Assembly: GCF_005377625.1 (NCBI RefSeq)
Contig: NZ_CP040098.1
Span: forward strand, 2,531,279 to 2,595,278
DNA from: Desulfoglaeba alkanexedens ALDC
GTDB lineage: Bacteria > Desulfobacterota > Syntrophobacteria > Syntrophobacterales > DSM-9756
Length of the DNA stretch: 64,000 nucleotides
Direction of reading: 5' to 3'
Under the pieces are notes generated by a model that was not told the origin of the DNA, ran no database searches, and worked only from the letters and a program-made list of their open reading frames with translations. A program made the position numbers and the translations under genes. Shown here piece by piece: positions 1 through 64,000 of this stretch (positions are counted from its first letter, which is position 1; every line of letters begins with the position of its first letter).

Positions 1-2370
1 CATTTCTCCCGGCCGTTCCCGATCCATCACGAAGGGTGCGATGAGCGCGGCCAGGAGTGCGGGGTCCTGTTCCGGAAAGACGCCCTGGCGGATGCCTTCT
101 GAGATGAGCAGCGGCTGATCCAGGCGAAGCTTGGAAGCCCAGAGGCCGTCCCGGGTGAGGTATCCGTGTTCGTCCACGTAGCCTTCGGCCTGGAGAAACC
201 GGAAATGGTGCAGGAACGAACGCCACAGTTCCTCCTGGATCGTCCGGATTTCCGCGTGGTGGGCGAAGTAGTTCTGGATCAGGCGCGAAAAGGGGTGCCG
301 CGTCGATTTCTGGCACGGTCCGTACAAGGCGCAGCGAGGACACGGCAGGGACCCGGCGGCCAGGGCCGCCTCCTTGAGGTCGCTGCCGACCGCCTGAACC
401 GGGGCGGGTTCTTCGGTCGGTGTGTCTCCACGAAAGAGGGACCGGAAGGGTCTCTCGGCCTGCTCCGCAACCAGCACTTCCCAGCCTTCCCGATCGGAAA
501 GATCCGGAAATTCCGGCAGCTTTTCTCCGATGTCCCGGATGCGCCGGCCGTTGATCCGGTGAACCCTCACGGCGCCGTGACGCCACTGCAGGGGAAAGGC
601 GAGACGCACGGCGCCCGCCGATGCTTCTTCATCGCCTTCGGGAGCCTCCACCACCAGGTAGGGGGTCCCTCGACGGCTCAGCAGGAGGCGGCCCGGGTGG
701 AGCAATTTCTGGATCGACCAGAGGAAGGTCTGGCGTTTGAGGGCCTTGCGGGCCTTTTTCTGTTCCGTCTGAAGCTGCATGTAGCGGGGCCGGATTTCCG
801 CCAGGGCTTCCGGCGACCCGCAGGCCATGTCCGGGAGCCATTGGGCGAAGGCCTTCCGGTAGCGTTCGCTGGTTTTTCGGGTTTCCGTTTCCTGGCTGAG
901 GTTCTGGAAGGTGGCGAGAGAGAGTGAAAATAGGGTTCGGATTTCTTCCGGGCGGTGCGAAAGCAGCAGATTCAGCACCATGGAGAAATTCACTCGGATT
1001 TGGCTCTGTATGGCGTCGGGCGGCGAATGCAGCAGGTCATGGAGGAGTTCGGGATTCTGGTAGCGGCCGGGCACCACCAGGACGAAGCCGATCTTGTCCA
1101 TGCCGCGCCGCCCCGCGCGCCCCGTCATCTGGAGCAGGTCCGTGGCCGAAAGCTCCACGAATTCCCGCCCGTTGAACCGGTCGCTCTGGGGAATCACCAC
1201 CGTGCGCGCCGGAAAATTCACGCCGGCGGCCACCGTGGAGGTGGAGAAGATCGCTTCCAGATAACCTTCTTGCATCAGCTGCTCCAGAAGCAGCTTCCAG
1301 TGGGGCAGCTGGCCGGCATGGTGGGCGCCCACCCGGCATCGCTTCAGGATCGGCAGATGGCGATGGCTTTCCAGGAACGGCCAGCGATCGAGAAGTTCGC
1401 GCAAACGGTGGTGAAAGTCGTCGGTGCCCGATGCCTTCGGTTTTTGAGGTTTGGACGGGCACAGGGTGATGGCCCGCTCACAGTCGGATCGGGACTTCAT
1501 GAAGAAGATAGCCGGAAGGAGATTGGCCTGCCGAAGGGCATCCAATATGCGGGCCACGTCCGGGAAATCGCGCCGGGCAAAGGCTCTGGAGTCGATCTCC
1601 CGGATGGGCCCGTGAAGGCCTCTCCGGCTGGAAAGCGGCGTGAGTTCCCCATGAGGGAACAGGAAGAGCGGGAAGAGGGGGACCGGCCGCTCGTGGGCCG
1701 TCACCCAGCTGCAGGGGTGGTGGCGCAGCCACTCGAGCCAGTCGCATATTTCCCGAGCGTTTCGTATCGTTGCGGAAAGAAGCAGGAGCCGCACACGGGT
1801 GGGAAGGTAGATCAGGATCTCCTCCCAGACCACCCCGCGGTCCTCGTCTCCCAGGTAGTGCGCTTCGTCCATCACCACCAGGTCCACCTGGAGGTCTTCG
1901 CCGCGATGCATGGCATCGTAAAGCTGGTTTCGGAGGATTTCGGTCGTTCCCACGATGATGGGGGCGTCGGGGTTTTCCTTGCGGTCGCCGGTGAGGATGC
2001 CGACGTTTTCGATCCCGAAGATGCGGCCGAATTCTTCCAGTTTGGCGTTGGAAAGCGCCTTGAGCGGCGAGGCGTACCAGCTTCTTCCGCCTCGATCGAA
2101 GACTTTCTTGATGGCTTCGATGGCGATGTAGGTCTTCCCGGCCCCGGTGGGGGCTGTCACCAGGACGTCGGATGCCTCGATTTTTTCAAGCGCTTCGACC
2201 TGGTAGGGGTCGGGAACGAACGGTTGAGGTTCCGGAATGCCGATGCGGTCCAGCACGGGGCGGACCCGCTTGTGGATGTTCAGCTGAAAGGGGGTGTTCT
2301 CCGAAGGAGCCTCCGCCTTCTGTCTCGCGGGAGGTCCGCCCCGCCGCCTGTCGTATCGTCTTGTCTTCAA
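1..2370 (-). CDS. Ski2-like DEAH-box helicase, C-terminus cut by the window edge
   Basis: Superfamily 2 ATP-dependent helicase of the Ski2/Mtr4 type; whether its substrate is RNA or DNA cannot be told from sequence. The minus-strand frame shows a Q-motif-like PYQVEAL near residue 55, Walker A PTGAGKT at 74-80, motif II DEAH at 168-171, an SAT motif III and motif VI QMTGRAGRRG. Near the visible C-terminus a cysteine cluster (PCPRCALYGPC) precedes a DSHCT-like helical region that is still open at base 1. About 790 codons are visible with no stop. The frame closes upstream at a TGA near 2405 and has no ATG before the core, so TTG at 2370 is my start; GTG at 2256 is the alternative. It stands alone, followed upstream by a repeat-filled gap. 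Confidence 0.85.
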   Translation of the reverse strand, partial: MKTRRYDRRRGGPPARQKAEAPSENTPFQLNIHKRVRPVLDRIGIPEPQPFVPDPYQVEALEKIEASDVLVTAPTGAGKTYIAIEAIKKVFDRGGRSWYASPLKALSNAKLEEFGRIFGIENVGILTGDRKENPDAPIIVGTTEILRNQLYDAMHRGEDLQVDLVVMDEAHYLGDEDRGVVWEEILIYLPTRVRLLLLSATIRNAREICDWLEWLRHHPCSWVTAHERPVPLFPLFLFPHGELTPLSSRRGLHGPIREIDSRAFARRDFPDVARILDALRQANLLPAIFFMKSRSDCERAITLCPSKPQKPKASGTDDFHHRLRELLDRWPFLESHRHLPILKRCRVGAHHAGQLPHWKLLLEQLMQEGYLEAIFSTSTVAAGVNFPARTVVIPQSDRFNGREFVELSATDLLQMTGRAGRRGMDKIGFVLVVPGRYQNPELLHDLLHSPPDAIQSQIRVNFSMVLNLLLSHRPEEIRTLFSLSLATFQNLSQETETRKTSERYRKAFAQWLPDMACGSPEALAEIRPRYMQLQTEQKKARKALKRQTFLWSIQKLLHPGRLLLSRRGTPYLVVEAPEGDEEASAGAVRLAFPLQWRHGAVRVHRINGRRIRDIGEKLPEFPDLSDREGWEVLVAEQAERPFRSLFRGDTPTEEPAPVQAVGSDLKEAALAAGSLPCPRCALYGPCQKSTRHPFSRLIQNYFAHHAEIRTIQEELWRSFLHHFRFLQAEGYVDEHGYLTRDGLWASKLRLDQPLLISEGIRQGVFPEQDPALLAALIAPFVMDRERPGEM

Positions 2371-2924
2371 AATATTCTCGAGAAATTTCTCACCTGAGAG
2401 TTGTCATTTGCCAGGGTACACCCATTTGTAACTGGCAGGGGCGGTTCTGCCAAGAGACAAGAGCTCGTCCAAAAACAAGCTCATGCTATTCGGACCCTGA
2501 GGTTCTTTGTTTCCCCTCGTTCCCAAGCTGGGGCTTGGGAACAAGAAGCAAAAGATCTGCACCAAACTCTATTTCCCCTCCCCTTGTGGGAGGGGATTAA
2601 GGGGAGGGAGGAGAGGGGGATTTGTTTTGACCTTCGTTAACCTTTTTGCTTAAGGTCTCCACTTTAGAACGCTGCCAAAGATTTGAACGATTGGATGGTC
2701 TTCGGTAGATCCGGGGCTCCTCGCGATGAGGTGCATGGGATCACGGCCTCATGGGAATGGAAGCTGGGGCTTCGGAACAAGGTGGAAGGCCTGCGAGGGT
2801 GGCTCAGAAACGGCGAACGCGGCTGCCCCCCCCCGGTCTCGAGCCAATCGAGCGGACGGCCCCGGTGAATCCTCTGGAATGCTTCTGCATGCCGCGGCCG
2901 CGTGGGGCGCCTGCCCCGCGGGAT
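2371..2924. repeat. Gene-free repeat region: palindrome copy and truncated MITE
   Basis: No gene is supported here. It holds one copy of the dispersed palindrome (2520-2541, half-sites TTCCCAAGCT and GCTTGGGAA). It also holds a truncated copy of the GGTAGCG-ended MITE-like family (about 2566-2676), which keeps the GC-rich core, the segment reading AGGTCTCCACTTTAGAAC and the end CGCTGCC but has lost its left end. Open frames crossing this stretch on either strand are shadows. Confidence 0.7.
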
Positions 2925-3677
2925 CTACCGCCGCAGGAGGGTGATTTCGTAGCGCCGGATGGCGGGGTCCGGGGTGATGGTGGCCACTACGGAAAACAGT
3001 CGGCCGCGGATGCCGAGGGTGTTCAGGGTCCGCCGATCGACGTCCAGTTCGTGCACGGTGCACGGCTGTTTCTGAAGCACGTTCCCGTCGGCGTCGAAAA
3101 GGGTGAGGAGCACGCGGCGATTGGAAAGATCTTCGTGGGTGCTGATCACGTTTCGGACCGCGAGGAGGGCGCCGTCGTCCTTGAGTCGGACCCATTCGGA
3201 AAAATCGCCTTGAGAGTGCAGGGAAATACCGTAAAGGTGCGCCGTGCTCCGGGCGTTCACGGTGTCCTCACGGCTTGCCGGAAGCCGTCCCGTGATCTCA
3301 TCCGGTTTCAGCGGTTCGTAGGATTCCCCCAAGGGAATCTTCTGAAGGATTTCTTTCTGGAAGAGCGCCCATTCCTGGGGGCTCATGGATTCGGCCGCCT
3401 CCAGGGCGCCGCCGGCCGCCTGGGGATCGAATTCACTGGCCGATACCACTTCCTCGATGGACAGCACCTGCTGCTTGGGGATACCCGCCACGCCTCCGGG
3501 CATTTCGAACCGGATGTGCCCTTCTTCCTCCCAGCAGTAGGGCACCTCCAGCCGGTTCCCGTCGGCGAGGTGGATCCTCACGGGACCGGCCCGCAGGAGT
3601 GGGGGGCTTCCCGGCAACACCGTGAAGCACAAGAGGCCCGTGAAACAAAACGCCAGCCGGCGAAGGTTCCTCATCAT
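2925..3677 (-). CDS. Hypothetical exported protein
   Basis: Unrecognised protein of about 250 residues. ATG at 3677 is chosen because an AGGGAG ribosome site lies seven bases upstream and it gives a clear signal peptide: basic MMRNLRR, a hydrophobic stretch, then cleavage near residue 30. The frame is open further upstream but without a ribosome site. After the signal, residues around 35-75 read as a short beta-rich module (IHLADGNRLEVPYCWEEEG, then IRFEMPGG and GIPKQQVLSIEE), of the kind often seen in small periplasmic proteins of Desulfobacterota. The C-terminal 100 residues look like a beta-sandwich domain (VRNVIST, VLLTLFDADGNVL). It is divergent from the DEAD-box helicase gene. No function is assigned. 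Confidence 0.7.
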   Translation of the reverse strand: MMRNLRRLAFCFTGLLCFTVLPGSPPLLRAGPVRIHLADGNRLEVPYCWEEEGHIRFEMPGGVAGIPKQQVLSIEEVVSASEFDPQAAGGALEAAESMSPQEWALFQKEILQKIPLGESYEPLKPDEITGRLPASREDTVNARSTAHLYGISLHSQGDFSEWVRLKDDGALLAVRNVISTHEDLSNRRVLLTLFDADGNVLQKQPCTVHELDVDRRTLNTLGIRGRLFSVVATITPDPAIRRYEITLLRR

Positions 3678-3888
3678 GCGTTGACTCCCTGTCCGGTGAG
3701 CTCCCGGCCGCTGATGCCACATTTGCTGTTTTTGAACCCTTTTGGTATAGATGAGTATCGGCTGTTGCCCAAGATAGCAAAAGTGATGATGTGGGGTCCA
3801 CGTTCTATTTTGCAGAAGACGAGAAGACCCCGGCATCCATTTCTCGGTCGATATTCAAGTCCTCTCTGAGAAAGGAAAAGCAGAAACC

Positions 3889-5457
3889 GTGCGTTTTATC
3901 GACTCTTTTTGGTCCCTTTGCAAACGTATTTTGGGGTGGGCTGCGGAACCGGCTGTGGAACCGGTGAAGGAAGCGCACCCGTCCGCCGAAGAAACCCCGC
4001 CCGAACCCGTCCCGGCGGAAGCGCTGTCGGAAGACGACTGCGAAACTTCCGGGATTACTCCCAGGAAGGCCGTCTCCGAACTGGCCACGGGAACCCCCTT
4101 CGATGCCCTGAACCTTCGGGAGGAAATCCTCAAGGGGCTCCGGGACGCCGGGTTCGAACGCTGCACGCCCATCCAGGACAAGACGCTCCCGCTGACGCTC
4201 AGCGGCCGCGACGTGGCAGCCCAGGCCCAGACGGGCTCGGGCAAGACGGCGGTCTTTGTCCTCACCATCCTTCAGCGGCTCCTTTCCCAGCCCGGCCTGG
4301 AAGGTCACAAATCCCGGGCGCTCATCGTGGCCCCCACCCGGGAACTGGCGCTGCAGATTCACGAAGACGCCCGGCTGCTCGGCCGCTACTGCCCGTTCAC
4401 CACAGCGGTGATCTACGGCGGGGTGGGCTACGAGAAGCAGATCGAAAAACTGCGGCAGGGAGCCGACATGGTCGTCGCCACCCCCGGGCGCCTCATCGAC
4501 CTCATGAAACAGGGGATTTTCAAACCCGATGACGTGTCCTTTCTGGTGATCGATGAAGCCGACCGGATGTTCGACATGGGTTTTGTCAAGGACCTCCGCT
4601 ACATCATGCGGCGCCTGCCGCCCTACAACCGCCGGCAGAGTATGCTCTTTTCCGCGACGCTTTCCCCCCGAGTCCTGGAACTCACCTATGAATTCATGAA
4701 CGCTCCGGAGGAGGTGGTCATCAACCCCGAGGAGCTGGTGGTCGGCACGGTGGAGCAGACCCTGTACCATGTGGGAAGAGCCGAGAAGTTTTCGCTGCTC
4801 CTCGGATTGCTCAAACGTGAGGCGGCCGAGCGGGTGCTGATTTTCACCAACACGAAGATTCAAGCCGCTAGGCTGGCCGACCGTCTCCATGCCTGCGGTT
4901 ACGAGGCCACGGCCATCACGGGGGACCTGCCCCAGAAAAACCGGGTGAAGATCCTGGGGAAGTTCAAGGACGGAAGCGTGACCATCCTGGTGGCCACCGA
5001 CGTGGCTTCACGGGGCATTCACGTGGAAGACATATCCCATGTGATCAACTACGACGTTCCCCAGGACCCGGAAGAGTACATTCACCGCATCGGGCGGACC
5101 GCCAGGGCCGGAAAGAGGGGGCGGGCCATCACCCTGGCGTCCGAGGACGATGTTTATCACCTGGAAGCGGTGGAAAAGCTCCTGGGCGAAAAGATTCCCG
5201 TGGTCTGGCCCGAGGAGGACTGGTTCGTGAAAGAGCCTCCCAGGAAACGGGAACGTGCGCCTCGGCCTGGAAAACCCAAGCCAAGGCAGGGAAAGTCTCC
5301 CAAGGGAACCGCGACCGGGGAAGCCGCCAGGGGTAAGACTCCTCCCGGTGCCGGCGCCAAGGGTGAGCCCAAAAGGAGGCGGCGGCCCAAACGATCGTCC
5401 AAGCCCGGGGAGCCGCGCCGGGACGAGCGCCGGAAGTCCCAGGAGACCGTCGAATAG
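3889..5457 (+). CDS. DEAD-box ATP-dependent RNA helicase (RhlB/RhlE type)
   Basis: RNA helicase that would unwind short duplexes in mRNA turnover or ribosome assembly. About 70 low-complexity residues at the N-terminus lead to the helicase core: the Q motif (FERCTPIQ, about 89-96), Walker A AQTGSGKT (113-120), motif Ia PTRELA, DEAD at 222-225, SAT, and the C-terminal RecA lobe with ATDVASRGIH and HRIGRTARAGKRG. From about residue 455 a long Lys/Arg/Pro-rich tail follows, typical of RNA-binding extensions. The start is GTG at 3889 with AAGGA about 12 bases upstream. The shape fits RhlB or RhlE, but the subgroup cannot be fixed by eye. Length (522 residues) is normal for tailed members. Confidence 0.9.
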   Translation: MRFIDSFWSLCKRILGWAAEPAVEPVKEAHPSAEETPPEPVPAEALSEDDCETSGITPRKAVSELATGTPFDALNLREEILKGLRDAGFERCTPIQDKTLPLTLSGRDVAAQAQTGSGKTAVFVLTILQRLLSQPGLEGHKSRALIVAPTRELALQIHEDARLLGRYCPFTTAVIYGGVGYEKQIEKLRQGADMVVATPGRLIDLMKQGIFKPDDVSFLVIDEADRMFDMGFVKDLRYIMRRLPPYNRRQSMLFSATLSPRVLELTYEFMNAPEEVVINPEELVVGTVEQTLYHVGRAEKFSLLLGLLKREAAERVLIFTNTKIQAARLADRLHACGYEATAITGDLPQKNRVKILGKFKDGSVTILVATDVASRGIHVEDISHVINYDVPQDPEEYIHRIGRTARAGKRGRAITLASEDDVYHLEAVEKLLGEKIPVVWPEEDWFVKEPPRKRERAPRPGKPKPRQGKSPKGTATGEAARGKTPPGAGAKGEPKRRRRPKRSSKPGEPRRDERRKSQETVE

Positions 5458-5590
5458 AGCGTCATGGGTCATGCCGGATGTGATCCGCATCCGGAAAGAT
5501 CCGCAGGCCGTGGATTCCGGCCGGCAGGCGCCGGCGGCGGGTCCTCCACCATCGCCAACCCTTCAGACTCAGACGAAAGGATCGAGCCTC

Positions 5591-6583
5591 ATGGACTTAT
5601 TTGTATCGGGATCGTTGGCCTACGACCGGATCATGGATTTTCCGGGCCACTTCGCAGACCATATCCTTCCCGACAAGATTCACGTGCTCAACGTGTGCTT
5701 CAATATCAACGGTGTGGTGGAAAAGTTCGGCGGAACCGCCGGCAACATCGCCTACACGCTGTCGCTCCTGGGGGAACGTCCCCGGATTGTCGCGGCGGCG
5801 GGAAGCGATTTCGACCGGTATGAGCGCTGGCTGGTGGAAAACGGCCTTTCGTGCAGCCATGTCCGGAAGATCGACGACGTCCCCACGGCGGGTGCCTACA
5901 TCACCACGGATCTCGCCGACAACCAGATCACGGCGTTCAACCCGGGAGCCATGCTTTACCCGGCGGAGTTGCCGGACTGGAATGCCCCGAGCGACGATGT
6001 CCTGATCCATATCGGTCCCGGCAACAAGCAGGACATGACGGCCTTTGCCGAAAAAGCCCGGCGGACCGGGGCCTCTTTCATCTTTGATCCCGGCCAGAGC
6101 CTCAACATCTGGACCGGCGAGGAACTCAGGGATGTCGTGCGCGGCGCCCTTTGCTTCATTTCCAACGATTACGAGTTGACCCATTTTCTCAAGATGACCG
6201 GCTGGAAGATCCAGCAGTTGTTCGAACATGTCCGGTTGGTGATCACCACCCACGGGCCGGAGGGCAGCGTCCTGAACGTCCGGGGGGACAAAACGCTGGT
6301 TCCTGCGTCGAAGGTCAAGGACGTCGTCGACCCCACGGGAGCCGGCGACGCCTACCGGGCTGGGCTGCTCAAGGGACTCGTCAACCGCTTCGATTGGCTC
6401 ACCTGCTGCCAGATGGGCAGCGTGGCCGCGACCTACGCCGTGGAATGCCACGGCACCCAGGAACATCGTTTCGACTGGGGCGGTTTCCTTGCGCGCTACG
6501 AGAGCAATTTCGGACCGCTGAGTCCGGATCTCTTGCCGGAGGCGCCTACTGGACGAGAAGCATCCGCCCGCGGAGCCGCCTGA
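5591..6583 (+). CDS. PfkB-family carbohydrate/adenosine kinase
   Basis: Ribokinase-superfamily sugar or nucleoside kinase, 330 residues. The N-terminal [13 protein letters not shown] and the [15 protein letters not shown] segment match PfkB signature 1, and [14 protein letters not shown] near residues 247-260 is signature 2 with the catalytic Asp in GAGD. The pattern is closest to the adenosine kinase-like branch found in many anaerobes, but the substrate is not proven. ATG at 5591 is preferred over upstream in-frame codons because AAAGGA lies ten bases before it and homology begins there. The 3' end overlaps the convergent uvrB by 38 bases. Confidence 0.85.
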
Positions 6584-8561
6584 TTTCATCACGGAGGGCC
6601 GCGGCCTTTTCGAATTCCAGCTGTGCCGCGGCTTCCTTCATCGCGCTTTCCAGATCACGGACCCGGTCCTCCAGCCGGCCCCCTTTCGCTTCGGCCAGGG
6701 TCGCCTGGTCCTCCATGAGGACATCCAGGTCGAAGGCCGCTTCCTTGGGACGGTATTCAGCCAGAATGTCCGGGATGTCCTTCTGGATCGTCCGAGGCAC
6801 GATCCGGTGTTCCTCATTGTAGCGAAGCTGGATCTTACGCCGCCGTTCGGTTTCTTCAATGGCCCGGCGCATGGAATCCGTCATGGTGCCGGCGTAGAGG
6901 ATCACGGTGCCGTCCACATTGCGGGCGGCCCGGCCCGTGGTTTGGATGATGGAACGTTCGGAGCGCAGGAACCCTTCGCTGTCGGCGTCGAGAATGGCGA
7001 CCAGGGAGACTTCCGGGATGTCCAACCCCTCGCGAAGCAGGTTGATCCCGACCAGCACGTCGTATTCGCCGAGCCGAAGGTCTCTTACCAGTTCGATGCG
7101 CTCCAGGGTGCTGATGTCCGAATGCAGGTAACGGACCCGAATGTTGAGGTCCGACAGATATTCGGTGAGGTCTTCGGCCATGCGCTTGGTGAGCGTCGTG
7201 ACGAGGACCCGCTGGCCGGCGGCCGCCCTCTTTCTGATTTCCCCGATCAGATCGTCCACCTGGTGTTCCGCAGGTCGCACTTCCACGCGCGGATCTACCA
7301 GGCCGGTCGGCCGAATGATCTGCTCCACCACTCTTCCCCGGCTCCGTTCCAGTTCGTAGGCGCCGGGAGTGGCCGAAACATAAACGACCTGGCGGATGCG
7401 GCTGCAGAATTCTTCGAAGGAAAGCGGCCGGTTGTCCAAGGCGGAAGGCAGGCGGAAGCCGAAACGCACCAGGGTTCCCTTGCGGGAGCGGTCGCCGCGG
7501 TACATGCCCTGGAGCTGAGGGATCGTGATGTGGCTTTCGTCGATGAAAAGAAGCCAGTTTTCGGGGAAATAGTCGAGGAGCGTCGGGGGAGGTTCCCCGG
7601 GGTTTCGACCGGTCAGATGGCGTGAATAGTTTTCGATCCCCGGGCAGTATCCCAGTTCCTGCAGCATTTCCATGTCCAGGAGCGTCCGTTCTTCCAGCCG
7701 CTGGGCTTCCACTAGCCGACCCTCCGAATAGAGTTCGTCCAGCCGCCGGACCAGTTCCTCCTTGGCGGCCTTGACGGCCCGCTCCAGCGTCTGCCGGTCG
7801 GTGACGTAGTGGCTGCCCGGGTAAACGGCGACGGCGTCGAGGCTGCGATAGGTTCGCCCGGTCAGCGGATCGAATTCCTTGATGGCGTCCACCTCGTCCC
7901 CAAAGAACTCGATGCGCACCGCCCGGTCCTCTTCGTGCGACGGAAAGACCTCCACCACGTCGCCCCGCACCCGAAAGGTTCCACGGTGGAAGTCCACGTC
8001 GTTTCGTTCGTACTGGATTTCCACCAGCTTTCTCAAGACCGCGTCCCGGGATACCTCCATGCCGGTTCGGAGCTGCAGGAGCATGTTCTGGTAAGTCTCG
8101 GGCGATCCCAGGCCGTAGATGCACGAGACGCTCGCCACGATCAGGACATCGCGGCGCTCCAGGAGCGAGCGCGTGGCTGAGTGACGCATCTTGTCAATGG
8201 TTTCGTTGATGGAGGCGTCTTTTGCGATGTAGGTGTCGGTCTGGGGGAGATACGCTTCCGGCTGGTAGTAGTCGTAATAGGACACGAAGTATTCCACGGC
8301 GTTGTGGGGAAAGAGCGCCTTGAATTCACCGTAGAGCTGGGCGGCCAGCGTCTTGTTGGGCGCGATCACCAGCGTGGGCCGCTGGATCCGCTGCACCACG
8401 TGGGCCATAGTGAAGGTCTTGCCGGAACCGGTGACCCCCAGGAGGGTCTGTTCGCGGACGCCGTCCCGGATGCCCTCGGCCAGGGCGTCCACGGCGCGCG
8501 GCTGGTCTCCGGTGAGTTGCCATTTGGCGATGAGTTGAAACCGGTTGTCCGTTCTGTCCAT
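6546..8561 (-). CDS. uvrB: Excinuclease ABC subunit B
   Basis: UvrB, the damage-verifying helicase-like subunit of nucleotide excision repair; it receives DNA from UvrA and recruits UvrC. The 671 residues are full length. Walker A GVTGSGKT lies near residues 42-49, followed by the beta-hairpin region ([21 protein letters not shown]), DESH motif II, and the lobe with [23 protein letters not shown] and [11 protein letters not shown]-terminal UVR motif ([20 protein letters not shown]) closes the protein and would contact UvrC. The start at 8561 gives the canonical N-terminus [16 protein letters not shown]. Confidence 0.97.
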
Positions 8562-8740
8562 GCGCTCGAATCTTCAAGGGTTCGGGGTGGCGCCGTCCAA
8601 AATCCATCCTATATTTACCAGAAAGGCGCGAGGCCGCAAAGGACGTCGGGTGGGAAGCAGAGAGGTTGCGCCCCCGGCGGCGAAGGGGTCCGTAGGGATT
8701 CGATAAACCTTTCCGGCCGAGAACCAGAAAAGGAGACGCC

Positions 8741-9262
8741 ATGAAGCTCAAAGGCAAGAAGGCATTGATTCTCGTCGAAGACCTGTACCAGGAAATGGAA
8801 CTCTGGTACCCCCTCTATCGGCTCAAAGAGGAGGGGGCGGAGGTGTTCACCGTTGCACCGGAAAAAGGCCGAATCTACAAGAGCAAGTTGGGATATCCAG
8901 TGACCAGCGACATGTCCGCAGACGAAGTCCGGGTGGCCGACTTCGACGCCGTGATCGTTCCGGGTGGCTACGCCCCCGACCTCATGCGCCGACACCCCGC
9001 CATGGTCCGGATCGTCTCCGATGCGCTGGAAGCCGGAAAGGTACTGGCGGCCATCTGTCACGGCGGATGGATGCTGGCCTCAGCCGGCGTCCTCCGGGGA
9101 AAGACCGTCACCGGGTTCTTCTCCATCCGGGACGACCTCGTACATGCCGGTGCAACGTACGTGGACCGGGAAGTCGTGGTCGACGGTAACCTGGTCACAT
9201 CGCGTAAGCCCGACGATCTTCCGGCTTTTATGGCGGCGGTCATCGACGCCATGAGCCGCTGA
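8741..9262 (+). CDS. DJ-1/PfpI family protein
   Basis: Class I glutamine amidotransferase-like protein of the DJ-1/PfpI family (173 residues), a cytoplasmic fold with proteases, deglycases and stress chaperones among its members. The nucleophile elbow AICHGGWML carries the expected Cys-His pair near residue 107, and the acidic partner is likely the Glu in LYQEMELWYP near residue 18. An ideal AAAGGAG-type ribosome site sits seven bases before ATG 8741. It is monocistronic, between uvrB (opposite strand) and the HdrC-like gene. The exact activity is not predictable. Confidence 0.88.
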   Translation: MKLKGKKALILVEDLYQEMELWYPLYRLKEEGAEVFTVAPEKGRIYKSKLGYPVTSDMSADEVRVADFDAVIVPGGYAPDLMRRHPAMVRIVSDALEAGKVLAAICHGGWMLASAGVLRGKTVTGFFSIRDDLVHAGATYVDREVVVDGNLVTSRKPDDLPAFMAAVIDAMSR

Positions 9263-9449
9263 AGAACGCCGCACTGGGAACCGGACCTCAAACCGGGTCG
9301 ATTTCCCGGCGGGGCGATATGTTCGATTGGGCACAAAGTCACTTGAAAGATGGGCGCCGCCGGCTTAGGCTTCATACCCAAGCGCGGCCCGAGAGGCCGA
9401 ACGAAGTGTATCGGAGTGCACCCGAGCCCCCGGTACCGTGGAGGATGCC

Positions 9450-10337
9450 ATGCTTCCTGCTGTAACCCCTCATGTCGCTCAGCGGCAGGCCATCAATGAA
9501 GCCGTGCGAGCCGAAATCAATCTGTGTTACACGTGTGGTTCCTGTGTGGCCGAGTGCCCCGTGAACCGCGCCACCAACCGCCTGCAGCCGCGCACACTGG
9601 TGTGGATGGCCAACCTGGGCCTGCTGGACGAACTGGTCCGCCTTCCGGACATCTGGTTCTGCATCCTCTGCAATCGCTGCAGCCATGTCTGCCCCATGAC
9701 CGTAAAACCGTCGCAGCTCATTCGCTATCTGCGTTGGGAAGCCGTCCGTGGAGGGAGTGTGGCGTCGGCATTTCCAGCACAATGGAAAGCTCTCTACCGG
9801 AGCTTCCAGGATGCCCGCTATGCGGCCGCGGCTTTGTGCGGCGAGGGGAAAGGCTTGCCGGCGGATTCCGGAGAGCTTTTCGAAACCCGGGGGCCGGCGG
9901 GGAACACCGCGCCCCTGGAGGTTCCCCGCAGTAGGGGCGGCGCGGCCAGGCGGTCCCTGGCCCGCGCGGTTTCGGAATACCGGGGTTATCCCACCCATGT
10001 TTCTTCCTGCTTTGCGTGCGGTGAATGCAGCAACGCCTGCCCTGTGGCGCTGAACCGGGCGGCCTTCGATCCCCTGGCCATCATCCGTTCCACCCTCGTG
10101 GGGGCCGAAGACGAGCTCTTGCGTTCTCCGTCCATCTGGCTCTGCATCGCCTGCGAAAGCTGTTCGCGCACCTGCGGCATGGGGGTCAAGGGGCACTTCG
10201 TGATGCGGCGTTTGCAGGAATTGAGCGTTTCGGAAGGAGCGGTGGACGAGGAATTCCCTCTCCGCTGGCAGGCCTGCCAGAGCGCGCTCTATGAAACTTT
10301 CGTGGAAAGAGTGGTTTCTCTTCTGGCCGGCCTCTGA
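9450..10337 (+). CDS. Tandem HdrC-like iron-sulfur protein (four 4Fe-4S motifs)
   Basis: Electron-transfer protein built from two consecutive heterodisulfide reductase C-like modules. Four CxxCxxCxxxC motifs are visible: CYTCGSCVAECP (from residue 26), CILCNRCSHVCP (from residue 71), then CFACGECSNACP and CIACESCSRTCG in the second half. HdrC normally has two such motifs, so this is a duplication and fusion (295 residues). No CCG domain of HdrB is present. ATG 9450 is chosen over GTG 9438 because GGAGG lies five bases upstream. It would shuttle electrons in the cytoplasm between Hdr-, Flox- or DsrK-like partners, none of which is in the window. Confidence 0.82.
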   Translation: MLPAVTPHVAQRQAINEAVRAEINLCYTCGSCVAECPVNRATNRLQPRTLVWMANLGLLDELVRLPDIWFCILCNRCSHVCPMTVKPSQLIRYLRWEAVRGGSVASAFPAQWKALYRSFQDARYAAAALCGEGKGLPADSGELFETRGPAGNTAPLEVPRSRGGAARRSLARAVSEYRGYPTHVSSCFACGECSNACPVALNRAAFDPLAIIRSTLVGAEDELLRSPSIWLCIACESCSRTCGMGVKGHFVMRRLQELSVSEGAVDEEFPLRWQACQSALYETFVERVVSLLAGL

Positions 10338-10471
10338 CCTCGGAGTCGGACGGCTTCGAGGGTCGGAAACGCTGAGGAAGATTCCGGCGTGAGAGGCCGG
10401 AGCCGCTTTTCGGGCTCCAGGGCGCCGGGTATTTCATCTTTGAGGGCTGGTTTGCGAAAGGAGGCGGGGCC

Positions 10472-10804
10472 ATGGGAAAAAAGAGCAACAGGCTGACCAG
10501 GGCGGCCACTGGCTGCCAATGTTGCGTGACGGAACTCCCGGAGGGCGGCGCCGGCGCCCGATACGGCTGCGAGGAACGGCGAACGGTTTTTACGGAGCGT
10601 GAACAGAAGGTGTTGCAGCGTATTCGCCAAGTCCAGGAGCGTGCCGCGGCCGTCAAGCGGGAACTGGACGGGCTGCCGGAGGATGCCGCCGGGCGGCGGT
10701 CGCCCGCCGGCGAACTGGATCGCCTGCGCGCCGAGCGGCAGCAGCTGGAGCAGGAGCGCTTGGCGGCCGCCCATGAGAGAATGCAATGGCTGGGGCACGC
10801 CTGA
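10472..10804 (+). CDS. Small coiled-coil protein with N-terminal Cys pair
   Basis: Unrecognised 110-residue protein with a very strong ribosome site (AAAGGAGG) before ATG 10472 and a terminator just after its stop, so it is probably real. The N-terminal 35 residues contain a CQCC and a later single Cys. Residues about 40-105 form a charged, heptad-rich coiled coil (FTEREQKVLQRIRQVQER, then RLRAERQQLEQERLAA). It follows the HdrC-like gene by 134 bases and may be co-transcribed with it. A metal-binding or regulatory role is possible but unsupported. Confidence 0.7.
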   Translation: MGKKSNRLTRAATGCQCCVTELPEGGAGARYGCEERRTVFTEREQKVLQRIRQVQERAAAVKRELDGLPEDAAGRRSPAGELDRLRAERQQLEQERLAAAHERMQWLGHA

Positions 10805-10863
10805 CGCCCCTCTGAGATGGTGGATTTTCCCTCAGGCCGGGCCTGAGGCACTCTTGTTTTTGG

Positions 10864-10894
10864 AACCCGGAGGATGGCTCCGGGTTTTCTTTTT
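10864..10894 (+). terminator. Rho-independent terminator
   Basis: Nine-base perfect stem (AACCCGGAG / CTCCGGGTT) with a five-base loop, then TTCTTTTT. It lies 60 bases after the coiled-coil gene and ends the HdrC-like/coiled-coil transcription unit. Confidence 0.85.
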
Positions 10895-11175
10895 AGAGGC
10901 TGTTTGAAAATACCCTTCACCCTTACGGGGATTGAGTGTCCGTTTTTTCCCGTGGGGGGGGGCTTCGCGAGCGGCACCTAGGGAGCCGGCTTGCCGGCGA
11001 TGCGCATCGCTGTAGGGGCGGGGCATTCCCCTCGTTCCCAAGCTCTGGCTTGGGAACGGCCCCATGGGAATCGAAGCTGGAGCTTCTGCACAGCTGTGTT
11101 CCCAAGCTGGAGCTTGGGAACAAGAAAATTGAGGCAAACGCTTTTGCAATCCGCAATCCACATAAAGCCCGCTCC
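10895..11175. repeat. Composite dispersed repeats
   Basis: No gene. In order: a 50-bp unit beginning GAGGCTGTTTGAAAATACCC (also seen near 21375 and inverted near 29240); a GAGCCGGCTTGCCGGCGA-type palindrome; and two copies of the dispersed palindrome (11035-11056 and 11099-11120), joined by the spacer carrying GGAATCGAAGCTGGAGCTTC. Frames through this stretch encode no recognisable protein. Confidence 0.7.
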
Positions 11176-11339
11176 TACAGGAACAAGGAACGTCGGGGCC
11201 CGACTTTCATGAGCTTGTTTTTGGACAAGCCCTTATGGAGAGAGAGTAGCGAATTCCGGGAGATCCGCAGCGAGATGAGGGCGACGGGTCAATGTCTGAT
11301 TTTTTCTGATGGGCTTGCCGATATGATTTGCAAATGTTC

Positions 11340-11368
11340 TTGTAATCAAGAAAGGCACAGGTTATATA
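11340..11368 (+). promoter_or_regulatory. Sigma-70-like promoter for the MucR-type gene
   Basis: TTGTAA at 11340-11345 and TATATA at 11363-11368 with 17-base spacing, about 55 bases before the MucR-type start codon, in an AT-rich stretch unlike the surrounding repeats. Confidence 0.55.
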
Positions 11369-11422
11369 GAGAAATATTTCGGATACGGACAATCGTTTAA
11401 TGGAAGGGTGGAGGAGACCGTT

Positions 11423-11893
11423 ATGAGCAAAAAGCTTTTTGAGTTGTGTGCCGAACTCGTTATGGCCCAGGCTTCTGGAAGATCAATGACAACGGAGGAA
11501 ATGGAAGAGGCGTTGCTGAAAACATTCAGCACTCTCCAAAAGATTCAGAAGGCCGAGGATATGGGTGTTCCTGCGAGCATTCAGATCCCGGAAGTCCGCG
11601 AAGAAAGGCCCGCGGCGGAAGCGGTTCCGAAGGCCGCCATGGATCCCAAGAGTTCCATCCAGGAGGACCGGGTGATTTGCCTGGAATGCGGCTCGCAATT
11701 TCGGCAGCTCACCGCCAATCACCTGAAGAGCCATGGGCTGACGCCGCGCGAATATAAGAAGAAATGGGGTTTCCGCCTCAAGGATTCGCTCGCGGCCAAG
11801 TCGCTGACCCGTGCGAGGAGCGAAGCCGCCAAGGAACGCGGGATTCCGGACAAGCTGCGGGAATTTCTCGAAAGCCGGAAGCACGGGCACTGA
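11423..11893 (+). CDS. MucR/Ros-type zinc-finger transcriptional regulator
   Basis: DNA-binding regulator of the MucR family (156 residues). The C-terminal half has the prokaryotic zinc finger: VICLECGSQFRQLT, then NHLKSHGLTPREYKKKWG, supplying Cys2-His2 ligands, followed by the conserved basic tail. The N-terminal half starts with a helical segment (KKLFELCAELVMAQASGR) and a Pro/Glu linker, as is usual in deltaproteobacterial members. ATG 11423 is used because GGAGGAG lies seven bases upstream; the frame also opens at GTG 11408, which overlaps that ribosome site. MucR proteins usually repress surface-polysaccharide, motility or silenced foreign genes through AT-rich sites; targets here are unknown. 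Confidence 0.88.
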   Translation: MSKKLFELCAELVMAQASGRSMTTEEMEEALLKTFSTLQKIQKAEDMGVPASIQIPEVREERPAAEAVPKAAMDPKSSIQEDRVICLECGSQFRQLTANHLKSHGLTPREYKKKWGFRLKDSLAAKSLTRARSEAAKERGIPDKLREFLESRKHGH

Positions 11894-11959
11894 TCCGGGG
11901 GTGCGCGGCGCCTCCCACGGGTGGGCCCGAAGCCGACCGGAAAAGACCGAAACCCTCGT

Positions 11960-12343
11960 TCAGGACGGCGGTCCGCCGTCGGCGAGGACGGTGTCGTCGT
12001 GGTCGTACGGGGGACTGCAGCAGCACAGGATCCGCAGCGGGACGGCGCGCAGATTCACCAGGCTGTGGACGGTCCCGGGAGGAATGTACACGGAATCCCC
12101 CTTTTCGATGACGATGGCGGTTTCCGCCAGGGCGAGCCGCCCCTCCCCTTCCAGGACATGATAGATTTCCTCGCTTTTCAGGTGGCGGTGCGGGTGTGTG
12201 GCACCATGGGGAGGAACCACGGCTTCAGCGAGGCTTTGCCGTTGATTCCCGTGAACCTTCGGATGTATCAGCTCCCGAACCTGGGAACCGTCCTTCGTGA
12301 TAAAGGGCGGGACTTCCGTTTGGCGGGTTCGAACGATGTTCAT
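11960..12343 (-). CDS. Cupin-domain protein
   Basis: Small single-cupin protein of 127 residues. Motif 1 is seen in HPHRHLKSEEIYHVLEGEG (metal ligands His, His, Glu) and motif 2 in IEKGDSVYIPPGTVHSLVN (third His). These are known metal-binding positions, so a metal-dependent small-molecule enzyme or sensor is likely; the substrate is unknown. ATG 12343 has AAAGGAGG six bases upstream. It is divergent from nth with a 135-base gap. Confidence 0.82.
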   Translation of the reverse strand: MNIVRTRQTEVPPFITKDGSQVRELIHPKVHGNQRQSLAEAVVPPHGATHPHRHLKSEEIYHVLEGEGRLALAETAIVIEKGDSVYIPPGTVHSLVNLRAVPLRILCCCSPPYDHDDTVLADGGPPS

Positions 12344-12478
12344 GGGCTGCCTCCTTTGCTTCGACTCTGTCTCGGATGCGGCGGCTGGTGTTTCGCGGAG
12401 TGTGCAGCAACACGGCCGCGGTCATCATGCCTCAGCCGGCGGTTCCGCGGACAGGCCTTTTGAAACGGCTGGGGGGTC

Positions 12479-13141
12479 ATGAAGGGAAAAGACGAATCGG
12501 TTTCGGAGTTCGAGGAACGGCTGGCGGGGATCATTCAAGCCCTCAAAAAGAAGTATCCCGACGCGTCCCTCGAACTCCGTTTTCAAAACGGGTTCCAGCT
12601 GCTCGTGGCGGTGATCCTGTCGGCTCAGTGCACGGACGAGCGGGTGAACCAGGTTACCGATACGTTGTTTCGCAAATATCCCACTCCGGAACGTTTCCTC
12701 GAGGTGCCCGTGGAGGAACTGGAAAAGGACATCCGGCCCACGGGGTTCTACCGGAACAAGGCCAAAGCGCTCCGTTCCTGTTGCCGGGTTCTGGTGGACC
12801 GTTACGGCGGGGAGGTCCCCAGAGACATCGAGGAACTGGTGAAGCTTCCGGGTGTCGGCCGAAAGACGGCGGCCATGGTCCTGGGCAACGCCTTCGGGGT
12901 GCAGCAGGGCATCGCCGTGGACACGCACGTGAAGCGCGTCTGCCAACGGCTGGAACTGAGCCGGGCTCAGACGCCGGAAAAGATGGAACGGGAACTCATG
13001 GCGAAGATTCCCAGGGACGACTGGACGTGGTTCAGCAACGCGATGATCCTTCACGGGAGATACACCTGCACGGCAAGGAAACCTCAGTGCGGCCGATGCG
13101 TCATGGAGCCGCTGTGCCCGTTCCCGGAAAAGAACATCTGA
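12479..13141 (+). CDS. nth: Endonuclease III
   Basis: Base-excision repair DNA glycosylase/AP lyase for oxidised pyrimidines, 220 residues and full length. The helix-hairpin-helix LPGVGRKTA holds the catalytic Lys, the catalytic Asp is in VDTHVKRV, and the C-terminal CTARKPQCGRCVMEPLC gives the C-x6-C-x2-C-x5-C 4Fe-4S cluster. It is preceded by a G-rich ribosome site next to ATG 12479. No operon partner is evident. Confidence 0.96.
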   Translation: MKGKDESVSEFEERLAGIIQALKKKYPDASLELRFQNGFQLLVAVILSAQCTDERVNQVTDTLFRKYPTPERFLEVPVEELEKDIRPTGFYRNKAKALRSCCRVLVDRYGGEVPRDIEELVKLPGVGRKTAAMVLGNAFGVQQGIAVDTHVKRVCQRLELSRAQTPEKMERELMAKIPRDDWTWFSNAMILHGRYTCTARKPQCGRCVMEPLCPFPEKNI

Positions 13142-13223
13142 AATCCGGGGGCGGCATGCAGGGCGTGACGCCGGCCACGTTGTGTGATCCCCATAGGGGC
13201 ACGGCATGCGTGCCCCTACAATC

Positions 13224-13253
13224 TTGACAACAAATGAAAAGCTTCACTAGAAT
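13224..13253 (+). promoter_or_regulatory. Sigma-70-like promoter for the cytochrome gene
   Basis: TTGACA at 13224-13229 and TAGAAT at 13248-13253 with 18-base spacing, 60 bases before the cytochrome c start codon; both boxes are close to consensus. Confidence 0.65.
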
Positions 13254-13312
13254 ACGGCCGTCGTGGGCGAAGAGGCGGAACCGACTCTATGGATCGTAGC
13301 GAGGGCGAGGGA

Positions 13313-13753
13313 ATGAAAAGCGCAAAGGTTGTGGCTGCCGCCGTTTTGACGCTGGGCTGGATCTTCGGACTGTTGCTGGGTGCAGGCGATGCGCCGGCGC
13401 AAGATCCGTCCTTCCTCATCGAATCAGACCTCTACAGAGAACACTCACAGCCTCTGGTGGAATTCAACCATGACGCCCACATGTACGACTACGGCTACGA
13501 TTGCCAGGAGTGCCACCATGTCTTCCGGGGTGGGGAAAACGTCTGGACCGATGGGGACCCCACCGATTGCGAAGAATGCCACAACGAACCAACGGTCAGG
13601 AACGAAAAACGCCTGCCGCTTCCCAAGCAGCAGTTGAACCTGAAGCTGGCCTACCACAAAAACTGCATCGGCTGCCACCGAACGTACAACCATGAAAACC
13701 ACGTGATGGCGGCGCCCGTCAAATGCCAGGAGTGCCACACCCAGCCCCGCTGA
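13313..13753 (+). CDS. Periplasmic tetrahaem class III cytochrome c
   Basis: Multihaem cytochrome of the c3/c7 class, exported to the periplasm as an electron carrier between hydrogenase or formate dehydrogenase and membrane complexes. ATG 13313 follows a GAGGGA ribosome site and opens a clear signal peptide (MKSAKVV, hydrophobic core, cleavage after GDAPAQ). The mature chain has four CxxCH motifs (CQECH, CEECH, CIGCH, CQECH). FNHDAHM and further His residues (HHVF, YNHENHV) can supply the distal ligands. Length (146 residues with signal) fits a small c3-like protein. It is monocistronic behind its own promoter. Confidence 0.92.
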   Translation: MKSAKVVAAAVLTLGWIFGLLLGAGDAPAQDPSFLIESDLYREHSQPLVEFNHDAHMYDYGYDCQECHHVFRGGENVWTDGDPTDCEECHNEPTVRNEKRLPLPKQQLNLKLAYHKNCIGCHRTYNHENHVMAAPVKCQECHTQPR

Positions 13754-13777
13754 CGGCGCTCTCGTGAGAGGCGGCTT

Positions 13778-14065
13778 TCATTCGAAGCGCCTCCCGTGCA
13801 CAGGCGGCGGCATGCCGCCCGAGCGGCCTCCTTGGCGCTGAATCATGAGTTCTTCCCGGTCGGGGAAGAGCTTCCGCAATGCGTAGTCGGCCGCCGCCAC
13901 CAGCAGCACGATCAGCACCAGGGCGATCATCATTCTTTTGAAATGGACGTTGAAGCTGACGCGCTCCTTGGCCTTTTCCAGCCACTCATAGCGCCGGGTG
14001 AACCGGATCAGAAGCAGCAGGACCAGGACGGGAACGACGAAGCGCAAGACGATGAGCTTTGTCAC
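13778..14065 (-). CDS. Small membrane protein of unknown function
   Basis: Hypothetical protein of about 95 residues. The first 20 residues form one hydrophobic segment (LIVLRFVVPVLVLLLLI). A basic amphipathic stretch follows, then a second hydrophobic segment (MMIALVLIVLLVAAADYAL), and the tail is charged and Gly-rich. GTG 14065 is preferred because GGAGG lies just upstream; ATG 14080 has no ribosome site. The two-helix plan suggests an inner-membrane accessory protein, but no family is recognised. Confidence 0.6.
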   Translation of the reverse strand: MTKLIVLRFVVPVLVLLLLIRFTRRYEWLEKAKERVSFNVHFKRMMIALVLIVLLVAAADYALRKLFPDREELMIQRQGGRSGGMPPPVHGRRFE

Positions 14066-14348
14066 CGAGCCTCCTTCCATGCGTCGAGTGCGGCGAAAGG
14101 CCTGCCGCCGGTCACGTTTCGGCTCAAGGGAGCCTGGGTGGAAACGCTGGAGTGTCCCGGCGTTTCGAGAACATCAATCTTACAGGTTGAAAGGTACGGG
14201 TCAAGCACGCTCCGGGGGCTTGAAGCCTGCGGGAGTGGCGGCAGGTGAGGGGGGGTTGGTGGACTTCAGGCGGGAAAAATCGCCATGGGGTCCTGGACGA
14301 GGGGGTCTGGGATAAGAGTTGATTCGTCGCGGCGGCCCCGTCGCGATT

Positions 14349-15212
14349 TCAGACCCCGATGAAGTTTCTCGTGGCTTCCATGGCTTCGAGGATTTCCACC
14401 ATGAAACGATCGATCATCGCCTGGGTGATCTTCAATCGGGCGAACACCTCGTCGTGGCCGGGCTGGAGGAAATCCATCGCCGAAGTGCCGATCCCCACCG
14501 ACGAAACGATCCGGTTGGCGGCATAGACAATGGCGGCGATGTCCTGGTGGATGGAAGCGTCGAAGGGCGAGTGATGATATCGGATGCCCACCTCGACTTC
14601 TTTCGGAAAGCGCCACCTGCGGGCCATGAGTGATCCCAGCACCTGGTGGTTGACCCCGATGATTTCTTCCTCGGCCTCCAGGAAGGGAATCCCTTTCTCT
14701 TTGATGAGCATGTAGATGGAATCCATGTAATCGGCCACCTGCTGGTTCAGCACCACCTTGCCTACGTCGTGCAGCAGGCCTGCCGTGTAGATGGTGAGCG
14801 CCCTTCTGCGTCCGAGGGTTTCGGCGATGCTCTGCGAAAGGATCGCGACGGCTACCGAATGTTCCCAGAGTTCGCCTTCGTGAAGGTCGTACGCTTCGGC
14901 TTTGCCCCTCAGAAAATGGGCCACCGATGACATGAGGATGATTTCGATGAGCTGTCGCTGTCCCAGGACGATAATGGCGTCTTTGAGGGAACGGATCTTG
15001 TACCGGCGGGCATAATAGGGGGACCGGCTGATGGTCAGGACCCTCGCCGTGATCGCCTGGTCATACTTGATGACGGATTCGATTTCTTCAACAGGTGCAA
15101 AGCTTCGGAGCAGCGGAATGACCTTGGACACCACCTTGGGAAAAGGTGGAAGATTGTCCACGGCCTGGATGATCGAATCCAGGGCCGGTCTCCTCTTGCG
15201 GACGTTGGTCAT
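14349..15212 (-). CDS. HDOD-domain signalling protein
   Basis: HDOD protein (287 residues), a degenerate HD-type domain used as a scaffold in bacterial signalling, motility and stress responses. Visible hallmarks are the N-terminal LPPFPKVVSKVIPLLRS, the segment IKYDQAITARVLTISRSPYY, and the HD-like core AGLLHDVGKVVLNQ. A conserved HHQ/YHHSPFD region follows. Unlike classical HDOD proteins it retains an HD pair in LLHDVGK, so weak phosphohydrolase activity cannot be excluded. ATG 15212 follows GGAGAAGG. It is probably read after the two small genes and the reductase upstream on the same strand. Confidence 0.85.
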   Translation of the reverse strand: MTNVRKRRPALDSIIQAVDNLPPFPKVVSKVIPLLRSFAPVEEIESVIKYDQAITARVLTISRSPYYARRYKIRSLKDAIIVLGQRQLIEIILMSSVAHFLRGKAEAYDLHEGELWEHSVAVAILSQSIAETLGRRRALTIYTAGLLHDVGKVVLNQQVADYMDSIYMLIKEKGIPFLEAEEEIIGVNHQVLGSLMARRWRFPKEVEVGIRYHHSPFDASIHQDIAAIVYAANRIVSSVGIGTSAMDFLQPGHDEVFARLKITQAMIDRFMVEILEAMEATRNFIGV

Positions 15213-15271
15213 GGACCTTCTCCGTCAGCAGTCGCCCGGCGCCTGCCGCTCCGATGGCGGTGCCCCGCCCT

Positions 15272-15751
15272 TCAAAGCGGCGGCAGCAGATTCAGATCAC
15301 GTGCGAAACTTATTTCTTCAAGGTTTTCGATTGCCTCAATGAGGCGGTGGACGGGTTCCGGATTATCGGCCATGGCGGCGGCCTTTTTTAGAAGCTGGAC
15401 CGCGGCCTGCAGGTAGATTCCCACCTTTGTCCGCCGCACTTCGTTTTCGGCGCCGATCCAGATGGTGTACGAGTCTTCGTCGTATTCGATGGTGAAGCTT
15501 CCGACGCCCTGGGCGTAGCGACCGAGTCCTCGAAGGGTTTTGACCACCCGGTTGTGCGTCTTCGCCACCGTGATGCCCTCCAGGTCGATGTGGAGCTTTC
15601 CTGAACTTTCGTCGTACTCCACGGTCTGGTGGGCATCCTCATCCGCCAGCGCCTTGGCTTCTTCGCGCAGTAGATCGACGAACCGCTGGATTTCGGCGGC
15701 CTTGGAGGGGTCGAGCAAGACCGAACCGTAGTAGGAAACAAATACGTCCAT
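15272..15751 (-). CDS. Hypothetical acidic protein
   Basis: Unrecognised protein of about 159 residues, acidic and probably cytoplasmic, with no signal or membrane segment. It has alternating helices and strands (AEIQRFVDLLREEAKALADE, then KLHIDLEGITVAKTHN, FTIEYDEDSYTIWIGA). ATG 15751 has GAGGGA seven bases upstream; ATG 15763 in frame is possible. It lies between the HDOD gene and a 70-residue gene on the same strand, so the block is probably one transcription unit. Confidence 0.65.
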   Translation of the reverse strand: MDVFVSYYGSVLLDPSKAAEIQRFVDLLREEAKALADEDAHQTVEYDESSGKLHIDLEGITVAKTHNRVVKTLRGLGRYAQGVGSFTIEYDEDSYTIWIGAENEVRRTKVGIYLQAAVQLLKKAAAMADNPEPVHRLIEAIENLEEISFARDLNLLPPL

Positions 15752-15914
15752 GGGTTCCCTCATGTTTCCACTTCATTTCGGCAGTTGCTCAGCAAACCAT
15801 TAACACATTCAAACCGGCGCGTGTCGATCTCATGGCGGAGCCTGCCCGGCGCTTTCTGCCAGGTTTCCGTTTCCTTCCATCCGGTGGGGCGGCCGCCCGC
15901 CTTCCGGGGAATCA

Positions 15915-16127
15915 TCAGCGCTTTCTTTCCAAAGGATCCAGCTTGCGATCCCAGATCATGCGTTCCAGTTCCTTGGAGACGGCTTCGGCAAGCCGGCGGA
16001 GGAACGCTTCCGCTTCCGGGGCGGGCTTCCGGTCTTGCACCACATAGACCTGGTCCAGCCACGGGTCGAGCCGGCCGATGAGTGCTTCCACTTCCTTCTT
16101 GAGGATCTGTTCCGTGAAGTAATCCAT
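15915..16127 (-). CDS. Small hypothetical protein
   Basis: About 70 residues, basic and helical (YFTEQILKKEVEALIGRLD ... AFLRRLAEAVSKELERM). ATG 16127 has GGTGAGG six bases upstream and begins 25 bases after the stop of the aldo/keto reductase gene on the same strand, suggesting translational coupling. It is not recognised. Confidence 0.55.
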   Translation of the reverse strand: MDYFTEQILKKEVEALIGRLDPWLDQVYVVQDRKPAPEAEAFLRRLAEAVSKELERMIWDRKLDPLERKR

Positions 16128-16151
16128 GGTTCGCCTCACCAGTCGCAAAGC

Positions 16152-17009
16152 TTAGAAGGCGCCGCGGTAGAACGCGAGCCGCCTGGCGTAGGGGCGGAAG
16201 GTCTGGAGCAGCCGCGACGTTTCTGATTCCGTAGGCGGCGGGAAGTTCTTTGCGGATGCGGCCAGAGTCCGGACGTGAGCGGGCGTGGAACAGCCCACGA
16301 CGGCCGCCGTCACCGGCTGCGACAAAGCGAAACGGATCAGCGTCTCCGGGGTGACTCCCGCCGACTCCGAAAGGTATTCGCCGGCGCCGAGAACCTTCAT
16401 GCCGATCACGGCCAGGTTCCGGCGGCGGGCGGCTTCGAGGGTCTCATCCAGAAACCCGCCGATGACGGCTTCCACCGGATTGACAGGCATCATCACCGCA
16501 TCCAGCGGCCAGTTTTCCACCGCGTAAGTGAGCACCCGGGGGTCGTGATGGCCTGTGACGCCGATGGCTCCCACTCGGCCCGACGCCTTCGCCTTCAGGA
16601 AGGCTTCGAGCGCCCCGCCCGACCCTTCGATGGTCCGGCATTCGTCCATCGTGCGGACATCATGGATCTGCCATAGGTCGAGCCGTTCGGTGTGCATGTT
16701 TTTCAGCGTGGTTTCCAGGTCCTGGAAGGCCTCGGCGCGGGTCCTCATGGCGGACTTCCCCGCCTGAAAGGCCATCGCACGCCGTTCCGGGTGGTGTTCC
16801 CAGAACAGACCGTAATAGGATTCACTCCCGGCGTAGGCGCGGGCGCAGTCGAAATAGCGGATTCCCTGGTTCCAGGCTTCTTCGATGACGGCAAGCGCTT
16901 CCCCGTCGTGCCCGTGGGTCCTGAGGATTCCTTCACCGCCCAGACCCACGCGGAGGGCGGGCGTGGTGGGATCGGCTGGATCTTTCGGATCGGTAAAATT
17001 TAGTGCCAA
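16152..17009 (-). CDS. Aldo/keto reductase
   Basis: NAD(P)H-dependent oxidoreductase of the AKR superfamily, 285 residues. The catalytic tetrad can be placed: Asp in YFDCARAY with the following Tyr, Lys in FQAGKS, and His in DLWQIHDVRT. Later barrel segments (GAIGVTGHHDPRVL, VMMPVNPVEA, GMKVLGAGEYL) and the cofactor-binding end (AAVVGCSTPAHV) are in the usual order. The length matches family members lacking the C-terminal ferredoxin domain. Its substrate is unknown. It appears to lead a minus-strand unit of AKR, two small genes and the HDOD gene. Confidence 0.88.
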   Translation of the reverse strand: MALNFTDPKDPADPTTPALRVGLGGEGILRTHGHDGEALAVIEEAWNQGIRYFDCARAYAGSESYYGLFWEHHPERRAMAFQAGKSAMRTRAEAFQDLETTLKNMHTERLDLWQIHDVRTMDECRTIEGSGGALEAFLKAKASGRVGAIGVTGHHDPRVLTYAVENWPLDAVMMPVNPVEAVIGGFLDETLEAARRRNLAVIGMKVLGAGEYLSESAGVTPETLIRFALSQPVTAAVVGCSTPAHVRTLAASAKNFPPPTESETSRLLQTFRPYARRLAFYRGAF

Positions 17010-17124
17010 CGGATCACCTCGCGCCGTGAAAGTCCGCTACCATGACGGCCGCCAAAGAAATCCGGCCTTCGATGTTCTGTGACTCTATCGGTCCGGCGGT
17101 TCCCGTGTCAACGCTTGCGATGTT

Positions 17125-17350
17125 CATGACAAAGAAAAAGCCAGACGGCGGGGCTGTACCGTCTGGCTTTTCGGAGGAGGAAAGAGTTTCTTTCTTGCCC
17201 GTATGGAGTAAGCAACCCACGTGCCAACCTGAGACCACATTACGAGAATACAGAAGAAAGCTTGTGATGCCAACCTGTTGGACGATGTGGCGCCGCTCGC
17301 CTTCCCGGCCGATACCGCCCGCCCAGCCGGGAAATACCGACATCACGACT
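17125..17350 (-). ncRNA. Candidate small RNA or leader ending in an intrinsic terminator
   Basis: On the minus strand a 13-base perfect stem (AAAAGCCAGACGG at 17159-17171 read in reverse, pairing with CCGTCTGGCTTTT) has a ten-base loop and a tail TTTTTCTTT, a strong terminator. Just upstream on that strand is CTTTCCTCCTCC, an anti-Shine-Dalgarno sequence of the kind seen in CCUCC-motif small RNAs. No open gene precedes it, and the aldo/keto reductase starts 116 bases further on. It could be a free sRNA or an attenuating leader. The 5' end is a guess. Confidence 0.4.
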
Positions 17351-18290
17351 CAATTCCCGACACAATCACGCCAAATCCCGCCACGCGGCGGGTTTCGGCG
17401 GAGCGGCCCCACGCCCGGATTCGATCGTTGGCCGCCTCCGGCTGATGAACCTCGCCGCTCCGTGAGGCCTTTGCCGAACCGCTTTTTACCCCATTTCAGC
17501 GAAAACCGTACGGTTCAACGCCCCGTGCGCTCCGTCCCGCCGGGCGGCGGCATTTCCCTTGTTCCCAAGCTTCAGCTTCCCCCTTTCCCTTGTTCCCAAG
17601 CTTCAGCTGCCCCCTTTCCCTTGTTCCCAAGCTCCAGCTTGGGAACACAACTGTGCAGAAGCTCCAGCTTCGGTTCCCATGAGGCCGCGATCCATGCGAA
17701 CCCGCTACAAAATCCATGACAAAGAACCCAGACGCCGCCTACTTCGTTACATCAACTATCGTAGCGTGGATCCCCCGGTCTTCACCCAGAAAGACCACTT
17801 CGAGATCCTGGCTGGCTCCCTAGAAAGACAGCGCGTTTCAGCTGTAGCAGGAGGGAAGCTGGAGCTTCCCGGGTAGGCCGTTCCCAAGCCAGAGCTTGGG
17901 AACGAGCGGATCGTCTTCTGCTGCTCACTCAAATATTGAGCAAAATCCGTGCGATGGCGTCGCGTGGTTTTTGGCGTTCGAGGCCGGCGGGGGGGGGTCG
18001 TTGTGGGTGGATCCGGGCGCGGATGGATTCGCGGGCTCGGGCGGCGCGTTCGGATGTGTGGACCAAGGCGACCCGATGCATGGAGGTTCCTTTCGCAGGT
18101 CACGGAAAGGGGATGAAAAATCCTCCGGCCCCATTGACCCGGCATGCAGTTTGCTGTATGACGCGGTCCGCTGGTCGGTTCACGCGGAGCGCGGTTCCCG
18201 TTCACAAGCGTGTCCAACGGACAGGGAATCCCATGGCGGTCTCCGCGGGGCCGTATCCGGCAGACTTTTCGTATCACAAAGGATTCACCC
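17172..18290. repeat. Gene-free region with composite repeats
   Basis: No gene is supported. From 17559 there are three successive partial or full copies of the dispersed palindrome (the best at 17624-17645). Next comes a unit of about 110 bp that reappears near 47850-47960 and 55995-56110 (it contains CGCTACAAAATCCATGACAA). A unit reading GACCACTTCGAGATCCTGG ... AGACAGCGCGTTTCAGCTG follows and is also found near 33590, 39310 and 47800. The last palindrome copy is at 17881-17902. The 390 bases before the prfC start show nothing beyond an AAAGGA ribosome site. Confidence 0.65.
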
Positions 18291-19880
18291 GTGGACAAGC
18301 AACACAAAAGAGAAGTGGACCGGCGGCGCAACTTCGGGATCATCAGCCATCCCGACGCCGGAAAAACGACGCTCACCGAAAAACTCCTGCTCTTCGGCGG
18401 GGCGATTCAGCTGGCCGGAGCCGTGAAGGCCCGGAAGGCCGCCCGGCACGCGACCAGCGACTGGATGAGCATTGAGCGCGAACGTGGGATTTCGGTCACC
18501 ACGTCGGTCATGAAGTTCAACTACCGGAATTACGAAATCAACCTACTCGACACCCCCGGCCACCAGGACTTTTCCGAGGACACCTACCGGGTGCTCACCG
18601 CCGTCGACAGTGCGGTGATGGTGGTGGACAGTGCCAAGGGCGTGGAAACGCAGACGGAAAAACTGATGGAAGTGTGCCGCATGCGGAACACCCCCATCAT
18701 GACCTTCGTCAACAAGATGGACCGGGAGGGACTTCCTCCCCTCGAAATTCTTTCCCAGATCGAGGACAAGCTCCAGATCGAATGCGTTCCCCTTTCCTGG
18801 CCCATCGGCGCCGGAAAAGGGTTCCGAGGCGTCTACAACCGATACCGCGGGGAACTCTTTCTCTTCACCCCCGGCGAAGAGACCCGGCCGCGGGAAGGCG
18901 TCCTGGTCCGCGACCTGGGAGATCCCCTCCTGGAAGAACGGATCGGTAAGCGGGCCGCGGGCCGGCTGCGCGAAGACGTGGAGCTGCTCGAAGGCGCCTC
19001 GGAACCTTTCGAGCTCGAGCATTACCTCAACGGCAGCCAGACGCCTGTTTTTTTCGGGAGCGCTGTGAACAACTTCGGCGTTCGGGAACTTCTGGACGCT
19101 TTCGTCGAAATGGCCCCGCCGCCGCGGGCGCGGATGACCGAAACCCGACTCGTCTCTCCCTACGAAGAAGCGTTTTCGGGATTCGTTTTCAAGATTCAGG
19201 CGAACATGGACCCGGCGCACCGGGACCGGATCGCGTTCTTAAGGATCTGTTCCGGAAGGTTTCACCGCGGGATGAAGGTGATCCATCATCGGACGGGAAA
19301 GGAAGTGACGTTCGCCAATGCGACGATCTTTCTCGCCCAAGACCGGGCCAACGTGGAAGAAGCCTATCCCGGCGACGTGATCGGCATCCATAACCACGGT
19401 ACCATAAAAATCGGCGATACCTTTACGGAAAAGGAACCCCTAAAGTTTACGGGAATTCCGAACTTCGCCCCCGAGCACTTCCGGCGCGTCCGGCTCAAGA
19501 ACCCGCTCAAAGCCAAGCAGCTCCAGAAAGGCCTCACGCAGCTCGCCGAAGAAGGCGCGGTCCAGGTGTTTCGGCCGGTGCTGGACAGCACCTACATCCT
19601 GGGAGCGGTCGGCGTACTGCAGTTCGACGTCACCATGGCGCGGCTCAAGGCGGAATACGGTGTGGACGCGGTCTACGAACCCGTCGCATACCACATGGCC
19701 CGCTGGGTCACGTCAAAGAACCCCGAACGACTCAAGGCCTTCGAAAAGGAGATGGCGGCCAACCTGGCTTTCGACGCCGAGGGCCACCTGGCCTACCTGG
19801 CGCCCAGCGAATGGCGGTTGGAATTTGTGAGCGACAAGTGGCCGGAGATCGAGTTCCACAAGGTCAGCGAACACGGGTGA
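18291..19880 (+). CDS. prfC: Peptide chain release factor 3
   Basis: RF3, the GTPase that removes RF1/RF2 from the ribosome after termination. The G domain shows [17 protein letters not shown] (P-loop), [14 protein letters not shown] (G3) and FVNKMDREG (G4). The switch and C-terminal domains follow, with [20 protein letters not shown] and VGVLQFDV, which separate it from EF-G. The 529 residues are full length. GTG 18291 is chosen because AAAGGA lies seven bases upstream and the canonical start [19 protein letters not shown] follows; the upstream open frame is non-homologous. Confidence 0.95.
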
Positions 19881-20043
19881 CAAGCCGCCGAAGCCGATCT
19901 GCAGCCCTCCGACTTGATTTGAGATCATCAAGCTGAAACCCTGCGGGCGGTTTCCATTCCCTTGGGGGGTTCGTGGCGGTGAGCGGCGGCGCGGCGTTCG
20001 AAGGGGAAAAGGCGCGAGAGCGCTCCGCGGAGCATGGCGGTCG

Positions 20044-20760
20044 TCAACTCGGGTTTCCGTCCGTGCCTGCGGAGGCGTCTTCCCAAGCCATGCACCGGTG
20101 GAACACCTCGCCGAAAGCTTGGGCCACCGTTTTCGCGGCCTGCTGGAGCGAAGGGGCGTACCCTGTCAGGCGTCCAATGCTGGTCACGCCCTTTTCGGGA
20201 ATGCCGCAGGGGACGATGTGGTCAAAAAAACGAAGGTCCGTGGAGAGGTTGAGTGCGAATCCGTGCTGCGTGATGTGCCGCGTGGTCACCTTGACGCCGA
20301 TGGCGGCGATCTTTTCGTTTCCGACCCAGACCCCCGTGTGACGGCGGATGGTTTGAGCCTGGACCCCCCAGTGTTTCAGGGCGACGATCAGGACTTCCTC
20401 CAGTTCTCGAAGATAGCGTAGCACACCCCCTCGGCGGCCTTCCAGACTGATGACGGGGTAGCCCACCAGTTGGCCGGGGCCGTGGAAGGTCACATCGCCT
20501 CCGCGATCCACGCGGCGCACCACCGCGCCCAGTCGGGCGAGTTCCGACGGGGGGGTGCGGAAGTTGTCTTCGCGACCGCCGAGCCCCAGCGTGTACGTGG
20601 GGGGGTGTTCGACGAAAAGGAGTGTGTCCGGGACTTGCAGGCAGGCCCGCCGTTCCGCCAAGGATTTTTGAAACTCCCAGGCGGTGTCGTAGTCCATCCG
20701 CCCGAGCAGGCGCACGGTGCAGGTCGGCCCGGCATTCGGCTGCGTGCTGTCCGCTTTCAT
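20044..20760 (-). CDS. lipB: Octanoyl-[acyl-carrier-protein]:protein N-octanoyltransferase
   Basis: LipB transfers octanoate from acyl carrier protein to lipoyl domains (glycine cleavage H protein, 2-oxoacid dehydrogenases) as the first step of lipoate assembly. The signature RGGDVTFHGPGQLVGYPVI is intact, with the catalytic Lys in AAIGVKV and the catalytic Cys in HIVPCGI. ATG 20760 gives 238 residues, the usual size; an upstream ATG at 20874 would add an atypical extension. No lipA is adjacent. Confidence 0.93.
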   Translation of the reverse strand: MKADSTQPNAGPTCTVRLLGRMDYDTAWEFQKSLAERRACLQVPDTLLFVEHPPTYTLGLGGREDNFRTPPSELARLGAVVRRVDRGGDVTFHGPGQLVGYPVISLEGRRGGVLRYLRELEEVLIVALKHWGVQAQTIRRHTGVWVGNEKIAAIGVKVTTRHITQHGFALNLSTDLRFFDHIVPCGIPEKGVTSIGRLTGYAPSLQQAAKTVAQAFGEVFHRCMAWEDASAGTDGNPS

Positions 20761-20945
20761 CGAAGGGCCGCTCCAAGGAGAAAACAGGCCACCGAACACC
20801 AGGAACGCGTTCGTGGCCTCAATCACTTGTTGCAAGGCACGTACATGTGCGTCGCGCTTCCCAAAAACCCCCATGACCCCGCGGGGTCACAACGAAGCAT
20901 GAAAATATTGTGAATTGTGGGTTCGACCACGAATATAAAAAGTTT

Positions 20946-21154
20946 GGTAGCGTAAAAAAACAATAGAGTTAATATCTGATGCCAAATTCTATTTCCCCTC
21001 CCTTTGTGGGAGGGGATTAAGGGGAGGGGAATGTAACTGATTGACATGCATTAATTTTATCACCCTCACCCCAACCCTCTCCCATCAAGGGAGAGGGGGA
21101 CTTTTTGACCTTCGTTATCCTTTTTGTTTAAGGTCTCCACTTTAGAACGCTACC
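20946..21154. mobile_element. MITE-like element, copy A, with perfect 8-bp target duplication
   Basis: A 209-bp non-coding element with ends GGTAGCG and CGCTACC, flanked on both sides by AAAAGTTT (20938-20945 and 21155-21162). The interior carries the G/C-rich inverted segments shared with the copies at 25441 and 39104. It encodes no protein, so it would be moved in trans by a transposase not seen in this window. Confidence 0.8.
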
Positions 21155-21162
21155 AAAAGTTT

Positions 21163-21736
21163 ATGATAGCTGGCATGCTCAACATACCGGAATCACTTTA
21201 ATAACTGGTTATTTTCATATAAACGTTCCCGCAGCTTTCCCTTAGGAAGGGGCGGGAACAACGTGATCCGCCCTGGATATTCCATATAACAGTCGGGCCG
21301 CCGAAGCGGGATCGGAGCGCCATCGAACCGCGGCGTACGGGACAGAATAATGTTCTATAGAAATTCGGCAACTGGAAAATACCCTTCACCCTTCGGGGGA
21401 TTGGGTATCCGTTTTTTTTCGCGTAGGGGCGGTTTAGGAGCCGGCGATCCTAATCGCGGCCAAGGCCGCTCCTAGTGCGCCCATTGTGGGAGCGGCGCCC
21501 CCTTGCGCCGCGATGAACCAACCCGGATGCCCCACTATACCCATCGGTCCGAGGGCGGGCCCAGTACCACCGACCTGTGGGAGCGGCGCCCCCTCGCCGC
21601 GATGAACCAACGTGATGGGGCTTGACACGCGCCTTGATGCCGGGGATTCTTGGCTGAAACGTTCCGCCGAGATCGGAACGGCCGGATACCCACGGCCTTT
21701 TGCGTTTAACCCGTCGCCGCAGGAGGAATCGCCGTT
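21163..21736. repeat. Gene-free region with composite repeats
   Basis: No gene. It holds the 50-bp unit (AAAATACCCTTCACCCTTC, about 21377-21425) followed by several short GC-rich palindromes of the GGAGCGGCGCCCCCTTGCG type (21435-21605). The last 20 bases contain the AGGAGG ribosome site of apbE. Confidence 0.6.
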
Positions 21737-22819
21737 TTGGTCAGGCTCGTATCTGCATTCCGTTTCCCGCGTCGGTTCGCCCTGCCCGCAGGGTTTACGG
21801 CGGCCGCGCTGGCCGTTCTTTTCGCCTTTGCCGGATGCTTCGTCCGGGAAACTGTTTTCCGGAACACGCGCCCGCTCATGGGAACGCTGGTGGAAATCGC
21901 CGTGGTCCAGCGCGATGAGGCGCGAGCCTACGCCGCCCTTCGCGACGCCTTTTCCGAAATGGAACGGATCGAAGGGGTGATGAGCGCTCACAGGGAAGAC
22001 AGCGAGCTTTCGCGGCTGAACCGCGAAGGCTACCCGGGGCCGGTGGCGGTGAGCCCGGAGCTGTTCGAAATCGTTCAGAAGGGGATCGAATGGTCCCGGA
22101 ATACGCAGGGCGCCTTCGACATTTCGGTTGGGCCGCTCCTCAAGCTCTGGCCGCTCTACCGGGCCGAAAAGATCCTTCCGACCGATGACGCCGTCGCGGA
22201 AGCGCTCCAAGCGGTGGGGTGGCAAAAGGTGCTTCTGGATTCGGGCGGGCAAACCATCGGCTTTCGGGTACCGGGCATGGCGCTCGATCTCGGCGGGATC
22301 GCCAAGGGCTATGCCATCGACCGGGCCGTCCAGGAACTGAGGGAAGCGGGAATTCGGAGTGCCCTGGTGAATGCCGGCGGCGATCTCTATGCCATGGGGC
22401 GGAAGCCGGACGGGTCGGCGTGGCGGGTCGGCGTGCAGCACCCGCGCCGCAAAGGAGAACTCATCGCCGTCTTGGAAGCGCAGGACGTGGCGGTTGTGAC
22501 GTCCGGCGACTACGAACGGTATTTCCTGAAAGACGGGCGCCGCTACAGCCACATCGTGGATCCCCGGACGGGTTTCACCGCCCGGGGGACCGCCTCGGTC
22601 ACCGTGGTCGGCCCCAATGCCACCGACGCCGACGCCCTGGCGACCGGTGTCCTGGTGCTCGGCCCGGAAGAAGGCCTCCGTCTGGTGGAGACCCTGCCCG
22701 GCTTCGAAGTCGCGATCCTTTCCGAAGCTGCAGAAGGAAGCGGACTCAAGTTCACCGCCTCCAGCGGATTCCGCCGCTACTTCCGCGTCGACGAAGCCTT
22801 CGATGACCGGGTTCCGTGA
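21737..22819 (+). CDS. apbE: FAD:protein FMN transferase, lipoprotein
   Basis: ApbE covalently attaches FMN to Thr residues of exported flavoproteins such as NqrB/NqrC and RnfD/RnfG. TTG 21737 follows AGGAGG at ten bases and opens a lipoprotein signal whose lipobox is FAGC (Cys near residue 33), so the enzyme would be anchored on the periplasmic face. Core motifs RPLMGTLVEI, GAFDISVGPLLKLW, ALDLGGIAKGYAID, NAGGDLYAMG and SHIVDPRTG are in order, ending with DADALATGVLVLG. The 360 residues are normal for the family. No flavoprotein partner is nearby. Confidence 0.93.
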   Translation: MVRLVSAFRFPRRFALPAGFTAAALAVLFAFAGCFVRETVFRNTRPLMGTLVEIAVVQRDEARAYAALRDAFSEMERIEGVMSAHREDSELSRLNREGYPGPVAVSPELFEIVQKGIEWSRNTQGAFDISVGPLLKLWPLYRAEKILPTDDAVAEALQAVGWQKVLLDSGGQTIGFRVPGMALDLGGIAKGYAIDRAVQELREAGIRSALVNAGGDLYAMGRKPDGSAWRVGVQHPRRKGELIAVLEAQDVAVVTSGDYERYFLKDGRRYSHIVDPRTGFTARGTASVTVVGPNATDADALATGVLVLGPEEGLRLVETLPGFEVAILSEAAEGSGLKFTASSGFRRYFRVDEAFDDRVP

Positions 22820-23078
22820 TTGGGGACCCGGGTCCTCAAGAGCGGCAGCGCGCTTGGGTGCACGGCGTTCAACGGGCGCCGCTCCTGCAACGACTCATGC
22901 CCTGTAGGGGCGCAGCGGCGCTGCGCCCCGGCTTGCCGGCGATCCGGGTCAACGGGGCGTTGCCGGTTTTCCCCTCGTTCCCAAGCTCTGGCTTGGGAAC
23001 GGCCTCACCGAAGCTGGAGCTTCTGCACAGTTGTGTTCCCAAGCTGGAGCTTGGGAACAAGAAGCAAAGATCTGCACC
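22820..23078. repeat. Composite dispersed repeats after apbE
   Basis: No gene. There is a GTAGGGGCGCAGCGGC-type palindrome near 22905, then two copies of the dispersed palindrome (22979-23000 and 23036-23057) with the usual spacer. The block ends at the stop codon of the convergent gene. Confidence 0.65.
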
Positions 23079-24026
23079 CTACCGGAATGCCCCTTTCCTG
23101 AATAGTCTCCAGAAGGTGACACATACCGCCAATGCGGGCAAACGACGCAAGGATGGGCCGGGTTCAATGCGGACGCCCGAGTGCCGCTCGATTTTCCAAA
23201 GGACGTAATCCAGACCGTTGTCAAAGGTAAGGGGAGCCTTGAGGAGTCTCAGGGCGGAGAGCACCTTGCCCTGTACCTTGCGCAGGTGCCAGCCAAGACG
23301 GTTGAGATATTTTTCCCTCCAGGGAATCAGGGTACGATAAGTGCCGGGGGCCCGGCCGGCAACGGGTTCGACGGGAAGCTCCCAGGCTTTCAGAGCCTCA
23401 ACCGTAGCTGCTTCATAATAGTCCGGAGCGGCGTCATAGAGGCCAACCGCGGTGCCCGGTTTTTCCGACCGGAGCTCACAGCGATAGCTCAGGCTCAGCC
23501 CGATACCCCAAAGTTCGCGGGACGTGAAGATTTGCGGAACCTGGGGCAGGGCGCGACGCACAAAGGTATAAAGAGCACGAGCCAAGGAATCCTGAACCTG
23601 CCCGAAGGCTTCCGCGTCGCGGGCGTAAACCAGGGCGGAAGGCTGGGCAAAGCGCCCCCAGATATAGGAATGAAACCACGTGGCGGTTCCTTTGGCAAAA
23701 TCGTCGAGGGTCAGAACGGCGTACTTGGCCCGCAGGGTTCGTTCCCCATAGGGAAGCTCCAGGTAAAAGACGTTCGGCGGCAGCAGGCGATTCATCCATG
23801 CCTGCAATCGCGAATGTAACGCCACCTTATAATCGTCGACCAGCAGGTAAAGATCGGCCATCCCTTGATCCACGCGGCCGCTGCGCAGGCAGGACCCATA
23901 GAAAAGCACGGCGGCCACCCCGTCGTGCCGTCGCCTGGCGGCATCGGACAACGCGGTGATCTCCGGCGGCAGCGCGCGCGTGTTCCAATGCTGGATGATT
24001 TTTTTTACGTTTGCGTCGCTCTTCAT
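23079..24026 (-). CDS. Nucleotidyltransferase-fold protein of unknown function
   Basis: Hypothetical protein of 315 residues. Near residues 38-60 VAAVLFYGSCLRSGRVDQGMA followed by DLYLLVDD fits a nucleotidyltransferase-fold active site (GS, then a spaced acidic pair), the pattern of minimal nucleotidyltransferases. The remainder is helical with a basic C-terminus (LGWHLRKVQGKVLSALRLLK). ATG 24026 has AAGGA five bases upstream. It follows the CDP-alcohol phosphotransferase gene on the same strand by 140 bases, so a role in making or attaching the polar head group is a reasonable inference. The donor and acceptor are unknown. Confidence 0.65.
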   Translation of the reverse strand: MKSDANVKKIIQHWNTRALPPEITALSDAARRRHDGVAAVLFYGSCLRSGRVDQGMADLYLLVDDYKVALHSRLQAWMNRLLPPNVFYLELPYGERTLRAKYAVLTLDDFAKGTATWFHSYIWGRFAQPSALVYARDAEAFGQVQDSLARALYTFVRRALPQVPQIFTSRELWGIGLSLSYRCELRSEKPGTAVGLYDAAPDYYEAATVEALKAWELPVEPVAGRAPGTYRTLIPWREKYLNRLGWHLRKVQGKVLSALRLLKAPLTFDNGLDYVLWKIERHSGVRIEPGPSLRRLPALAVCVTFWRLFRKGAFR

Positions 24027-24166
24027 GGGGATCCTTGGCCTCGCCGGCTCAGATTCTCAGAAACCGGGCCGGCCTCTTACTTCAGCTCCGGGGGGAGCGT
24101 GACCATGCCGATGGTCACGGCACCGGGCATGGTCCATGGAGCCTGGCTGTCCGTGGATTTCCCCGT

Positions 24167-25366
24167 TTACAGGCGGTTGTTCGAAAAGCATCGTTGGGCA
24201 AGAGTCGGATTTTTTTCGTCGGGGTCGATCTCAAGAAACCAGGACCTCAGGGGGCCCTTGACGATCCGGAAGGCAAAACCGGTTGCCAGCCGCACCACCA
24301 GGAACATGCTGGAAATGACCGTCCACAAGGCAACCGCCACCAGCCCCAGGTCCGGCCGTCCGGCAATGAGCCCCAGGGTGAGAAGGATCAGGTTGGGATT
24401 GCGCCGCCCCGTTATCAGGCGGAAATAGGAATCGATGGGCCGCCAGCAGAAAATCCCCGAAGGCTCCAGGCATTTCTTGAAGATACCTTCAACCATGCGG
24501 CCGGCAATGTAGCCGATGAAGATCATCCAGAAGGTGTCCACCAGGGAAAGAGGCATTCCCGGATCCCAGCTTGTCAGTCCAAGACCCCAGAGAAGGTACC
24601 ACAAGGGGGGCGAGATCAGATCGATGGCATGGTCGAAAATGTGCCCGAAGCGGCTGGAATTGACGGTGACCCGCGCAAGCTTGCCGTCGACGGTATCGAG
24701 GAAGGTCATCGCCCAGGCGGCGGCGAGGCCGAGAGCGAAGTGGCCATGGTAGAAGAGGAAACCGGCGACGATGACCAGAACCAGGCTCAGAGAGGTTACC
24801 ATATTGGGGGTGATGCCTCTGTCGGCACAGAAGCGGGTCACCGCCTGCGCAGGCCTGGGCCAGAGCCATTTTGTCACCAGATCGGTAACTCCCTTGTACG
24901 ACCCGGAAAACAGGCGTCGTTCCAGAGTTTCCCTGTTCTTCTCGGTAATGGGCAGGAGATAAGGGGGGTCGATCTTGCGCAACTGCTTCATGTATGTCGG
25001 CGCAAGGGTCTGAGGGGTCTCGAATGAAAGGGACGGAGGCAACGCGCTGCCGGGCTTCCCCTCCAGCACATCGCGAACGAGGGGAGCATCGGCCGCCGCC
25101 ACGTGGGCGGCGACAGGCTTGCTCCCCGCTTCCGTGGCAGTCCGGAGAACGGTTCCGGGTTTCCGGACCAGGTTCCCGATGAGACGCTCATCATAGAGAT
25201 AATCGCCTCGCAGGAGCAGGACCGAATCTTCACTGGAGACGGATTCGAGGTCGTCAATCATACTGGTGACATTCATCTTTTTCAGGATACGCTCTAGACG
25301 CCGGCGGCTGGAAAGGCCCCACAACCGGATGGGGGTCTCCGCAAAGATTAACGCATGTACGGTCAT
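24167..25366 (-). CDS. CDP-alcohol phosphotransferase with degenerate nucleotidyltransferase-like N-domain
   Basis: Integral membrane enzyme that transfers a phospho-alcohol from a CDP-linked donor to a lipid or polyol acceptor. Residues about 170-385 form the CDP-alcohol phosphatidyltransferase domain, with the full signature D224-TVDG-KLAR ... G241 ... D245 ... D249 and several membrane helices. The first 150 residues resemble a sugar-nucleotidyltransferase fold, but the glycine/arginine loop is missing (starts ALIFAETPIRLWGLSSRRR). This two-domain plan recalls the inositol-phosphate cytidylyltransferase/DIPP synthase fusions, here with a probably inactive N-domain. It is first in a minus-strand pair with the nucleotidyltransferase-fold gene. 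Confidence 0.82.
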   Translation of the reverse strand: MTVHALIFAETPIRLWGLSSRRRLERILKKMNVTSMIDDLESVSSEDSVLLLRGDYLYDERLIGNLVRKPGTVLRTATEAGSKPVAAHVAAADAPLVRDVLEGKPGSALPPSLSFETPQTLAPTYMKQLRKIDPPYLLPITEKNRETLERRLFSGSYKGVTDLVTKWLWPRPAQAVTRFCADRGITPNMVTSLSLVLVIVAGFLFYHGHFALGLAAAWAMTFLDTVDGKLARVTVNSSRFGHIFDHAIDLISPPLWYLLWGLGLTSWDPGMPLSLVDTFWMIFIGYIAGRMVEGIFKKCLEPSGIFCWRPIDSYFRLITGRRNPNLILLTLGLIAGRPDLGLVAVALWTVISSMFLVVRLATGFAFRIVKGPLRSWFLEIDPDEKNPTLAQRCFSNNRL

Positions 25367-25440
25367 TGTTGTGCTCTCGGAAAAATATTAGTATCTACGG
25401 CCACAATCGGAGCCGATATAAAAAAGCAAAATAATATTTT

Positions 25441-25588
25441 GGTAGTGTTCTAAAGTGGAGACCTTAAGCAAAAAGGATAACGAAAGTCAAAAAATCCCCC
25501 TCTCCCCCCTCCCCTTAATCCCCTCCCACAAGGGGAGGGGAAATAGACTTTAGCATCAAATATTAGGTCTATTATTTTCTACGCTACC
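25441..25588. mobile_element. MITE-like element, copy B
   Basis: A 148-bp copy in the opposite orientation to copy A, with ends GGTAGTG and CGCTACC, flanked by AATATTTT (25433-25440) and AATATTTC (25589-25596), seven of eight bases identical. It lies just upstream of the CDP-alcohol phosphotransferase start, so it may have altered that gene's promoter. Confidence 0.75.
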
Positions 25589-25710
25589 AATATTTCGATA
25601 CTTGCAATCACGATCAACCGACTTTGCCAACACTCTAGCAGATTGCCGGGCCGACGGCAAGGAAAACGGCCTGGGGCCGGCCTGGGGGGTCAGGGGAGGT
25701 TGATATACAG

Positions 25711-26168
<458 letters not shown>

Positions 26169-26214
26169 TAAAAACAACCCGATGGCATAAATCCAACCCG
26201 TGAGTGATCGGATC

Positions 26215-27285
26215 ATGGAGGATACGATTCACGCCATTCACACCATTCACACCATTCACACCGGAAGATTCAACCATGCGGGGTGTTTGAACACAGATGA
26301 TCCCGAATGGCTTGCCGGCGCGACGAGGCCCCGTATCGGGGTCATCAGCAATCCATTAAGCGGTGGGAACCGAAAAGGGTTTCAGTCTGTAGAGCGGATC
26401 CTTTCCAGCTACCGGCAGGTCTTTCACCGAAAGGCCGTTGATCCCGAACAAGTGACGGCGGCGGTACGAGATTTCGCTTGCCGTGGCGTGGATCTCCTGG
26501 TGGTGAACGGGGGCGATGGGACCATTCATGCGGTCTTGACCGCCCTGTTTACTACCAGATGGCCACATCGGTTGCCGGTGTTGGCGCTCCTGCGTGCGGG
26601 GACGGCCAGCATGATTGCCAGAGACGTGGGGCTGAGGGGTTCACGGTTACGGGCCTTGTCTCGGCTTCTGGATTGGGCCTCTTCCGGGTGTGGTGCGCCG
26701 TCCATTGTAGAACGGCCGGTCTTGCGCTTAGAAGGGGCGGTCGGCGCTCAGCCCATATACGGAATGTTTTTCGGCGCCGGCGGGATTTATCAGGGGATCG
26801 AATTTTGCCTGAATCGGATACACCGGGCGGGCGTGCGGGGTGAACTGGCGGCAGGGCTTACCTTGGGCCGGTTCTTATTGGCCGCCGTCGGCGATGACAA
26901 GCGAACTATCCCACCGGCCGCCATTCGAATGAGCCTGGACGGCATGGCGATGCGGCCCATAAATGCCCTGGTCATCCTTGCCACCACTCTGGAGCGTCTG
27001 TTTCTGGGAATTCGTCCCTACTGGGGCAGCGAATCCGGCCCCTTGCACTTTACCGTAGTTCGCTCCGATGCAGAACATCTCCTTCGGGCGATTCCATCCC
27101 TGATCAGGGGTCGAAGGAGTCGGCTGGGAAGCCCTGACCGCGGGTACATAAGCCATAACGTTCGCGAGATTAGGCTTCTCATGCAAAGCGGTTTCACACT
27201 TGACGGCCAACTGTACCTGCCCGACCCTCAGCGTGGAGAGCTGTCGCTCAGAAGTGGAGGGCAAATAAAATGCTTCAGATTATGA
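26215..27285 (+). CDS. Diacylglycerol/ceramide kinase-like lipid kinase
   Basis: Lipid kinase of the DAGK catalytic family, about 356 residues. The nucleotide-binding motif VNGGDGTIHAVL is at about 97-108, preceded by ISNPLSGGNRKG near 45, and the later FFGAGGIYQGIEF fits the second domain. The family includes diacylglycerol, sphingosine and ceramide kinases, so in this locus ceramide is an attractive substrate (inference). The start is uncertain: ATG 26215 lacks a good ribosome site and the first codons are a 9-bp tandem repeat (IHAIHTIHTIHT), so translation may begin downstream, for example at the TTG just before NTDDPEWL. Confidence 0.75.
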   Translation: MEDTIHAIHTIHTIHTGRFNHAGCLNTDDPEWLAGATRPRIGVISNPLSGGNRKGFQSVERILSSYRQVFHRKAVDPEQVTAAVRDFACRGVDLLVVNGGDGTIHAVLTALFTTRWPHRLPVLALLRAGTASMIARDVGLRGSRLRALSRLLDWASSGCGAPSIVERPVLRLEGAVGAQPIYGMFFGAGGIYQGIEFCLNRIHRAGVRGELAAGLTLGRFLLAAVGDDKRTIPPAAIRMSLDGMAMRPINALVILATTLERLFLGIRPYWGSESGPLHFTVVRSDAEHLLRAIPSLIRGRRSRLGSPDRGYISHNVREIRLLMQSGFTLDGQLYLPDPQRGELSLRSGGQIKCFRL

Positions 27286-27311
27286 AAACTCCATGACCGA
27301 GCCGTCCTGCT

Positions 27312-28526
27312 TTATGGATTATTCTTGGGGACGGTTTGCAAAAACACACCAAATCGGTTCATTTCTTCGAGCCGACAACTCCAGACAAGCTTGCCCTCGT
27401 GAACGGTGATATCCGGGCAACCATCGCACATGTCCTGCCGTCCGTCCGGTTCGAAGTTTACGGGTTGGATGATCATGAAGCTCTGAAGGTGGGCCGGGCG
27501 GAACATGGTCGCCGGCTTGGAGATGATCTCCTTCATTATATTGACCAGGGCCTTCCTCATTTTTCGATCCACAAGCCCGAAAAGCGAGGCAAGTTTCCCC
27601 CGCGCCATGCTTTTGGGAGTGGCGTAAGACAAGTAAGTGCCCGTAAAGATATGGTTGAAGGTCTGGATCAACTCCATGAGCTTGGGAGACATGTACCCCA
27701 TGACCTTCCCATTGAAAACGATTCGGTTGGCCAAAAGCCACTTAAGAGAATCCGGATTAGCGGTCCCGTTCAAGTAGGCCGCTGGTTCATACGCAGGGTC
27801 CGCTTTTCGGATCATTTCCACGGCATCTTCCGCCATCAGCGGCTTCGCCCCTCCCCACTCGCTTTCATGGTACATGAGGCTCGGATCGACTTTTTGACCT
27901 CGGGCATAGAAATCGAAATCCCCTGTCAGATTGGGAGATCGATAAAGAATAAACACCATGGTATGGACGATATCAGCGTGTTCTTGAGCCCAACGCACCA
28001 TATTGGGTATTTCCGGAAGTGTCTTCTCCGATATCGTGGCATTGAAGGAACAGGCGATCCCGCCGGCCTTGGCCAGCATACTTGCGTAATGATACCGCAG
28101 GTCATTCAGCTCCGTTTCTGTTGTCGCATTTACGTTGGGTCGATCCTGGCTCGTATCGATATGGAAGGTGAAACCGAAGACCCCCGCTTTCTTGAGGTCC
28201 TTCAATAGAGATTCCGTGAGTGCAACTCCATTCGTGTTCACAATGGGCTTCCAACCCATTTCCTTGACCATTCTTACCGTTTCGACAATATGAGGGTAGA
28301 CGAGAGGGTCACCTCCGGCGATACTCATGCAGTCGCTTTTTCTCAATCTTCGGAAGACTTCCAGGTCGGAACGGACTTCCTCCAGAGACCTATGGCCTTT
28401 CGGGTCTCTGTAACATCCCTTACATCTCAGATTGCATAGACTGGTCGGCTCCAGCCAGGAAATGCCATTATCCGCGTAATTCCACGGAAGCCTGTAGTAC
28501 TCAAGATGATTCAGTTTAAAGGCCAT
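27312..28526 (-). CDS. Radical SAM enzyme in the lipid locus
   Basis: Radical S-adenosylmethionine enzyme, 404 residues. The cluster motif C31-NLR-C35-KG-C38 is canonical, followed by the SAM-binding strand MSIAGGDPL and VNTNGVAL. Near the C-terminus MCDGCPD and WSCRLEE give three further Cys for a possible auxiliary cluster. It superficially recalls HpnH-like lipid enzymes and radical SAM proteins working on lipid substrates, but the reaction cannot be predicted. It is single, convergent with the lipid kinase gene (26 bases apart). A lipid-modification role is inferred from context. Confidence 0.82.
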   Translation of the reverse strand: MAFKLNHLEYYRLPWNYADNGISWLEPTSLCNLRCKGCYRDPKGHRSLEEVRSDLEVFRRLRKSDCMSIAGGDPLVYPHIVETVRMVKEMGWKPIVNTNGVALTESLLKDLKKAGVFGFTFHIDTSQDRPNVNATTETELNDLRYHYASMLAKAGGIACSFNATISEKTLPEIPNMVRWAQEHADIVHTMVFILYRSPNLTGDFDFYARGQKVDPSLMYHESEWGGAKPLMAEDAVEMIRKADPAYEPAAYLNGTANPDSLKWLLANRIVFNGKVMGYMSPKLMELIQTFNHIFTGTYLSYATPKSMARGKLASLFGLVDRKMRKALVNIMKEIISKPATMFRPAHLQSFMIIQPVNFEPDGRQDMCDGCPDITVHEGKLVWSCRLEEMNRFGVFLQTVPKNNP

Positions 28527-29241
28527 ATTTTATAACTTTCTTTATTTGTTTTGCAGATGCAGGAGCATAGCGAAGTAACATCTCAATAACCACGGGTAAC
28601 CCGTCTGGATTCCGGCCTTCACCGGAATAATGGAAGGCTGGCTTGTTTCGTCATTCCGGCCTTCGCCTAAATCCAGAAAGGATGTGGTATCACCCAGGTT
28701 TATTGGGTCAATACATAGCAAGAAGTTCCTTATGTGTCAAGGCCAATCCGGCCGGCTTTTTCTCTATTATGGCACCAAATTTAATACAAGGCGACTCTTG
28801 ATCTATAGCTCAAGTTGGTCTAGTTATAGGCAACAGTTTGGTCACACTTCTTTCCGACGGACTCAACCTTGTTCCCAAGCTCCAGCTTGGGAACACAACT
28901 GTGCAGAAGCTCCAGCTTCGATTCCCATGAGGTCGTTCCCAAGCCGGAGCTTGGGAACGAGGGGAAGCCGGCTCCTACAGGGGATCGGCCCGGTTTTCCG
29001 CCAAGGGGATCGGCCCGGTGTTCCGTCAAGGGGCCGGCCTGATTTTGCGTTGTCGGCCCGGGTTTTCCGTTATCGGTAGGAGCGGGCTTGCCCGCGACCC
29101 GTAAAACCGGCAATGCCGCGTTCATTCTGATCGCCGGCAAGCCGGCTCCTACGGGGCAAGCGTCTCCTAGGAACATAGGGATGTAGGGGCGCAGCGCCGC
29201 TGCGCCCCTACGCGAAAAACGGACACCCCATCCCCAGAAGG
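28527..29241. repeat. Gene-free region packed with dispersed repeats
   Basis: No gene. It begins with short CCGGCCTTCACCGGAAT-type palindromes (28605-28675). Two dispersed palindromes with spacer follow (28872-28893 and 28936-28957), then a palindromic pair of the GTAGGAGCGGGCTTGCC / GGCAAGCCGGCTCCTAC type (29074-29152). It ends with GTAGGGGCGCAGCGCC and the inverted 50-bp unit that runs into the next gene. Confidence 0.65.
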
Positions 29242-30213
29242 GTGAAGGGTATTCTCAGACAGCCTCCAAAGCCAGGTCCTTCCGGGAATAAGGGGAAAGA
29301 AACGTTTGTTCTTGCCCATATATCGGACCTGCATCTGACTTCTCCGAGCGGGGTACGCCCCACCTTGCTGCTCAACAAACGCCTGCTCGGCTATCTCTCC
29401 TGGCAGTGTCGCCGCCGCCACATCCACTTGCCGCACGTTCTTGACGCGCTGCTGCTGGACCTGGCCGAAGCGGCGCCGGACCATGTGGCCGTAACCGGAG
29501 ACCTGACCAACCTGGGGTTGCCGGACGAGTTCCGTCAGGCAGCCCTGTGGCTCAAGCGCCTTGGCCCGCCGGAAAAGGTTACAGTCGTCCCCGGCAACCA
29601 CGACGCCTACGTCGCCACGTCATGGCATGAAACATTCAGCCGGTGGGCGCCCTATCTGGCGGGAGATGATGACAGCGCCGGCGCCGGGGTCTATCCGATT
29701 TTGAGGATTCGAGGCCCGGTGGCATTGATCGGTCTTTCATCCGCCCGCCCCAGCATGCCGTTTGTCGCCGTGGGAAGTCTTGGCCGCCGGCAACTGGCGC
29801 GCTTCGAAGAAATGCTTGAGCGGACCGGCCGGCTCGGCCTGCTGCGCATTGTCCTGATCCACCATCCGCCGATTCCCGGCAGTATCTCCTGGCGCAAGCG
29901 CTTGACCGACGCCCCCCTCTTCGCCGAGGTTGTTGCCCGCCGGGGGGCGGAACTGATTCTTCACGGGCATGCCCACGTATCCAGGGAGGATGAACTCGTC
30001 GCCGGGACGCATTCTATCCCCGTTCTCGGGGTTCCCTCGGCGTCCAATGCCGGCCCCATCCCGCAGTGCACGGCCCGTTATCACGTTTGCCGTTTTCAAC
30101 GCACAGCAGACGGTTGGCGGCTGCATCTCGCCGTTCGCGCCTACGCTCCAGCCCAGCACGCATTCATAGCCGGCGCGGAGAAGGAAATCCGCCTGCCTGC
30201 CCGCAATCTCTGA
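29242..30213 (+). CDS. Calcineurin-like metallophosphoesterase
   Basis: Binuclear metal phosphoesterase, about 323 residues. All metal motifs are present: SDLHL, GDLTNLG, PGNHDAY, LIHHPP and LHGHAHV. There is no signal peptide, so it is cytoplasmic or peripheral. In this locus it may dephosphorylate a lipid or sugar-phosphate intermediate, as LpxH-type enzymes of this fold do; that is inference. The only start before the core is GTG 29242, which lies inside a dispersed repeat, so the first dozen residues are repeat-encoded and the native 5' end may have been replaced. Confidence 0.8.
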   Translation: MKGILRQPPKPGPSGNKGKETFVLAHISDLHLTSPSGVRPTLLLNKRLLGYLSWQCRRRHIHLPHVLDALLLDLAEAAPDHVAVTGDLTNLGLPDEFRQAALWLKRLGPPEKVTVVPGNHDAYVATSWHETFSRWAPYLAGDDDSAGAGVYPILRIRGPVALIGLSSARPSMPFVAVGSLGRRQLARFEEMLERTGRLGLLRIVLIHHPPIPGSISWRKRLTDAPLFAEVVARRGAELILHGHAHVSREDELVAGTHSIPVLGVPSASNAGPIPQCTARYHVCRFQRTADGWRLHLAVRAYAPAQHAFIAGAEKEIRLPARNL

Positions 30214-30240
30214 CGAATCCTCCGCAAGCCGGTTCTCGTT

Positions 30241-31306
30241 TCAGGGGATGCTTCGCGTCAGGAAAACCCCGCCGGCGAGGACAGCCAAAGCAGGAACGAG
30301 AGTTGTCCAGGCGGGCGGGATCTGGAAGATCAGGCCGGCATAGCCGAGAATCTGATTGAGAAAGAAGAACGCCACACCGATAACGGCCCCGACCACGATG
30401 AGCCAGCCAAGACTGGAACTGCGGGGCGAGCGGCACACAAATGGAAGCGATATCATGATCATCGCCCCGGTCATCACCGGAAGGCTCAGCTTCTGCCAGA
30501 GCGCCAGCCGGTAGCGCCCCGGATTTTCTCCCCGTTTCTCCTGGTTGCCGATGACTCTGGCGAGTTCCGTCAAAGAGAGGCTCTGCGGTGGCAGCACCAG
30601 TTGAACCGCCTCCTTGCTGGTGAGCAGGCCGGGGATGGCAAGCTGGGGGATTTCGCGCACCGCCACGCCCTGGTCCGTGATCGTATCCTCCCGCACTCCG
30701 CGCAATACCCATTCCCCCTGGGGGCCGATCTTTGTCTCCCGAGCATGGATATAGCGCGTCAGCCTATTCCCCTCGTCGAATTCGTAGATATCGGCTGCCT
30801 GAGCCCCATGTTCCCTGCTGGTGCGCAGGTTTATAAAGCGCCTTCCGCTTCTCGTCCAGAAATCCCCTCGCGGCAGAATGGTTCCCGACTCTGAAAGAGC
30901 GGTTTCACGCAGGGTCCACGCTGTCTGCTCCAGGGACGGAATAACGAACTGAGCGCCAAGCAGGAGGGCGAGAAGAGTAAGAAGTGCAGGTTTCGCAAGA
31001 GCCCACCCGACACGTTGGATCGAGATTCCGCTTGCCAGCATGGCAAGCAGTTCGAGGTTTTTGGACAGCAGCCCAAGAGTGATGATGCTTCCGAGCAGAG
31101 CACTCGGCGGAGCCAGATCCATCATGCGGTCCGGTAGGGTCAGAGCAACATACAGCACGGCGTCGCTTGAGTTGTAGCTCCCCTTGCCGACGTCGTCCAG
31201 TTGGACGGCCAGCTCAAGAAAGCTGAGCAGCCCGGCCAGGACAAGATTCACAGAGAACCATATGCGCAAAAAAAACAGCCGCCAGATAACGGTCGAGAAT
31301 GTTCAC
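30241..31306 (-). CDS. lptG: LptG-like permease, with an apparent frameshift in a T8 run
   Basis: Inner-membrane permease of the LptF/LptG (YjgP/YjgQ) family: N-terminal helices, a periplasmic jellyroll-like middle (about 130-240) and C-terminal helices. The expected start is GTG 31306, overlapping the lptF stop as GTGA and reading VNILDRYLAAVF, the classic LptG opening. That frame shifts at eight T residues (complement of 31268-31275). The body continues in the frame starting LRIWFSVNLVLAGLL, and removing one T would join them perfectly. Possible causes are a sequencing error, a real mutation or slippage at the T run. A TTG at 31269 could also start the body alone. Confidence 0.78.
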
Positions 31307-32421
31307 GACAAGGGCTCCCCACGGATCAAGGAGCGGCGCCCCAAAAGACGGCTCAAGGGATTGCGTCCCGGAAGCATGATCAGAACGAGAACGCCGAGAA
31401 GGGCCGTCACCCACCATATGCCGGGCACGGCGCCGACCACCTGTTCTTCGACCCAGGTCTTGGCTATCAGGTTGAAGTTGTAAAAAACAAAAAATAACAC
31501 GATGGCCAAGGTCACTTTGCCGTATTTGTCGCGCCGCGGGGCAACCCGGCTCAGGGGGATCGCCAAGAGGGCCAGCAGGACGGTGGAAATGCCCGTAGAA
31601 AGCCGCCATTGTAACTCCGCCACATCTTCCGGCTCCGGCGATCGGGCCAGATGCAGAGTTGATGCGGCCTTGCGGCGATATTCGGCGGGAGGGGTCCGGT
31701 CGGTATCGAGCCGGAATACGTTTTCACTGAAGTGGATCATGAGATCGCCTTCCGTCTTCTGATTCAGCACGTAGTGGTAGCCATCCCGGAAAACGATGAC
31801 CTTCTGTCCCTCTCCCGGACCATTGATCTGGTGGGCGTTGCGGGCCGTTGTCACCTTCCGGCTGTCCGATTCCAACTCCCATACCCAGACTTTTACGGCC
31901 CGGTTCTCCGCCGGATCAAGCTTTTCGGCAAAAAAGACCACTTCTTCGCCCAACTCGTAAAACCGGCCGGCCTCAACCTTGGCGATGTCGAATTCCTCTT
32001 TCCCTTTGGCTTCCAGGGCATAAATTTTCTCATAAGCCCAGGGACGGACGAAGAGTGAAAGAGAGGCAACCACGAGGCCAAGGAAAAGTGCCAGGGACAA
32101 AACCGAGATGACGATTCGCCCCGGACCCACGCCGCATGCCTCCATGGCCGTAATCTCGCTGTCGGCATGCATGCGGCTTAAGGCAACCACCACCGCGAGA
32201 TAAAGCGTAACCGGAAGAAGTACTTCAAGGGCTATGAGCACCTTGAGCCCAACCAGGGCGACAACCGTTTCGCCGGAAAGGAGGCCGTTGACCGCATCGT
32301 TAAGAAAGCGGACGGCGCTGTAACCGGCGAAAATCATGGTCAAAACCGCGCAGACCTCCACCATCCGGGCCGTAATTTCCCGTACGATATAGCGCTCCAG
32401 AATCAAAACGGCTCCAAACAC
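31303..32421 (-). CDS. lptF: LptF-like permease
   Basis: LptF-family membrane protein of 372 residues, partner of LptG in extracting lipopolysaccharide from the inner membrane together with the ATPase LptB. It begins with LILERYIVREI and has three N-terminal helices. The soluble periplasmic domain (about 130-270; YELGEEVVFFAEKLD, VIVFRDGYHYVL) is followed by three C-terminal helices (VLLALLAIPLSRVAPR ... KTWVEEQVVG). It is the first gene of an lptF-lptG operon divergent from the nucleotidyltransferase gene. Its placement among sphingolipid genes raises the possibility of a sphingolipid cargo. No lptB, lptC or lptA is in the window. Confidence 0.88.
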   Translation of the reverse strand: MFGAVLILERYIVREITARMVEVCAVLTMIFAGYSAVRFLNDAVNGLLSGETVVALVGLKVLIALEVLLPVTLYLAVVVALSRMHADSEITAMEACGVGPGRIVISVLSLALFLGLVVASLSLFVRPWAYEKIYALEAKGKEEFDIAKVEAGRFYELGEEVVFFAEKLDPAENRAVKVWVWELESDSRKVTTARNAHQINGPGEGQKVIVFRDGYHYVLNQKTEGDLMIHFSENVFRLDTDRTPPAEYRRKAASTLHLARSPEPEDVAELQWRLSTGISTVLLALLAIPLSRVAPRRDKYGKVTLAIVLFFVFYNFNLIAKTWVEEQVVGAVPGIWWVTALLGVLVLIMLPGRNPLSRLLGRRSLIRGEPLS

Positions 32422-32495
32422 TTCACTCGACTACTTTCCTTTCATGCTCGCTTTTCGCCCAAAGGCGATCCGCTCCCAAATCCGCTGAAATTGCC

Positions 32496-32524
32496 TTGAC
32501 GTTTACCGGTATTTTCGCTAGATT
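32496..32524 (+). promoter_or_regulatory. Sigma-70-like promoter for the ceramide-synthesis gene run
   Basis: TTGACG (32496-32501) and TAGATT (32519-32524) with 17-base spacing, 84 bases before the nucleotidyltransferase start, in the divergent gap with lptF. It is the only good promoter I see before the plus-strand run. Confidence 0.55.
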
Positions 32525-32607
32525 GGTAGCGTTATCGATAACATACTAAAACGGCATCCGGCAAGAGATGGTCGGTTATGGAAAGACGGAGAGGAGAATG
32601 AAGCAGC

Positions 32608-33366
32608 ATGAAAGCCATCATTCTCAGCGCAGGGCAAGGGAAGAGACTGCTTCCCTATACCGCTGAACGTCCCAAATGTATCGTTCCCATTCATGGTCGG
32701 GCCATGGTTGAATGGCAGATCGACGAACTGATCAAGTGCGGCGTCGAAGACATCTGCGTCGTGTTGGGCTACGGGGCCGACAAGGTCGAGCAACAGCTCA
32801 AGGACCGGTACGGACAAGGCGGTGTACGCACCCTTTTCAATCCCTTCTACTCCGTCGGTGACAACCTGAGCACCTGCTGGATCGCCCGTTCCGAGATGAC
32901 GGAGGATTTCATCCTCCTGAACGGTGACACCCTCTTTCAGGCCCCTGTCATGGAAACCCTCCTTGCCTCCGAGCGGCATCCAATAACGGTAACCATCGAT
33001 CGCAAAAACAGCTATGACGGCGATGACATGAAGGTCGTTCTGGATGGCGAGCGCCTGCTACGCATCGGCAAGGACCTCCCCCTCGACCAGGTTTGTGCCG
33101 AGTCGATCGGCATGCTGCTGTTCCGCGGAGAGGGGCCGGAGCTGTTCCGGCAAGCGGTGGAAGATGTCATGCGCCATCCCGCCGCCCTCAAGCGCTGGTA
33201 TCTGTCCGTTATCGACGAACTGGCCCGAAAGACGCCCGTCTGGACCTGCTGCATTGAAGGGTTGCTCTGGTGCGAGGTCGACTGCCCCGCAGACCTGAAA
33301 CATGCCGAAAAGGTGGTGCGCGCCATCGCGGATAGACAGGCCGGCGACATGCGCGGAGCGGTATAA
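32608..33366 (+). CDS. Nucleotidyltransferase of the NTP-transferase family (LicC/cytidylyltransferase-like)
   Basis: Sugar- or alcohol-phosphate nucleotidyltransferase of 252 residues. The signature loop ILSAGQGKRLLPYTAERPKC is complete (Gly-rich loop, Arg, Lys) and LLNGDTLF carries the metal-binding Asp. It most resembles small cytidylyltransferases activating phosphocholine, inositol-phosphate or glycerol-phosphate, which would supply the CDP-alcohol for the phosphotransferase at 24-25 kb (inference). ATG 32608 follows GAGGAG. It opens the long plus-strand run leading to spt. Confidence 0.82.
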   Translation: MKAIILSAGQGKRLLPYTAERPKCIVPIHGRAMVEWQIDELIKCGVEDICVVLGYGADKVEQQLKDRYGQGGVRTLFNPFYSVGDNLSTCWIARSEMTEDFILLNGDTLFQAPVMETLLASERHPITVTIDRKNSYDGDDMKVVLDGERLLRIGKDLPLDQVCAESIGMLLFRGEGPELFRQAVEDVMRHPAALKRWYLSVIDELARKTPVWTCCIEGLLWCEVDCPADLKHAEKVVRAIADRQAGDMRGAV

Positions 33367-33814
33367 GAGGTTGTCTGAGGGTATCCGTCATCCAATTGCG
33401 GATGGGTGCGGATCTTTTAGAACGACATCCAGGGTGAACCTCTGACGTAGATCCGGATGGCCTTGAAGCAGCAAGCGCATCAGGTCCGTTTCCCCTCGTT
33501 CCCAAGCTCCAGCTTGGGAACGCCCTGCCCGGGAAGCTCCAGCTTCCCTCGTGCTACAGCTGAAACGCGCTGTCTTTCTAGGGAGCTCGCCAGGATCTCG
33601 AAGTGGTCTTTCCCCTCGTCCCCAAGCTCCAGCTTGGGAACGGCCCCATGGGAATCGAAGCTGGAGCTTCTGCACAGCTGTGTTCCCAAGCTGGAGCTTG
33701 GGAACAAGAAAAAAGATCGCTGTCCCGGTTCGGTGAAATAAATTGAGAAAACGGTTGCGGGCCATGACCGGAGCGGCTCCTACGGACTCCCAAGTAAAGT
33801 ATTCCCGGATACCC
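33367..33814. repeat. Composite repeats before the ceramide synthase gene
   Basis: No gene. It holds a 40-bp unit around GATCTTTTAGAACGACATCC (also near 48575, inverted), three dispersed palindromes (33499-33520, 33619-33640, 33683-33704), and between them the unit with ACAGCTGAAACGCGCTGTC that recurs near 17840, 39335 and 47805. Confidence 0.65.
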
Positions 33815-34996
33815 ATGACCACCCGACCCCATGAATCGGCAACGGCCGAAAAGGACACTCCTTCAACTGGCTGGCTGGAAATCCTGCCGGTAGGCGACAG
33901 GGCTGCACGCCGTGAATTTTTGCATCTTCCCGGATCGCTGTATGCCCATGACCCGGCCTGGATTCCTCCCCTGCTCCTCGAATGCAGGCGGCATTTTTCA
34001 AAGAACAATCCCTATTTCAGACACGCCACGTTTCAGGCGTGGATCGCCAGGCGCGGAAAGAAAACCGTCGGACGCATCAGCGCCCAGGTGGACCGGCTCC
34101 ATCTGGAGCGATACGACGACCATACCGGTTTTTTCGGAATGCTGGAAGCGCAGGATGATCCGGAGGTCTTTCAAGCCCTTTTCGATACCGCTCAAGCCTG
34201 GCTGCGCGAATGGGGCATGAAACGCATCCGGGGGCCCTTCAACCTTTCGATCAATCAGGAATGCGGCTTGCTCGTCGAAGGCTTCGACACTCCCCCTGTC
34301 ATTATGATGGGGCATGCCCTTCCTTATTATTCCCGGCGTATCGAAGAACAGGGGTTTACCGCTGAGCAGGATCTCTTGGCCTATCGCATCGGGTCGGACT
34401 TTGCCGCGCCCCGTCATCTTGATGCGCTGAGCTCACGCGTTGCCGGACGGGTACGCCTGCGAACGATGCGTCGCCGGGAATTCATGGAAGACCTGGCAAT
34501 CCTCAAGGACATCTTCGAAGATGCCTGGGCCGATAACTGGGGCTTCCTGCCATTTACCGCAGAGGAGTTCAACGATCTGGGAAAAAGCCTCAAGCTCCTC
34601 GTGCCGACCGACTTTGTCCGTATCGCCGAAGTTGACGGCGAACCGGCGGCGATGATGGTGGTTTTCCCCAATCTCAACGAAGCGATCAGGGATCTGGACG
34701 GCAGGCTGTTCCCCCTGGGCTGGCTCAAATTGCTCTGGCGGCTCAAGGTGAGCGGCGTGAAAACCGGCCGTGTTCCGCTGATGGGAGTTCGGCGGCGTTA
34801 TCAAGGAAGCTATCTCGGGGCCATCCTGGCTCTGCTGCTGATAACGTCGCTACAGGATTCGGCGCGCCGCCGCGGCCTGGAAGAAGTAGAGACGTCCTGG
34901 ATACTTGAGGACAACATCGGAATGCGCACGATCATCGAATCGATCGGCGGGAAGTGCTACAAACGGTATCGCATTTACCGCAAGGACCTCGCTTGA
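33815..34996 (+). CDS. bcerS: Bacterial ceramide synthase-like GNAT-family acyltransferase
   Basis: Matches my recollection of the GNAT-like N-acyltransferase family that includes the Caulobacter ceramide synthase, which acylates the amine of 3-oxosphinganine. Key stretches are HLPGSLYAHDPAWIPPLL, a FSKNNPYFRHATFQAWIARR segment, the VGRISAQVDRLH strand, GFFGMLEAQDD, and the late acetyl-CoA-type region GVRRRYQGSYLGAILALL. About 393 residues, with no signal or membrane segment. ATG 33815 is the last good start before homology; the ribosome site is weak, and ATG 33764 is an alternative. The last 60 bases of the gene are duplicated downstream. Position next to spt, acpR, cerR and aasR supports the call. 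Confidence 0.8.
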   Translation: MTTRPHESATAEKDTPSTGWLEILPVGDRAARREFLHLPGSLYAHDPAWIPPLLLECRRHFSKNNPYFRHATFQAWIARRGKKTVGRISAQVDRLHLERYDDHTGFFGMLEAQDDPEVFQALFDTAQAWLREWGMKRIRGPFNLSINQECGLLVEGFDTPPVIMMGHALPYYSRRIEEQGFTAEQDLLAYRIGSDFAAPRHLDALSSRVAGRVRLRTMRRREFMEDLAILKDIFEDAWADNWGFLPFTAEEFNDLGKSLKLLVPTDFVRIAEVDGEPAAMMVVFPNLNEAIRDLDGRLFPLGWLKLLWRLKVSGVKTGRVPLMGVRRRYQGSYLGAILALLLITSLQDSARRRGLEEVETSWILEDNIGMRTIIESIGGKCYKRYRIYRKDLA

Positions 34997-35176
34997 GTGA
35001 TAGATCCGCTATTCCAGCTTGTTCCCAAGCTCCAGCTTGGGAACACAACGGTGCAGAAGCTCCAGCTTCGATTCCCATGAGGCCGTTCCCAAGCCAGAGC
35101 TTAGGAACGAGGGGAAAGTGCTACAAACGCTATCGCATTTACGGCAAGGACCTCGCTTGAGTGATAGATCCGCTGA
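34951..35176. repeat. Duplicated gene end flanking a palindrome pair
   Basis: The last codons of the ceramide synthase gene plus 14 bases of downstream DNA (34951-35012) recur at 35114-35175 with a few changes (both read GTGCTACAAACG ... CTCGCTTGAGTGATAGATCC). Between the two copies sit two dispersed palindromes (35022-35043 and the degenerate 35086-35107). The repeat pair therefore lies inside a target duplication of about 62 bp. Confidence 0.85.
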
Positions 35177-35177
35177 C

Positions 35178-35987
35178 ATGAACCCTGTTCCCGCATCGTT
35201 TGCCGCCGTTGTTCTCGCCGGCGACCGCGGCGCCGAAGACCCCCTCGTCAAGGCGGCCGGCGTCAGTTGCAAAGCGCTGGTTCCCGTTGCCGGGCGGCCC
35301 ATGATACTGCGCGTGCTCGATGCCCTCGAAAGTGCGGCTGCCATAGATTCATGCCTTGTATGCGGCTCCTCGGACCGCCTCCTGGGCAAATGCTCTGAAC
35401 TCGATGCCCGGATCGCTTCCGGAAAGGTTCGCTGGGTCGAAAACCAAGCATCGCCCAGCCGTAGCGCCCAAGCGGCTCTGGGCGAGCTGCCGCCCGACCG
35501 GCCGGTGTTGCTGGCCACGGCGGATCACGCACTCCTCACGCCGCAGATGGTCGATCATTTCTGCACCCGAGCCGCCCAATCGGGATGCGACGTCGTTGCC
35601 GGGCTCGCTCACGCCGAGATGGTGGCGGCAGCCTTTCCCGAAAGCCGCCGGACCGTAACGCGCCTTCGCGATGGCGGATACTGCGGATGCAACCTCTTTG
35701 CGTTGCTCACGCCCCGGGCCGGCAATGCGGTAACCTTCTGGCGGCGGGTCGAAAAGCAGCGAAAGCACCCCCTTAGAATCGTAAAATCACTTGGGTTGAT
35801 GGCTGTCCTGCGCTATCTTCTCGGCCGCTTGACCCTTGAAGAGGGATTGGCCCGCATGTCGTCCGTGATGGATGCCCGCGCCGGCGTGGTCTGGATGCCC
35901 GAGGCGGAAGCGGCGGTGGACGTCGACAAGGTCGAGGACTGGGTTCTTACGGAGAAGATCCTCTGTCTTCTCAATCGGAGTGACTGA
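35178..35987 (+). CDS. MobA-like nucleotidyltransferase
   Basis: NTP-transferase fold protein of 269 residues with a variant loop: FAAVVLAGDRGAEDPLVK, then CKALVPVAGRPMILRVLDAL, and ATADHALLTPQMVDHF for the metal Asp. MobA, GlmU and CDP-ribitol/choline-type enzymes share this layout. The C-terminal third (VKSLGLMAVLRYLLGRLTL ... VDVDKVEDWVL) resembles other small lipid-locus nucleotidyltransferases. ATG 35178 begins directly after the duplicated ceramide synthase tail. Together with the enzyme at 32608 it suggests two distinct activated head-group precursors, or one active and one accessory enzyme. Confidence 0.75.
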   Translation: MNPVPASFAAVVLAGDRGAEDPLVKAAGVSCKALVPVAGRPMILRVLDALESAAAIDSCLVCGSSDRLLGKCSELDARIASGKVRWVENQASPSRSAQAALGELPPDRPVLLATADHALLTPQMVDHFCTRAAQSGCDVVAGLAHAEMVAAAFPESRRTVTRLRDGGYCGCNLFALLTPRAGNAVTFWRRVEKQRKHPLRIVKSLGLMAVLRYLLGRLTLEEGLARMSSVMDARAGVVWMPEAEAAVDVDKVEDWVLTEKILCLLNRSD

Positions 35988-36282
35988 TTTTTTGCAGCAA
36001 AGTAATGGATTCCGGCTCCCGGATCGGGGTCTGGGACAGGTTTCGCCGGAATAACGGTAGGTTGGGTTGTTTCGTCATACCGGCGAGAGCCGGAATCCGG
36101 AAGGTTTGCCCCTGATGATTGAAATGTTACAAAATCCTTTCAGAGCACCGAGAAAGTGTGGTAGAAAAGCGTCCTCATAAAATTGAAGCTGTGCAATGAT
36201 GCAAAAAATGTGCTGTGTCGCCGGGATCTCCTACGGAGACAAGGCAAAGGCCGGGCAGAGTGGTTCTATGAAGGAACTTGAA
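35988..36282. repeat. Short intergenic repeat region
   Basis: It contains palindromic CCGGAATCC / GGATTCCGG units (36006-36105) related to those near 28610. No gene or clear promoter is seen. Confidence 0.5.
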
Positions 36283-38034
36283 ATGACGCCGACCGAAAAC
36301 TCCATCGCCTTGCGTCAAGGCGATTTTCAGACTCTGGCCGAGGCCCTCGATTATGCAGCCGAAGGCACGACGGGGATCAATTTCTATTCCGGGAAAGGGG
36401 CGCTTGAAGCCTCTCTCTCCTATGCGCAGTTGCGAGACGGTGCCCGGTCGCTGGCGCGCAAGCTCCTGGGGCTCGGCCTCGAGCGGGGCGAGCGGATGGC
36501 TCTGGTCGCCGATACCGATGCCGATTTTGTGCGCTTTTTCTTTGCCTGCCAGTATGCCGGACTGGTTCCCGTCCCGCTTCCCGCGGCTGTACATCTAGGC
36601 GGCCGCCAGGCCGTTATCGCCAATTTACGGAAACTACTGGTGTCCTGCGGAGCCAAGGCCGCAATGAGTTCCAGCTCTTTTTACCCCTTTCTGGCTGATG
36701 CCGCTGACGGTCTGAATCTGGTCCATGTCGGGGAACCAGCCGGCTTCGACGCCCTCCCGGAGACGGATTTGCCGCTGCAACATGCTCGTCCCGATGAAGT
36801 CGCCTACCTGCAATACACTTCGGGCAGCACCCGTTTCCCGCGCGGGGTTGTGATCACGCAGAAAGCGGTCATGGCCAACCTGAAAGGGATCATCCGCAAC
36901 GGGCTCGGTGTCCGCCCCGGAGACAGGTGCCTCTCATGGCTCCCCCTCTACCACGATATGGGGCTTGTGGGCTTTCTTCTCGCGCCGATGGCTTCGCAGC
37001 TTTCCATCGACTACCTGAGGACGCGGGATTTCGCCATGCGTCCGCGGCTCTGGCCGGCATTGATTTCCAAGAACCGCGCCACAATCTCCTACAGCCCCAC
37101 CTTCGGATACGCCCTATGTGCGCGGCGCATCCGCCCCACTGAAATCGAATCGTACGATCTGAGTTCCTGGCGCATTGCCGGGATCGGTGCCGAGCCCATC
37201 CGTCCGGATATCCTCGAACATTTCGCCCGGCTGCTGGAACCGGCCGGTTTCCATTCCCGGGCCTTTGTCGCCTCGTACGGCCTGGCGGAATGTTCCCTTG
37301 CCGTCAGCTTCGCCCCCCTGGGCGAAGGCCTGGTGATCGATCGCATAAGTGCCGAGACTCTTGCGAAAAACGGAAAAGCCATTCCCGTTGAAGATAGTAA
37401 AAACAATGGAAAGACGAGAGAACTCGTCTTCTGTGGCGCACCACTTCCCGGGCACGAGATCGAGATCCGCGACGAGTGGGGGAGGGTCCTGCCCGAGCGG
37501 CGCTGCGGGGTGCTGCATGTGCGCGGACCCAGCGTCATGAGCGGATACTTCGGCGACCGGGAATCCACAAAGGAAGTCCTGTCTCCCGACGGTTGGCTCA
37601 ATACCGGAGACCTCGCCTATCTGGCCGGCGGCCAGGTGATCATCACCGGCCGCAAAAAAGACATGATCATCATCAACGGCCGGAATATATGGCCGCAGGA
37701 TATTGAATGCATAGCCGAGCAGATGCCGGGAATCCGCTCGCGGGACGCTGTCGCATTTTCCATCGGCGAGGTAGGAGAAGACGAGACCGTAGTTCTGGTC
37801 GTTCAGTGCCGTCAGTTCGACGGGACGGAACGCGACCGCCTTGTGCAGGCCCTGCGCGGTCGCGTCAGGGAAGAATTCGGCATCGATTGCATGGTCGAGC
37901 TCGTCCCCCCGCACACCCTGCCGCAAACGTCATCCGGCAAGATATCAAGAACCGTGGCGCGGGCCGATTTCCTCCGGCGGAACCAGCATCTGTTCTCAGC
38001 CCCCCTGCAGTGTGTCGGCCGAACCGGGAGCTAG
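36283..38034 (+). CDS. aasR: Fatty acyl-AMP ligase / acyl-ACP synthetase of the ceramide pathway
   Basis: AMP-forming acyl ligase of the FAAL type, about 583 residues. AMP-binding motifs are YLQYTSGSTRFPRGVVIT, WLPLYHDMGLVG (a FAAL/long-chain hallmark), SYGLAECSLAVSF, and TGDLAYLAGGQVIITGRKKDMIIINGRNIWPQD, with the catalytic Lys in TSSGKISRT near the end. In the Caulobacter pathway such an enzyme charges the dedicated acyl carrier protein. ATG 36283 is preferred (AAGGA seven bases before); ATG 36268 and 36196 are in frame. The stop lies five bases before the next gene's ATG. Confidence 0.85.
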   Translation: MTPTENSIALRQGDFQTLAEALDYAAEGTTGINFYSGKGALEASLSYAQLRDGARSLARKLLGLGLERGERMALVADTDADFVRFFFACQYAGLVPVPLPAAVHLGGRQAVIANLRKLLVSCGAKAAMSSSSFYPFLADAADGLNLVHVGEPAGFDALPETDLPLQHARPDEVAYLQYTSGSTRFPRGVVITQKAVMANLKGIIRNGLGVRPGDRCLSWLPLYHDMGLVGFLLAPMASQLSIDYLRTRDFAMRPRLWPALISKNRATISYSPTFGYALCARRIRPTEIESYDLSSWRIAGIGAEPIRPDILEHFARLLEPAGFHSRAFVASYGLAECSLAVSFAPLGEGLVIDRISAETLAKNGKAIPVEDSKNNGKTRELVFCGAPLPGHEIEIRDEWGRVLPERRCGVLHVRGPSVMSGYFGDRESTKEVLSPDGWLNTGDLAYLAGGQVIITGRKKDMIIINGRNIWPQDIECIAEQMPGIRSRDAVAFSIGEVGEDETVVLVVQCRQFDGTERDRLVQALRGRVREEFGIDCMVELVPPHTLPQTSSGKISRTVARADFLRRNQHLFSAPLQCVGRTGS

Positions 38035-38038
38035 GGGC

Positions 38039-39007
38039 ATGGTTGAACCCGTACGGGAGTCGCGCACTGATGCCGCGCCCGCTCACGTCACAACCGTCGC
38101 CATGACCGGTGGGACCGGCTTCATCGGCAAATCCCTCATTCATCGCTTCCTGCGGGAAAATATTCGTGTCAGGGCGCTGGTACGCCCGGCCTCCATATCG
38201 TCGTGCTTCAACGCGCCGGGGTTGTCATGGATTCATGGCGAGTTGAACCATGAGGAGAGCCTCAGGCAACTTCTCGACGGGGCCTCGGCCGTTATTTATT
38301 GTGCCGGATCCGTTCGCGGCGCATCGATGTCCGACTTTGTGCCGGCCAACGTTTCCGGAGTGGCAAAGATCGTACACATGATGCGGAATTCGGTGGATTC
38401 TCCGCGCTTTCTTCTGATCTCCTCTCTGGCTGCAAGATCGCCGGAACTTTCGCACTATGCCGCAAGCAAGCGGCAAGGGGAAGAGGTCCTGCGCAGCGCG
38501 GCGGACGGGCTCGACTGGACGATCATCCGGCCGCCGGCGGTGTATGGCCCTGGAGATCGCGAAATGCTTTCCTTGTTGCAATGGCTCCGGCGGGGAATCG
38601 CCATTGTCCCGGCAGGTGGGCGAGGGCGCTTTTCGCTGATTTTCATCGACGACCTTGCGGAGGCGGTCCTGAGCTGGCTGGTGGGCGGCGCCGGCAGTGG
38701 CGGCTGCTTTGAGCTGCACGACGGCAAGGCGGGAGGGTACTGCTGGGAAGAGGTCTGTGAAATAGCCTCTGAGCTCTACCGGCGTCCCGTGAGACGTGTC
38801 GATGTTCCGCGGATCGCCCTGGATGCCGTGGCCCATGTCAACCTGGCCCTTTCCCGTCTCGCCGGATACCTGCCGATGCTGACGCCGGGCAAGGTCAGAG
38901 AACTGTGCCATGAAGACTGGGTCTGCGATCATTCGGATTTCAGCCGCGTCACCCGCTGGGCTCCGGAAGTCGGCCTGCGCGAAGGGTTGCTTCGTACGCT
39001 CGGGTGA
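38039..39007 (+). CDS. cerR: NAD-dependent epimerase-like ceramide reductase
   Basis: Extended short-chain dehydrogenase, 322 residues. The Rossmann motif TGGTGFIGKSL begins near residue 23, the YxxxK pair is in HYAASKRQGEE, and the preceding Ser is in LLISSLAARS. In Caulobacter the equivalent gene beside spt is proposed to reduce the 3-oxo group after ceramide formation. The start overlaps a GGGAG ribosome site just after the acyl ligase stop, so the two are translationally coupled. The MITE at 39104 follows and separates it from the acyl carrier protein gene. Confidence 0.82.
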   Translation: MVEPVRESRTDAAPAHVTTVAMTGGTGFIGKSLIHRFLRENIRVRALVRPASISSCFNAPGLSWIHGELNHEESLRQLLDGASAVIYCAGSVRGASMSDFVPANVSGVAKIVHMMRNSVDSPRFLLISSLAARSPELSHYAASKRQGEEVLRSAADGLDWTIIRPPAVYGPGDREMLSLLQWLRRGIAIVPAGGRGRFSLIFIDDLAEAVLSWLVGGAGSGGCFELHDGKAGGYCWEEVCEIASELYRRPVRRVDVPRIALDAVAHVNLALSRLAGYLPMLTPGKVRELCHEDWVCDHSDFSRVTRWAPEVGLREGLLRTLG

Positions 39008-39103
39008 CGAGTTCATCAAGCTCATTGCGGCGAGGGCGCCGCTCCTACAGGAACAAGAAACCGCAGGCCCGACTTTTATGAGCTTGTTTTCGGACAAGCT
39101 CTT

Positions 39104-39472
39104 GGTAGCGTTCTAAAGTGGAGACCTTAAGCAAGAAGGTTAACGAAAGTCAAAAAAAGCCCCCTCTCCCTTGATGGGAGAGGGTTGGGGTGAGGGTGGG
39201 AAAATTGCTTCTTGTTCCCAAGCTCCAGCTTGGGAACACAACTGTGCAGAAGCTCCAGCTTCGGTGAGCCCGTTCCCAAGCCAGAGCCGGGGAACGAGGG
39301 GTAAGACCACTTCGAGATCGTGGCGAGATCCCTAGAAAGACAGCGCGTTTCAGCTGTATCAGGAGGGAAGCTGGAGCTTCCCGGGCAGGGCGTTCCCAAG
39401 CTGGAGCTTGGGAACGAGGGGAAACGTTAGAATTTGGCATCAAATATTAGGTCTATTATTTTCTACGCTACC
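39104..39472. mobile_element. MITE-like element, copy C, with nested palindromes
   Basis: Ends GGTAGCG and CGCTACC, flanked by perfect 8-bp duplications AAGCTCTT (39096-39103 and 39473-39480). The interior (about 39205-39425) holds three dispersed palindromes and the AGACAGCGCGTTTC unit, so a composite repeat inserted into the MITE and lengthened it to 369 bp. It sits between cerR and acpR, within the presumed operon. Confidence 0.85.
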
Positions 39473-39499
39473 AAGCTCTTAATGCAGAGGAACGAAGCT

Positions 39500-39751
39500 G
39501 TGTCCCAAAAAGACTATGCGGAAATATTTGAAGAGGTCAAGGCGATCCTCAGGCGCTTTGACAAGGTTCCGGAATGCATCCGAGAGGAAATGGAAATTGT
39601 CAACGATCTTGGTCTGGACTCCCTTCGGGTGATGGAACTTGTTCAGGAAGTAGAGGATGTGTACGATATTTCCTTCACCTTGAACGAGCTCGCCGAAATC
39701 CGGACGGTCAGGGATTTCGTTTTGCGGATTCAAAAAGAGATCGAGGCCTGA
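39500..39751 (+). CDS. acpR: Dedicated acyl carrier protein of the ceramide pathway
   Basis: Small acidic carrier protein, about 83 residues, with the phosphopantetheine attachment Ser41 in DLGLDSLRVMEL and the helix-3 segment YDISFTLNELAEIRTVRDF. GTG 39500 has GAGGA eight bases upstream; ATG 39482 lies in that site and inside the target duplication of the adjacent MITE. The gene ends three bases before spt, so the two are surely co-translated. In Caulobacter a special carrier protein supplies the acyl chain to serine palmitoyltransferase. Confidence 0.88.
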   Translation: MSQKDYAEIFEEVKAILRRFDKVPECIREEMEIVNDLGLDSLRVMELVQEVEDVYDISFTLNELAEIRTVRDFVLRIQKEIEA

Positions 39752-39754
39752 GAC

Positions 39755-40966
39755 ATGGGACTCTTCGATAAACTCGCATTCATTTCCCAAGCGCGCCAGG
39801 CGCTGGAGGAGATGGGGATCGATCCATTCAACGTGGAGATTCAGAAGATCCTCTCCCCAACCGAAGCCCGTATAGCCGGCCGCAAGGTGCTTCTAGCGGG
39901 TACCAACAACTACCTCGGGCTGACCTTCGATCCCCGGTGCATCGAGGCGGCCTGTCAGGCTACCCGCTCGGAAGGGACCGGCACCACCGGCTCGCGAACG
40001 GCCAATGGCACATTCGCCGGGCATCGCGCCCTGGAAAGGGAACTGGCCGAGTTCTTCGGCTGCGCCAAAGCCATCGTCTTTTCCACGGGTTTTGTGGCCA
40101 ACCTGGGCGTCATCTCCACCCTCACCGGCCCTGGGGACACCTTGATTATAGACGGCGACTCCCATGCCAGCATCTACGACGGCTGCCGGATGGGGGGAGC
40201 CGACATCCTCCGGTTCCGGCACAACGACACCGCCGACCTCGAAAAGCGACTGCGCCGCCTGGGTGACCGCACAAAGAATACCCTGGTCATCGTCGAGGGG
40301 ATCTACAGCATGCTCGGCGACCGGGCGCCTCTGGCCGAAATCGTCTCACTGAAGAAACAATACGGCTTCTGGCTCATGGTCGACGAGGCCCATTCGCTGG
40401 GGGTTCTCGGCCAAAATGGCAGGGGGCTTGCGGAAGAGTGCGGCTGTATGGATGACGTCGATTTCATCATCGGCACCTTCAGCAAAAGCCTCGGGGCCAT
40501 CGGCGGATTCTGCGTGAGCAACCATCCGGAGCTGGACCTGGTACGCTATGCGAGCCGCTCCTACCTCTTTACCGCGTCTCCGTCCCCGGCCACCATCGCC
40601 TCGGTGCGCCGAGCGCTTCAGATTCTTGCCGCCGGAACGGATCTGCGCGAACGTCTCTGGGCAAACGCCCACAGGCTCTATGAAGGGCTTTCGGAACTGG
40701 GATACCGCCTCGGCCCCGAACCGACACCGGTGGTTGCCGTGCACATGGGATCGAAGGAAGAAACCCTCGCTTGCTGGAAAGAACTCCTCGAGAGCGGCAT
40801 CTATGTCAACCTGGTATGGCCGCCGGCAGCTCCCAAGGGGGAAAGCCTGCTGCGCTGCAGCGTCAGCGCGGCCCATACGGAGGAACAGATCGAGCGGCTG
40901 TTGACCGCATTCGCAGAACTTGCCCACCGTAGCGCCGCACCGCCATCCCCTGATACTCATGAGTAG
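39755..40966 (+). CDS. spt: Serine palmitoyltransferase
   Basis: PLP-dependent alpha-oxoamine synthase that condenses serine with an acyl thioester to 3-oxosphinganine, the first committed sphingolipid step. The 403 residues match bacterial Spt. The features are NNYLGLTFDPR, GTGTTGSRTANGTFAGH, the cofactor Asp/His in VDEAHSLGVLG (near 210), and the PLP Lys244 in GTFSKSLGAIGGF. The family also contains KBL and BioF; assignment to Spt rests on the adjacent acpR, cerR, aasR and ceramide synthase. The stop overlaps the ATG of a relic frame derived from a glycosyltransferase gene. Confidence 0.88.
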   Translation: MGLFDKLAFISQARQALEEMGIDPFNVEIQKILSPTEARIAGRKVLLAGTNNYLGLTFDPRCIEAACQATRSEGTGTTGSRTANGTFAGHRALERELAEFFGCAKAIVFSTGFVANLGVISTLTGPGDTLIIDGDSHASIYDGCRMGGADILRFRHNDTADLEKRLRRLGDRTKNTLVIVEGIYSMLGDRAPLAEIVSLKKQYGFWLMVDEAHSLGVLGQNGRGLAEECGCMDDVDFIIGTFSKSLGAIGGFCVSNHPELDLVRYASRSYLFTASPSPATIASVRRALQILAAGTDLRERLWANAHRLYEGLSELGYRLGPEPTPVVAVHMGSKEETLACWKELLESGIYVNLVWPPAAPKGESLLRCSVSAAHTEEQIERLLTAFAELAHRSAAPPSPDTHE

Positions 40967-41099
40967 ATCACTCCTCACGCCCCACCCAAGAAAAATAGGC
41001 ATTTTCATGCGCTCCATAATCGCCGACGCCAAGCGGTGCCGCATCAAGGCACAAGCGGCGGTCGCAGGCCGCTACGGGGGGATACCATGCCGCGGATAG
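40959..41099 (+). pseudogene. Internally deleted glycosyltransferase relic
   Basis: A 46-residue frame opens with an ATG overlapping the spt stop. Its first 20 codons (MSRSLLTPHPRKIGIFMRS) are nearly those of the second glycosyltransferase at 42300. It then jumps to a stretch (AKRCRIKAQ) equivalent to that gene's middle (TKRRRIKAQ, near 42790). Thus some 430 bases are deleted. It now acts at most as a coupling leader for the next gene. Confidence 0.75.
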
Positions 41100-42307
41100 C
41101 CCTGTACCTGCCCAATTTCGCCGGAGGAGGCAGGGAGCGGGTCATGCTGCACTTGGCGGAAGGGTTTCTGGCCGGGGGATACTCGGTCGACCTGGTGGTC
41201 AACCGGGCCGAGGGCGCCTATCTGGGCCGGGTGCCGCAGCGCGCCGATGTGGTGGAACTCAAACGCCACAACGTAATCCTGGGCCGGCTTCTCGCCTTGC
41301 GCGCGACCTCGCCTAAGGGGTGGCGTGCCTTAGCAAGGCCGGTGTTGTTTTCGCGTAAGCCGAGTGGGGAATTACGGTATCTGGGTTCGTTGGTCCGCTA
41401 TTTGCGTACATATCACCCAGCAGGTTTGATCGCCGCCGGCCCCTATTGCAACCTGAACGCCGTCTGGGCCAGGCGGCTGGTGCAGGTCTGCACCCGCGTG
41501 ATGCTGACCGCGCACAACACGCTGTCGCGCATGATCGCGGACAAGGGGCGCAAGGGCGCGAAGTGGCGCGAGCTGCCGTTCCTGATCGGGTGCATCTACC
41601 GGCAGGCCGACGCCATCGTTGCCGTTTCGCAGGGTGTCGCGGATGACTTGAGCAGCACTGCAGGGTTACCGCGCGAGCGTATCACCACCATCTACAATCC
41701 GGTGGTGACGCCCGAGTTGGCCGCCCTTCCCGCGGCACCGGCACCGCATCCCTGGCTGGAAGACGGCGGGCCTCCGGTCATCGTCGCCGCCGGCCGGCTG
41801 GTACCGCAGAAGAACTTCCCACTGCTCATCGAGGCGTTCGCCCGGCTGCGCCGTAGGCGGCTGGCTCGGCTGCTGATACTGGGCGAGGGCGAGCAGCGGG
41901 GCGAGCTGGAGGCGCTGGCGTCGCAGCTGAGCATCGCGGCCGATGTGGCGCTCCCGGGGTTTGTGGCCAATCCCTACGCCGCCTTCGCCCGGGCGGCGCT
42001 GTTCGTGCTGTCGTCGGACTACGAAGGGTTGGGCAACGTCGTGATCGAGGCCCTGGCCTGCGGCTGTCCGGTGGTGAGCACCGACTGCCCCAGCGGCCCG
42101 GCGGAGATCCTGGATAACGGCCGCTACGGCGAACTGGTGCCGGTGGGCGACGCCGCGGCGCTGAGCGCGGCGATGGCACGGGCGCTGGACGCCCCGCCGC
42201 CAAGGGAGCTCTTGCGCCGCCGTGGCGATGACTTCACTCTGGAAGACGGCGCCCGGCGTTATCTCGACCTGCTGCTGCCGGGGCGAGGAACCTCAACCCA
42301 TGAGTAG
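41087..42307 (+). CDS. GT4-family glycosyltransferase 1
   Basis: Retaining GT-B glycosyltransferase of family 4, about 406 residues. The N-domain starts RIALYLPNFAGGGRERVML and the donor-binding C-domain shows VAAGRLVPQKNFPLLIEAF, LLILGEGEQR, and the E-x7-E region YEGLGNVVIEALACGCPVVS. ATG 41087 is downstream of a G-rich ribosome site. Its stop overlaps the start of the next glycosyltransferase (ATGAGTAG). It probably adds a sugar to the ceramide or its head group (inference). It is richer in GC than its neighbour, and the last third is nearly identical to it over 75 bases. Confidence 0.87.
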   Translation: MPRIALYLPNFAGGGRERVMLHLAEGFLAGGYSVDLVVNRAEGAYLGRVPQRADVVELKRHNVILGRLLALRATSPKGWRALARPVLFSRKPSGELRYLGSLVRYLRTYHPAGLIAAGPYCNLNAVWARRLVQVCTRVMLTAHNTLSRMIADKGRKGAKWRELPFLIGCIYRQADAIVAVSQGVADDLSSTAGLPRERITTIYNPVVTPELAALPAAPAPHPWLEDGGPPVIVAAGRLVPQKNFPLLIEAFARLRRRRLARLLILGEGEQRGELEALASQLSIAADVALPGFVANPYAAFARAALFVLSSDYEGLGNVVIEALACGCPVVSTDCPSGPAEILDNGRYGELVPVGDAAALSAAMARALDAPPPRELLRRRGDDFTLEDGARRYLDLLLPGRGTSTHE

Positions 42308-43523
42308 ATCACTCCTCACCCCTCGCCCCAGAAAAATAGCCATTTTCATGCGTTCCATGCAGGGAAGTGGGGGAGCGGAACGCGCCATGCTCAATCTGGC
42401 CCATGGCCTGTCCAATCAAGGTCACCGGGTTGACATGGTCATGGCGCGCAGAACCGGTCATTTTCTGGATGAAATCCATTCCGCCATCCGGGTGGTGGAC
42501 CTGAAGGTCCGCTCGGCAAGGGAATGCTTGATTTCCTTGCCATTCCTTGGTCGGGATGCCTGGTTCTGGGCACGGATGGCGCTGGCCTCAAAGCCCCACT
42601 TCGTCCTCGGCGCCCTGCCGAAACTGGCCCGCTATCTGCGGAGGGAAAAACCGGATGTACTGATCTCGGCAATGGATTACCCCAATGCCGTGGCCATCGC
42701 GGCCAAGTCTCTGGCAGGAGACGGAGTTCCGGTCATTGCCACGGTGCGCAACACGCTTTCCGCTGAAGTTGCCAACACCAAACGGCGACGCATCAAGGCG
42801 CAAGTGGAGGTCGCTCGCTACTTTTACCCCCGCGCCGATGCCCTTGTGGCGGTTTCCCGCGGGGTTGCAGACGACCTCGCGCAGGTTCTGGGGAGGCCGG
42901 ATAAAATCGAGACCATCTACAATCCGATCGTTTCACCCGATCTCGCCACAAAAGCCGCGCAACCGCTGAACCACCCCTGGTTTTCCGGTGACGGGCCTCC
43001 GGTGATTCTCGCAGTAGGAGGATTCAAACCGCAAAAGGATTTCGCCACACTCTTCAAGGCCTTTGCCATCGCCCGCCGGGAGCGGCCCCTGAGGCTTCTG
43101 GTGCTGGGAGAAGGTAAGCTGCGCCAGGACCTTACCGCTCTCGCCTCCCAACTGGGAATTGCCGGCGATCTCCAAATGCCCGGATTTGTGGACAATCCTT
43201 ATCCGTACATGGCCCGATCGGCACTGCTGGTATTGTCTTCCATTTATGAAGGTTTGCCCAATGTGGTGGTGCAGGCTCTGGCCTGCGGCTGTCCGGTGGT
43301 GAGCACCGACTGCCCCAGCGGACCGGCCGAGATCCTGGATAACGGCCGCTACGGCACCCTGGTGCCGGTTAAAGACGAAGACAGTCTGGCCGTCGCCATG
43401 CTACGAAACCTGGAAGTTGCTTGGGACAAGGACTTGCTCATGAAAAGGGCGCAGGACTTTTCCGTAGAACGGGCAACCCGGCACTATCTGGACGTCATCG
43501 AAAGGGTTTGTCGTAACGCTTGA
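42300..43523 (+). CDS. GT4-family glycosyltransferase 2
   Basis: Paralogue of the previous gene, 407 residues. It begins MSRSLLTPRPRKIAIFMRSM followed by QGSGGAERAML, has VSRGVADDLAQVLG, AVGGFKPQKDFATLFKAF and LVLGEGKLRQDL, and ends with the E-x7-E region YEGLPNVVVQALACGCPVVS. In the last motif Gln replaces the second Glu of the usual pair, so activity could differ from the first enzyme. It closes the sphingolipid gene run. Its 3' end and about 100 bases beyond are duplicated near 45150 and 47512. Confidence 0.87.
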   Translation: MSRSLLTPRPRKIAIFMRSMQGSGGAERAMLNLAHGLSNQGHRVDMVMARRTGHFLDEIHSAIRVVDLKVRSARECLISLPFLGRDAWFWARMALASKPHFVLGALPKLARYLRREKPDVLISAMDYPNAVAIAAKSLAGDGVPVIATVRNTLSAEVANTKRRRIKAQVEVARYFYPRADALVAVSRGVADDLAQVLGRPDKIETIYNPIVSPDLATKAAQPLNHPWFSGDGPPVILAVGGFKPQKDFATLFKAFAIARRERPLRLLVLGEGKLRQDLTALASQLGIAGDLQMPGFVDNPYPYMARSALLVLSSIYEGLPNVVVQALACGCPVVSTDCPSGPAEILDNGRYGTLVPVKDEDSLAVAMLRNLEVAWDKDLLMKRAQDFSVERATRHYLDVIERVCRNA

Positions 43524-43816
43524 GCTCTGCCGGTGGCGAAGACAGCCCACGCAGCTTGGTGATTCCCCATGACCACACCTGACTCCGACCTTCCGCCGGC
43601 AGCTCAGGCTTGCTGTATTGAGGATGTTGCAACCCCCTTGTTCCCAAGCTCTGGCTTGGGAACAAGGGGAATTCTATTTCCCCTCCCCTTGTGGGAGGGG
43701 ATTAAGGGGAGGGGAATGTAACTGACTTGGGAACAAGGGGAACGCTTGAGCCCTGCCGGTCGCGACAGTGTGTGTCAAGGCAGATGTCGCACGAAGTCAC
43801 AGAGGTTGCCGTCAAT
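43524..43816. repeat. Intergenic repeats after the glycosyltransferases
   Basis: It holds a palindrome copy (43641-43662) and a fragment of the MITE core (about 43668-43722, GGGAGGGGATTAAGGGGAGG). Near 43741 there is a second, short copy of AACGCTTGAGCCCTGCCGG, which first occurs at the end of the glycosyltransferase gene (43517). Confidence 0.6.
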
Positions 43817-44017
43817 TCACCCCGCCCGGGAAGGCTCCAGCACCACGAGGTGTTCGTCGATCAAGTCGATGGTGCGAACGGTGCCTTCCACGAAACGTTT
43901 TTCCCCGAACAGGTTGGTGAGCCAGACCCCGCCGCCTTCCGCCTCGACGCGGGCGACGTCCCGCATGATCTCCCGGTCCGTGTTATCGACGTGCATGAAA
44001 ACAGTGCTCAGGCACAT
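43817..44017 (-). CDS. cooT: CooT-family nickel-binding protein
   Basis: Tiny protein of 66 residues beginning MCLSTVFMH, the hallmark of CooT, in which the N-terminal Cys2 binds nickel during carbon monoxide dehydrogenase maturation. The beta-rich remainder (GVWLTNLFGEKRFVEGTV, IDLIDEHLVVLEP) fits the family. ATG 44017 has AAGGAG six bases upstream; the longer open frame has no such site. It follows cooC on the same strand by 118 bases. The enzyme CooS is not in the window. Confidence 0.85.
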   Translation of the reverse strand: MCLSTVFMHVDNTDREIMRDVARVEAEGGGVWLTNLFGEKRFVEGTVRTIDLIDEHLVVLEPSRAG

Positions 44018-44135
44018 GGTGTACTCCTTTTGCATTTCGGGGGGCGTTATCAGGCGTGGGCAAACGACGTCCCGGTCAGGCAGAGCAACCGGGACATGAC
44101 GCCGGCGGTCGCGCTTTTGGGGCATATCCGGGCGG

Positions 44136-44891
44136 CTATGCGGCCAGCAGACGATCCAGCACACCGTTGACCGCCTCGAAGGCTTCCCCCTGGTCCGGGA
44201 CATGGCCGGTGAGACAGGCCTCGAATACCGACGGGTCATGGGGCAGCACTCCGATGGCCGTGAGGCCGTCCCGGGCGAGCTGCTGTTCGATTTTTTGCGA
44301 AATGGCTTCGGAAGGTGACTTGTTGACGATGGCCACCACTTTTTTGTCCATGGAAAAAGCCATGTTCCTGATCTTGGCGGCGATCTGAAGGGAATCGAAC
44401 GAAGGCTCGACCACCACCACCACCTTGTCGATGGCCTCGTCGATGCCGCGGCCGAAATGCTCCACCCCCGCCTCCATGTCCACCAGAGCGATCTGGTTGG
44501 GCTCCAGGGTGAGCTTTTTGAGAAATTCCCGATTCAGCACGCCCATGGGACAGGCGCACCCTTCCATCGTCTGGAGAATCTTGCCAATGCCTACGAGCGC
44601 CAAGCCGTTGTTGCGGCGGATGAAATCCGGCCCAAAGTCCCCGATGCGAATCTGTGCCTGACTCAGCAAGGACTGGCTGCCCATCTTCTTCTTGATCATG
44701 GCCTTGCCACCGACCAGATCCATCAGAGGCAGTGGGTGGCTGTCGAATCCGAGCATTCTCGCCAGGCCGGCATTGGAATCGTCCGCGTCGACGACCAGGA
44801 CGTCAAGGTTCTTCCGCAGGGCCTGCTTGGCCAGGAACGTCACCACGGTACTTTTGCCGCTTCCGCCTTTTCCGCAAACAGAAATTTTCAT
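44136..44891 (-). CDS. cooC: Carbon monoxide dehydrogenase maturation ATPase CooC
   Basis: MinD/Mrp-type ATPase of 251 residues that inserts nickel into carbon monoxide dehydrogenase. The deviant Walker A GKGGSGKS is at 7-14, VDADDSN at 35-40, and the metal-binding C112-A-C114 in EGCACPMG matches the dimer-interface CxC of characterised CooC. VDMEAGVEHFGRG gives switch II. ATG 44891 follows AAAGGA; an upstream ATG lacks one. Upstream (44892-45149) I see no gene. Confidence 0.9.
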   Translation of the reverse strand: MKISVCGKGGSGKSTVVTFLAKQALRKNLDVLVVDADDSNAGLARMLGFDSHPLPLMDLVGGKAMIKKKMGSQSLLSQAQIRIGDFGPDFIRRNNGLALVGIGKILQTMEGCACPMGVLNREFLKKLTLEPNQIALVDMEAGVEHFGRGIDEAIDKVVVVVEPSFDSLQIAAKIRNMAFSMDKKVVAIVNKSPSEAISQKIEQQLARDGLTAIGVLPHDPSVFEACLTGHVPDQGEAFEAVNGVLDRLLAA

Positions 44892-45149
44892 GTTCTGAAA
44901 TTCCTTTCGGCAATCGATTGGGTCCGCCATTTTTACTGTTCCACTAAAGCGGTGCAAAATTAGGTTACCAATTGAACGGCACAGGATAGCCGCTCAGAAA
45001 GCGACGCATGAACACCGACAGGCCGTCTTCGCCGCTGTGAGGTGGGCATCCAGCCGCGCGCCTCTGAGCATTGGACGCCTTCTTTGCCGGATCAAAACAA
45101 ATGATAACTGATTCCGCACTAAGTTCAAGTAGTCAACAAAGTCCCCTCT

Positions 45150-45189
45150 TTTCCGTAGAACGGGCAACCCGGCACTATCTGGAACTCAT
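45150..45189 (+). pseudogene. Duplicated glycosyltransferase 3' end, left part (interrupted by IS21)
   Basis: These 40 bases repeat the last codons of glycosyltransferase 2 (FSVERATRHYL) almost exactly and stop at the IS21 insertion. The continuation, ATCGAAAGGGTTTG and the downstream DNA, resumes at 47512-47640 on the far side of the element. The duplicated block thus once read continuously for about 165 bases. Confidence 0.85.
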
Positions 45190-45441
45190 TGTCAACACCG
45201 GTCGAGAATGTCCGCAAATCATCGGAATAAAATGTCCCCAAAACAACGCTTTTGGTGTCATCCGGGAGTTGAACGATTCGGAGCGGAGCCTCCGACTCAC
45301 TCGCCGTTTCCGCTGGCAACGACAGCCGCGATCGGCGCGGCACAGATGGAAGGTGCCGCTTGTGCCGATCGCGGGTCGTTGCCGCGTCTCCGGCTCCCTC
45401 AAGTCGGTATCCACTCCGAACCGCTCAACTCCCTCATCGGT

Positions 45442-46227
45442 TCACTCGGATCCTTTTTGTTCAGTCGGAAAAGCGGTTCTTGGACCGGCTCCGACAAGCC
45501 CTGCCTTTCTCTTTTCTTTGAGCCTGAAACTATCCCCTTTGATGTTGAGGGTGGTGCAGTGGTGAAGGAGCCTATCGAGTATGGCTGTGGCCAGCACCTG
45601 ATCATTGAAGATCTCCCCCCAGTCAACAAAGCTCTTGTTGGAGGTGATGATCAAAGAGGCCTTCTCGTATCTTCTGGTAAGAAGCCTGAAGAAAAGCCCA
45701 GCTTCATCTCGGCTCATCGGGAGGTATCCCATCTCATCGATGATGAGCACTCTTGGGTAGACAAACTGTTGGAGTTGCCTCTCCACCCGGTTCTCCATCC
45801 TGGCTCGAGTGAGCCGAGTAAGCATCGACTCGAGAGTAAGGAAGAGGACTCGGTATCCGGCCTCTACGGCTTTTACTCCCAGCGAAATGGAAAGATGTGT
45901 CTTTCCCACCCCCGGAGGGCCAAGGAGGATCACATTCTCTGCCCTATCGACGAAGGAGAGTCCCGAGAGTTCACGGATCACCTTGCGATCGATGCTTGGC
46001 TGAAACGAGAAGTCAAATTGCTCAAGAGTTTTCACCCAGGGGAATCGGGCCATCTTGAGTCTGGCCTCAACGGCCTTTCCGTGTCTGCCCCGCCATTCGG
46101 CCTGAAGGGCTTCCGCAAGGAAGTCTTTATAGGAGAGATCCCTCTTTGATGCCTGCTCACAGACTGAATCGATCTGCGAGAGAAGGTGCTCCATCTTCAT
46201 CTTCTCAAGGAGGCCTGCTAGCTCCAT
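45442..46227 (-). CDS. istB: IS21 helper ATPase IstB
   Basis: DnaA/DnaC-like AAA+ ATPase of 261 residues that assists the IstA transposase in target selection. Walker A LLGPPGVGKTHLSISLG, Walker B RVLIIDEMGYLP and the sensor region LIITSNKSFVDWGEIF are present. The start overlaps the end of istA by ten bases, the normal arrangement for coupled translation. Confidence 0.93.
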   Translation of the reverse strand: MELAGLLEKMKMEHLLSQIDSVCEQASKRDLSYKDFLAEALQAEWRGRHGKAVEARLKMARFPWVKTLEQFDFSFQPSIDRKVIRELSGLSFVDRAENVILLGPPGVGKTHLSISLGVKAVEAGYRVLFLTLESMLTRLTRARMENRVERQLQQFVYPRVLIIDEMGYLPMSRDEAGLFFRLLTRRYEKASLIITSNKSFVDWGEIFNDQVLATAILDRLLHHCTTLNIKGDSFRLKEKRKAGLVGAGPRTAFPTEQKGSE

Positions 46228-47405
46228 CGGCTCGCCTCCTCGTAGATCGACAGATCCCTTCGCTCAACCTGCAATGCCTCCTGCCACAATTGGGCATGAT
46301 GGGCTGCAACGCTTCCCCATCCCTCGGCTGCACTGCGAAGGGTGTGTTCGGCCACCAGGGTCTCTTCGGCGTAGACTCTCAAGGTTCCATCCAACCCGAT
46401 CCTCACTCGGACCGTTTGTCCACACAGCTGAGAGGGCACACTGTATCTATTGCCCAAAACATCGATGAAGCCATCCCAGTGGACACACCGGTGCTCGAGA
46501 TAAGAGGTGTCATACCGCAGGGCAGGAAGGGGACGAAGATGAGGAGCCTCACGGGAGAATCGTTCGGCTACGATTTCCTTGACTGTTCCGTGCAGCCTCT
46601 GATCGGTTTCCTCTGTGAGCCACTTCTCAGCGAGAGCGTTCATCTGGGCGAAGCTCTCGAACTTGCGGTAACGCACAAAGAAGTTGTGCTTGATATAGCC
46701 CACCATCCGCTCATCTTTTCCCTTGGTCCTTGCTCTTCTCGGGCGACAGGCTCTGGGGGTGAAGCCATAGTGGCCGGCAAGATCTATAAATCGTTCGTTA
46801 AAGCGAACACTCTCCCCGATCCTGTGGACAATAACCGTTGCTTTCTGGTTATCCACGAGCACCTCTATTACTACTCCTCCAAAGTACTCGAAGGCTCTGA
46901 TGATCCCTTCGTAGGTGTGCTCGGCATCATTCCTGGGGGCACACCAGAAGAAGAGACGCCGGGAAAATCCGAGGGTATTCACACTGAAGTAGACCTTCTG
47001 TGGGATTTCAGCCACTTCGGTTGTGAGCTCTCCCCAATCATTTTGCATCTGAACTCCAGGATCTGTTTCAAACCGTACCGTTGCCCGGCTTTGCCTCATG
47101 GGCCTTCTGGGGCTGATGTACTCCCGAAGGATGGTGGTCCCGCCCGTGTAGCCTCGCTGTTCGATCTCACGCAAGATCACCATAGCATTCCAGACTCCAT
47201 CTCTCAGGAGCTGGTCGATCAAGGGTTTGAAGGGATCAAGTTTGCTCACCCTTGCACCGGGTCTTTTCCCCGAGGGTACTCCTCCTCGACTAAGAGCACG
47301 GCTTATGGTTTTTGGATGCACTCCCAGGCTTTCTGCGATGTCCTTCTTGTAGACGCCCTTTTCAACTTGTGCTCTGATCTCCATCCAGTCCTCCTTTTTG
47401 AGCAT
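46218..47405 (-). CDS. istA: IS21 transposase IstA
   Basis: DDE transposase of 395 residues. The N-terminal helix-turn-helix (KGVYKKDIAESLGVHPKTISRAL) is followed by the rve-type catalytic core with QNDWGELTTEV, then VEVLVDNQKATVI and the FTPRACRPRRARTKGKDERM segment carrying the catalytic Glu region. A C-terminal domain (VDVLGNRYSVPSQL-type: FIDVLGNRYSVPS) closes it. It is complete. Confidence 0.92.
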   Translation of the reverse strand: MLKKEDWMEIRAQVEKGVYKKDIAESLGVHPKTISRALSRGGVPSGKRPGARVSKLDPFKPLIDQLLRDGVWNAMVILREIEQRGYTGGTTILREYISPRRPMRQSRATVRFETDPGVQMQNDWGELTTEVAEIPQKVYFSVNTLGFSRRLFFWCAPRNDAEHTYEGIIRAFEYFGGVVIEVLVDNQKATVIVHRIGESVRFNERFIDLAGHYGFTPRACRPRRARTKGKDERMVGYIKHNFFVRYRKFESFAQMNALAEKWLTEETDQRLHGTVKEIVAERFSREAPHLRPLPALRYDTSYLEHRCVHWDGFIDVLGNRYSVPSQLCGQTVRVRIGLDGTLRVYAEETLVAEHTLRSAAEGWGSVAAHHAQLWQEALQVERRDLSIYEEASRWS

Positions 47406-47511
47406 GGGTCACCTCCGGCTCTCTTGGGTCTTGCTGGAGGAATAACCCTTCGCTCATCTGGGAGGACATTTTATTCCGGCGTTTACCTGACATTTAATTC
47501 CGATGGTGACA

Positions 47512-48030
47512 CTCATCGAAAGGGTTTGTTGTAACGCTTGAGCCCTGCCGGCCGCGAAGACAGCCTCCGCAGCTTGGTGATATCCCATGACCACACCTGA
47601 TTCGGATCTTCCGCCGGCAGCTCATGCTTCCCCTTGTTCCCAAGCTCCAGCTTGGGAACAAGGGGAATTCTATTTCCCCTCCCCTCGTGGGAGGGGATTA
47701 AGAGGAGGGGGGAGAGGGGGATTTTTTTGATTCCCCTCGTTCCCAAGCTCCAGCTTGGGAACGCCCTGCCCGGGAAGCTCCAGCTTCCCTCCTGCTACAG
47801 CTGAAACGCGCTGTTTTTCTAGGGAGCTTGCCAAGATCTCGAAGTGGTCTTCGGTGGGTGAACACCGGGATCCACGCTAAAATAGTAGATGTGACGAAGT
47901 AAAGGTATTCGGGTCCTTTGTTATGGATTTTGTAGCGGGTCCGCATGGGTCGCGGCCTCATGGGAAGCGAAGCTGGAGCTTCTGCACAGTTGTGTTCCCA
48001 AGCTGGAGCTTGGGAACAAGGTGGAAACCA
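47512..48030. repeat. Duplicated glycosyltransferase tail, right part, plus composite repeats
   Basis: After the CTCAT duplication comes the rest of the glycosyltransferase-end copy (to about 47630). Three dispersed palindromes follow (47637-47658, 47740-47761, 47995-48016), with a MITE-core fragment near 47665, the AGACAGCGCG-type unit near 47800, and a unit of about 110 bp (47850-47960) shared with 17690-17800 and 55995-56110. Confidence 0.65.
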
Positions 48031-48039
48031 GGACTTGAA

Positions 48040-48307
48040 GATGGCGCGGACCATGGCCTCCTTGGTACATGGTCCGCTCAGAGCAAATATACCTTTCCTC
48101 ATCCAGCATAGTCGCCTATCCCTCCCCAGGGGACGTAGCCACAAACCGTTCGCTGTGAAGCTCATCGAGTACCATTTGCCTTTCCTGCTCGCTGAGTGCC
48201 CGCGCAGGCTTCGACCTCGGTTTGACCTCCCCTTTGGGTCTCTTTTCACTCCCTTTTCCACCCTCCACCTTGTATAATGCATGAATCCGTAAGCGTTTGC
48301 GCCGCAC
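48040..48307 (-). pseudogene. IS3-type transposase fragment with in-frame stop
   Basis: The minus-strand frame reads ALSEQERQMVLDELHSERF, then SPGEG, a TAG codon at about 48116-48118, and resumes in frame as ATMLDEERYICSERTMYQ. This is the N-terminal part of an IS3-group transposase catalytic protein, where EVYATLLDE would be expected at the stop. The copy lacks its rve core and ends in repeat DNA, so it is a dead relic. Confidence 0.75.
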
Positions 48308-48631
48308 CGCTTAGTTGATCGGCCTGATAAGAAGAAAGGTGTATTATAGGAAGAATGGCATAATCGATGATAGCATACGCGCAACCGTTGCTCGACGCAA
48401 CAGATGGATCACCCGAGCAGATGCAGAATGCACTCTCGATAGCGCAGATGTGTTGGAATCTCGCGTTGCTGCCCGAGACTGAACAAGAAGAGAGCATCGC
48501 CGTAGCGCAGAGGTGTACATTCTCCAGTTGATGGATTTAGGTCATGCGACAACTACCCTGACACAGGGGGAGGGTCACCCTGGATGTCGTTCTAAAAGAT
48601 CTGCACCCAATGGAAATGATAGAATACGGTT
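48308..48631. other. Intergenic stretch before hicA
   Basis: AT-richer DNA with no supported gene. Near 48570-48600 a 40-bp unit containing GGATGTCGTTCTAAAAGATC matches the unit near 33410. An attC-like fold around 48548-48588 was considered but is not convincing. Confidence 0.4.
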
Positions 48632-48886
48632 ATGAACAAACTGGAAAAGCTGTACGAGCATATTTTGATGCGAAGATCAGATGCGAATGTCCCGTTCGAG
48701 ACTTTATGCTCCCTGCTCAAGCGGCTTGGGTTTGATGAGCATATCAGAGGGGATCACCATATTTTCACCAAGGATGGTGTTGATGAGATTCTCAATTTAC
48801 AACCCAAAGAAGGTAAAGGCAAACCATATCAAGTCAAACAAGTCAGAGATGTCATTCTGAAGTACCAAATTCGAATTGGAGAATGA
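48632..48886 (+). CDS. hicA: HicA-family toxin (mRNA interferase)
   Basis: HicA toxin, 84 residues, a small double-stranded RNA-binding-like fold that cleaves mRNA on the ribosome when free of its antitoxin. The motif LLKRLGFDEHIRGDHHIFTK contains the G-x-H-H pair, including the catalytic His, and ILNLQPKEGKGKPYQVKQV gives the following strand and helix. Its stop overlaps the hicB start (ATGA). The base composition is lower in GC than the host core genes. It lies at the head of the attC-bounded array. Confidence 0.85.
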   Translation: MNKLEKLYEHILMRRSDANVPFETLCSLLKRLGFDEHIRGDHHIFTKDGVDEILNLQPKEGKGKPYQVKQVRDVILKYQIRIGE

Positions 48887-49101
48887 TGATGGAAAAAAAA
48901 TACGAAATTATCATTTTTTGGAGTTCTGAGGACGATTCATTTGTGGCCGAGGTGCCGGAACTCCCCGGATGCATGGCGGACGGGAAGACTTACCAAGAGG
49001 CCCTAAGCAATGTGGGACAAATTATCGATGAGTGGATCGAAACCGCCACAAGGCTCGGCCGGCCTATTCCTCAGCCGAAAGGCCGTCTTGCGTATGCCTA
49101 A
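48883..49101 (+). CDS. hicB: HicB-family antitoxin
   Basis: Antitoxin of 72 residues with the partial RNase H-like fold: KYEIIIFWSSEDDSFVAEVPE, then LPGCMADGKTYQEALSNV. It is short and lacks a C-terminal DNA-binding helix-turn-helix, as in HicB proteins that rely on other regions for autoregulation. GGAG precedes the triple ATG at 48883-48891, so any of the three could start. An attC-like site begins 11 bases after the stop. Confidence 0.85.
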   Translation: MMMEKKYEIIIFWSSEDDSFVAEVPELPGCMADGKTYQEALSNVGQIIDEWIETATRLGRPIPQPKGRLAYA

Positions 49102-49112
49102 AGGCATATTTC

Positions 49113-49172
49113 GCACAACCAGCCCCTCAAGCTGACCCTTGTTCCTCGCGCGGCTTAGGGGTACCGTTATAT
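49113..49172. repeat. attC-like recombination site 1
   Basis: A 60-bp site with outer boxes GCACAAC (49113-49119) and GTTATAT (49166-49172). The inner arms CCCCTCAAGC and GCTTAGGGG pair with one extrahelical base, around a loop region ending GCGCGGCTTA as in many integron attC sites. It lies directly after hicB. The boxes deviate at one or two positions from the RYYYAAC / GTTRRRY consensus. Confidence 0.65.
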
Positions 49173-49189
49173 TGTTAAAAGGCAAAGCA

Positions 49190-49900
49190 ATGCAAAGTAC
49201 GACAAAGGATTTACGTTATCTCGAAGCTAAAGATACATTCCTCGAATATGCGTTTCTCGCAGTTGGACACCATTTTGATTCTCGCGAAGGTTTTAACAAC
49301 TATTTCGATTCAATAGCCGATGATAACCGAAAAAGTTTATTCCTGAGAACGGCATCGTTCTATTTGTTTCTTATAAAGCGCGGGGATTGGGTGGTCGACA
49401 TTCCAGGGTCGGATAAAATTCTGGATTATCTTACAAACACCTATAAATATGTAGGAATATTTTCGTTAATTGAATCCCTCTCGAATGAGAAATTTATGGA
49501 TTTTTATCAATTTCTTGTCAGACGTAAATCTGCGATTTCATATCCGATAAATGACAAAAATGAGCTCGATCCAATTTATGAGAGGTATAAGGCGGATTAC
49601 GGTTCGATAAAAAAATGCATTGCTTTTTTCAAGGCACTCAACCCTGAACGTCAAAATGCGCTGATTTCGCAATTAGAGGTTCGGGGAACAGAATCTTCTA
49701 TCGAAAGCCTGGCAAAATGTTTGTACGAGCTACGGTCGAAGTTTGTTCACGAGGCAGAACTTGTCCACCACATGGTTGATGGAACCTCCGTCAGTTTCAA
49801 AGGCAAGAAAACTATTGTATGCAAGCTGTCTATAAAGGATGCTTTGATTTTTTTCGAGGAGGGTTTAATTGAACATTTCAAAGATAACAACCAAATATAA
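49190..49900 (+). CDS. HEPN-like protein in a cassette
   Basis: Unrecognised AT-rich gene, 236 residues, all-helical by inspection. Near the C-terminus LYELRSKFVHEAELVH contains R182-x4-H187, the pattern of HEPN ribonuclease or nucleotidyltransferase-partner domains common in defence and toxin systems. ATG 49190 is close to the preceding attC-like site and the stop overlaps the next one, the compact layout of an integron cassette. The HEPN suggestion rests on one motif plus helix content. Confidence 0.6.
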   Translation: MQSTTKDLRYLEAKDTFLEYAFLAVGHHFDSREGFNNYFDSIADDNRKSLFLRTASFYLFLIKRGDWVVDIPGSDKILDYLTNTYKYVGIFSLIESLSNEKFMDFYQFLVRRKSAISYPINDKNELDPIYERYKADYGSIKKCIAFFKALNPERQNALISQLEVRGTESSIESLAKCLYELRSKFVHEAELVHHMVDGTSVSFKGKKTIVCKLSIKDALIFFEEGLIEHFKDNNQI

Positions 49901-49955
49901 CATTGCCAATTCAGCCGACGCCAAAAAGCTGCGCGGCTGATTGGCGTCGTTCTCG
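49895..49955. repeat. attC-like recombination site 2
   Basis: A 61-bp site with outer boxes ATATAAC (49895-49901) and GTTCTCG (49949-49955). The arms GCCAATTCAGCC and GGCTGATTGGC pair with one extra T, and the inner part CAGCCGACGCC ... GCGCGGCTG closely resembles attC sites of aadA-type cassettes. It overlaps the stop codon of the HEPN-like gene. Confidence 0.7.
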
Positions 49956-50110
49956 GCGGCTGCGCCGCCGAGGATCGCGGTGCTGACTTCGTCAAGTACC
50001 TTTGCCCTGGCACCCTGCGCCAGCACAAGGTACTTGACCGGACACCTCACACCGATCAACCAGACTATGTCTGTTTCATTGGCGCAGGGCGCCGGTCAGC
50101 ACCGCGATTA
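49951..50110. repeat. Structured 160-bp element, copy 1
   Basis: Directly after attC-like site 2. It contains a hairpin CTCGGCGGC / GCCGCCGAG, then an outer stem ATCGCGGTGCTGAC (from about 49974) pairing perfectly with GTCAGCACCGCGAT (to about 50108). The outer stem encloses the arm GTCAAGTACCTT / AAGGTACTTGAC. A related copy lies at 54151-54311. It ends about 60 bases before the SIR2 gene start. Confidence 0.75.
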
Positions 50111-50169
50111 GACCCACTGAGATCTCAGCTGCTCGAATGCACGCGCGTATTGGATAGGAAACAGAAGGA

Positions 50170-53100
50170 ATGCAATTCATCACCGACGGCCCCGATATTC
50201 CAGATGCGCTCTTGCATGCGCACGAAGAGGGCCGAGTGGTGTTCTTCTGCGGCGCAGGTATTTCATACCCCGCCGGCCTGCCAGGCTTCAAAGGGCTGGT
50301 GGAGCAGATCTACCGGCTGAACGGCACGGCGCTCTCAGACATCGAGCGCGAGGCCTTCGACCGTGGCCAGTTCGACGCCACGCTCGACCTGCTGGAGCGG
50401 CGCCTGCCGGGGCAGCGCCTTGCCGTCCGTCGCAAGTTGGCCGAAGTTTTGAAGCCAAATCTGCGCCGCAAAGGTGCCACGGATACGCACGCGTCACTGT
50501 TGCGGTTGGCGCGCAGCCGCGAGGGCGCGTTGCGGCTGGTCACCACCAACTTCGACCGCGTTTTTCACACCGCGGCCAAACGCACAGGCCAAGCGTTCGA
50601 GGCTTATGCAGCACCGATGTTGCCTATCCCTAAGAACAGCCGCTGGAATGGGCTGGTCTACCTGCACGGCCTGCTGCCCGAGAAAGCGGACGACACGGCC
50701 CTGAACCGCCTGGTGGTCACCAGTGGCGATTTCGGCCTGGCCTATCTGACCGAACGCTGGGCTGCTCGTTTCGTAAGCGAGTTGTTCCGCAACTACGTGG
50801 TCTGCTTCGTGGGCTACAGCATCAACGACCCGGTGCTGCGCTACATGATGGATGCTCTGGCCGCCGACCGGATGCTGGGCGTAGTCACGCCTCAGGCCTG
50901 GGCGCCGGCCGACTGCGAGCCAGGGCAGGAGCATGGCAAGGCCATCGAGTGGGAAGCCAAGGGCGTCAGACCCATCCTTTACCATGTGCCCACCGGTAGC
51001 CATGACCATTCGGCGCTGCATCGAACTCTGCACGCCTGGGCGGACACCTACCGTGACGGCGTACTGGGCAAGGAGCGCATCGTTGTCAGCCACGCCCTGG
51101 CACGACCTTCGGCGAGCACACAGCAGGACGATTTCGTCGGCCGGATGTTGTGGGCCTTGTCGGACAAATCAGGGCTGCCGGCCAAGCGCTTTGCCGACTT
51201 CAACCCTGTCCCATCGCTGGACTGGTTGCTGGATGCCTTCTCGGACGAGCGCTTTTGTCACAGCGATCTGCCCCGCTTCGATGTGCCACCGCGTGACGAG
51301 ACAGACGCCAAACTGCGCTTCAGCCTGATTCGTCGGCCTGCGCCCTATGACCATGCGCCGCAGATGTTGCTGGTCTGCGGTGGTGTCGCCGGTAGCCAGT
51401 GGGACTACGTGATGTTTCATCTTGCCCGCTGGCTTACGCGCCATCTGGATGACCCTAGGTTGATCCTCTGGATTGCACAACGTGGCGGCCGGATGCACGA
51501 TCAATGGACTTCGCTGATTGAGCGGGAGCTGGATCGTCTGGAATCGCTGGAGCGTGACGGCAAGGCCGCCGAACTGTATGAAATCCGCTCGCAGGCGCCG
51601 AAGGCCATCCCTGGCTCCTTGATGCGCAAGTTGTGGCGCCTGCTGCTCAGCTGCCGAGTGAAATCATCATGGCACGACCTCGATCTCTATCGCTGGAAAA
51701 ATCGGCTGAAGCGGGATGGGCTTACCACCACGCTGCGCCTGGAATTGCGCGAACTGCTCGCCCCCCAAGTGGCCTTGAAGAAGCCGTTTCGCTGGGGCGA
51801 TGAAGAAGAAAGTGCGGACGCACCCACGCGCTTGCGGCAACTGGTCGACTGGGAGTTGGTGCTGGCCGCCGATCATGTGCATTCGGCCCTGCGTGACCTT
51901 GCCGGCGAGCACTGGACAACCGCCTTACCGCAACTGCTGGAGGATTTTCAGCAACTGCTGCGCGATGCACTGGACTTGTTGCGCGAGCTGGGCGAGGCCG
52001 ATGACCGCAGCGACCGATCGCATTGGGATCTGCCGTCCATTACGCCGCACTGGCAGAACCGGGGTTTCCGCGACTGGGTGAGCCTGATCGAGTTGCTGCG
52101 CGATGCGTGGCTGGCGCTTCGCGCCAACAGCAGTGCACGCGCGACGCGAATAGCGCAGGACTGGTTCGAGTTGCCGTATCCCACCTTCAAACGACTCGCC
52201 TTATTCGCTGCCAGTGAGGATGACTGCATCCCGCCCGAGCAGTGGGTGGATTGGCTGCTGGCCGATAGCGCGTGGTGGCTGTGGTCAATCGATACGAGGC
52301 GGGAGGTGTTCAGGCTGTTCGTCCTGCAGGGGCACCTATTGGCTGGAGCCGCTCAGGAACGTTTGGAAGCGGCCATACTGAGAGGCCCGCCGCGCGAGAT
52401 GTACAGGGATGATCTGGAACCAGAACGGTGGCAAGAGTTGGTCGCCCACTCCGTCTGGGTGCATTTGGCCAAATTGAATGCCTCGGGCCTCGCGCTGGGG
52501 GTACCCGCTGCGGCGCGCTTGGCGGAATTATCCAATGCCCACCCGGAATGGCAGTTGGCGGCCAATGAGCGCGACGAGTTTTCCCACTGGATGAGTGGCA
52601 CCGGCGATCCGGATTATGAAGAAAGGCGTGATGTCGACATTGCACCTCGAAAGCGGCGTGAACTCGTTCAATGGCTTACAAAGTCGAAACCCGAACGGCG
52701 ACCATTCTACGAGGACACGTGGTGCGATGTCTGCCGCACCCGCTTCTTTCACAGCCTGTACGCGCTATGCGAGCTGGCACGTAATGACGTATGGCCGGTC
52801 GGACGATGGCGTGAAGCAATGCAGGTCTGGGCCGAAGAAGGCATGGTACTACGGTCGTGGCGCTATGCCGCGCCGCTGGTTCGGACTATGCCCGACATCG
52901 TCATCCAGGAGATCCTCCACAGTGTGACGTGGTGGATCGAGGCCGCATCCAAGGCAATCAACCGCCACGAGGACATTCTGCTGAACCTGTGCCGCCGAGT
53001 TCTGGAGCTACCACTGGAAGCAGGCACTGGCATAAAGCGCAATGAAGAGCCGCTTGACCAACCCGTTACAGAAGCAATCAATCATCCGGTCGGGCATGTC

Positions 53101-53994
53101 ACGCAGGCGTTGATCAACCTTTGGTTCAAACGCAATCCGAACGACAACGATCAGCTTCCAACCGACATCAAGCCCTTCTTCACGGAAATCTGCGATGTAC
53201 AAGTGGATCGGTTCCGCCACGGCCGGGTACTGCTGGGTGCGCATTTGATCGCGATCTTCCGCGTTGATCGCGCTTGGGCCGAGCAACACCTCTTGCCGCT
53301 GTTTAGCTGGAGCAATCCGGTTGAAGCAAAAGCCGTGTGGGAAGGTTTCCTGTGGTCACCCCGCCTGTACCAGCCTTTGCTTAAGGTCCTTAAACCTCAG
53401 TTGCTGGAGAGCGCAAATCACTACACCGACTTGGGCGGACACCGACAACAGTTCGCGGCCTTCCTGACGTACACAGCATTGGGTCCGACCGATGGATACA
53501 CCGTGGATGACTTTCGATCCGCGATTGGCGCGCTACCTCAAGAAGGGCTGGAGGAATGTGCACAAGCGCTATCGCAGGCACTTGAAGGCGCCGCCGATCA
53601 GCGCGAGGACTATTGGAAGAATCGTGTCCAGCCGTTCTGGCAACAGGTCTGGCCCAAGTCACGCGACCTAGCCACTCCGCGAATCGCCGAATCCTTGACC
53701 CGACTGATCATTGCCGCCCGAGGCGAATTCCCTGCGGCCTTGGCAGCGGTGCAGGACTGGTTGCAACCGATAGAACATCCATACTATGTTGTCCATCTGC
53801 TGCACGAATCCGGTCTGTGCAGACAATACCCGGCGGAGGCTCTGCAGCTGCTGGACGCCGTCATTGCCAACCAACAGTGGGCCCCTCAAGAGTTCGGGCA
53901 ATGTCTGGACGAAATCGCGCAGGTCGCGCCACAGCTTGCGCAAGATGCCAGATACCAGCGATTAAGTGAATACTTCCGGAGGCTTGGCATGTGA
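50170..53994 (+). CDS. Large SIR2-domain protein, likely anti-phage NADase
   Basis: A 1274-residue protein with an N-terminal SIR2 domain (about 1-290): FFCGAGISYPAGLPGF at 26-40, TTNFDRVF at 125-132 with the catalytic-type Asn127/Asp129, H166 in YLHG, and VGYSINDP at 214-221. In bacterial defence proteins this domain cleaves NAD. The remaining 980 residues are helical and Trp-rich with no visible P-loop, so it is not STAND/Avs-like; the layout resembles single-gene DSR-type defence sirtuins. AGGA precedes ATG 50170. It lies between attC-like sites in the cassette orientation and its composition differs from its AT-rich neighbour. Confidence 0.82.
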   Translation: MQFITDGPDIPDALLHAHEEGRVVFFCGAGISYPAGLPGFKGLVEQIYRLNGTALSDIEREAFDRGQFDATLDLLERRLPGQRLAVRRKLAEVLKPNLRRKGATDTHASLLRLARSREGALRLVTTNFDRVFHTAAKRTGQAFEAYAAPMLPIPKNSRWNGLVYLHGLLPEKADDTALNRLVVTSGDFGLAYLTERWAARFVSELFRNYVVCFVGYSINDPVLRYMMDALAADRMLGVVTPQAWAPADCEPGQEHGKAIEWEAKGVRPILYHVPTGSHDHSALHRTLHAWADTYRDGVLGKERIVVSHALARPSASTQQDDFVGRMLWALSDKSGLPAKRFADFNPVPSLDWLLDAFSDERFCHSDLPRFDVPPRDETDAKLRFSLIRRPAPYDHAPQMLLVCGGVAGSQWDYVMFHLARWLTRHLDDPRLILWIAQRGGRMHDQWTSLIERELDRLESLERDGKAAELYEIRSQAPKAIPGSLMRKLWRLLLSCRVKSSWHDLDLYRWKNRLKRDGLTTTLRLELRELLAPQVALKKPFRWGDEEESADAPTRLRQLVDWELVLAADHVHSALRDLAGEHWTTALPQLLEDFQQLLRDALDLLRELGEADDRSDRSHWDLPSITPHWQNRGFRDWVSLIELLRDAWLALRANSSARATRIAQDWFELPYPTFKRLALFAASEDDCIPPEQWVDWLLADSAWWLWSIDTRREVFRLFVLQGHLLAGAAQERLEAAILRGPPREMYRDDLEPERWQELVAHSVWVHLAKLNASGLALGVPAAARLAELSNAHPEWQLAANERDEFSHWMSGTGDPDYEERRDVDIAPRKRRELVQWLTKSKPERRPFYEDTWCDVCRTRFFHSLYALCELARNDVWPVGRWREAMQVWAEEGMVLRSWRYAAPLVRTMPDIVIQEILHSVTWWIEAASKAINRHEDILLNLCRRVLELPLEAGTGIKRNEEPLDQPVTEAINHPVGHVTQALINLWFKRNPNDNDQLPTDIKPFFTEICDVQVDRFRHGRVLLGAHLIAIFRVDRAWAEQHLLPLFSWSNPVEAKAVWEGFLWSPRLYQPLLKVLKPQLLESANHYTDLGGHRQQFAAFLTYTALGPTDGYTVDDFRSAIGALPQEGLEECAQALSQALEGAADQREDYWKNRVQPFWQQVWPKSRDLATPRIAESLTRLIIAARGEFPAALAAVQDWLQPIEHPYYVVHLLHESGLCRQYPAEALQLLDAVIANQQWAPQEFGQCLDEIAQVAPQLAQDARYQRLSEYFRRLGM

Positions 53995-54027
53995 AAATAA
54001 GGGGAATCGGTTCACACAATAACTGGG

Positions 54028-54090
54028 GTCTAACGAATAAGGATAGATCGTGAGAGCGAAGCGATCCACGATCTTATTCTGTGGTTGGAC
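54028..54090. repeat. attC-like recombination site 3
   Basis: A 63-bp site with boxes GTCTAAC (54028-54034, fits RYYYAAC) and GTTGGAC (54084-54090, fits GTTRRRY). The arms GAATAAG ... GATCGTG and CACGATCTTATTC pair with a small bulge. It follows the SIR2 stop by 34 bases. Confidence 0.65.
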
Positions 54091-54096
54091 GAGCCC

Positions 54097-54157
54097 GTTC
54101 AACAATTGCTTTCAGCGGACGGTCGGAAGCCGGCAGCCGCTGAAGCATATGTTCTCG
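54097..54157. repeat. attC-like recombination site 4
   Basis: A 61-bp site with boxes GTTCAAC (54097-54103) and GTTCTCG (54151-54157). The arms TGCTTTCAGCGG and CCGCTGAAGCA pair with one extra T. It begins six bases after site 3, leaving a cassette with no room for a gene. Confidence 0.7.
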
Positions 54158-54311
54158 GCGGCTGAGCCGCCGAGAATCGCGGTGCTGACTTCGTCAAGTA
54201 CCTTGCGCTGGCGCCTTGCGCCAGAACAAGGTACTTGACCGGACACCGCACACCGATCAACCAGACTATGTATGTTTGATCGGCGCACGCCGCCGGTCAG
54301 GACCGCGATTG
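54151..54311. repeat. Structured 160-bp element, copy 2
   Basis: Second copy, in the same orientation and same position relative to an attC-like site as copy 1. The hairpin TTCTCGGCGGC / GCCGCCGAGAA is perfect. The outer stem AATCGCGGTGCTGAC / GTCAGGACCGCGATT has one mismatch. The inner arm GTCAAGTACCTTG / CAAGGTACTTGAC is perfect, and a further hairpin CCGATCAA / TTGATCGG is present. Confidence 0.75.
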
Positions 54312-54351
54312 GGCTGCGCGTCTCTAGCAGACATTGGTCTTGAGTGATCCG

Positions 54352-54495
54352 ATGAAGATCCCATCACCTGCCGAATTGAAGAAAGGCTATGAAGAGTTCC
54401 AGCGACGAGAGAAGCGGGACGCAATGTACAAAGTCGCGTCTTTCCTCACTGCTTATTTCTGGGGAAAACCTGCGGAAATATCTGATAGCTTGGGC
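54352..54495 (+). pseudogene. 5' fragment of a cassette gene, truncated by IS256
   Basis: A 48-codon frame starting at ATG 54352 (MKIPSPAELKKGYEEFQRR ... FLTAYFWGKPAE) is cut by the IS256 left end. No continuation is found on the other side of the element, so the rest was lost, not merely interrupted. It is not recognised. Confidence 0.6.
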
Positions 54496-55870
54496 GGTGG
54501 TGTAAGATTTTTTGTGTAAATTCTAAGCAGTAGAAAAAAGGGCACTTTTCCGTTAAGAGAGGGTTTTGCCAAAAACAACCTCAAAGAAAGGAAAAGCGCC
54601 CAATGAGAATCGAGATCAGTGTACCCGAGGTAGTAAGCATTTTCAAAGAGATTCAGCAAAACCCGGAGCAGATATTCCAGATGGTTCGGCTGGATGTAAA
54701 GGAAATAGTTGGACGGTATCTTTCTGAGATGATGAATGCCGAGCTCACCCATTTCCTCGGAAGAGAGCCCTACGAGAGGAAAGATCCAGGTGAGGCGGAG
54801 CCGGGAGCCGCCAATTACCGAAACGGCTCCTACGTAAGAAGATTTACTCTCAAGGAGATAGGGGAGGTTTCGACCAAGGTCCCTCGGGATAGAAACGGTG
54901 AGTACCACACGCAGGTTCTTCCCCGTTCGAAGCAGTATGAGAGCGAGATAGCCCACGATCTGTGTCTGATGTTTCTGGGTGGGGTGAGCACGCGGACTCT
55001 GGCCATGATGACCGAGCGGCTCGTCGGAAGAAAGATCTCCCACACCGAGATCAGCCAGGCAAACGGTGAGCTTAAAGAAGCCGTGGAGAAGTGGAGAAAC
55101 AGGGACCTGTCGCAAGAACCGGTAAAGTATCTGTTCGTCGACGGGGTCAACTTCGCTATGAGGATGGGAGATTCCATAGAGAAGGTCCCGGTGCTTGTTG
55201 TCATTGGAGTGACCGAGCAGGGGTGCCGGTTTGTGCTTGGGTTGCAGGCGGGAGACAAGGAATCGGCCCCCACATGGAGAGAGTTCTTCAAAGATCTTAA
55301 AAGAAGAGGCCTTGATGCTTCCAGGATCACTTTGGGGGTGATGGATGGGCTGCCCGGGCTGGAGGCCGTCTTCAAGGAAGAGTTTCCCAAAGCGAAGATC
55401 CAACGCTGCCAGGTTCATGTTGCCCGAAACGTTCTGGCCAAGGTTCCTCAGAAGTTCAAACAAGAGGTGGCAGACGGGATGAGGTCCATCTTCTATGCCT
55501 CCTGTCCGGACAAGGCCCGGGAGTTCTTCAAGGAATTCAAGGAAAGATGGGAAAAGCATGTCCCATCCGCGGTGAAATGTCTGGAGAAGAGCCTGGATGC
55601 GTGCCTTACCTTCTTCCACTTCCCTGAAGAAGAATGGATCTCTCTTCGAACCACCAACATCATCGAAAGGCTCAACAAGGAGTTTCGCAGAAGGACCAGG
55701 CCGATGGAGATCGTGGCAGGTGAGCAGTCCTGTTACACCCTCCTTGCATTCATTGCATTGAAGATGGAGCTCCACTGGAGGTCCAATCCTCTCGGAAAAG
55801 TCGCTAAAAATCTGCCCTTTTGGAAGCAGTTGGAGGGGTAATGAATTTACACAAAATCGTTGACACTACC
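54496..55870. mobile_element. IS256-family insertion sequence
   Basis: A 1375-bp element with imperfect terminal inverted repeats: the left end starts GGTGGTGTAAGATTTTTTG, and the right end read in reverse starts GGTAGTGTCAACGATTTTG, both continuing TGTAAATTC. No target duplication is visible: the left flank is the truncated cassette gene and the right flank is a MITE-core fragment. Confidence 0.88.
54603..55841 (+). CDS. IS256-family transposase
   Basis: Full-length DDE transposase of the Mutator/IS256 type, 412 residues. The catalytic residues are placed in YLFVDGVNFAMR (first Asp), GVMDGLPGLEAVF (second Asp), and RTTNIIERLNKEFRRRTR (Glu), with the conserved CQVHVARN between. ATG 54603 has AAAGGA ten bases upstream. 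It is intact. Confidence 0.94.
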   Translation: MRIEISVPEVVSIFKEIQQNPEQIFQMVRLDVKEIVGRYLSEMMNAELTHFLGREPYERKDPGEAEPGAANYRNGSYVRRFTLKEIGEVSTKVPRDRNGEYHTQVLPRSKQYESEIAHDLCLMFLGGVSTRTLAMMTERLVGRKISHTEISQANGELKEAVEKWRNRDLSQEPVKYLFVDGVNFAMRMGDSIEKVPVLVVIGVTEQGCRFVLGLQAGDKESAPTWREFFKDLKRRGLDASRITLGVMDGLPGLEAVFKEEFPKAKIQRCQVHVARNVLAKVPQKFKQEVADGMRSIFYASCPDKAREFFKEFKERWEKHVPSAVKCLEKSLDACLTFFHFPEEEWISLRTTNIIERLNKEFRRRTRPMEIVAGEQSCYTLLAFIALKMELHWRSNPLGKVAKNLPFWKQLEG

Positions 55871-56173
55871 GGAGGGGGGAGAGGGGGATTTTTTTGACCT
55901 TCGTTAATCTTCCCCTCGTTCCCAAGCTCAGGCTTCGGAACGGGCTGCCGGGGAAGTTCCGGCTTCGCCTCCATATAAAGGATTTGAACGATTGCATGGT
56001 CTTCGGTGGGTGAACACCGGGATGCACGCCACAATAGTAGATGTGACGAAGTAAGGGTATTCGTGTCCTTTGTTATGGATTTTGTAGCGGGTCCGCATGG
56101 GTCGCGGCCTCATGGGAAGCGAAGCTCGAGCTTCTGCACGCTTGTGTTCCCAAGCTGGAGCTTGGGAACAAGG
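55871..56173. repeat. Repeat junction between IS256 and the ABC genes
   Basis: It holds a MITE-core fragment (GGGAGAGGGGGATTTTTTTG), a degenerate palindrome (55919-55940), the unit of about 110 bp shared with 17.7 and 47.9 kb (about 55995-56110), and a palindrome (56147-56168) that directly abuts the truncated permease gene. Confidence 0.65.
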
Positions 56174-56617
56174 TGGATACCCCTGGCCCTGCTCTGGTTC
56201 GGCATCGGGGACCGCTCAGCGGTCTTTCTCATATATCTGTCGGTCGTTCTCCCCCTCACGGTCTTCACCACGAGCGGCATCCACCGCATTCGGCCCGACT
56301 ACAGGATGGTGGCACAATACTACGGGATCACGGGCTGGGAGCTGGCCCGGACGGTGATCCTTCCGGGCGCCTTCCCGGAGATTGTGGTGGGTCTCAGGAT
56401 CACGCTCGCCACTGCCTGGCTCGTGATCCTCGCGGCGGAGATGATTGGCGTGCGCTAGGGACTTGGCTATCTCCTCCTCGACGCCCGAAACTCCCTCAGA
56501 ATGGATCTCGTAATCGGGGGCATGCTCGTGATCGGAGGTATCGGCCTCCTCCTCGACATCCTCATCTCCCTCCTCGGACGCCTTCCGGAGGCCCGGTGGC
56601 CCCGAAGGGAACGGTGA
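56174..56617 (+). pseudogene. ABC transporter permease fragment (TauC/SsuC type) with in-frame TAG
   Basis: The C-terminal half of a nitrate/sulfonate/taurine-type permease. It begins abruptly at WIPLALLWFGIGD next to a palindrome repeat and includes the EAA-like loop YYGITGWELARTVILPGAFPE. The frame meets TAG at 56456-56458 (after AEMIGVR) and then continues in frame with the expected GLGYLLLDARNSLRMDLVIGG to a TGA at 56615. It is a 5'-truncated and nonsense-interrupted gene. Confidence 0.85.
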
Positions 56618-57402
56618 CCGAGATCATTGTCGACCACGTCTCCAAGGTCTACCGGGGGCGGAGAAGAAAGAGGTTCGACCCACGTGCATGCAGATTCGGC
56701 GAGACATGTACTGTCATCGAAGGTGTCAGCTTTACCGTGGCCTCCCGGGCCCTTGTCTGTTTCCTTGGGCCGTCCGGGTGCGGAAAATCCACGCTCCTTC
56801 GCATGATCGCAGGGTTTGCCACCCCCTCGGCTCGCCAAATCCTGGTGGACGGAAAGGTCGTCAGCGGCCCGCAGAGAGGCCATATCTTTGTCTCTCAGGA
56901 AGACGGGCTCTTTCCCTGGATGAGGGCCCGGGAAAACGTGGCCATGGGCGCACGCCGTTATCCGGATAAACGGGAACGGCAAGCGCGGGTCCTGGAGTAC
57001 CTGGATCTGGTAGGGCTCGCCGGTTTTGAAAACCACTAACCCTACGAACTCTCGGGAGGGATGCGAAGACGCGTGGAGATCGCCCGGGCCCTCATCGCAA
57101 ACCCCGAAATCCTCTTCCTCGACGAACCCTTCGGTGCACTGGACTTCGACACCCGCATGCAGATGCGGGAAGAAATCCTGAACGTCCACGCCATGTTCCC
57201 CACAACGATCCTCTTCATCACCCACGATATCGACGAGGCCCTCCAGCTCGGGGATCATGTCATCGTCCTGAGTGAACGGCCGAGCCGGATTCTGGAGGAC
57301 TTGCACCTATCCCATCCCCACCCGCGAGACGTCACGAAAGACGAACTTGCCCGGCTCAGGCACCGGATCCACTTCCTGATGGGGCTCCACAGCGCATTGT
57401 AA
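56614..57402 (+). pseudogene. ABC transporter ATPase (TauB/SsuB type) with in-frame TAA
   Basis: ATP-binding subunit of the same transporter, 262 codons. GTG 56614 overlaps the permease stop (GTGA). Walker A LGPSGCGKSTLL, the Q-loop region VSQEDGLFPW, Walker B ILFLDEPFGALD and switch THDID are all intact. A TAA at 57037-57039 sits between ENH and PYELSGGMRRRVEIARAL, where Tyr (TAC or TAT) is usual, so a single base change explains it. A downstream ATG at 57061 could make only an ATPase half. Confidence 0.88.
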
Positions 57403-57545
57403 TTCCATCTGTCTGGAAAATTGCCTGGATCCTTGAGCCGGAGGACTGGGCATTTGTTCCGCCAACGTAAACCACAATGTCCTTATTATTATAGTTGATT
57501 TTGTCCATGACCTTACCCAGGGCGGCATAGTTTCAAACGCAATAA

Positions 57546-57576
57546 GGGGCCGGACAAAAAAGTTTTTGCCGGCCCC
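57546..57576. terminator. Palindromic terminator between convergent genes
   Basis: GGGGCCGG-A-CAAAAA pairs with TTTTTG-CCGGCCCC across a two-base loop. It lies between the ABC pseudogenes and the minus-strand metallophosphoesterase and could serve both strands. The remaining gap (57403-57609) holds nothing else I can support. Confidence 0.6.
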
Positions 57577-57609
57577 GAGATCAGAAGACAACTGCCCTCA
57601 AGTCTTAGT

Positions 57610-59346
57610 TTATTTCACCTCAAAGACCTTGACCTCTTGAATGTTATGGCCGTACATGTCCTTACCCCATACGGTCACGCTGTGAACCCCCTGTTCCAGG
57701 TCGGTCGGTACCTGACAGACAAAAAGATGTGTTGATCTATCTTCCACAGTCCACAGCCATTCGTCCAACTTAACTGCGTTACCAGGACCGAAGTTTGTGC
57801 CCATGTATATGTTGTTATCCCATATCTTGTTCCAGAGCGAAAAGCCTGGCACACCCCGAAGAACATAAAGCTGCAAGGCAAGTGCATAGGGATCCTTCAT
57901 TTCAAGGGTCCAATTGGCCTCGACCGGTCTGCGATTATCAAAGCTGCAGTAGTAATTGTCGTGCATGGATGCGCCCCAGATGTTTGCCACCAGGAGCGCT
58001 GATGCCGTATCCTCCAAGACATCGCGAAATTCCAAATCGTTGATGGTGGCCGAGGTATCTCCGGAAGCGATGCGATCGTACCAGCCCATGAAGTCCAGCG
58101 TCAGAAAAGACAGGTTCATTTGCTTGTCAAAAGGTTTCCCGTGGGCTTTGTAAATTTCCTCGTATTTGTTGCCCTGGAAGGAGAACACCATATAGCCGCG
58201 AGGCGTACCGTCCCGCATGTAGGAAATGGGAATGCCCGCTTCGTCAAAATCGCCGGACCACCAGCTTCCGCAAGCAGCACCGACAATGATCTGATTGAAC
58301 GGCGTGGGCTGGCCCCAACCCACCAATTCATCGCCAGGGGCAAAATGAGAGAGCGTGTGCGTATGGCCAGCCATGGAAACCACCTTGCGACCTTTCAGGA
58401 GGGCATACAGCTCCTCGCGATTGTCAACCTGGTGCTGGCTGCTCGTTCGATCCACATCCGACACGATGGGAATATGCATGTTGAGGACTATGAGCTTGTC
58501 CATCGGCACATGGGCAAGATCATTGGCCAGCCACTCCATTTGAGTGTCATCGATTTTGCCGTTGTAGCTACCATTATGGATCGGGGAAGGATACTCAACA
58601 TCATCCAGTACCACGAAGTGAACATCGCCGTAGTTGAAAGAATAGTAAGTTGCTCCAATATAGCTTTTATGTGTATCAAAAGAGTCCCTGTCACTGGTGG
58701 CGTCAAAATCAAGATCATGATTTCCCGGGACATAGTACACAGGAATTCCCATCTGCCCCATGACATCCAGATAGCGGGGGAACAAGCTTAAGTCATCACC
58801 CAAATTATCGCCCATGGAGATACAAAAAAGGGCATCAGTGCCCTGAACCTCTTTTACCAGGGAGTTTCTCAGATAGTTGATTTCGCGATCGTTATAAACC
58901 TGTGTATCACCGGTCACGATTACATTAAATTTTTGGTCATCCTTGACTTTATACAAGGGAAAATCAACGTTCGCAGGCAGGGGACCGGTTGGTTCCAATC
59001 CGCGGAATCTCTGAATCTCCGAAGGGGAACCGGCTGGTTTGTGTATATATGAAAACTGCGGAATATTGTCTTCGTTTACTGGAGTCATCCAACCGCTGGG
59101 CTTGCTGACAAAAACCACCATATCTTCGTAGGCCGGCAATCTATATATGCCGTTTTTTGTAGTTTTTACGACCTCTTTTCCGTTGGAAACGCATACATCT
59201 TCAATACCAGGTTCACCCCTGTCCTGTACGCCATTTTGGTTTTTGTCCCAAAACACATTGCCCGTGACCATATCTTCAGCAAACACATCGGCTGTCAGCA
59301 TGACGGCAAGCGACACAGCAATCCCAGTAATTCCTGCTCTTTTCAT
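57610..59346 (-). CDS. Exported calcineurin-like phosphoesterase with N- and C-terminal accessory domains
   Basis: Secreted metallophosphoesterase of 578 residues. The signal peptide ends near ADVFA (residue 23). An SdrD-B-like or metallophosphatase-N module follows (GNVFWDKNQNGVQDRGEPGI). The catalytic core has VTGDTQ, SMGDNLGDD, VPGNHDLDFD, NMHIP and AGHTHTL, and a C-terminal beta domain closes it (WTVEDRSTHLFVC ... VTVWGKDMYG). The three-part plan is that of Bacteroidetes-type periplasmic phosphoesterases. It lies 122 bases after a phosphodiesterase gene on the same strand, so the two probably act together on extracellular phosphate esters. Confidence 0.88.
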   Translation of the reverse strand: MKRAGITGIAVSLAVMLTADVFAEDMVTGNVFWDKNQNGVQDRGEPGIEDVCVSNGKEVVKTTKNGIYRLPAYEDMVVFVSKPSGWMTPVNEDNIPQFSYIHKPAGSPSEIQRFRGLEPTGPLPANVDFPLYKVKDDQKFNVIVTGDTQVYNDREINYLRNSLVKEVQGTDALFCISMGDNLGDDLSLFPRYLDVMGQMGIPVYYVPGNHDLDFDATSDRDSFDTHKSYIGATYYSFNYGDVHFVVLDDVEYPSPIHNGSYNGKIDDTQMEWLANDLAHVPMDKLIVLNMHIPIVSDVDRTSSQHQVDNREELYALLKGRKVVSMAGHTHTLSHFAPGDELVGWGQPTPFNQIIVGAACGSWWSGDFDEAGIPISYMRDGTPRGYMVFSFQGNKYEEIYKAHGKPFDKQMNLSFLTLDFMGWYDRIASGDTSATINDLEFRDVLEDTASALLVANIWGASMHDNYYCSFDNRRPVEANWTLEMKDPYALALQLYVLRGVPGFSLWNKIWDNNIYMGTNFGPGNAVKLDEWLWTVEDRSTHLFVCQVPTDLEQGVHSVTVWGKDMYGHNIQEVKVFEVK

Positions 59347-59468
59347 TTTTTCTCTCCCCTGATAGAAAAATTGTTAAACAAATGATAACTGTGAGTTGTT
59401 GTTCGAACTTTATGAGTTCCTTAAGATCTGCCACATATCATCATCTTTGACCCCTGCCTGAACTTTTT

Positions 59469-60791
59469 TCACCTCCTATTGATGTTCAAGCCCATGCAAT
59501 TGTCGTAATACGTCACTGTAGCAGGCCAGTCGGAGAAGATGCCCAGAATTTTCACCTCCTTGGCCAGTACGTCCAAGGCCTTGTACATATCGCTGTCCTT
59601 TCTGATTGCCTTGCCCGTAGGATCGAAGTCATAATAATAGCCAGCCTTAGATGCGCCATGGCGCAGATCGGACCGCTCCAGGGTCCAGGTGATAATGTCA
59701 AAGCCCATACGCTTCAGGTGCTTGGCAAGTTTTGAGGGCACGATGTCGCCTTTGCTGCTGAGCGTCAGCAGGGCAGGCATTGGTGGTGCTATGATGTTGA
59801 CGCCGCGTTTCTTCAACATCATAAAAAACTCCATCCGGTCCATGGTGTCGTAGGGAGCCTGGATGATGATGTCGTCCTTGTTGGTGTCGTAATCCAGCAG
59901 ATAGACGGCCTGTTTGCCGTAGTTGGTGTTATCAATCCAGTAAAACACATCCTCGAGGTTGAAGGATTGCGGCCAGGTATCCCTCGGTGCGACGCCAGCG
60001 TCTTCCATGGTGTCGGCGAACTTCTGGGCGTACTGCTCCTGCCCTCCAAAGATGGCGTTGATGCGATCCTGATGGGTTGCGTTCTTTAGCTCCGGAGTAT
60101 GTTTAACACCGAGCGCTTGGTTCATGGCGATACTCTCCTTAAACGTCATCACGTGAGCGCGGCCCGTGTATAGGTCTGTTCGCCATCCGGCGGTGCCCCC
60201 CAAATAGCCCTCAGGCGTGGTGGCCTTGGGGTCGCTGGCGTCCATCTTGGCCTTGAGGCCCTTGAACTCCTCCAGGGTAAGGTCGCTTGTGCAGCACATG
60301 GGAGCCGGATGATCGGCGTCCACAGGGCCCGTCCATGGTACGGTGCACTTGTCGTTCAAAGGGGTGGCGACGATGTTGGTGGTGGTGTGCAGATCGCACT
60401 CGCTGTGGCGACACACCAACTCCCCGTCCTTGGTGAAAGTAACATCACATTCGACGATACCGGCGCCCATGCGGGCAGCGGCCATATAGGACACGTCGGA
60501 ATGCTCGGGGAACTGCAAAGCGGCCCCCCTATGGCCGATGGAGAAGTCGGTCCGGTAAAATGGTCCGTCTTTGCATTGCATCAGGCGATCCTTCAGCTTT
60601 CCTTCGTCCATACCCTCCACCAGATAGAAGGGACGCGGACCGAGATCTACTCTGCCGTCTCTCATATCGTTACTACTGTAGTTATCATCGACACCTTCGT
60701 AAGAATAAGAGTCCTGGTCCGCATGGGACATGGTGACAAAACAGGTGCCAGCCACGGCCAATGCCAAGGCTATTATGGTGATATTTTTCAT
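59469..60791 (-). CDS. Exported glycerophosphodiester phosphodiesterase-like protein
   Basis: GDPD-family enzyme of 440 residues. ATG 60791 has GGAGG seven bases upstream and opens a signal peptide (MKNITIIALALAVAGTCF, cleavage near SHA). The TIM-barrel signature is clear: SIGHRGAALQFPEHSD, then GAGIVECDVTFTKDGELVCRHSECDL, giving the metal-binding Glu/Asp and catalytic His residues. The C-terminal part (IITWTLERSD) matches the end of the barrel. It would hydrolyse glycerophosphodiesters or wall teichoic-type polymers outside the cell. It is first in a likely operon with the phosphoesterase. Confidence 0.87.
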   Translation of the reverse strand: MKNITIIALALAVAGTCFVTMSHADQDSYSYEGVDDNYSSNDMRDGRVDLGPRPFYLVEGMDEGKLKDRLMQCKDGPFYRTDFSIGHRGAALQFPEHSDVSYMAAARMGAGIVECDVTFTKDGELVCRHSECDLHTTTNIVATPLNDKCTVPWTGPVDADHPAPMCCTSDLTLEEFKGLKAKMDASDPKATTPEGYLGGTAGWRTDLYTGRAHVMTFKESIAMNQALGVKHTPELKNATHQDRINAIFGGQEQYAQKFADTMEDAGVAPRDTWPQSFNLEDVFYWIDNTNYGKQAVYLLDYDTNKDDIIIQAPYDTMDRMEFFMMLKKRGVNIIAPPMPALLTLSSKGDIVPSKLAKHLKRMGFDIITWTLERSDLRHGASKAGYYYDFDPTGKAIRKDSDMYKALDVLAKEVKILGIFSDWPATVTYYDNCMGLNINRR

Positions 60792-61143
60792 TCGCAGACC
60801 TCCCAATGAAGTTTGTCATTACCAATAGCTTTGAAATCACTTTTCCGCCTGTACCAGATTGAATGCTCAAAATTTCCCGCCTGCGGAACCCAAAACAAAT
60901 AGCCGAAATGCCCAACCACCCCCTTTCTCTACGACGTCCTGAGACCATCCCAAGGGATTTCCTCCGGCTTATCTGATCAATGGCCAAGATATCTCAGAGA
61001 GATCGCGGATCACCTGCAAGACCTGGATCAGGCTGATAGCATGCCCTCCAGTTTATGCTGGCCGCCCTTTCTAGTTCCTTGACAATGAATTTTAAAATGC
61101 CCTTATTACAAGACGATGATGATTAAATTACAATTTTGATATA
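60792..61143. other. Gene-free stretch upstream of the phosphodiesterase gene
   Basis: AT-rich DNA with no supported gene. It should contain the promoter of the phosphodiesterase/phosphoesterase pair, but I see no unambiguous -35/-10 pair. It ends at the IS1380 target duplication. Confidence 0.5.
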
Positions 61144-62822
61144 CCTGAATCCGTGAGGTGTGGTTGGGCGAGCTGAGTTGCGGGCATGGCGACCCCATTT
61201 TGAGCGGTCGAGGATGCCCTGTTTCAGCCGGTTCCTCGAATCATCGACTCTCGAGTGGCCGAAAAGCGCTCATGACGGTGCTCTTTCAGCTGTTTTCGGG
61301 CATACCTCACCCCCTTTCAATGTGAACATAGAAAACATAGAATAGGTCCAGGCTCTTGCAACGACTGCCCTTTACCCTACCCTGGGCAAAATTTGAGATA
61401 CACGCTCCGAAAGGCTTGAAAAGCGGGACAATGCCGACCGAACTGGAGCTTCAGCCGACGACCGCTTCGGATCACGCGCCCTGCCAGATAGATCAGCTCC
61501 TGGATCACGGTCTTCACGCGACGCCGCTTGGCCTGATGCCGTACAGGCGAAAAATCGGCCAGAAGCCCGTTTTGCCCCAGGATGCGCAAGAGGTTGTAAG
61601 CCAGTCCGCCCAGGGTCAACACCAGCGCATTGGTGGCAAACTTTCCGGAGGGCAGTCGCTCCAGGTCCAAATCGGACTTGATCTCGCTGTGAAACTGCTC
61701 GCTCAGGCCCCGTTTCTCGTACAACCAGATCACTTCATCCTCGTGGACGCAAAGCGACGTCCACCAGCCCTCCAGCGTGATATCGGGCTGAATCAGCATT
61801 TGCCCCTTGGCATCCGATATCCTCTCGGTGACCCGGATCACCAGCCGAAACCGATAGCTTCTTCCTCCATAGTGTCGCGTCACCCACGTGCTGAAGATCG
61901 CCACTTTCTTGCCGGGCCGGGGCTCACTCACACGGCCTTCCCTGAAGGCCCGATCACGCCAGTAAAAGACGTTCGCCCTGCGTGGATTCCATCGGACGAT
62001 GAAGCTCACATTGGGATGTCGGCGAAGCTCCACAAGCGTTTCCAGAGCATCGTGAGCCGAGTCCGTTCGCACCAAGAGGCGCTTGCGGGTGATCTTCTGG
62101 GCATACACCAACACCTTGCGCAAAAAGTCCACAAATCCGTTCTCGGAATGCTGAGACCCTGGACGAAGCTCAATGCCCAGACACCATCCCTCCTCGCTGA
62201 GGTAGGCCCCGATGGGCGCGTACCCGTCGTAGTTCTGGTACGTCCGCGACACCCCTTCTTTCTTGGTGTCGGAATTGTCCAGGCAGAAGACATCCAGGTC
62301 CAAAGCCACATGCCCCGTGGGAAGAGCCGTTACGGGAACCTGGGTCCTCTTGAGCAGTTCGATGTTAGCGGCTTCCGCAAGCCGTTGGAAAGCTTTCGCT
62401 TGCCTGTCGAAGCGCTGTCGCAAGGTTTCCTGCGAAGGGACCTTTTGGATGTCCAGAGCCTCTTTGAACCAGTCATCGCCGGAGACCCCCTCAGCGGCTT
62501 CAAAGTCGCTCTTACCCAGACACAGAAGCCCCAGATAGGTCTTGACCACATCCGCATGAGAGATCATGGGCCGCCCTGGAACTTCCTTTTCCAACCGCTC
62601 GCACAAGTCCGTGTAGCCGTTGATCAGATTGCCCACAAGGACCAGGCCCGCGTGTTCGCTGTAGAAGGCTTTCGAAGATTGTTCAATTTCGATTCTCTTC
62701 ATGGGTGCACCTGCCGGGTGAAAGTTTGACAGGAGACCATATAGCATAAAAGCGGATGAAATTCAATAGGATATCTGCGATATGATAGTTTTATCTATAG
62801 ACGCAATCTCACGGATTCAGGG
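61144..62822. mobile_element. IS1380-family insertion sequence
   Basis: A 1679-bp element with terminal inverted repeats CCTGAATCCGTGAG (61144-61157) and its complement (62809-62822), flanked by GATATA on both sides. It encodes one intact transposase on the minus strand. Confidence 0.88.
61377..62702 (-). CDS. IS1380-family transposase
   Basis: DDE transposase of 441 residues. Catalytic positions lie in HVALDLDVFCLDNSDTKKEG, LLVRTDSAHDALETL and the YEKRGLSEQFHSEIKSDL region with the Glu. The family-typical YDGYAPIGAYL and ELRPGSQHSENG are present. ATG 62702 is the usual family start. It is complete. Confidence 0.93.
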   Translation of the reverse strand: MKRIEIEQSSKAFYSEHAGLVLVGNLINGYTDLCERLEKEVPGRPMISHADVVKTYLGLLCLGKSDFEAAEGVSGDDWFKEALDIQKVPSQETLRQRFDRQAKAFQRLAEAANIELLKRTQVPVTALPTGHVALDLDVFCLDNSDTKKEGVSRTYQNYDGYAPIGAYLSEEGWCLGIELRPGSQHSENGFVDFLRKVLVYAQKITRKRLLVRTDSAHDALETLVELRRHPNVSFIVRWNPRRANVFYWRDRAFREGRVSEPRPGKKVAIFSTWVTRHYGGRSYRFRLVIRVTERISDAKGQMLIQPDITLEGWWTSLCVHEDEVIWLYEKRGLSEQFHSEIKSDLDLERLPSGKFATNALVLTLGGLAYNLLRILGQNGLLADFSPVRHQAKRRRVKTVIQELIYLAGRVIRSGRRLKLQFGRHCPAFQAFRSVYLKFCPG

Positions 62823-63299
62823 ATATATTTAGAATTTATTTAGGAAATGAATGGGGGGAACTCTGTGTTCGAGTGGATTGCGTTTTATTCACGCCGATAA
62901 ACAAACGAGGCTCATGGTCATGGTGATTGTCAAGATACTGGTACGCATCCAACCAAGGTTCAACCGCCATATTGGCATCTCGTAGTGACAACCGAAAATT
63001 GACCATCTGTGACAACCGAATTTTGACCACCGTGAGCTCTGCTTGGTTTAGGATGACATGGGGCTTGCCACCCTGCCATTGAATTTTCTGGGAGGCGTTT
63101 GCCGGATGCGGGGCACCCCTTCCTCAAAGTTGCCTGATCCAGGGTCTCTGGGTCCCTCGCGTGTGTACAGCTTTCTCGCTCATGTGGCCGCGGTGTGCGG
63201 CTTGGGGTTTTACTTCCGCCCGGCAACGATCTGAGCCGCGCAGGGCCGCCGAGAATGGGTCCAACCGAGACTCGTCGGAGGCGGCCCGAAGCGGCGGCT

Positions 63300-63770
63300 C
63301 TAGGCGACACTTTGATGGGTAGGTCTTTGCTCCGTGTGTTTGGCTTTGGACCTCAGGCTCTGTTTGAGGCGGTAACTTTCCCAGCTGCAGTGGATGATAT
63401 GGGCTTTGTGGGTGAGACGGTCCAACAGGGCGGCCGTCATAGTTGGATCCCCAAACACCTGGGTCCAATCGGCAAACCCAAGGTTCGTGGTGATGATCAC
63501 GGAGCCTTTCTCGTGGCGTTCCGCCAAGACCTGGAACAACAACTCCGAACCTTCTTTGGAAAACGGAATGTAGGCCAGTTCATCCAGGATCAGCAGATCG
63601 TAGCGAACGTATTTTTGGATCAAACGCTGCAGTGCTCTTTGTTCTCTGGCCTCCACCAGTTCGTTGACCAGCCCGTAGCAGGTCACAAACCGGGTCCGAT
63701 AGTTTTGCCGGCAGGCCTCGATCCCCAGGGCTGTCGCCATATGGGTCTTGCCGTTATGGAAAGCTTTCCA
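63300..63770 (-). pseudogene. istB: IstB fragment lacking its N-terminus
   Basis: The frame begins at the palindrome with HNGKTHMATALGIEACRQ, the second half of Walker A, and runs through LLILDELAYIPFSKEG (Walker B), VIITTNLGFADW and the normal C-terminus. About 100 N-terminal residues are missing, including the first part of the P-loop. It is non-functional. Confidence 0.85.
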
Positions 63771-64000
63771 TAACGATGAAACGCGCATCCAAACTGTAAT
63801 AGGCCTTAAACTTCGAAAAGGCTTCCTGTTGCTGACGATCTTTGCCCCGCATGACCTTGCGAACCGCTGCTGTCAAGTTGTCGTAGATCAGAATCGGGAA
63901 AACTCCCCCGAAAAACGCAAACGCTTGCTCATGGCCATCGAAAAACACCTGTTGGCGTTCGCAGGGATAGAACCGCACAAAGTGCTTGCCCGAATACTTG
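63754..64000 (-). pseudogene. istA: IstA fragment lacking its C-terminus, running off the edge
   Basis: The frame enters from the right edge (KYSGKHFVRFYPCERQQVFF) and continues IYDNLTAAVRKVMRGKDR and KFKAYYSLDARF. It then ends in IVMESFP and a stop formed by the palindrome. The normal continuation after DARF is lost. Confidence 0.82.

What the first reader, a model, noticed from the sequence alone, without database searches (positions are those of the whole stretch)
20938..39480. MITE-like family with GGTAGCG ends and 8-bp target duplications
Three copies (20946-21154, 25441-25588, 39104-39472) share ends GGTAGCG/CGCTACC. Their flanks are AAAAGTTT/AAAAGTTT, AATATTTT/AATATTTC and AAGCTCTT/AAGCTCTT. 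They carry no gene. Truncated core pieces occur near 2566-2676, 43670, 47665 and 55871. The duplications show genuine transposition, so an autonomous element with these ends should exist in the genome.
Basis: seen in the sequence. Interest (0 to 1): 0.68.

Follow-up and report, generated by a model that had tools for sequence, protein, structure and literature searches.

The report
Orphan ISH6-type miniature transposons, swappable cores
The three repeats are real miniature jumping elements, part of a family of about 40 complete copies in this bacterium; their ends and insertion footprint match the little-known ISH6 family of transposons, whose enzyme gene was not found in this genome, and their insides are interchangeable G-rich blocks.

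Summary
Observation confirmed. The three window elements (209, 148 and 369 bp) are bounded by GGTAGYG/CGCTACC and 8-bp duplications (two exact, one with one mismatch). The whole genome (one 3.37-Mb contig) holds 39 complete copies examined; 16 have exact and 30 have <=1-mismatch 8-bp duplications, against 4% for swapped flanks. The target is AANNNNTT.

Interpretation partly right. It is a MITE family, but no autonomous copy with these ends was found in this genome. The source is most likely an ISH6-family insertion sequence (Mutator superfamily). ISH6 elements from the same phylum match the MITE left end at 14-16 of 23 positions. A marine MAG carries broken-off IS ends matching the MITE ends at 19-21 of 23, with AATTTTTT duplications and an ISH6-like C-terminal peptide (weak hit). 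ISH6 is reported to duplicate AANATNTT. A profile search found no ISH6 transposase here, so the family looks orphaned.

Extra: the ends are constant but the interior is modular. The same two G-rich hairpin blocks occur in class relatives between unrelated inverted repeats, and two copies use a foreign second end. This is a new member of a known kind, with one unusual feature.

The parts
20938..20945 (.). 8-bp target duplication AAAAGTTT, copy 1
20946..21154 (-). MITE copy 1, 209 bp (left end at 21154); blocks M2 + M1
21155..21162 (.). 8-bp target duplication AAAAGTTT, copy 1
25433..25440 (.). 8-bp target duplication AATATTTT, copy 2
25441..25588 (+). MITE copy 2, 148-bp class; block M1 only
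25589..25596 (.). 8-bp target duplication AATATTTC (1 mismatch), copy 2
39096..39103 (.). 8-bp target duplication AAGCTCTT, copy 3
39104..39472 (+). MITE copy 3, 369 bp, composite: ISH6-type ends, block M2 and about 220 bp of the GTTCCCAAGC repeat family (about 39205-39426)
39473..39480 (.). 8-bp target duplication AAGCTCTT, copy 3
2564..2676 (-). MITE fragment: left end (GGCAGCG at 2676) and M1 block, right end replaced by a GGTGCAGATCTTTTGC repeat; left flank AAAGATTT at 2677-2684
43670..43714 (-). isolated M1 block (no MITE ends) next to GTTCCCAAGC palindromes
47666..47728 (-). isolated M1 block (no MITE ends) between GTTCCCAAGC palindromes
55871..55911 (-). MITE interior fragment directly abutting the right end of an IS256-family element

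Best explanation
A MITE family of about 40 complete copies, derived from an ISH6-family insertion sequence (p-MULT 2, Mutator superfamily). An ISH6-type transposase supplied in trans binds the 23-26 bp imperfect ends (GGTAGCGTTCTAAAGTGGAGACC and GGTAGCGTAGAAAATAATAGACC), cuts them out or copies them, and joins them to 8-bp staggered cuts at AANNNNTT sites; repair leaves the 8-bp duplications. The interior is not needed for movement, so it changes freely (148-bp class with block M1, 208-bp class with M2+M1, composites up to 668 bp with pieces of another repeat). Shown: the ends, the copies, the duplications, the target motif, the similarity to ISH6 ends, and that no ISH6 transposase was found here. 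Inferred: mobilisation in trans, and that the source element was lost from this lineage or never belonged to it.
For: 39 complete copies; 30 with <=1-mismatch 8-bp duplications; the octamer begins AA and ends TT (34-37 and 33-36 of 39 per position). ISH6 transposase genes over the curated cut-off occur in the same phylum: L164 lies between GGCAACGTTCATAAGTTGTGGCA and AGTAACGTTCATAAGTTGTGGCA with exact AACTTTTT duplications; L165 and L163 have GGTAACGTTCAAAAG; degenerate L169 starts GGTAGCGTTCAGAAT. These match the MITE left end at 14-16 of 23; only 27 of about 128,000 window 23-mers reach 14, and that count includes the family's own ends. A marine-rock MAG has two broken IS copies: end A GGTAGCGTAGAAAATAGGAGACC (21/23 to the right end), end B GGTAGCGTTGTCAACAGGAGACC (19/23 to the left end), flanks consistent with AATTTTTT duplications, and a C-terminal peptide that hits NCBIfam transpos_ISH6 at 385-405 of 414, E 0.035. 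Published ISH6 duplication consensus AANATNTT, with a bacterial member ISDesp5 in Desulfobacterium (PMC3942029).
Against: No complete autonomous element with exactly these ends was recovered; the MAG element is known only from 139 bp at each end, and its peptide hit is weak (E 0.035). The right end is less like complete ISH6 ends (11-14 of 23) than the left. ISH6 and IS256 are related, and a local IS256 shares the terminal GGTRGTGT, so the first 8 bp alone do not decide. The genome is 97% complete by the tool's estimate, so a missing transposase gene is not fully excluded.
Confidence: 0.85

Rival explanations
1. The MITEs are mobilised by the resident IS256-family element (window 54496-55870 and a second copy near genome 2288100-2289500), whose ends begin GGTAGTGT / GGTGGTGT.
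For: Resident, nearly identical copies with an intact 412-aa transposase; the terminal 8 bp match at 7 of 8; IS256 elements also duplicate about 8 bp (general knowledge).
Against: Beyond 8 bp the IS256 ends match the MITE ends at only 8-11 of 23, background level, whereas ISH6 ends reach 14-16 on the left end. The IS256 copies lack AANNNNTT duplications (7-bp TAAATCT at one, none at the other), and IS256 insertion is reported to be without motif (PMC3942029).
Confidence: 0.07
2. The source is an IS6, IS1595 or other 8-bp-duplicating IS family.
For: Those families also duplicate 8 bp and have terminal GG motifs (general knowledge).
Against: No IS6 transposase over cut-off and no IS1595 transposase in the genome; the ends fit ISH6 better and AANNNNTT is the reported ISH6 target.
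Confidence: 0.05
3. The copies are REP/BIME-like palindromic repeats spread by a RAYT (Y1) transposase or by recombination, and the duplications are incidental.
For: Interior blocks are palindromic, occur alone, and the genome has Y1 transposases.
Against: 8-bp duplications at 30 of 39 copies against 4% by chance and conserved 23-bp ends; the flanks of the Y1 transposase copies that were read show no M1 or M2 blocks next to the gene.
Confidence: 0.03

Closest known systems
ISH6 family (p-MULT 2), e.g. ISH6 of Halobacterium and ISDesp5 of uncultured Desulfobacterium (PMC3942029)
   Same: Terminal GGTAACGTTC/GGTAGCGTTC, 8-bp duplication at AANNNNTT, host phylum includes ISH6 elements
   Different: No transposase gene; 145-668 bp instead of about 1.4-1.5 kb; composite interiors; the ends of ISDesp5 itself could not be read here
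Chunjie MITE of Geobacter uraniireducens (as described in the review PMC10969869)
   Same: Same kind of object: MITE of 178-235 bp with conserved inverted repeats and duplications, 38 such copies and 57 partial ones, variable size
   Different: Its sequence could not be read here (original paper not held), so relatedness is untested
REP/BIME palindromic repeats
   Same: Interior blocks M1, M2 and the GTTCCCAAGC palindrome are short hairpins present outside the MITEs too
   Different: The mobile unit here has DDE-type ends and 8-bp duplications, which REPs lack
TIMEs, Tn3-derived miniature elements (PMC4133298)
   Same: Mosaic non-autonomous elements moved in trans
   Different: Tn3-type ends and 5-bp duplications (general knowledge); unrelated ends

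Membership tests
MITE (non-autonomous DNA transposon) | Short, no transposase, conserved terminal inverted repeats, many copies | tested here: met
   39 complete copies, 145-668 bp, 23-26 bp ends
MITE (non-autonomous DNA transposon) | Target-site duplications | tested here: met
   30 of 39 with <=1 mismatch at 8 bp, 4% for swapped flanks
MITE (non-autonomous DNA transposon) | Shares ends with an autonomous element | tested here: inconclusive
   Not in own genome; ISH6-like IS ends in another MAG match, but only 139 bp of each end is held
ISH6 family derivative | ISH6-type termini | tested here: met
   14-16 of 23 positions between the left end and ends of ISH6 elements L163-L165, L169; right end weaker, 11-14
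ISH6 family derivative | 8-bp duplication with AANATNTT consensus | tested here: met
   AANNNNTT at 8 bp; consensus from PMC3942029; the central AT is not clearly enriched
ISH6 family derivative | Encodes, or is moved by, an ISH6 transposase | not testable with these tools
   No transposase inside; none found in the genome; mobilisation needs an experiment
IS256 family derivative | IS256-type ends of the resident element (terminal 8 bp plus inner TTTTGTGTAAAT motif) | tested here: not met
   8-11 of 23 matches; inner motif absent
IS1595 or IS6 family derivative | Corresponding transposase in the genome | tested here: not met

The most novel reading that the evidence does not exclude
The G-rich M2-M1 double-hairpin core is itself a portable unit that moves between MITE families with unrelated ends, and ISH6-type transposition helps to swap ends by using foreign or cryptic GG-starting ends. 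Support: the same bipartite core lies between different inverted repeats in class relatives (for example a perfect TTAGTGTCCATTCGGAAA repeat in L127), and two copies combine one ISH6-type end with a foreign end and an exact 8-bp duplication (1608016, AAAACCTT; 1484538, CAAAAATT).
Probability: 0.3. Interest if true: 0.55.

Novelty: new member of a known kind. Interest (0 to 1): 0.36.

Why it matters
ISH6 is a small family known mainly from salt-loving archaea, and the papers that could be read here mention no ISH6-derived MITE. A family of about 40 copies without a resident transposase is a clean case of an orphaned MITE. If the core-swapping reading holds, it would show how one short hairpin core can be spread by several unrelated transposases.

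Tried and rejected
IS6 as source, suggested by a resemblance of the first 17 bp: no IS6 transposase over the cut-off. IS1595: none. IS256: only the first 8 bp agree. The long left-right pairs of 2416, 5338 and 7152 bp: no matching duplication, so chance neighbours. The ISKra4-like gene at 1704861 (my reading of its sequence): no matching ends nearby. Viral contigs: no elements with these ends. Plasmids with the C-terminal peptide: no match. Class relatives carry only the interior core, not the ends. G-quadruplex motifs: interior blocks fit the consensus in most copies, but the window as a whole has hardly more such motifs than shuffled sequence (9 against a mean of 6.4), so nothing is built on this.

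Full report
What was checked. The three elements stand at the stated coordinates with the stated flanks; the left end of the second is GGTAGTG rather than GGTAGCG. The heptamer alone would be thin evidence (11 in the window against 4.9 expected), but the conserved ends run to 22-26 bp.

The family in the genome. The window is part of one 3.37-Mb contig. Searching it with the left-end 22-mer and right-end 26-mer, three mismatches allowed, gave 69 and 65 places, none for the reversed controls. Pairing them gives two sharp length classes, 145-148 and 208-210 bp, and composites up to 668 bp. Of 39 complete copies, 16 have exact 8-bp duplications and 30 have at most one mismatch; swapped flanks give 0.8% and 4.1%. 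The duplicated octamer is AANNNNTT. Copies in the main classes are on average 92-93% identical, so most insertions are not recent (inference).

No autonomous copy here. A consensus of both ends found no further end type among the places listed at zero or one mismatch. The only long left-right pairs (2.4, 5.3 and 7.2 kb) lack matching duplications, and unpaired ends yielded no gene-bearing element with a convincing duplication. Profile searches found no IS1595, no IS6 over its cut-off, and under the ISH6 profile only the known IS256 copies and an ISKra4-like gene.

What it derives from. A scan of bacterial genomes for the ends gave three contigs. In one marine-rock MAG, four contigs stop 139 bp inside an IS: two at end A (GGTAGCGTAGAAAATAGGAGACC, followed by an ORF start) and two at end B (GGTAGCGTTGTCAACAGGAGACC, with an ORF end). 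Their flanks fit two insertions with AATTTTTT duplications. The short C-terminal peptide hits the NCBIfam ISH6 transposase at its C-terminus, weakly (E 0.035). A phylum-wide search then found true ISH6 genes. L164 lies between GGCAACGTTCATAAGTTG and AGTAACGTTCATAAGTTG with an exact AACTTTTT duplication, and L163, L165 and the degenerate L169 have GGTAACGTTC or GGTAGCGTTC ends. These ends match the MITE left end at 14-16 of 23 positions; IS256 ends match it at 8-9, which is background. The published study of Mutator-type transposases in prokaryotes (PMC3942029) reports AANATNTT as the ISH6 duplication, also for a bacterial member in Desulfobacterium. A Deltaproteobacterial MAG has two further short elements with the same ends, flanked by AAAGATTT and AAATGATT duplications.

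Interior. The ends are constant, the interior is not. Block M1 (CCCCTCCCCTTAATCCCCTCCCACAAGGGGAGGGG) is in nearly all copies, block M2 (CCCTCTCCCTTGATGGGAGAGGGTTGGGGTGAGGGTG) in the 208-bp class, and pieces of a GTTCCCAAGC palindrome family in the composites, including the 39104 copy. In class relatives the whole element is absent, but the core is present. In five of seven loci inspected M2 and M1 lie in the same order by pattern match, in a sixth by eye, and around some of them there are quite different inverted repeats, perfect over at least 18 bp in L127. The AT-rich spacer between the blocks is not significantly alike, except marginally in L127.

Foreign ends. Two copies have one normal end and an exact 8-bp duplication beyond a foreign end: a left end paired with GGATGCAGATCTTTTGC (genome 1608016, AAAACCTT) and a right end paired with GGTGGGGAGGGG from the core (1484538, CAAAAATT). 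By a simple estimate (49 ends, about 840 positions each, 1 in 65,536 for the octamer and 1 in 16 for the terminal GG), about 0.04 such cases are expected by chance; AT-rich flanks raise this somewhat. A third (1123562) has one mismatch and could be chance. The GGGTGC(A/G)GATCTTTT repeat that lends the first foreign end looks like a second MITE family: both complete copies seen have exact 9-bp duplications.

Verdict. An ordinary kind of object, newly tied to a little-sampled IS family, in a genome where the transposase was not found, with an unusual modular interior that deserves a survey of its own.

Noticed in passing
window 33404 (+) and 48608 (-); genome 332670-332809 and 1318333-1318657: A second MITE-like family with ends GGGTGC(A/G)GATCTTTT; both complete copies found have exact 9-bp duplications (ATGCGCGTT, ATCAAATAT), one of them inserted inside an ISH6-type MITE.
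   Followed up: partly
window 54496-55870 (transposase 54603-55841): IS256-family element with ends GGTGGTGT/GGTAGTGT...TTTTGTGTAAATTC, nearly identical to a second copy near genome 2288100-2289500; the window copy abuts MITE material and the other lies next to a MITE left end.
   Followed up: partly
L122-L128 (other genomes of the class): The M2-M1 G-rich double-hairpin core recurs between different inverted repeats, e.g. perfect TTAGTGTCCATTCGGAAA in L127.
   Followed up: partly
genome 4400-13500 against 3343400-3352300: The contig ends overlap (99.8% identical over 8.9 kb, 16 gaps; offset 3,338,828), so it looks like an untrimmed circular chromosome of about 3.34 Mb.
   Followed up: yes
genome 3362532-3362891 against about 23704: A Y1 transposase in the end overlap has no listed twin at the corresponding start position, so the two ends may differ by one insertion.
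   Followed up: no
window 50170-53994: 1274-aa protein with an N-terminal SIR2-like domain (PF13289), of the kind seen in anti-phage systems, flanked by 90% identical 108-bp repeats at 50002 and 54203.
   Followed up: no
L063 (genome 93839, 95520, 103531): Three right ends share the same flank tctcaaAATCCATT, suggesting a duplicated larger segment containing MITE ends.
   Followed up: no

Follow-up and report, generated by a model that had tools for sequence, protein, structure and literature searches.

The spread of short palindromic repeats, and their entry into tightly packed operons, are poorly understood. REPs and BIMEs occur as more than 100 short palindromic copies per genome, in intergenic positions and in head-to-head pairs. 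No REP-type enzyme is known to leave a target duplication, and REP insertion with target duplication was not described in the excerpts of the literature that were searched. MITEs leave a short target duplication of fixed length. The insertion sequences IS1549 and IS1634 are reported to be flanked by direct repeats of 8 to 514 bp, with no mechanistic model (PMC2266710, excerpt), and enzymes of the IS200/IS605 type make no larger target duplications according to the excerpt of PMC2817692. Template switching of the MMBIR/FoSTeS kind (PMC2621351) gives short homology at the joint, an insert from outside, a local duplication and composite inserts.

The repeat analysed here was found in Desulfoglaeba alkanexedens ALDC, in a window of 64,000 nucleotides (contig NZ_CP040098.1, positions 2,531,279 to 2,595,278 of the forward strand), where one copy lies inside a duplicated gene end. 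As in REPs and BIMEs the hairpins are short, perfect, mostly intergenic and arranged in head-to-head pairs, and the degenerate palindrome GTTCCCANGCNNNNGCNTGGGAAC had 457 exact matches in the genome, compared with none for the reversed control pattern. The family differs from them in that no GTAG/GGAG or CGTC head was seen beside the hairpin (outer ends; the window flanks are without GTAG or GGAG), and no gene for a RAYT (REP-associated tyrosine transposase) flanked by two copies was found. With MITEs it shares its imperfect inverted repeats at the termini (TTCCxCyTyGTTCCCAAGC), a length of about 107 bp in the consensus of 47 aligned copies (TTCCACCTTG-hairpin ... hairpin-GAGGGGAA) and a non-coding, dispersed nature, but 65 complete copies showed no target duplication of fixed length. 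A parent insertion sequence with the element's ends was not found in the IS1634-type family searched, whose copies have other ends. IS1549 and IS1634 are similar in their direct repeats of tens of bp with lengths varying by insertion, and IS1634-type genes are present in this genome; however, their ends differ, and duplication is here the exception (9 of 147 palindrome clusters). The resemblance to MMBIR/FoSTeS includes microhomology at the repeat-end joint, amounting to 2 bp or more in seven of the seven loci with a shared layout, whereas the joining end is here in every case the outer end of a single repeat family and the events cluster at gene edges.

The duplicated gene end and its empty site

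The gene upstream of the junction, with 393 codons and a stop counted from the ATG used in this analysis, had been called a ceramide synthase gene in the first-pass annotation. Its product had no Pfam match and an acetyltransferase match below the threshold only; the name is kept as putative in view of a serine palmitoyltransferase gene in the neighbourhood (39755-40966). The palindrome pair lies inside a 62-bp duplication of the end of this gene, as had been claimed, and the outer coordinates then given (34951-35176) were right to within 2 bases. The two copies (Table 1) are identical at 59 of 62 positions (95%), with a start-to-start spacing of 164. Chance was excluded with E = 8e-26 for the 600-bp downstream stretch, the window serving as control, and the 62-mer had two matches only in the DNA stretches searched, both at this junction.

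The 102 bp between the copies are the palindromic repeat, which fits the gap exactly. The left copy begins in the gene end, and the left end of the repeat abuts position 35010, which in the single-copy state is separated by 3 bp from the next gene's ATG; insert and right copy together again end 3 bp before that ATG. The right copy begins within the repeat's own end (GAGG followed by GGAAA), so that this boundary is ambiguous by up to 5 bp, and the family consensus, which ends near 35117 (GAGGGGAAA), reaches into the beginning of the right copy. Both neighbouring genes were left intact by the insertion. As single-stranded DNA the insert has a strong fold (z = -5.9), and both of its outer hairpins are of the GTTCCCAAGC...GCTTGGGAAC type. 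A consensus scan of the junction gave neither a terminator nor a promoter. REPs located at most 15 nt from a stop codon were reported to stall ribosomes (PMC12306157, excerpt); stalling is not expected here because the first hairpin begins 24 nt past the stop of the upstream gene.

Table 1. Features of the junction and of comparable duplications (window positions, unless marked as genome coordinates)
Feature	Position	Strand	Duplication (bp)	Joint overlap	Remarks
Upstream gene, putative bacterial ceramide synthase, sphingolipid cluster	33815-34996	+			ORF; 46 orthologous loci
Left copy of duplication	34949-35010	+	62		Last 15 codons, stop TGA (34994-34996), 14 bp past stop
Inserted composite palindromic repeat	35011-35112	+			Absent in L064-L066
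Perfect hairpin GTTCCCAAGCTCCAGCTTGGGAAC	35021-35044	.			Matches degenerate palindrome pattern
Inner imperfect hairpin around AAGCTCCAGCTT	35051-35074	.			Third, smaller
Second hairpin GTTCCCAAGCCAGAGCTTAGGAAC	35085-35108	.			1 mismatch to pattern
GGAAA common to repeat's outer end and target	35113-35117	+			L064: GGAAAGT
Right copy of duplication	35113-35174	+	62		Seamless into leader and ATG of next gene
Downstream gene, MobA-like NTP transferase	35178-35987	+			ORF and Pfam match
Second window example, left copy	43515-43539	+	25		Last 2 codons and stop of glycosyltransferase ORF 42222-43523
Hairpin inside second window insert	43640-43663	.			
Second window example, right copy	43741-43765	+	25		Directly after repeat end (AAGGGG, then AACGC)
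Straddling duplication	712160 (genome)		31	GGTGGAAT	
Straddling duplication	1685575 (genome)		45	GAAA	
Straddling duplication	2070552 (genome)		49	AA	
Straddling duplication	2479105 (genome)		31	AA	
Straddling duplication	2566227 (genome)		62	GGAAA	Window junction
Straddling duplication	2574793 (genome)		25	AA	Window 43515
Straddling duplication	2848273 (genome)		66	GAA	

A protein scan of genome contigs with the product of the upstream gene gave 46 loci. The closest one, on contig DCWA01000011.1 of a Desulfobacteraceae MAG (L064; protein 92% identical, junction about 93%), had the 62 bp once, lacked the repeat and showed a native continuation into the next gene. Two more distant loci from Desulforhabdus sp. 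TSK (L065 and L066) had neither the duplication nor the repeat. The relatives searched that belong to the same family gave no match here. Three partial loci were left out. The other 43, the testable orthologues, were searched over about 600 bp for another copy of the gene end and over 800 bp for a palindrome, and neither turned up in any of them (L104 offers 258 bp of downstream sequence only). The first-pass annotation had regarded duplication and insertion as coupled, an idea that relatives carrying the duplication without the palindromes would have undermined; no such relative occurred among the 43, and the empty site of the MAG agrees with it. At 5 positions both window copies have the same base and L064 has another, and at 3 positions the window copies themselves differ (the left copy being the odd one at 2, the right copy at 1). 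This places the duplication after the split from L064; an assembly echo is excluded as well, because its copies would be identical. Given the empty site and the same arrangement at several other places in this genome, the duplication and the insertion of the repeat most likely arose together.

The MAG contig matched the window over positions 23080-40897 only (18 kb), mostly at 91-95%, and 40 kb from elsewhere in the same MAG gave no match to this genome comparable to that block. Either the block would have been horizontally shared or the MAG may be mixed. It counts against the explanation favoured below that the only close empty site lies in a single 18-kb block of a MAG, the rest of which was non-homologous where tested. 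Within the block the MAG has the repeat family once, at a place matching window positions 26018-26099. Further inserts of the window relative to the MAG were found at 33365-33711, without target duplication, and at 39017-39471, with a 7-bp repeat.

The block is made up of sphingolipid-type genes (matched by the L064/L157 contig, G031), and its left edge at 23080 adjoins a copy of the palindromic repeat (22977-23058). At 35956-36130 the window carries a member of another inverted-repeat family (GGATTCCGGCTC ... GAGCCGGAATCC), which is inserted relative to the MAG contig and has an imperfect repeat of 8-10 bp at its edges.

The repeat family and the duplications around it

With the 301-base junction sequence as query, 77 matches were obtained in the same genome, more than 40 of which were near full-length copies of the insert with 92-98% identity. 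A slightly narrower palindrome pattern was present in only 5 of 55 genomes of the same class (451, 23, 3, 3 and 1 copies), and the family is thus patchy and has expanded in the genome of D. alkanexedens. Outward from the hairpins follows GAGGGGAA or AAGGTGGAA. The outer flanks of 214 distinct ends, which had been pre-selected for a GAGG or AAGG start, were mainly GAGGGGAA (81) or AAGGTGGA (55); when a looser pattern was used, 115 of 221 ends had GAGG and 83 had AAGG.

Several other arrangements were observed in the genome. Tandem arrays of the repeat and its flank were present at L037, L120, L121 and L167, with units of about 65, 161-162 and 181 bp. A second repeat family, the ends of which are bounded by CTAG (CTAGGAGCTTGTCCGAGAA ... 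CTAG), occurred at L047/L208 and many other places (L020, L022, L039, L043), and the palindromic repeat is often nested inside it. In these cases the repeat was joined at GAA(A)TTGCG, and about 30 bp were lost instead of gained. The region 195000-197500 (L206, L062) contains an ORF for a Y1 transposase of 213 aa amid many TGGTGCGTT...ACGCACCCTACG palindromes, and this is likely a RAYT gene with its own, different REP family. Copies of the IS1634 family lie in tandem at 764416-767418 (L227, L229), where the second overlaps the end of the first and one end of an IS1634 copy is repeated over 384 bp. At 2640055-2640738 (L179) a 22-bp repeat had 10 matches in one stretch, possibly representing a CRISPR-like or other regular array.

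The frequency of flanking duplications was determined in 113 merged stretches (879,533 bp, 26% of the genome) with 147 palindrome clusters, consisting of 34 blind stretches (680,000 bp, 52 clusters), 78 stretches around palindromes and the window. Pairs of direct repeats whose copies matched more than one stretch or gave more than three hits were dropped, which reduced 193 raw pairs to 19 locus-private ones. Nine of the 19 straddle a palindrome cluster, corresponding to 9 of the 147 clusters, and the proportion was 9 of 12 for pairs with a gap of at least 100 bp. In the blind stretches and the window, 4 of 7 pairs with such a gap straddled a cluster, compared with 0.38 expected (P = 0.0002), and the targeted stretches had 5 straddling pairs compared with 0.4 expected. 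The other 10 pairs are short segmental duplications without the repeat between their copies and occur at low density. A 63-bp repeat in the window (40955-41017 and 42296-42358, 89%), located at the ends of the serine palmitoyltransferase gene and the following glycosyltransferase gene, was put down to a paralogous-gene remnant and was not counted; it looks like the start of a paralogous glycosyltransferase gene that was left behind.

When 65 complete composites were inspected with 140-bp flanks, abutting direct repeats of at least 15 bp were present at the window copy only, and those of at least 12 bp at 2 of the 65 copies, compared with 1 of 320 shuffled pairings. A target duplication of fixed length was rejected on these 65 copies. 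Together with the variable private repeats they bear out the earlier view that the duplication is not an ordinary one of fixed length. Flanking duplications exist at nine clusters (two of them doubtful), and most copies are without them. Duplication is not the usual insertion mode of this family.

The two doubtful cases were left out of the comparison of junctions. At 2124630 a different repeat family is contained in the duplicated segment, which is not adjacent to a repeat end, and at 230527 the duplication is older and lies near the start of a 32-codon ORF, its second copy following a truncated repeat. In the other seven of the nine straddling pairs (Table 1) the second copy, as read from the gene side, has its beginning at the repeat's outer end with an overlap of at least AA, a dinucleotide that makes up 0.056 of the dinucleotides there. 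The repeat ends at the joint were GAGG/GAGGGG or AAGGTGG with small variants; the GGAAA overlap of the window junction refers to the sequence of the relative and has one mismatch to the present left copy. In six of the seven the gene-side copy spans the stop codon of an ORF (110 to 452 codons), and in the seventh (2848273) it is a leader whose end lies 4 bp ahead of the ATG at 2849692, which is in line with the earlier claim that the upstream gene keeps its end. Gene edges were taken from a home-made gene caller and are rough, and the association with them was recognised only in hindsight, which weighs against the explanation favoured below. Of 75 clusters for which a neighbour had been called on each side, 23 are no more than 62 bp away from a gene edge. 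Composite inserts occur at six of these seven loci, with pieces of CTAG-end repeats, a C-rich repeat, extra hairpins and, at 2848273, a gene for a PIN-domain toxin, and the far joint of the inserts is ragged.

The last of these structures (2848273-2849687, L225) has 66-bp direct repeats around an insert of 1.29 kb (2848335-2849621) with five palindromes and composite cargo, namely the gene for the PIN-domain (VapC-like) toxin and a small neighbouring ORF. In a second genus (G029) 1 of 14 loci examined had a single hairpin enclosed by a 40-bp repeat with 80% identity. The repeat lies between genes that, from their Pfam matches, are presumably fabF and rpiB, spans the fabF stop and reaches the rpiB ATG. 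The joint is not at an intact repeat end, so that this locus supports duplication at gene edges and not the AA rule.

Origin of the duplication

The explanation that we favour, with a probability of about 0.55, is a rare microhomology-anchored insertion with target duplication, brought about by template switching or break repair. A REP/BIME-like element would have entered the tight operon junction, and the same event would have duplicated 57-62 bp of the target. DNA synthesis or break repair at the junction would have copied the gene end and then switched to the element or captured it. The element would have been left via its outer end, with its GGAAA pairing with the GGAAA in the last codons of the gene, and synthesis would then have run through the gene end and the leader a second time. 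We infer both the order of these steps and the enzyme involved. Variable lengths (25-66 bp) and composite inserts are as expected for template switching, and the overlap at the joint and the rarity of the events are also explained by template switching or microhomology-guided repair. Repair or replication slippage had been proposed in the first-pass annotation; the structure fits break repair or a template switch by which outside DNA is introduced, but a tandem slip does not give it alone. End joining by Ku and target-primed reverse transcription are disfavoured, as neither Ku (PF02735) nor a reverse transcriptase (RVT_1, PF00078) had a match in the genome, the assembly of which is 97% complete. 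Counting against the favoured explanation, the window element has two whole ends, as expected from a dedicated enzyme but not necessarily from a random switch. The microhomology was only 2 bp at 3 of the 7 loci, and no donor was singled out among the numerous family copies, mostly 92-98% alike; both points were counted on the same side. The use of the outer end of the repeat as the joining point in 7 of 7 loci likewise hints at an enzyme by which a defined end is produced.

Such an enzyme is central to the main rival explanation, in which a transposase makes a long, variable staggered cut like that of IS1549/IS1634 and the element is its miniature non-autonomous relative. The whole ends of the window element and the constant joining of the repeat's outer end to AA at the target speak for it, and the genome had 12 matches to IS1634-family transposases, 6 of them over the cut-off. 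However, the resident IS1634 copies begin with CTCAAGTTTTACAGTG and read CTCATCTTTGACAGTG inward from the other end, unlike the TTCC ends of the element, and two isolated copies that were examined had no evident flanking repeat; on these grounds a miniature IS1634 relative was rejected. Long private flanking repeats at only 9 of the 147 clusters, abutting repeats of 15 bp or more in 1 of the 65 complete composites, and mostly composite inserts with ragged far ends speak against a long-stagger transposase also in general, although an unknown enzyme of this kind keeps a minor probability. Still less probable is a history in two steps, by which a tandem T-E-T-E of gene end (T) and element (E), or a T-T of the gene end alone, arose and then lost the second element, or received the element exactly between the copies. 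Palindromes are prone to deletion, and the tandem arrays of element and flank mentioned above provide precedents, but the sequence past the right copy is as in the empty site, with no scrap of a second element, so that its loss would have had to be exact without guiding repeats. A T-T state was not found among the 43 orthologues, and insertion of the element exactly at a T-T joint is unlikely.

Insertion by a RAYT, with the duplication made later by gap repair of a single-stranded target, would account for the BIME-like appearance of the high-copy hairpins in head-to-head pairs, and there were six Y1 transposase matches, L062 having a variant palindrome nearby. Against it stand the lack of larger target duplications with IS200/IS605-type enzymes noted above (PMC2817692, excerpt) and the lack of a GTAG/GGAG head in the family. 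None of the six Y1_Tnp loci was flanked by the repeat on both sides and two (L059, L062) were on one side, in an assembly that is 97% complete and may miss a gene; L062 itself is surrounded by a different repeat family. A RAYT origin was rejected for want of a Y1 gene with the repeat on both sides, and we consider it very improbable. The low-density segmental duplications, 10 of the 19 listed pairs, would be the precedent for a coincidence of an old duplication with a later, unrelated repeat insertion, but the exact fit of the element, the same polarity at other loci and the enrichment over background leave this explanation with hardly any credibility.

Under template switching or break repair, insertions with duplication would survive at gene edges in that the upstream gene keeps its end and the downstream gene its leader, because an insertion that cuts off the last codons, or the leader 3 bp ahead of an ATG, would be harmless only if the duplication supplied both. 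Survival of this kind follows equally from repair and from a long-stagger transposase. As a general reason for the tolerance of the repeats at operon junctions, which the first-pass annotation had suggested, the duplication fails, most family copies being without a flanking duplication, and the general spread of the family is not accounted for by duplication-coupled insertion. We propose only tentatively that there is a distinct mode of palindromic-repeat spread, in which (GG)AA in a gene's last codons or leader serves as the anchor for one end, 25-66 bp of target are copied twice, the gene edge is rebuilt and composite cargo is carried; a similar layout is present in a second genus. No description of this layout of long duplications with REPs or palindromes was found in the excerpts of the literature searched; a query with ten letters of the palindrome gave, among the matches listed, other subjects, mostly probably primer tables, and none on the repeat.

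The family is best described as REP/BIME-like and without a recognised RAYT; some of its insertions come with a long target duplication, for which one end serves as the anchor. The filled site, its empty counterpart and the parallel cases in one genome provide direct junction evidence for an insertion coupled to a long duplication, and they offer a simple reason for the survival of such insertions at gene edges. The one-end rule, with AA at the joint, is testable, and a genome with very many insertions such as this one is suited to testing it.
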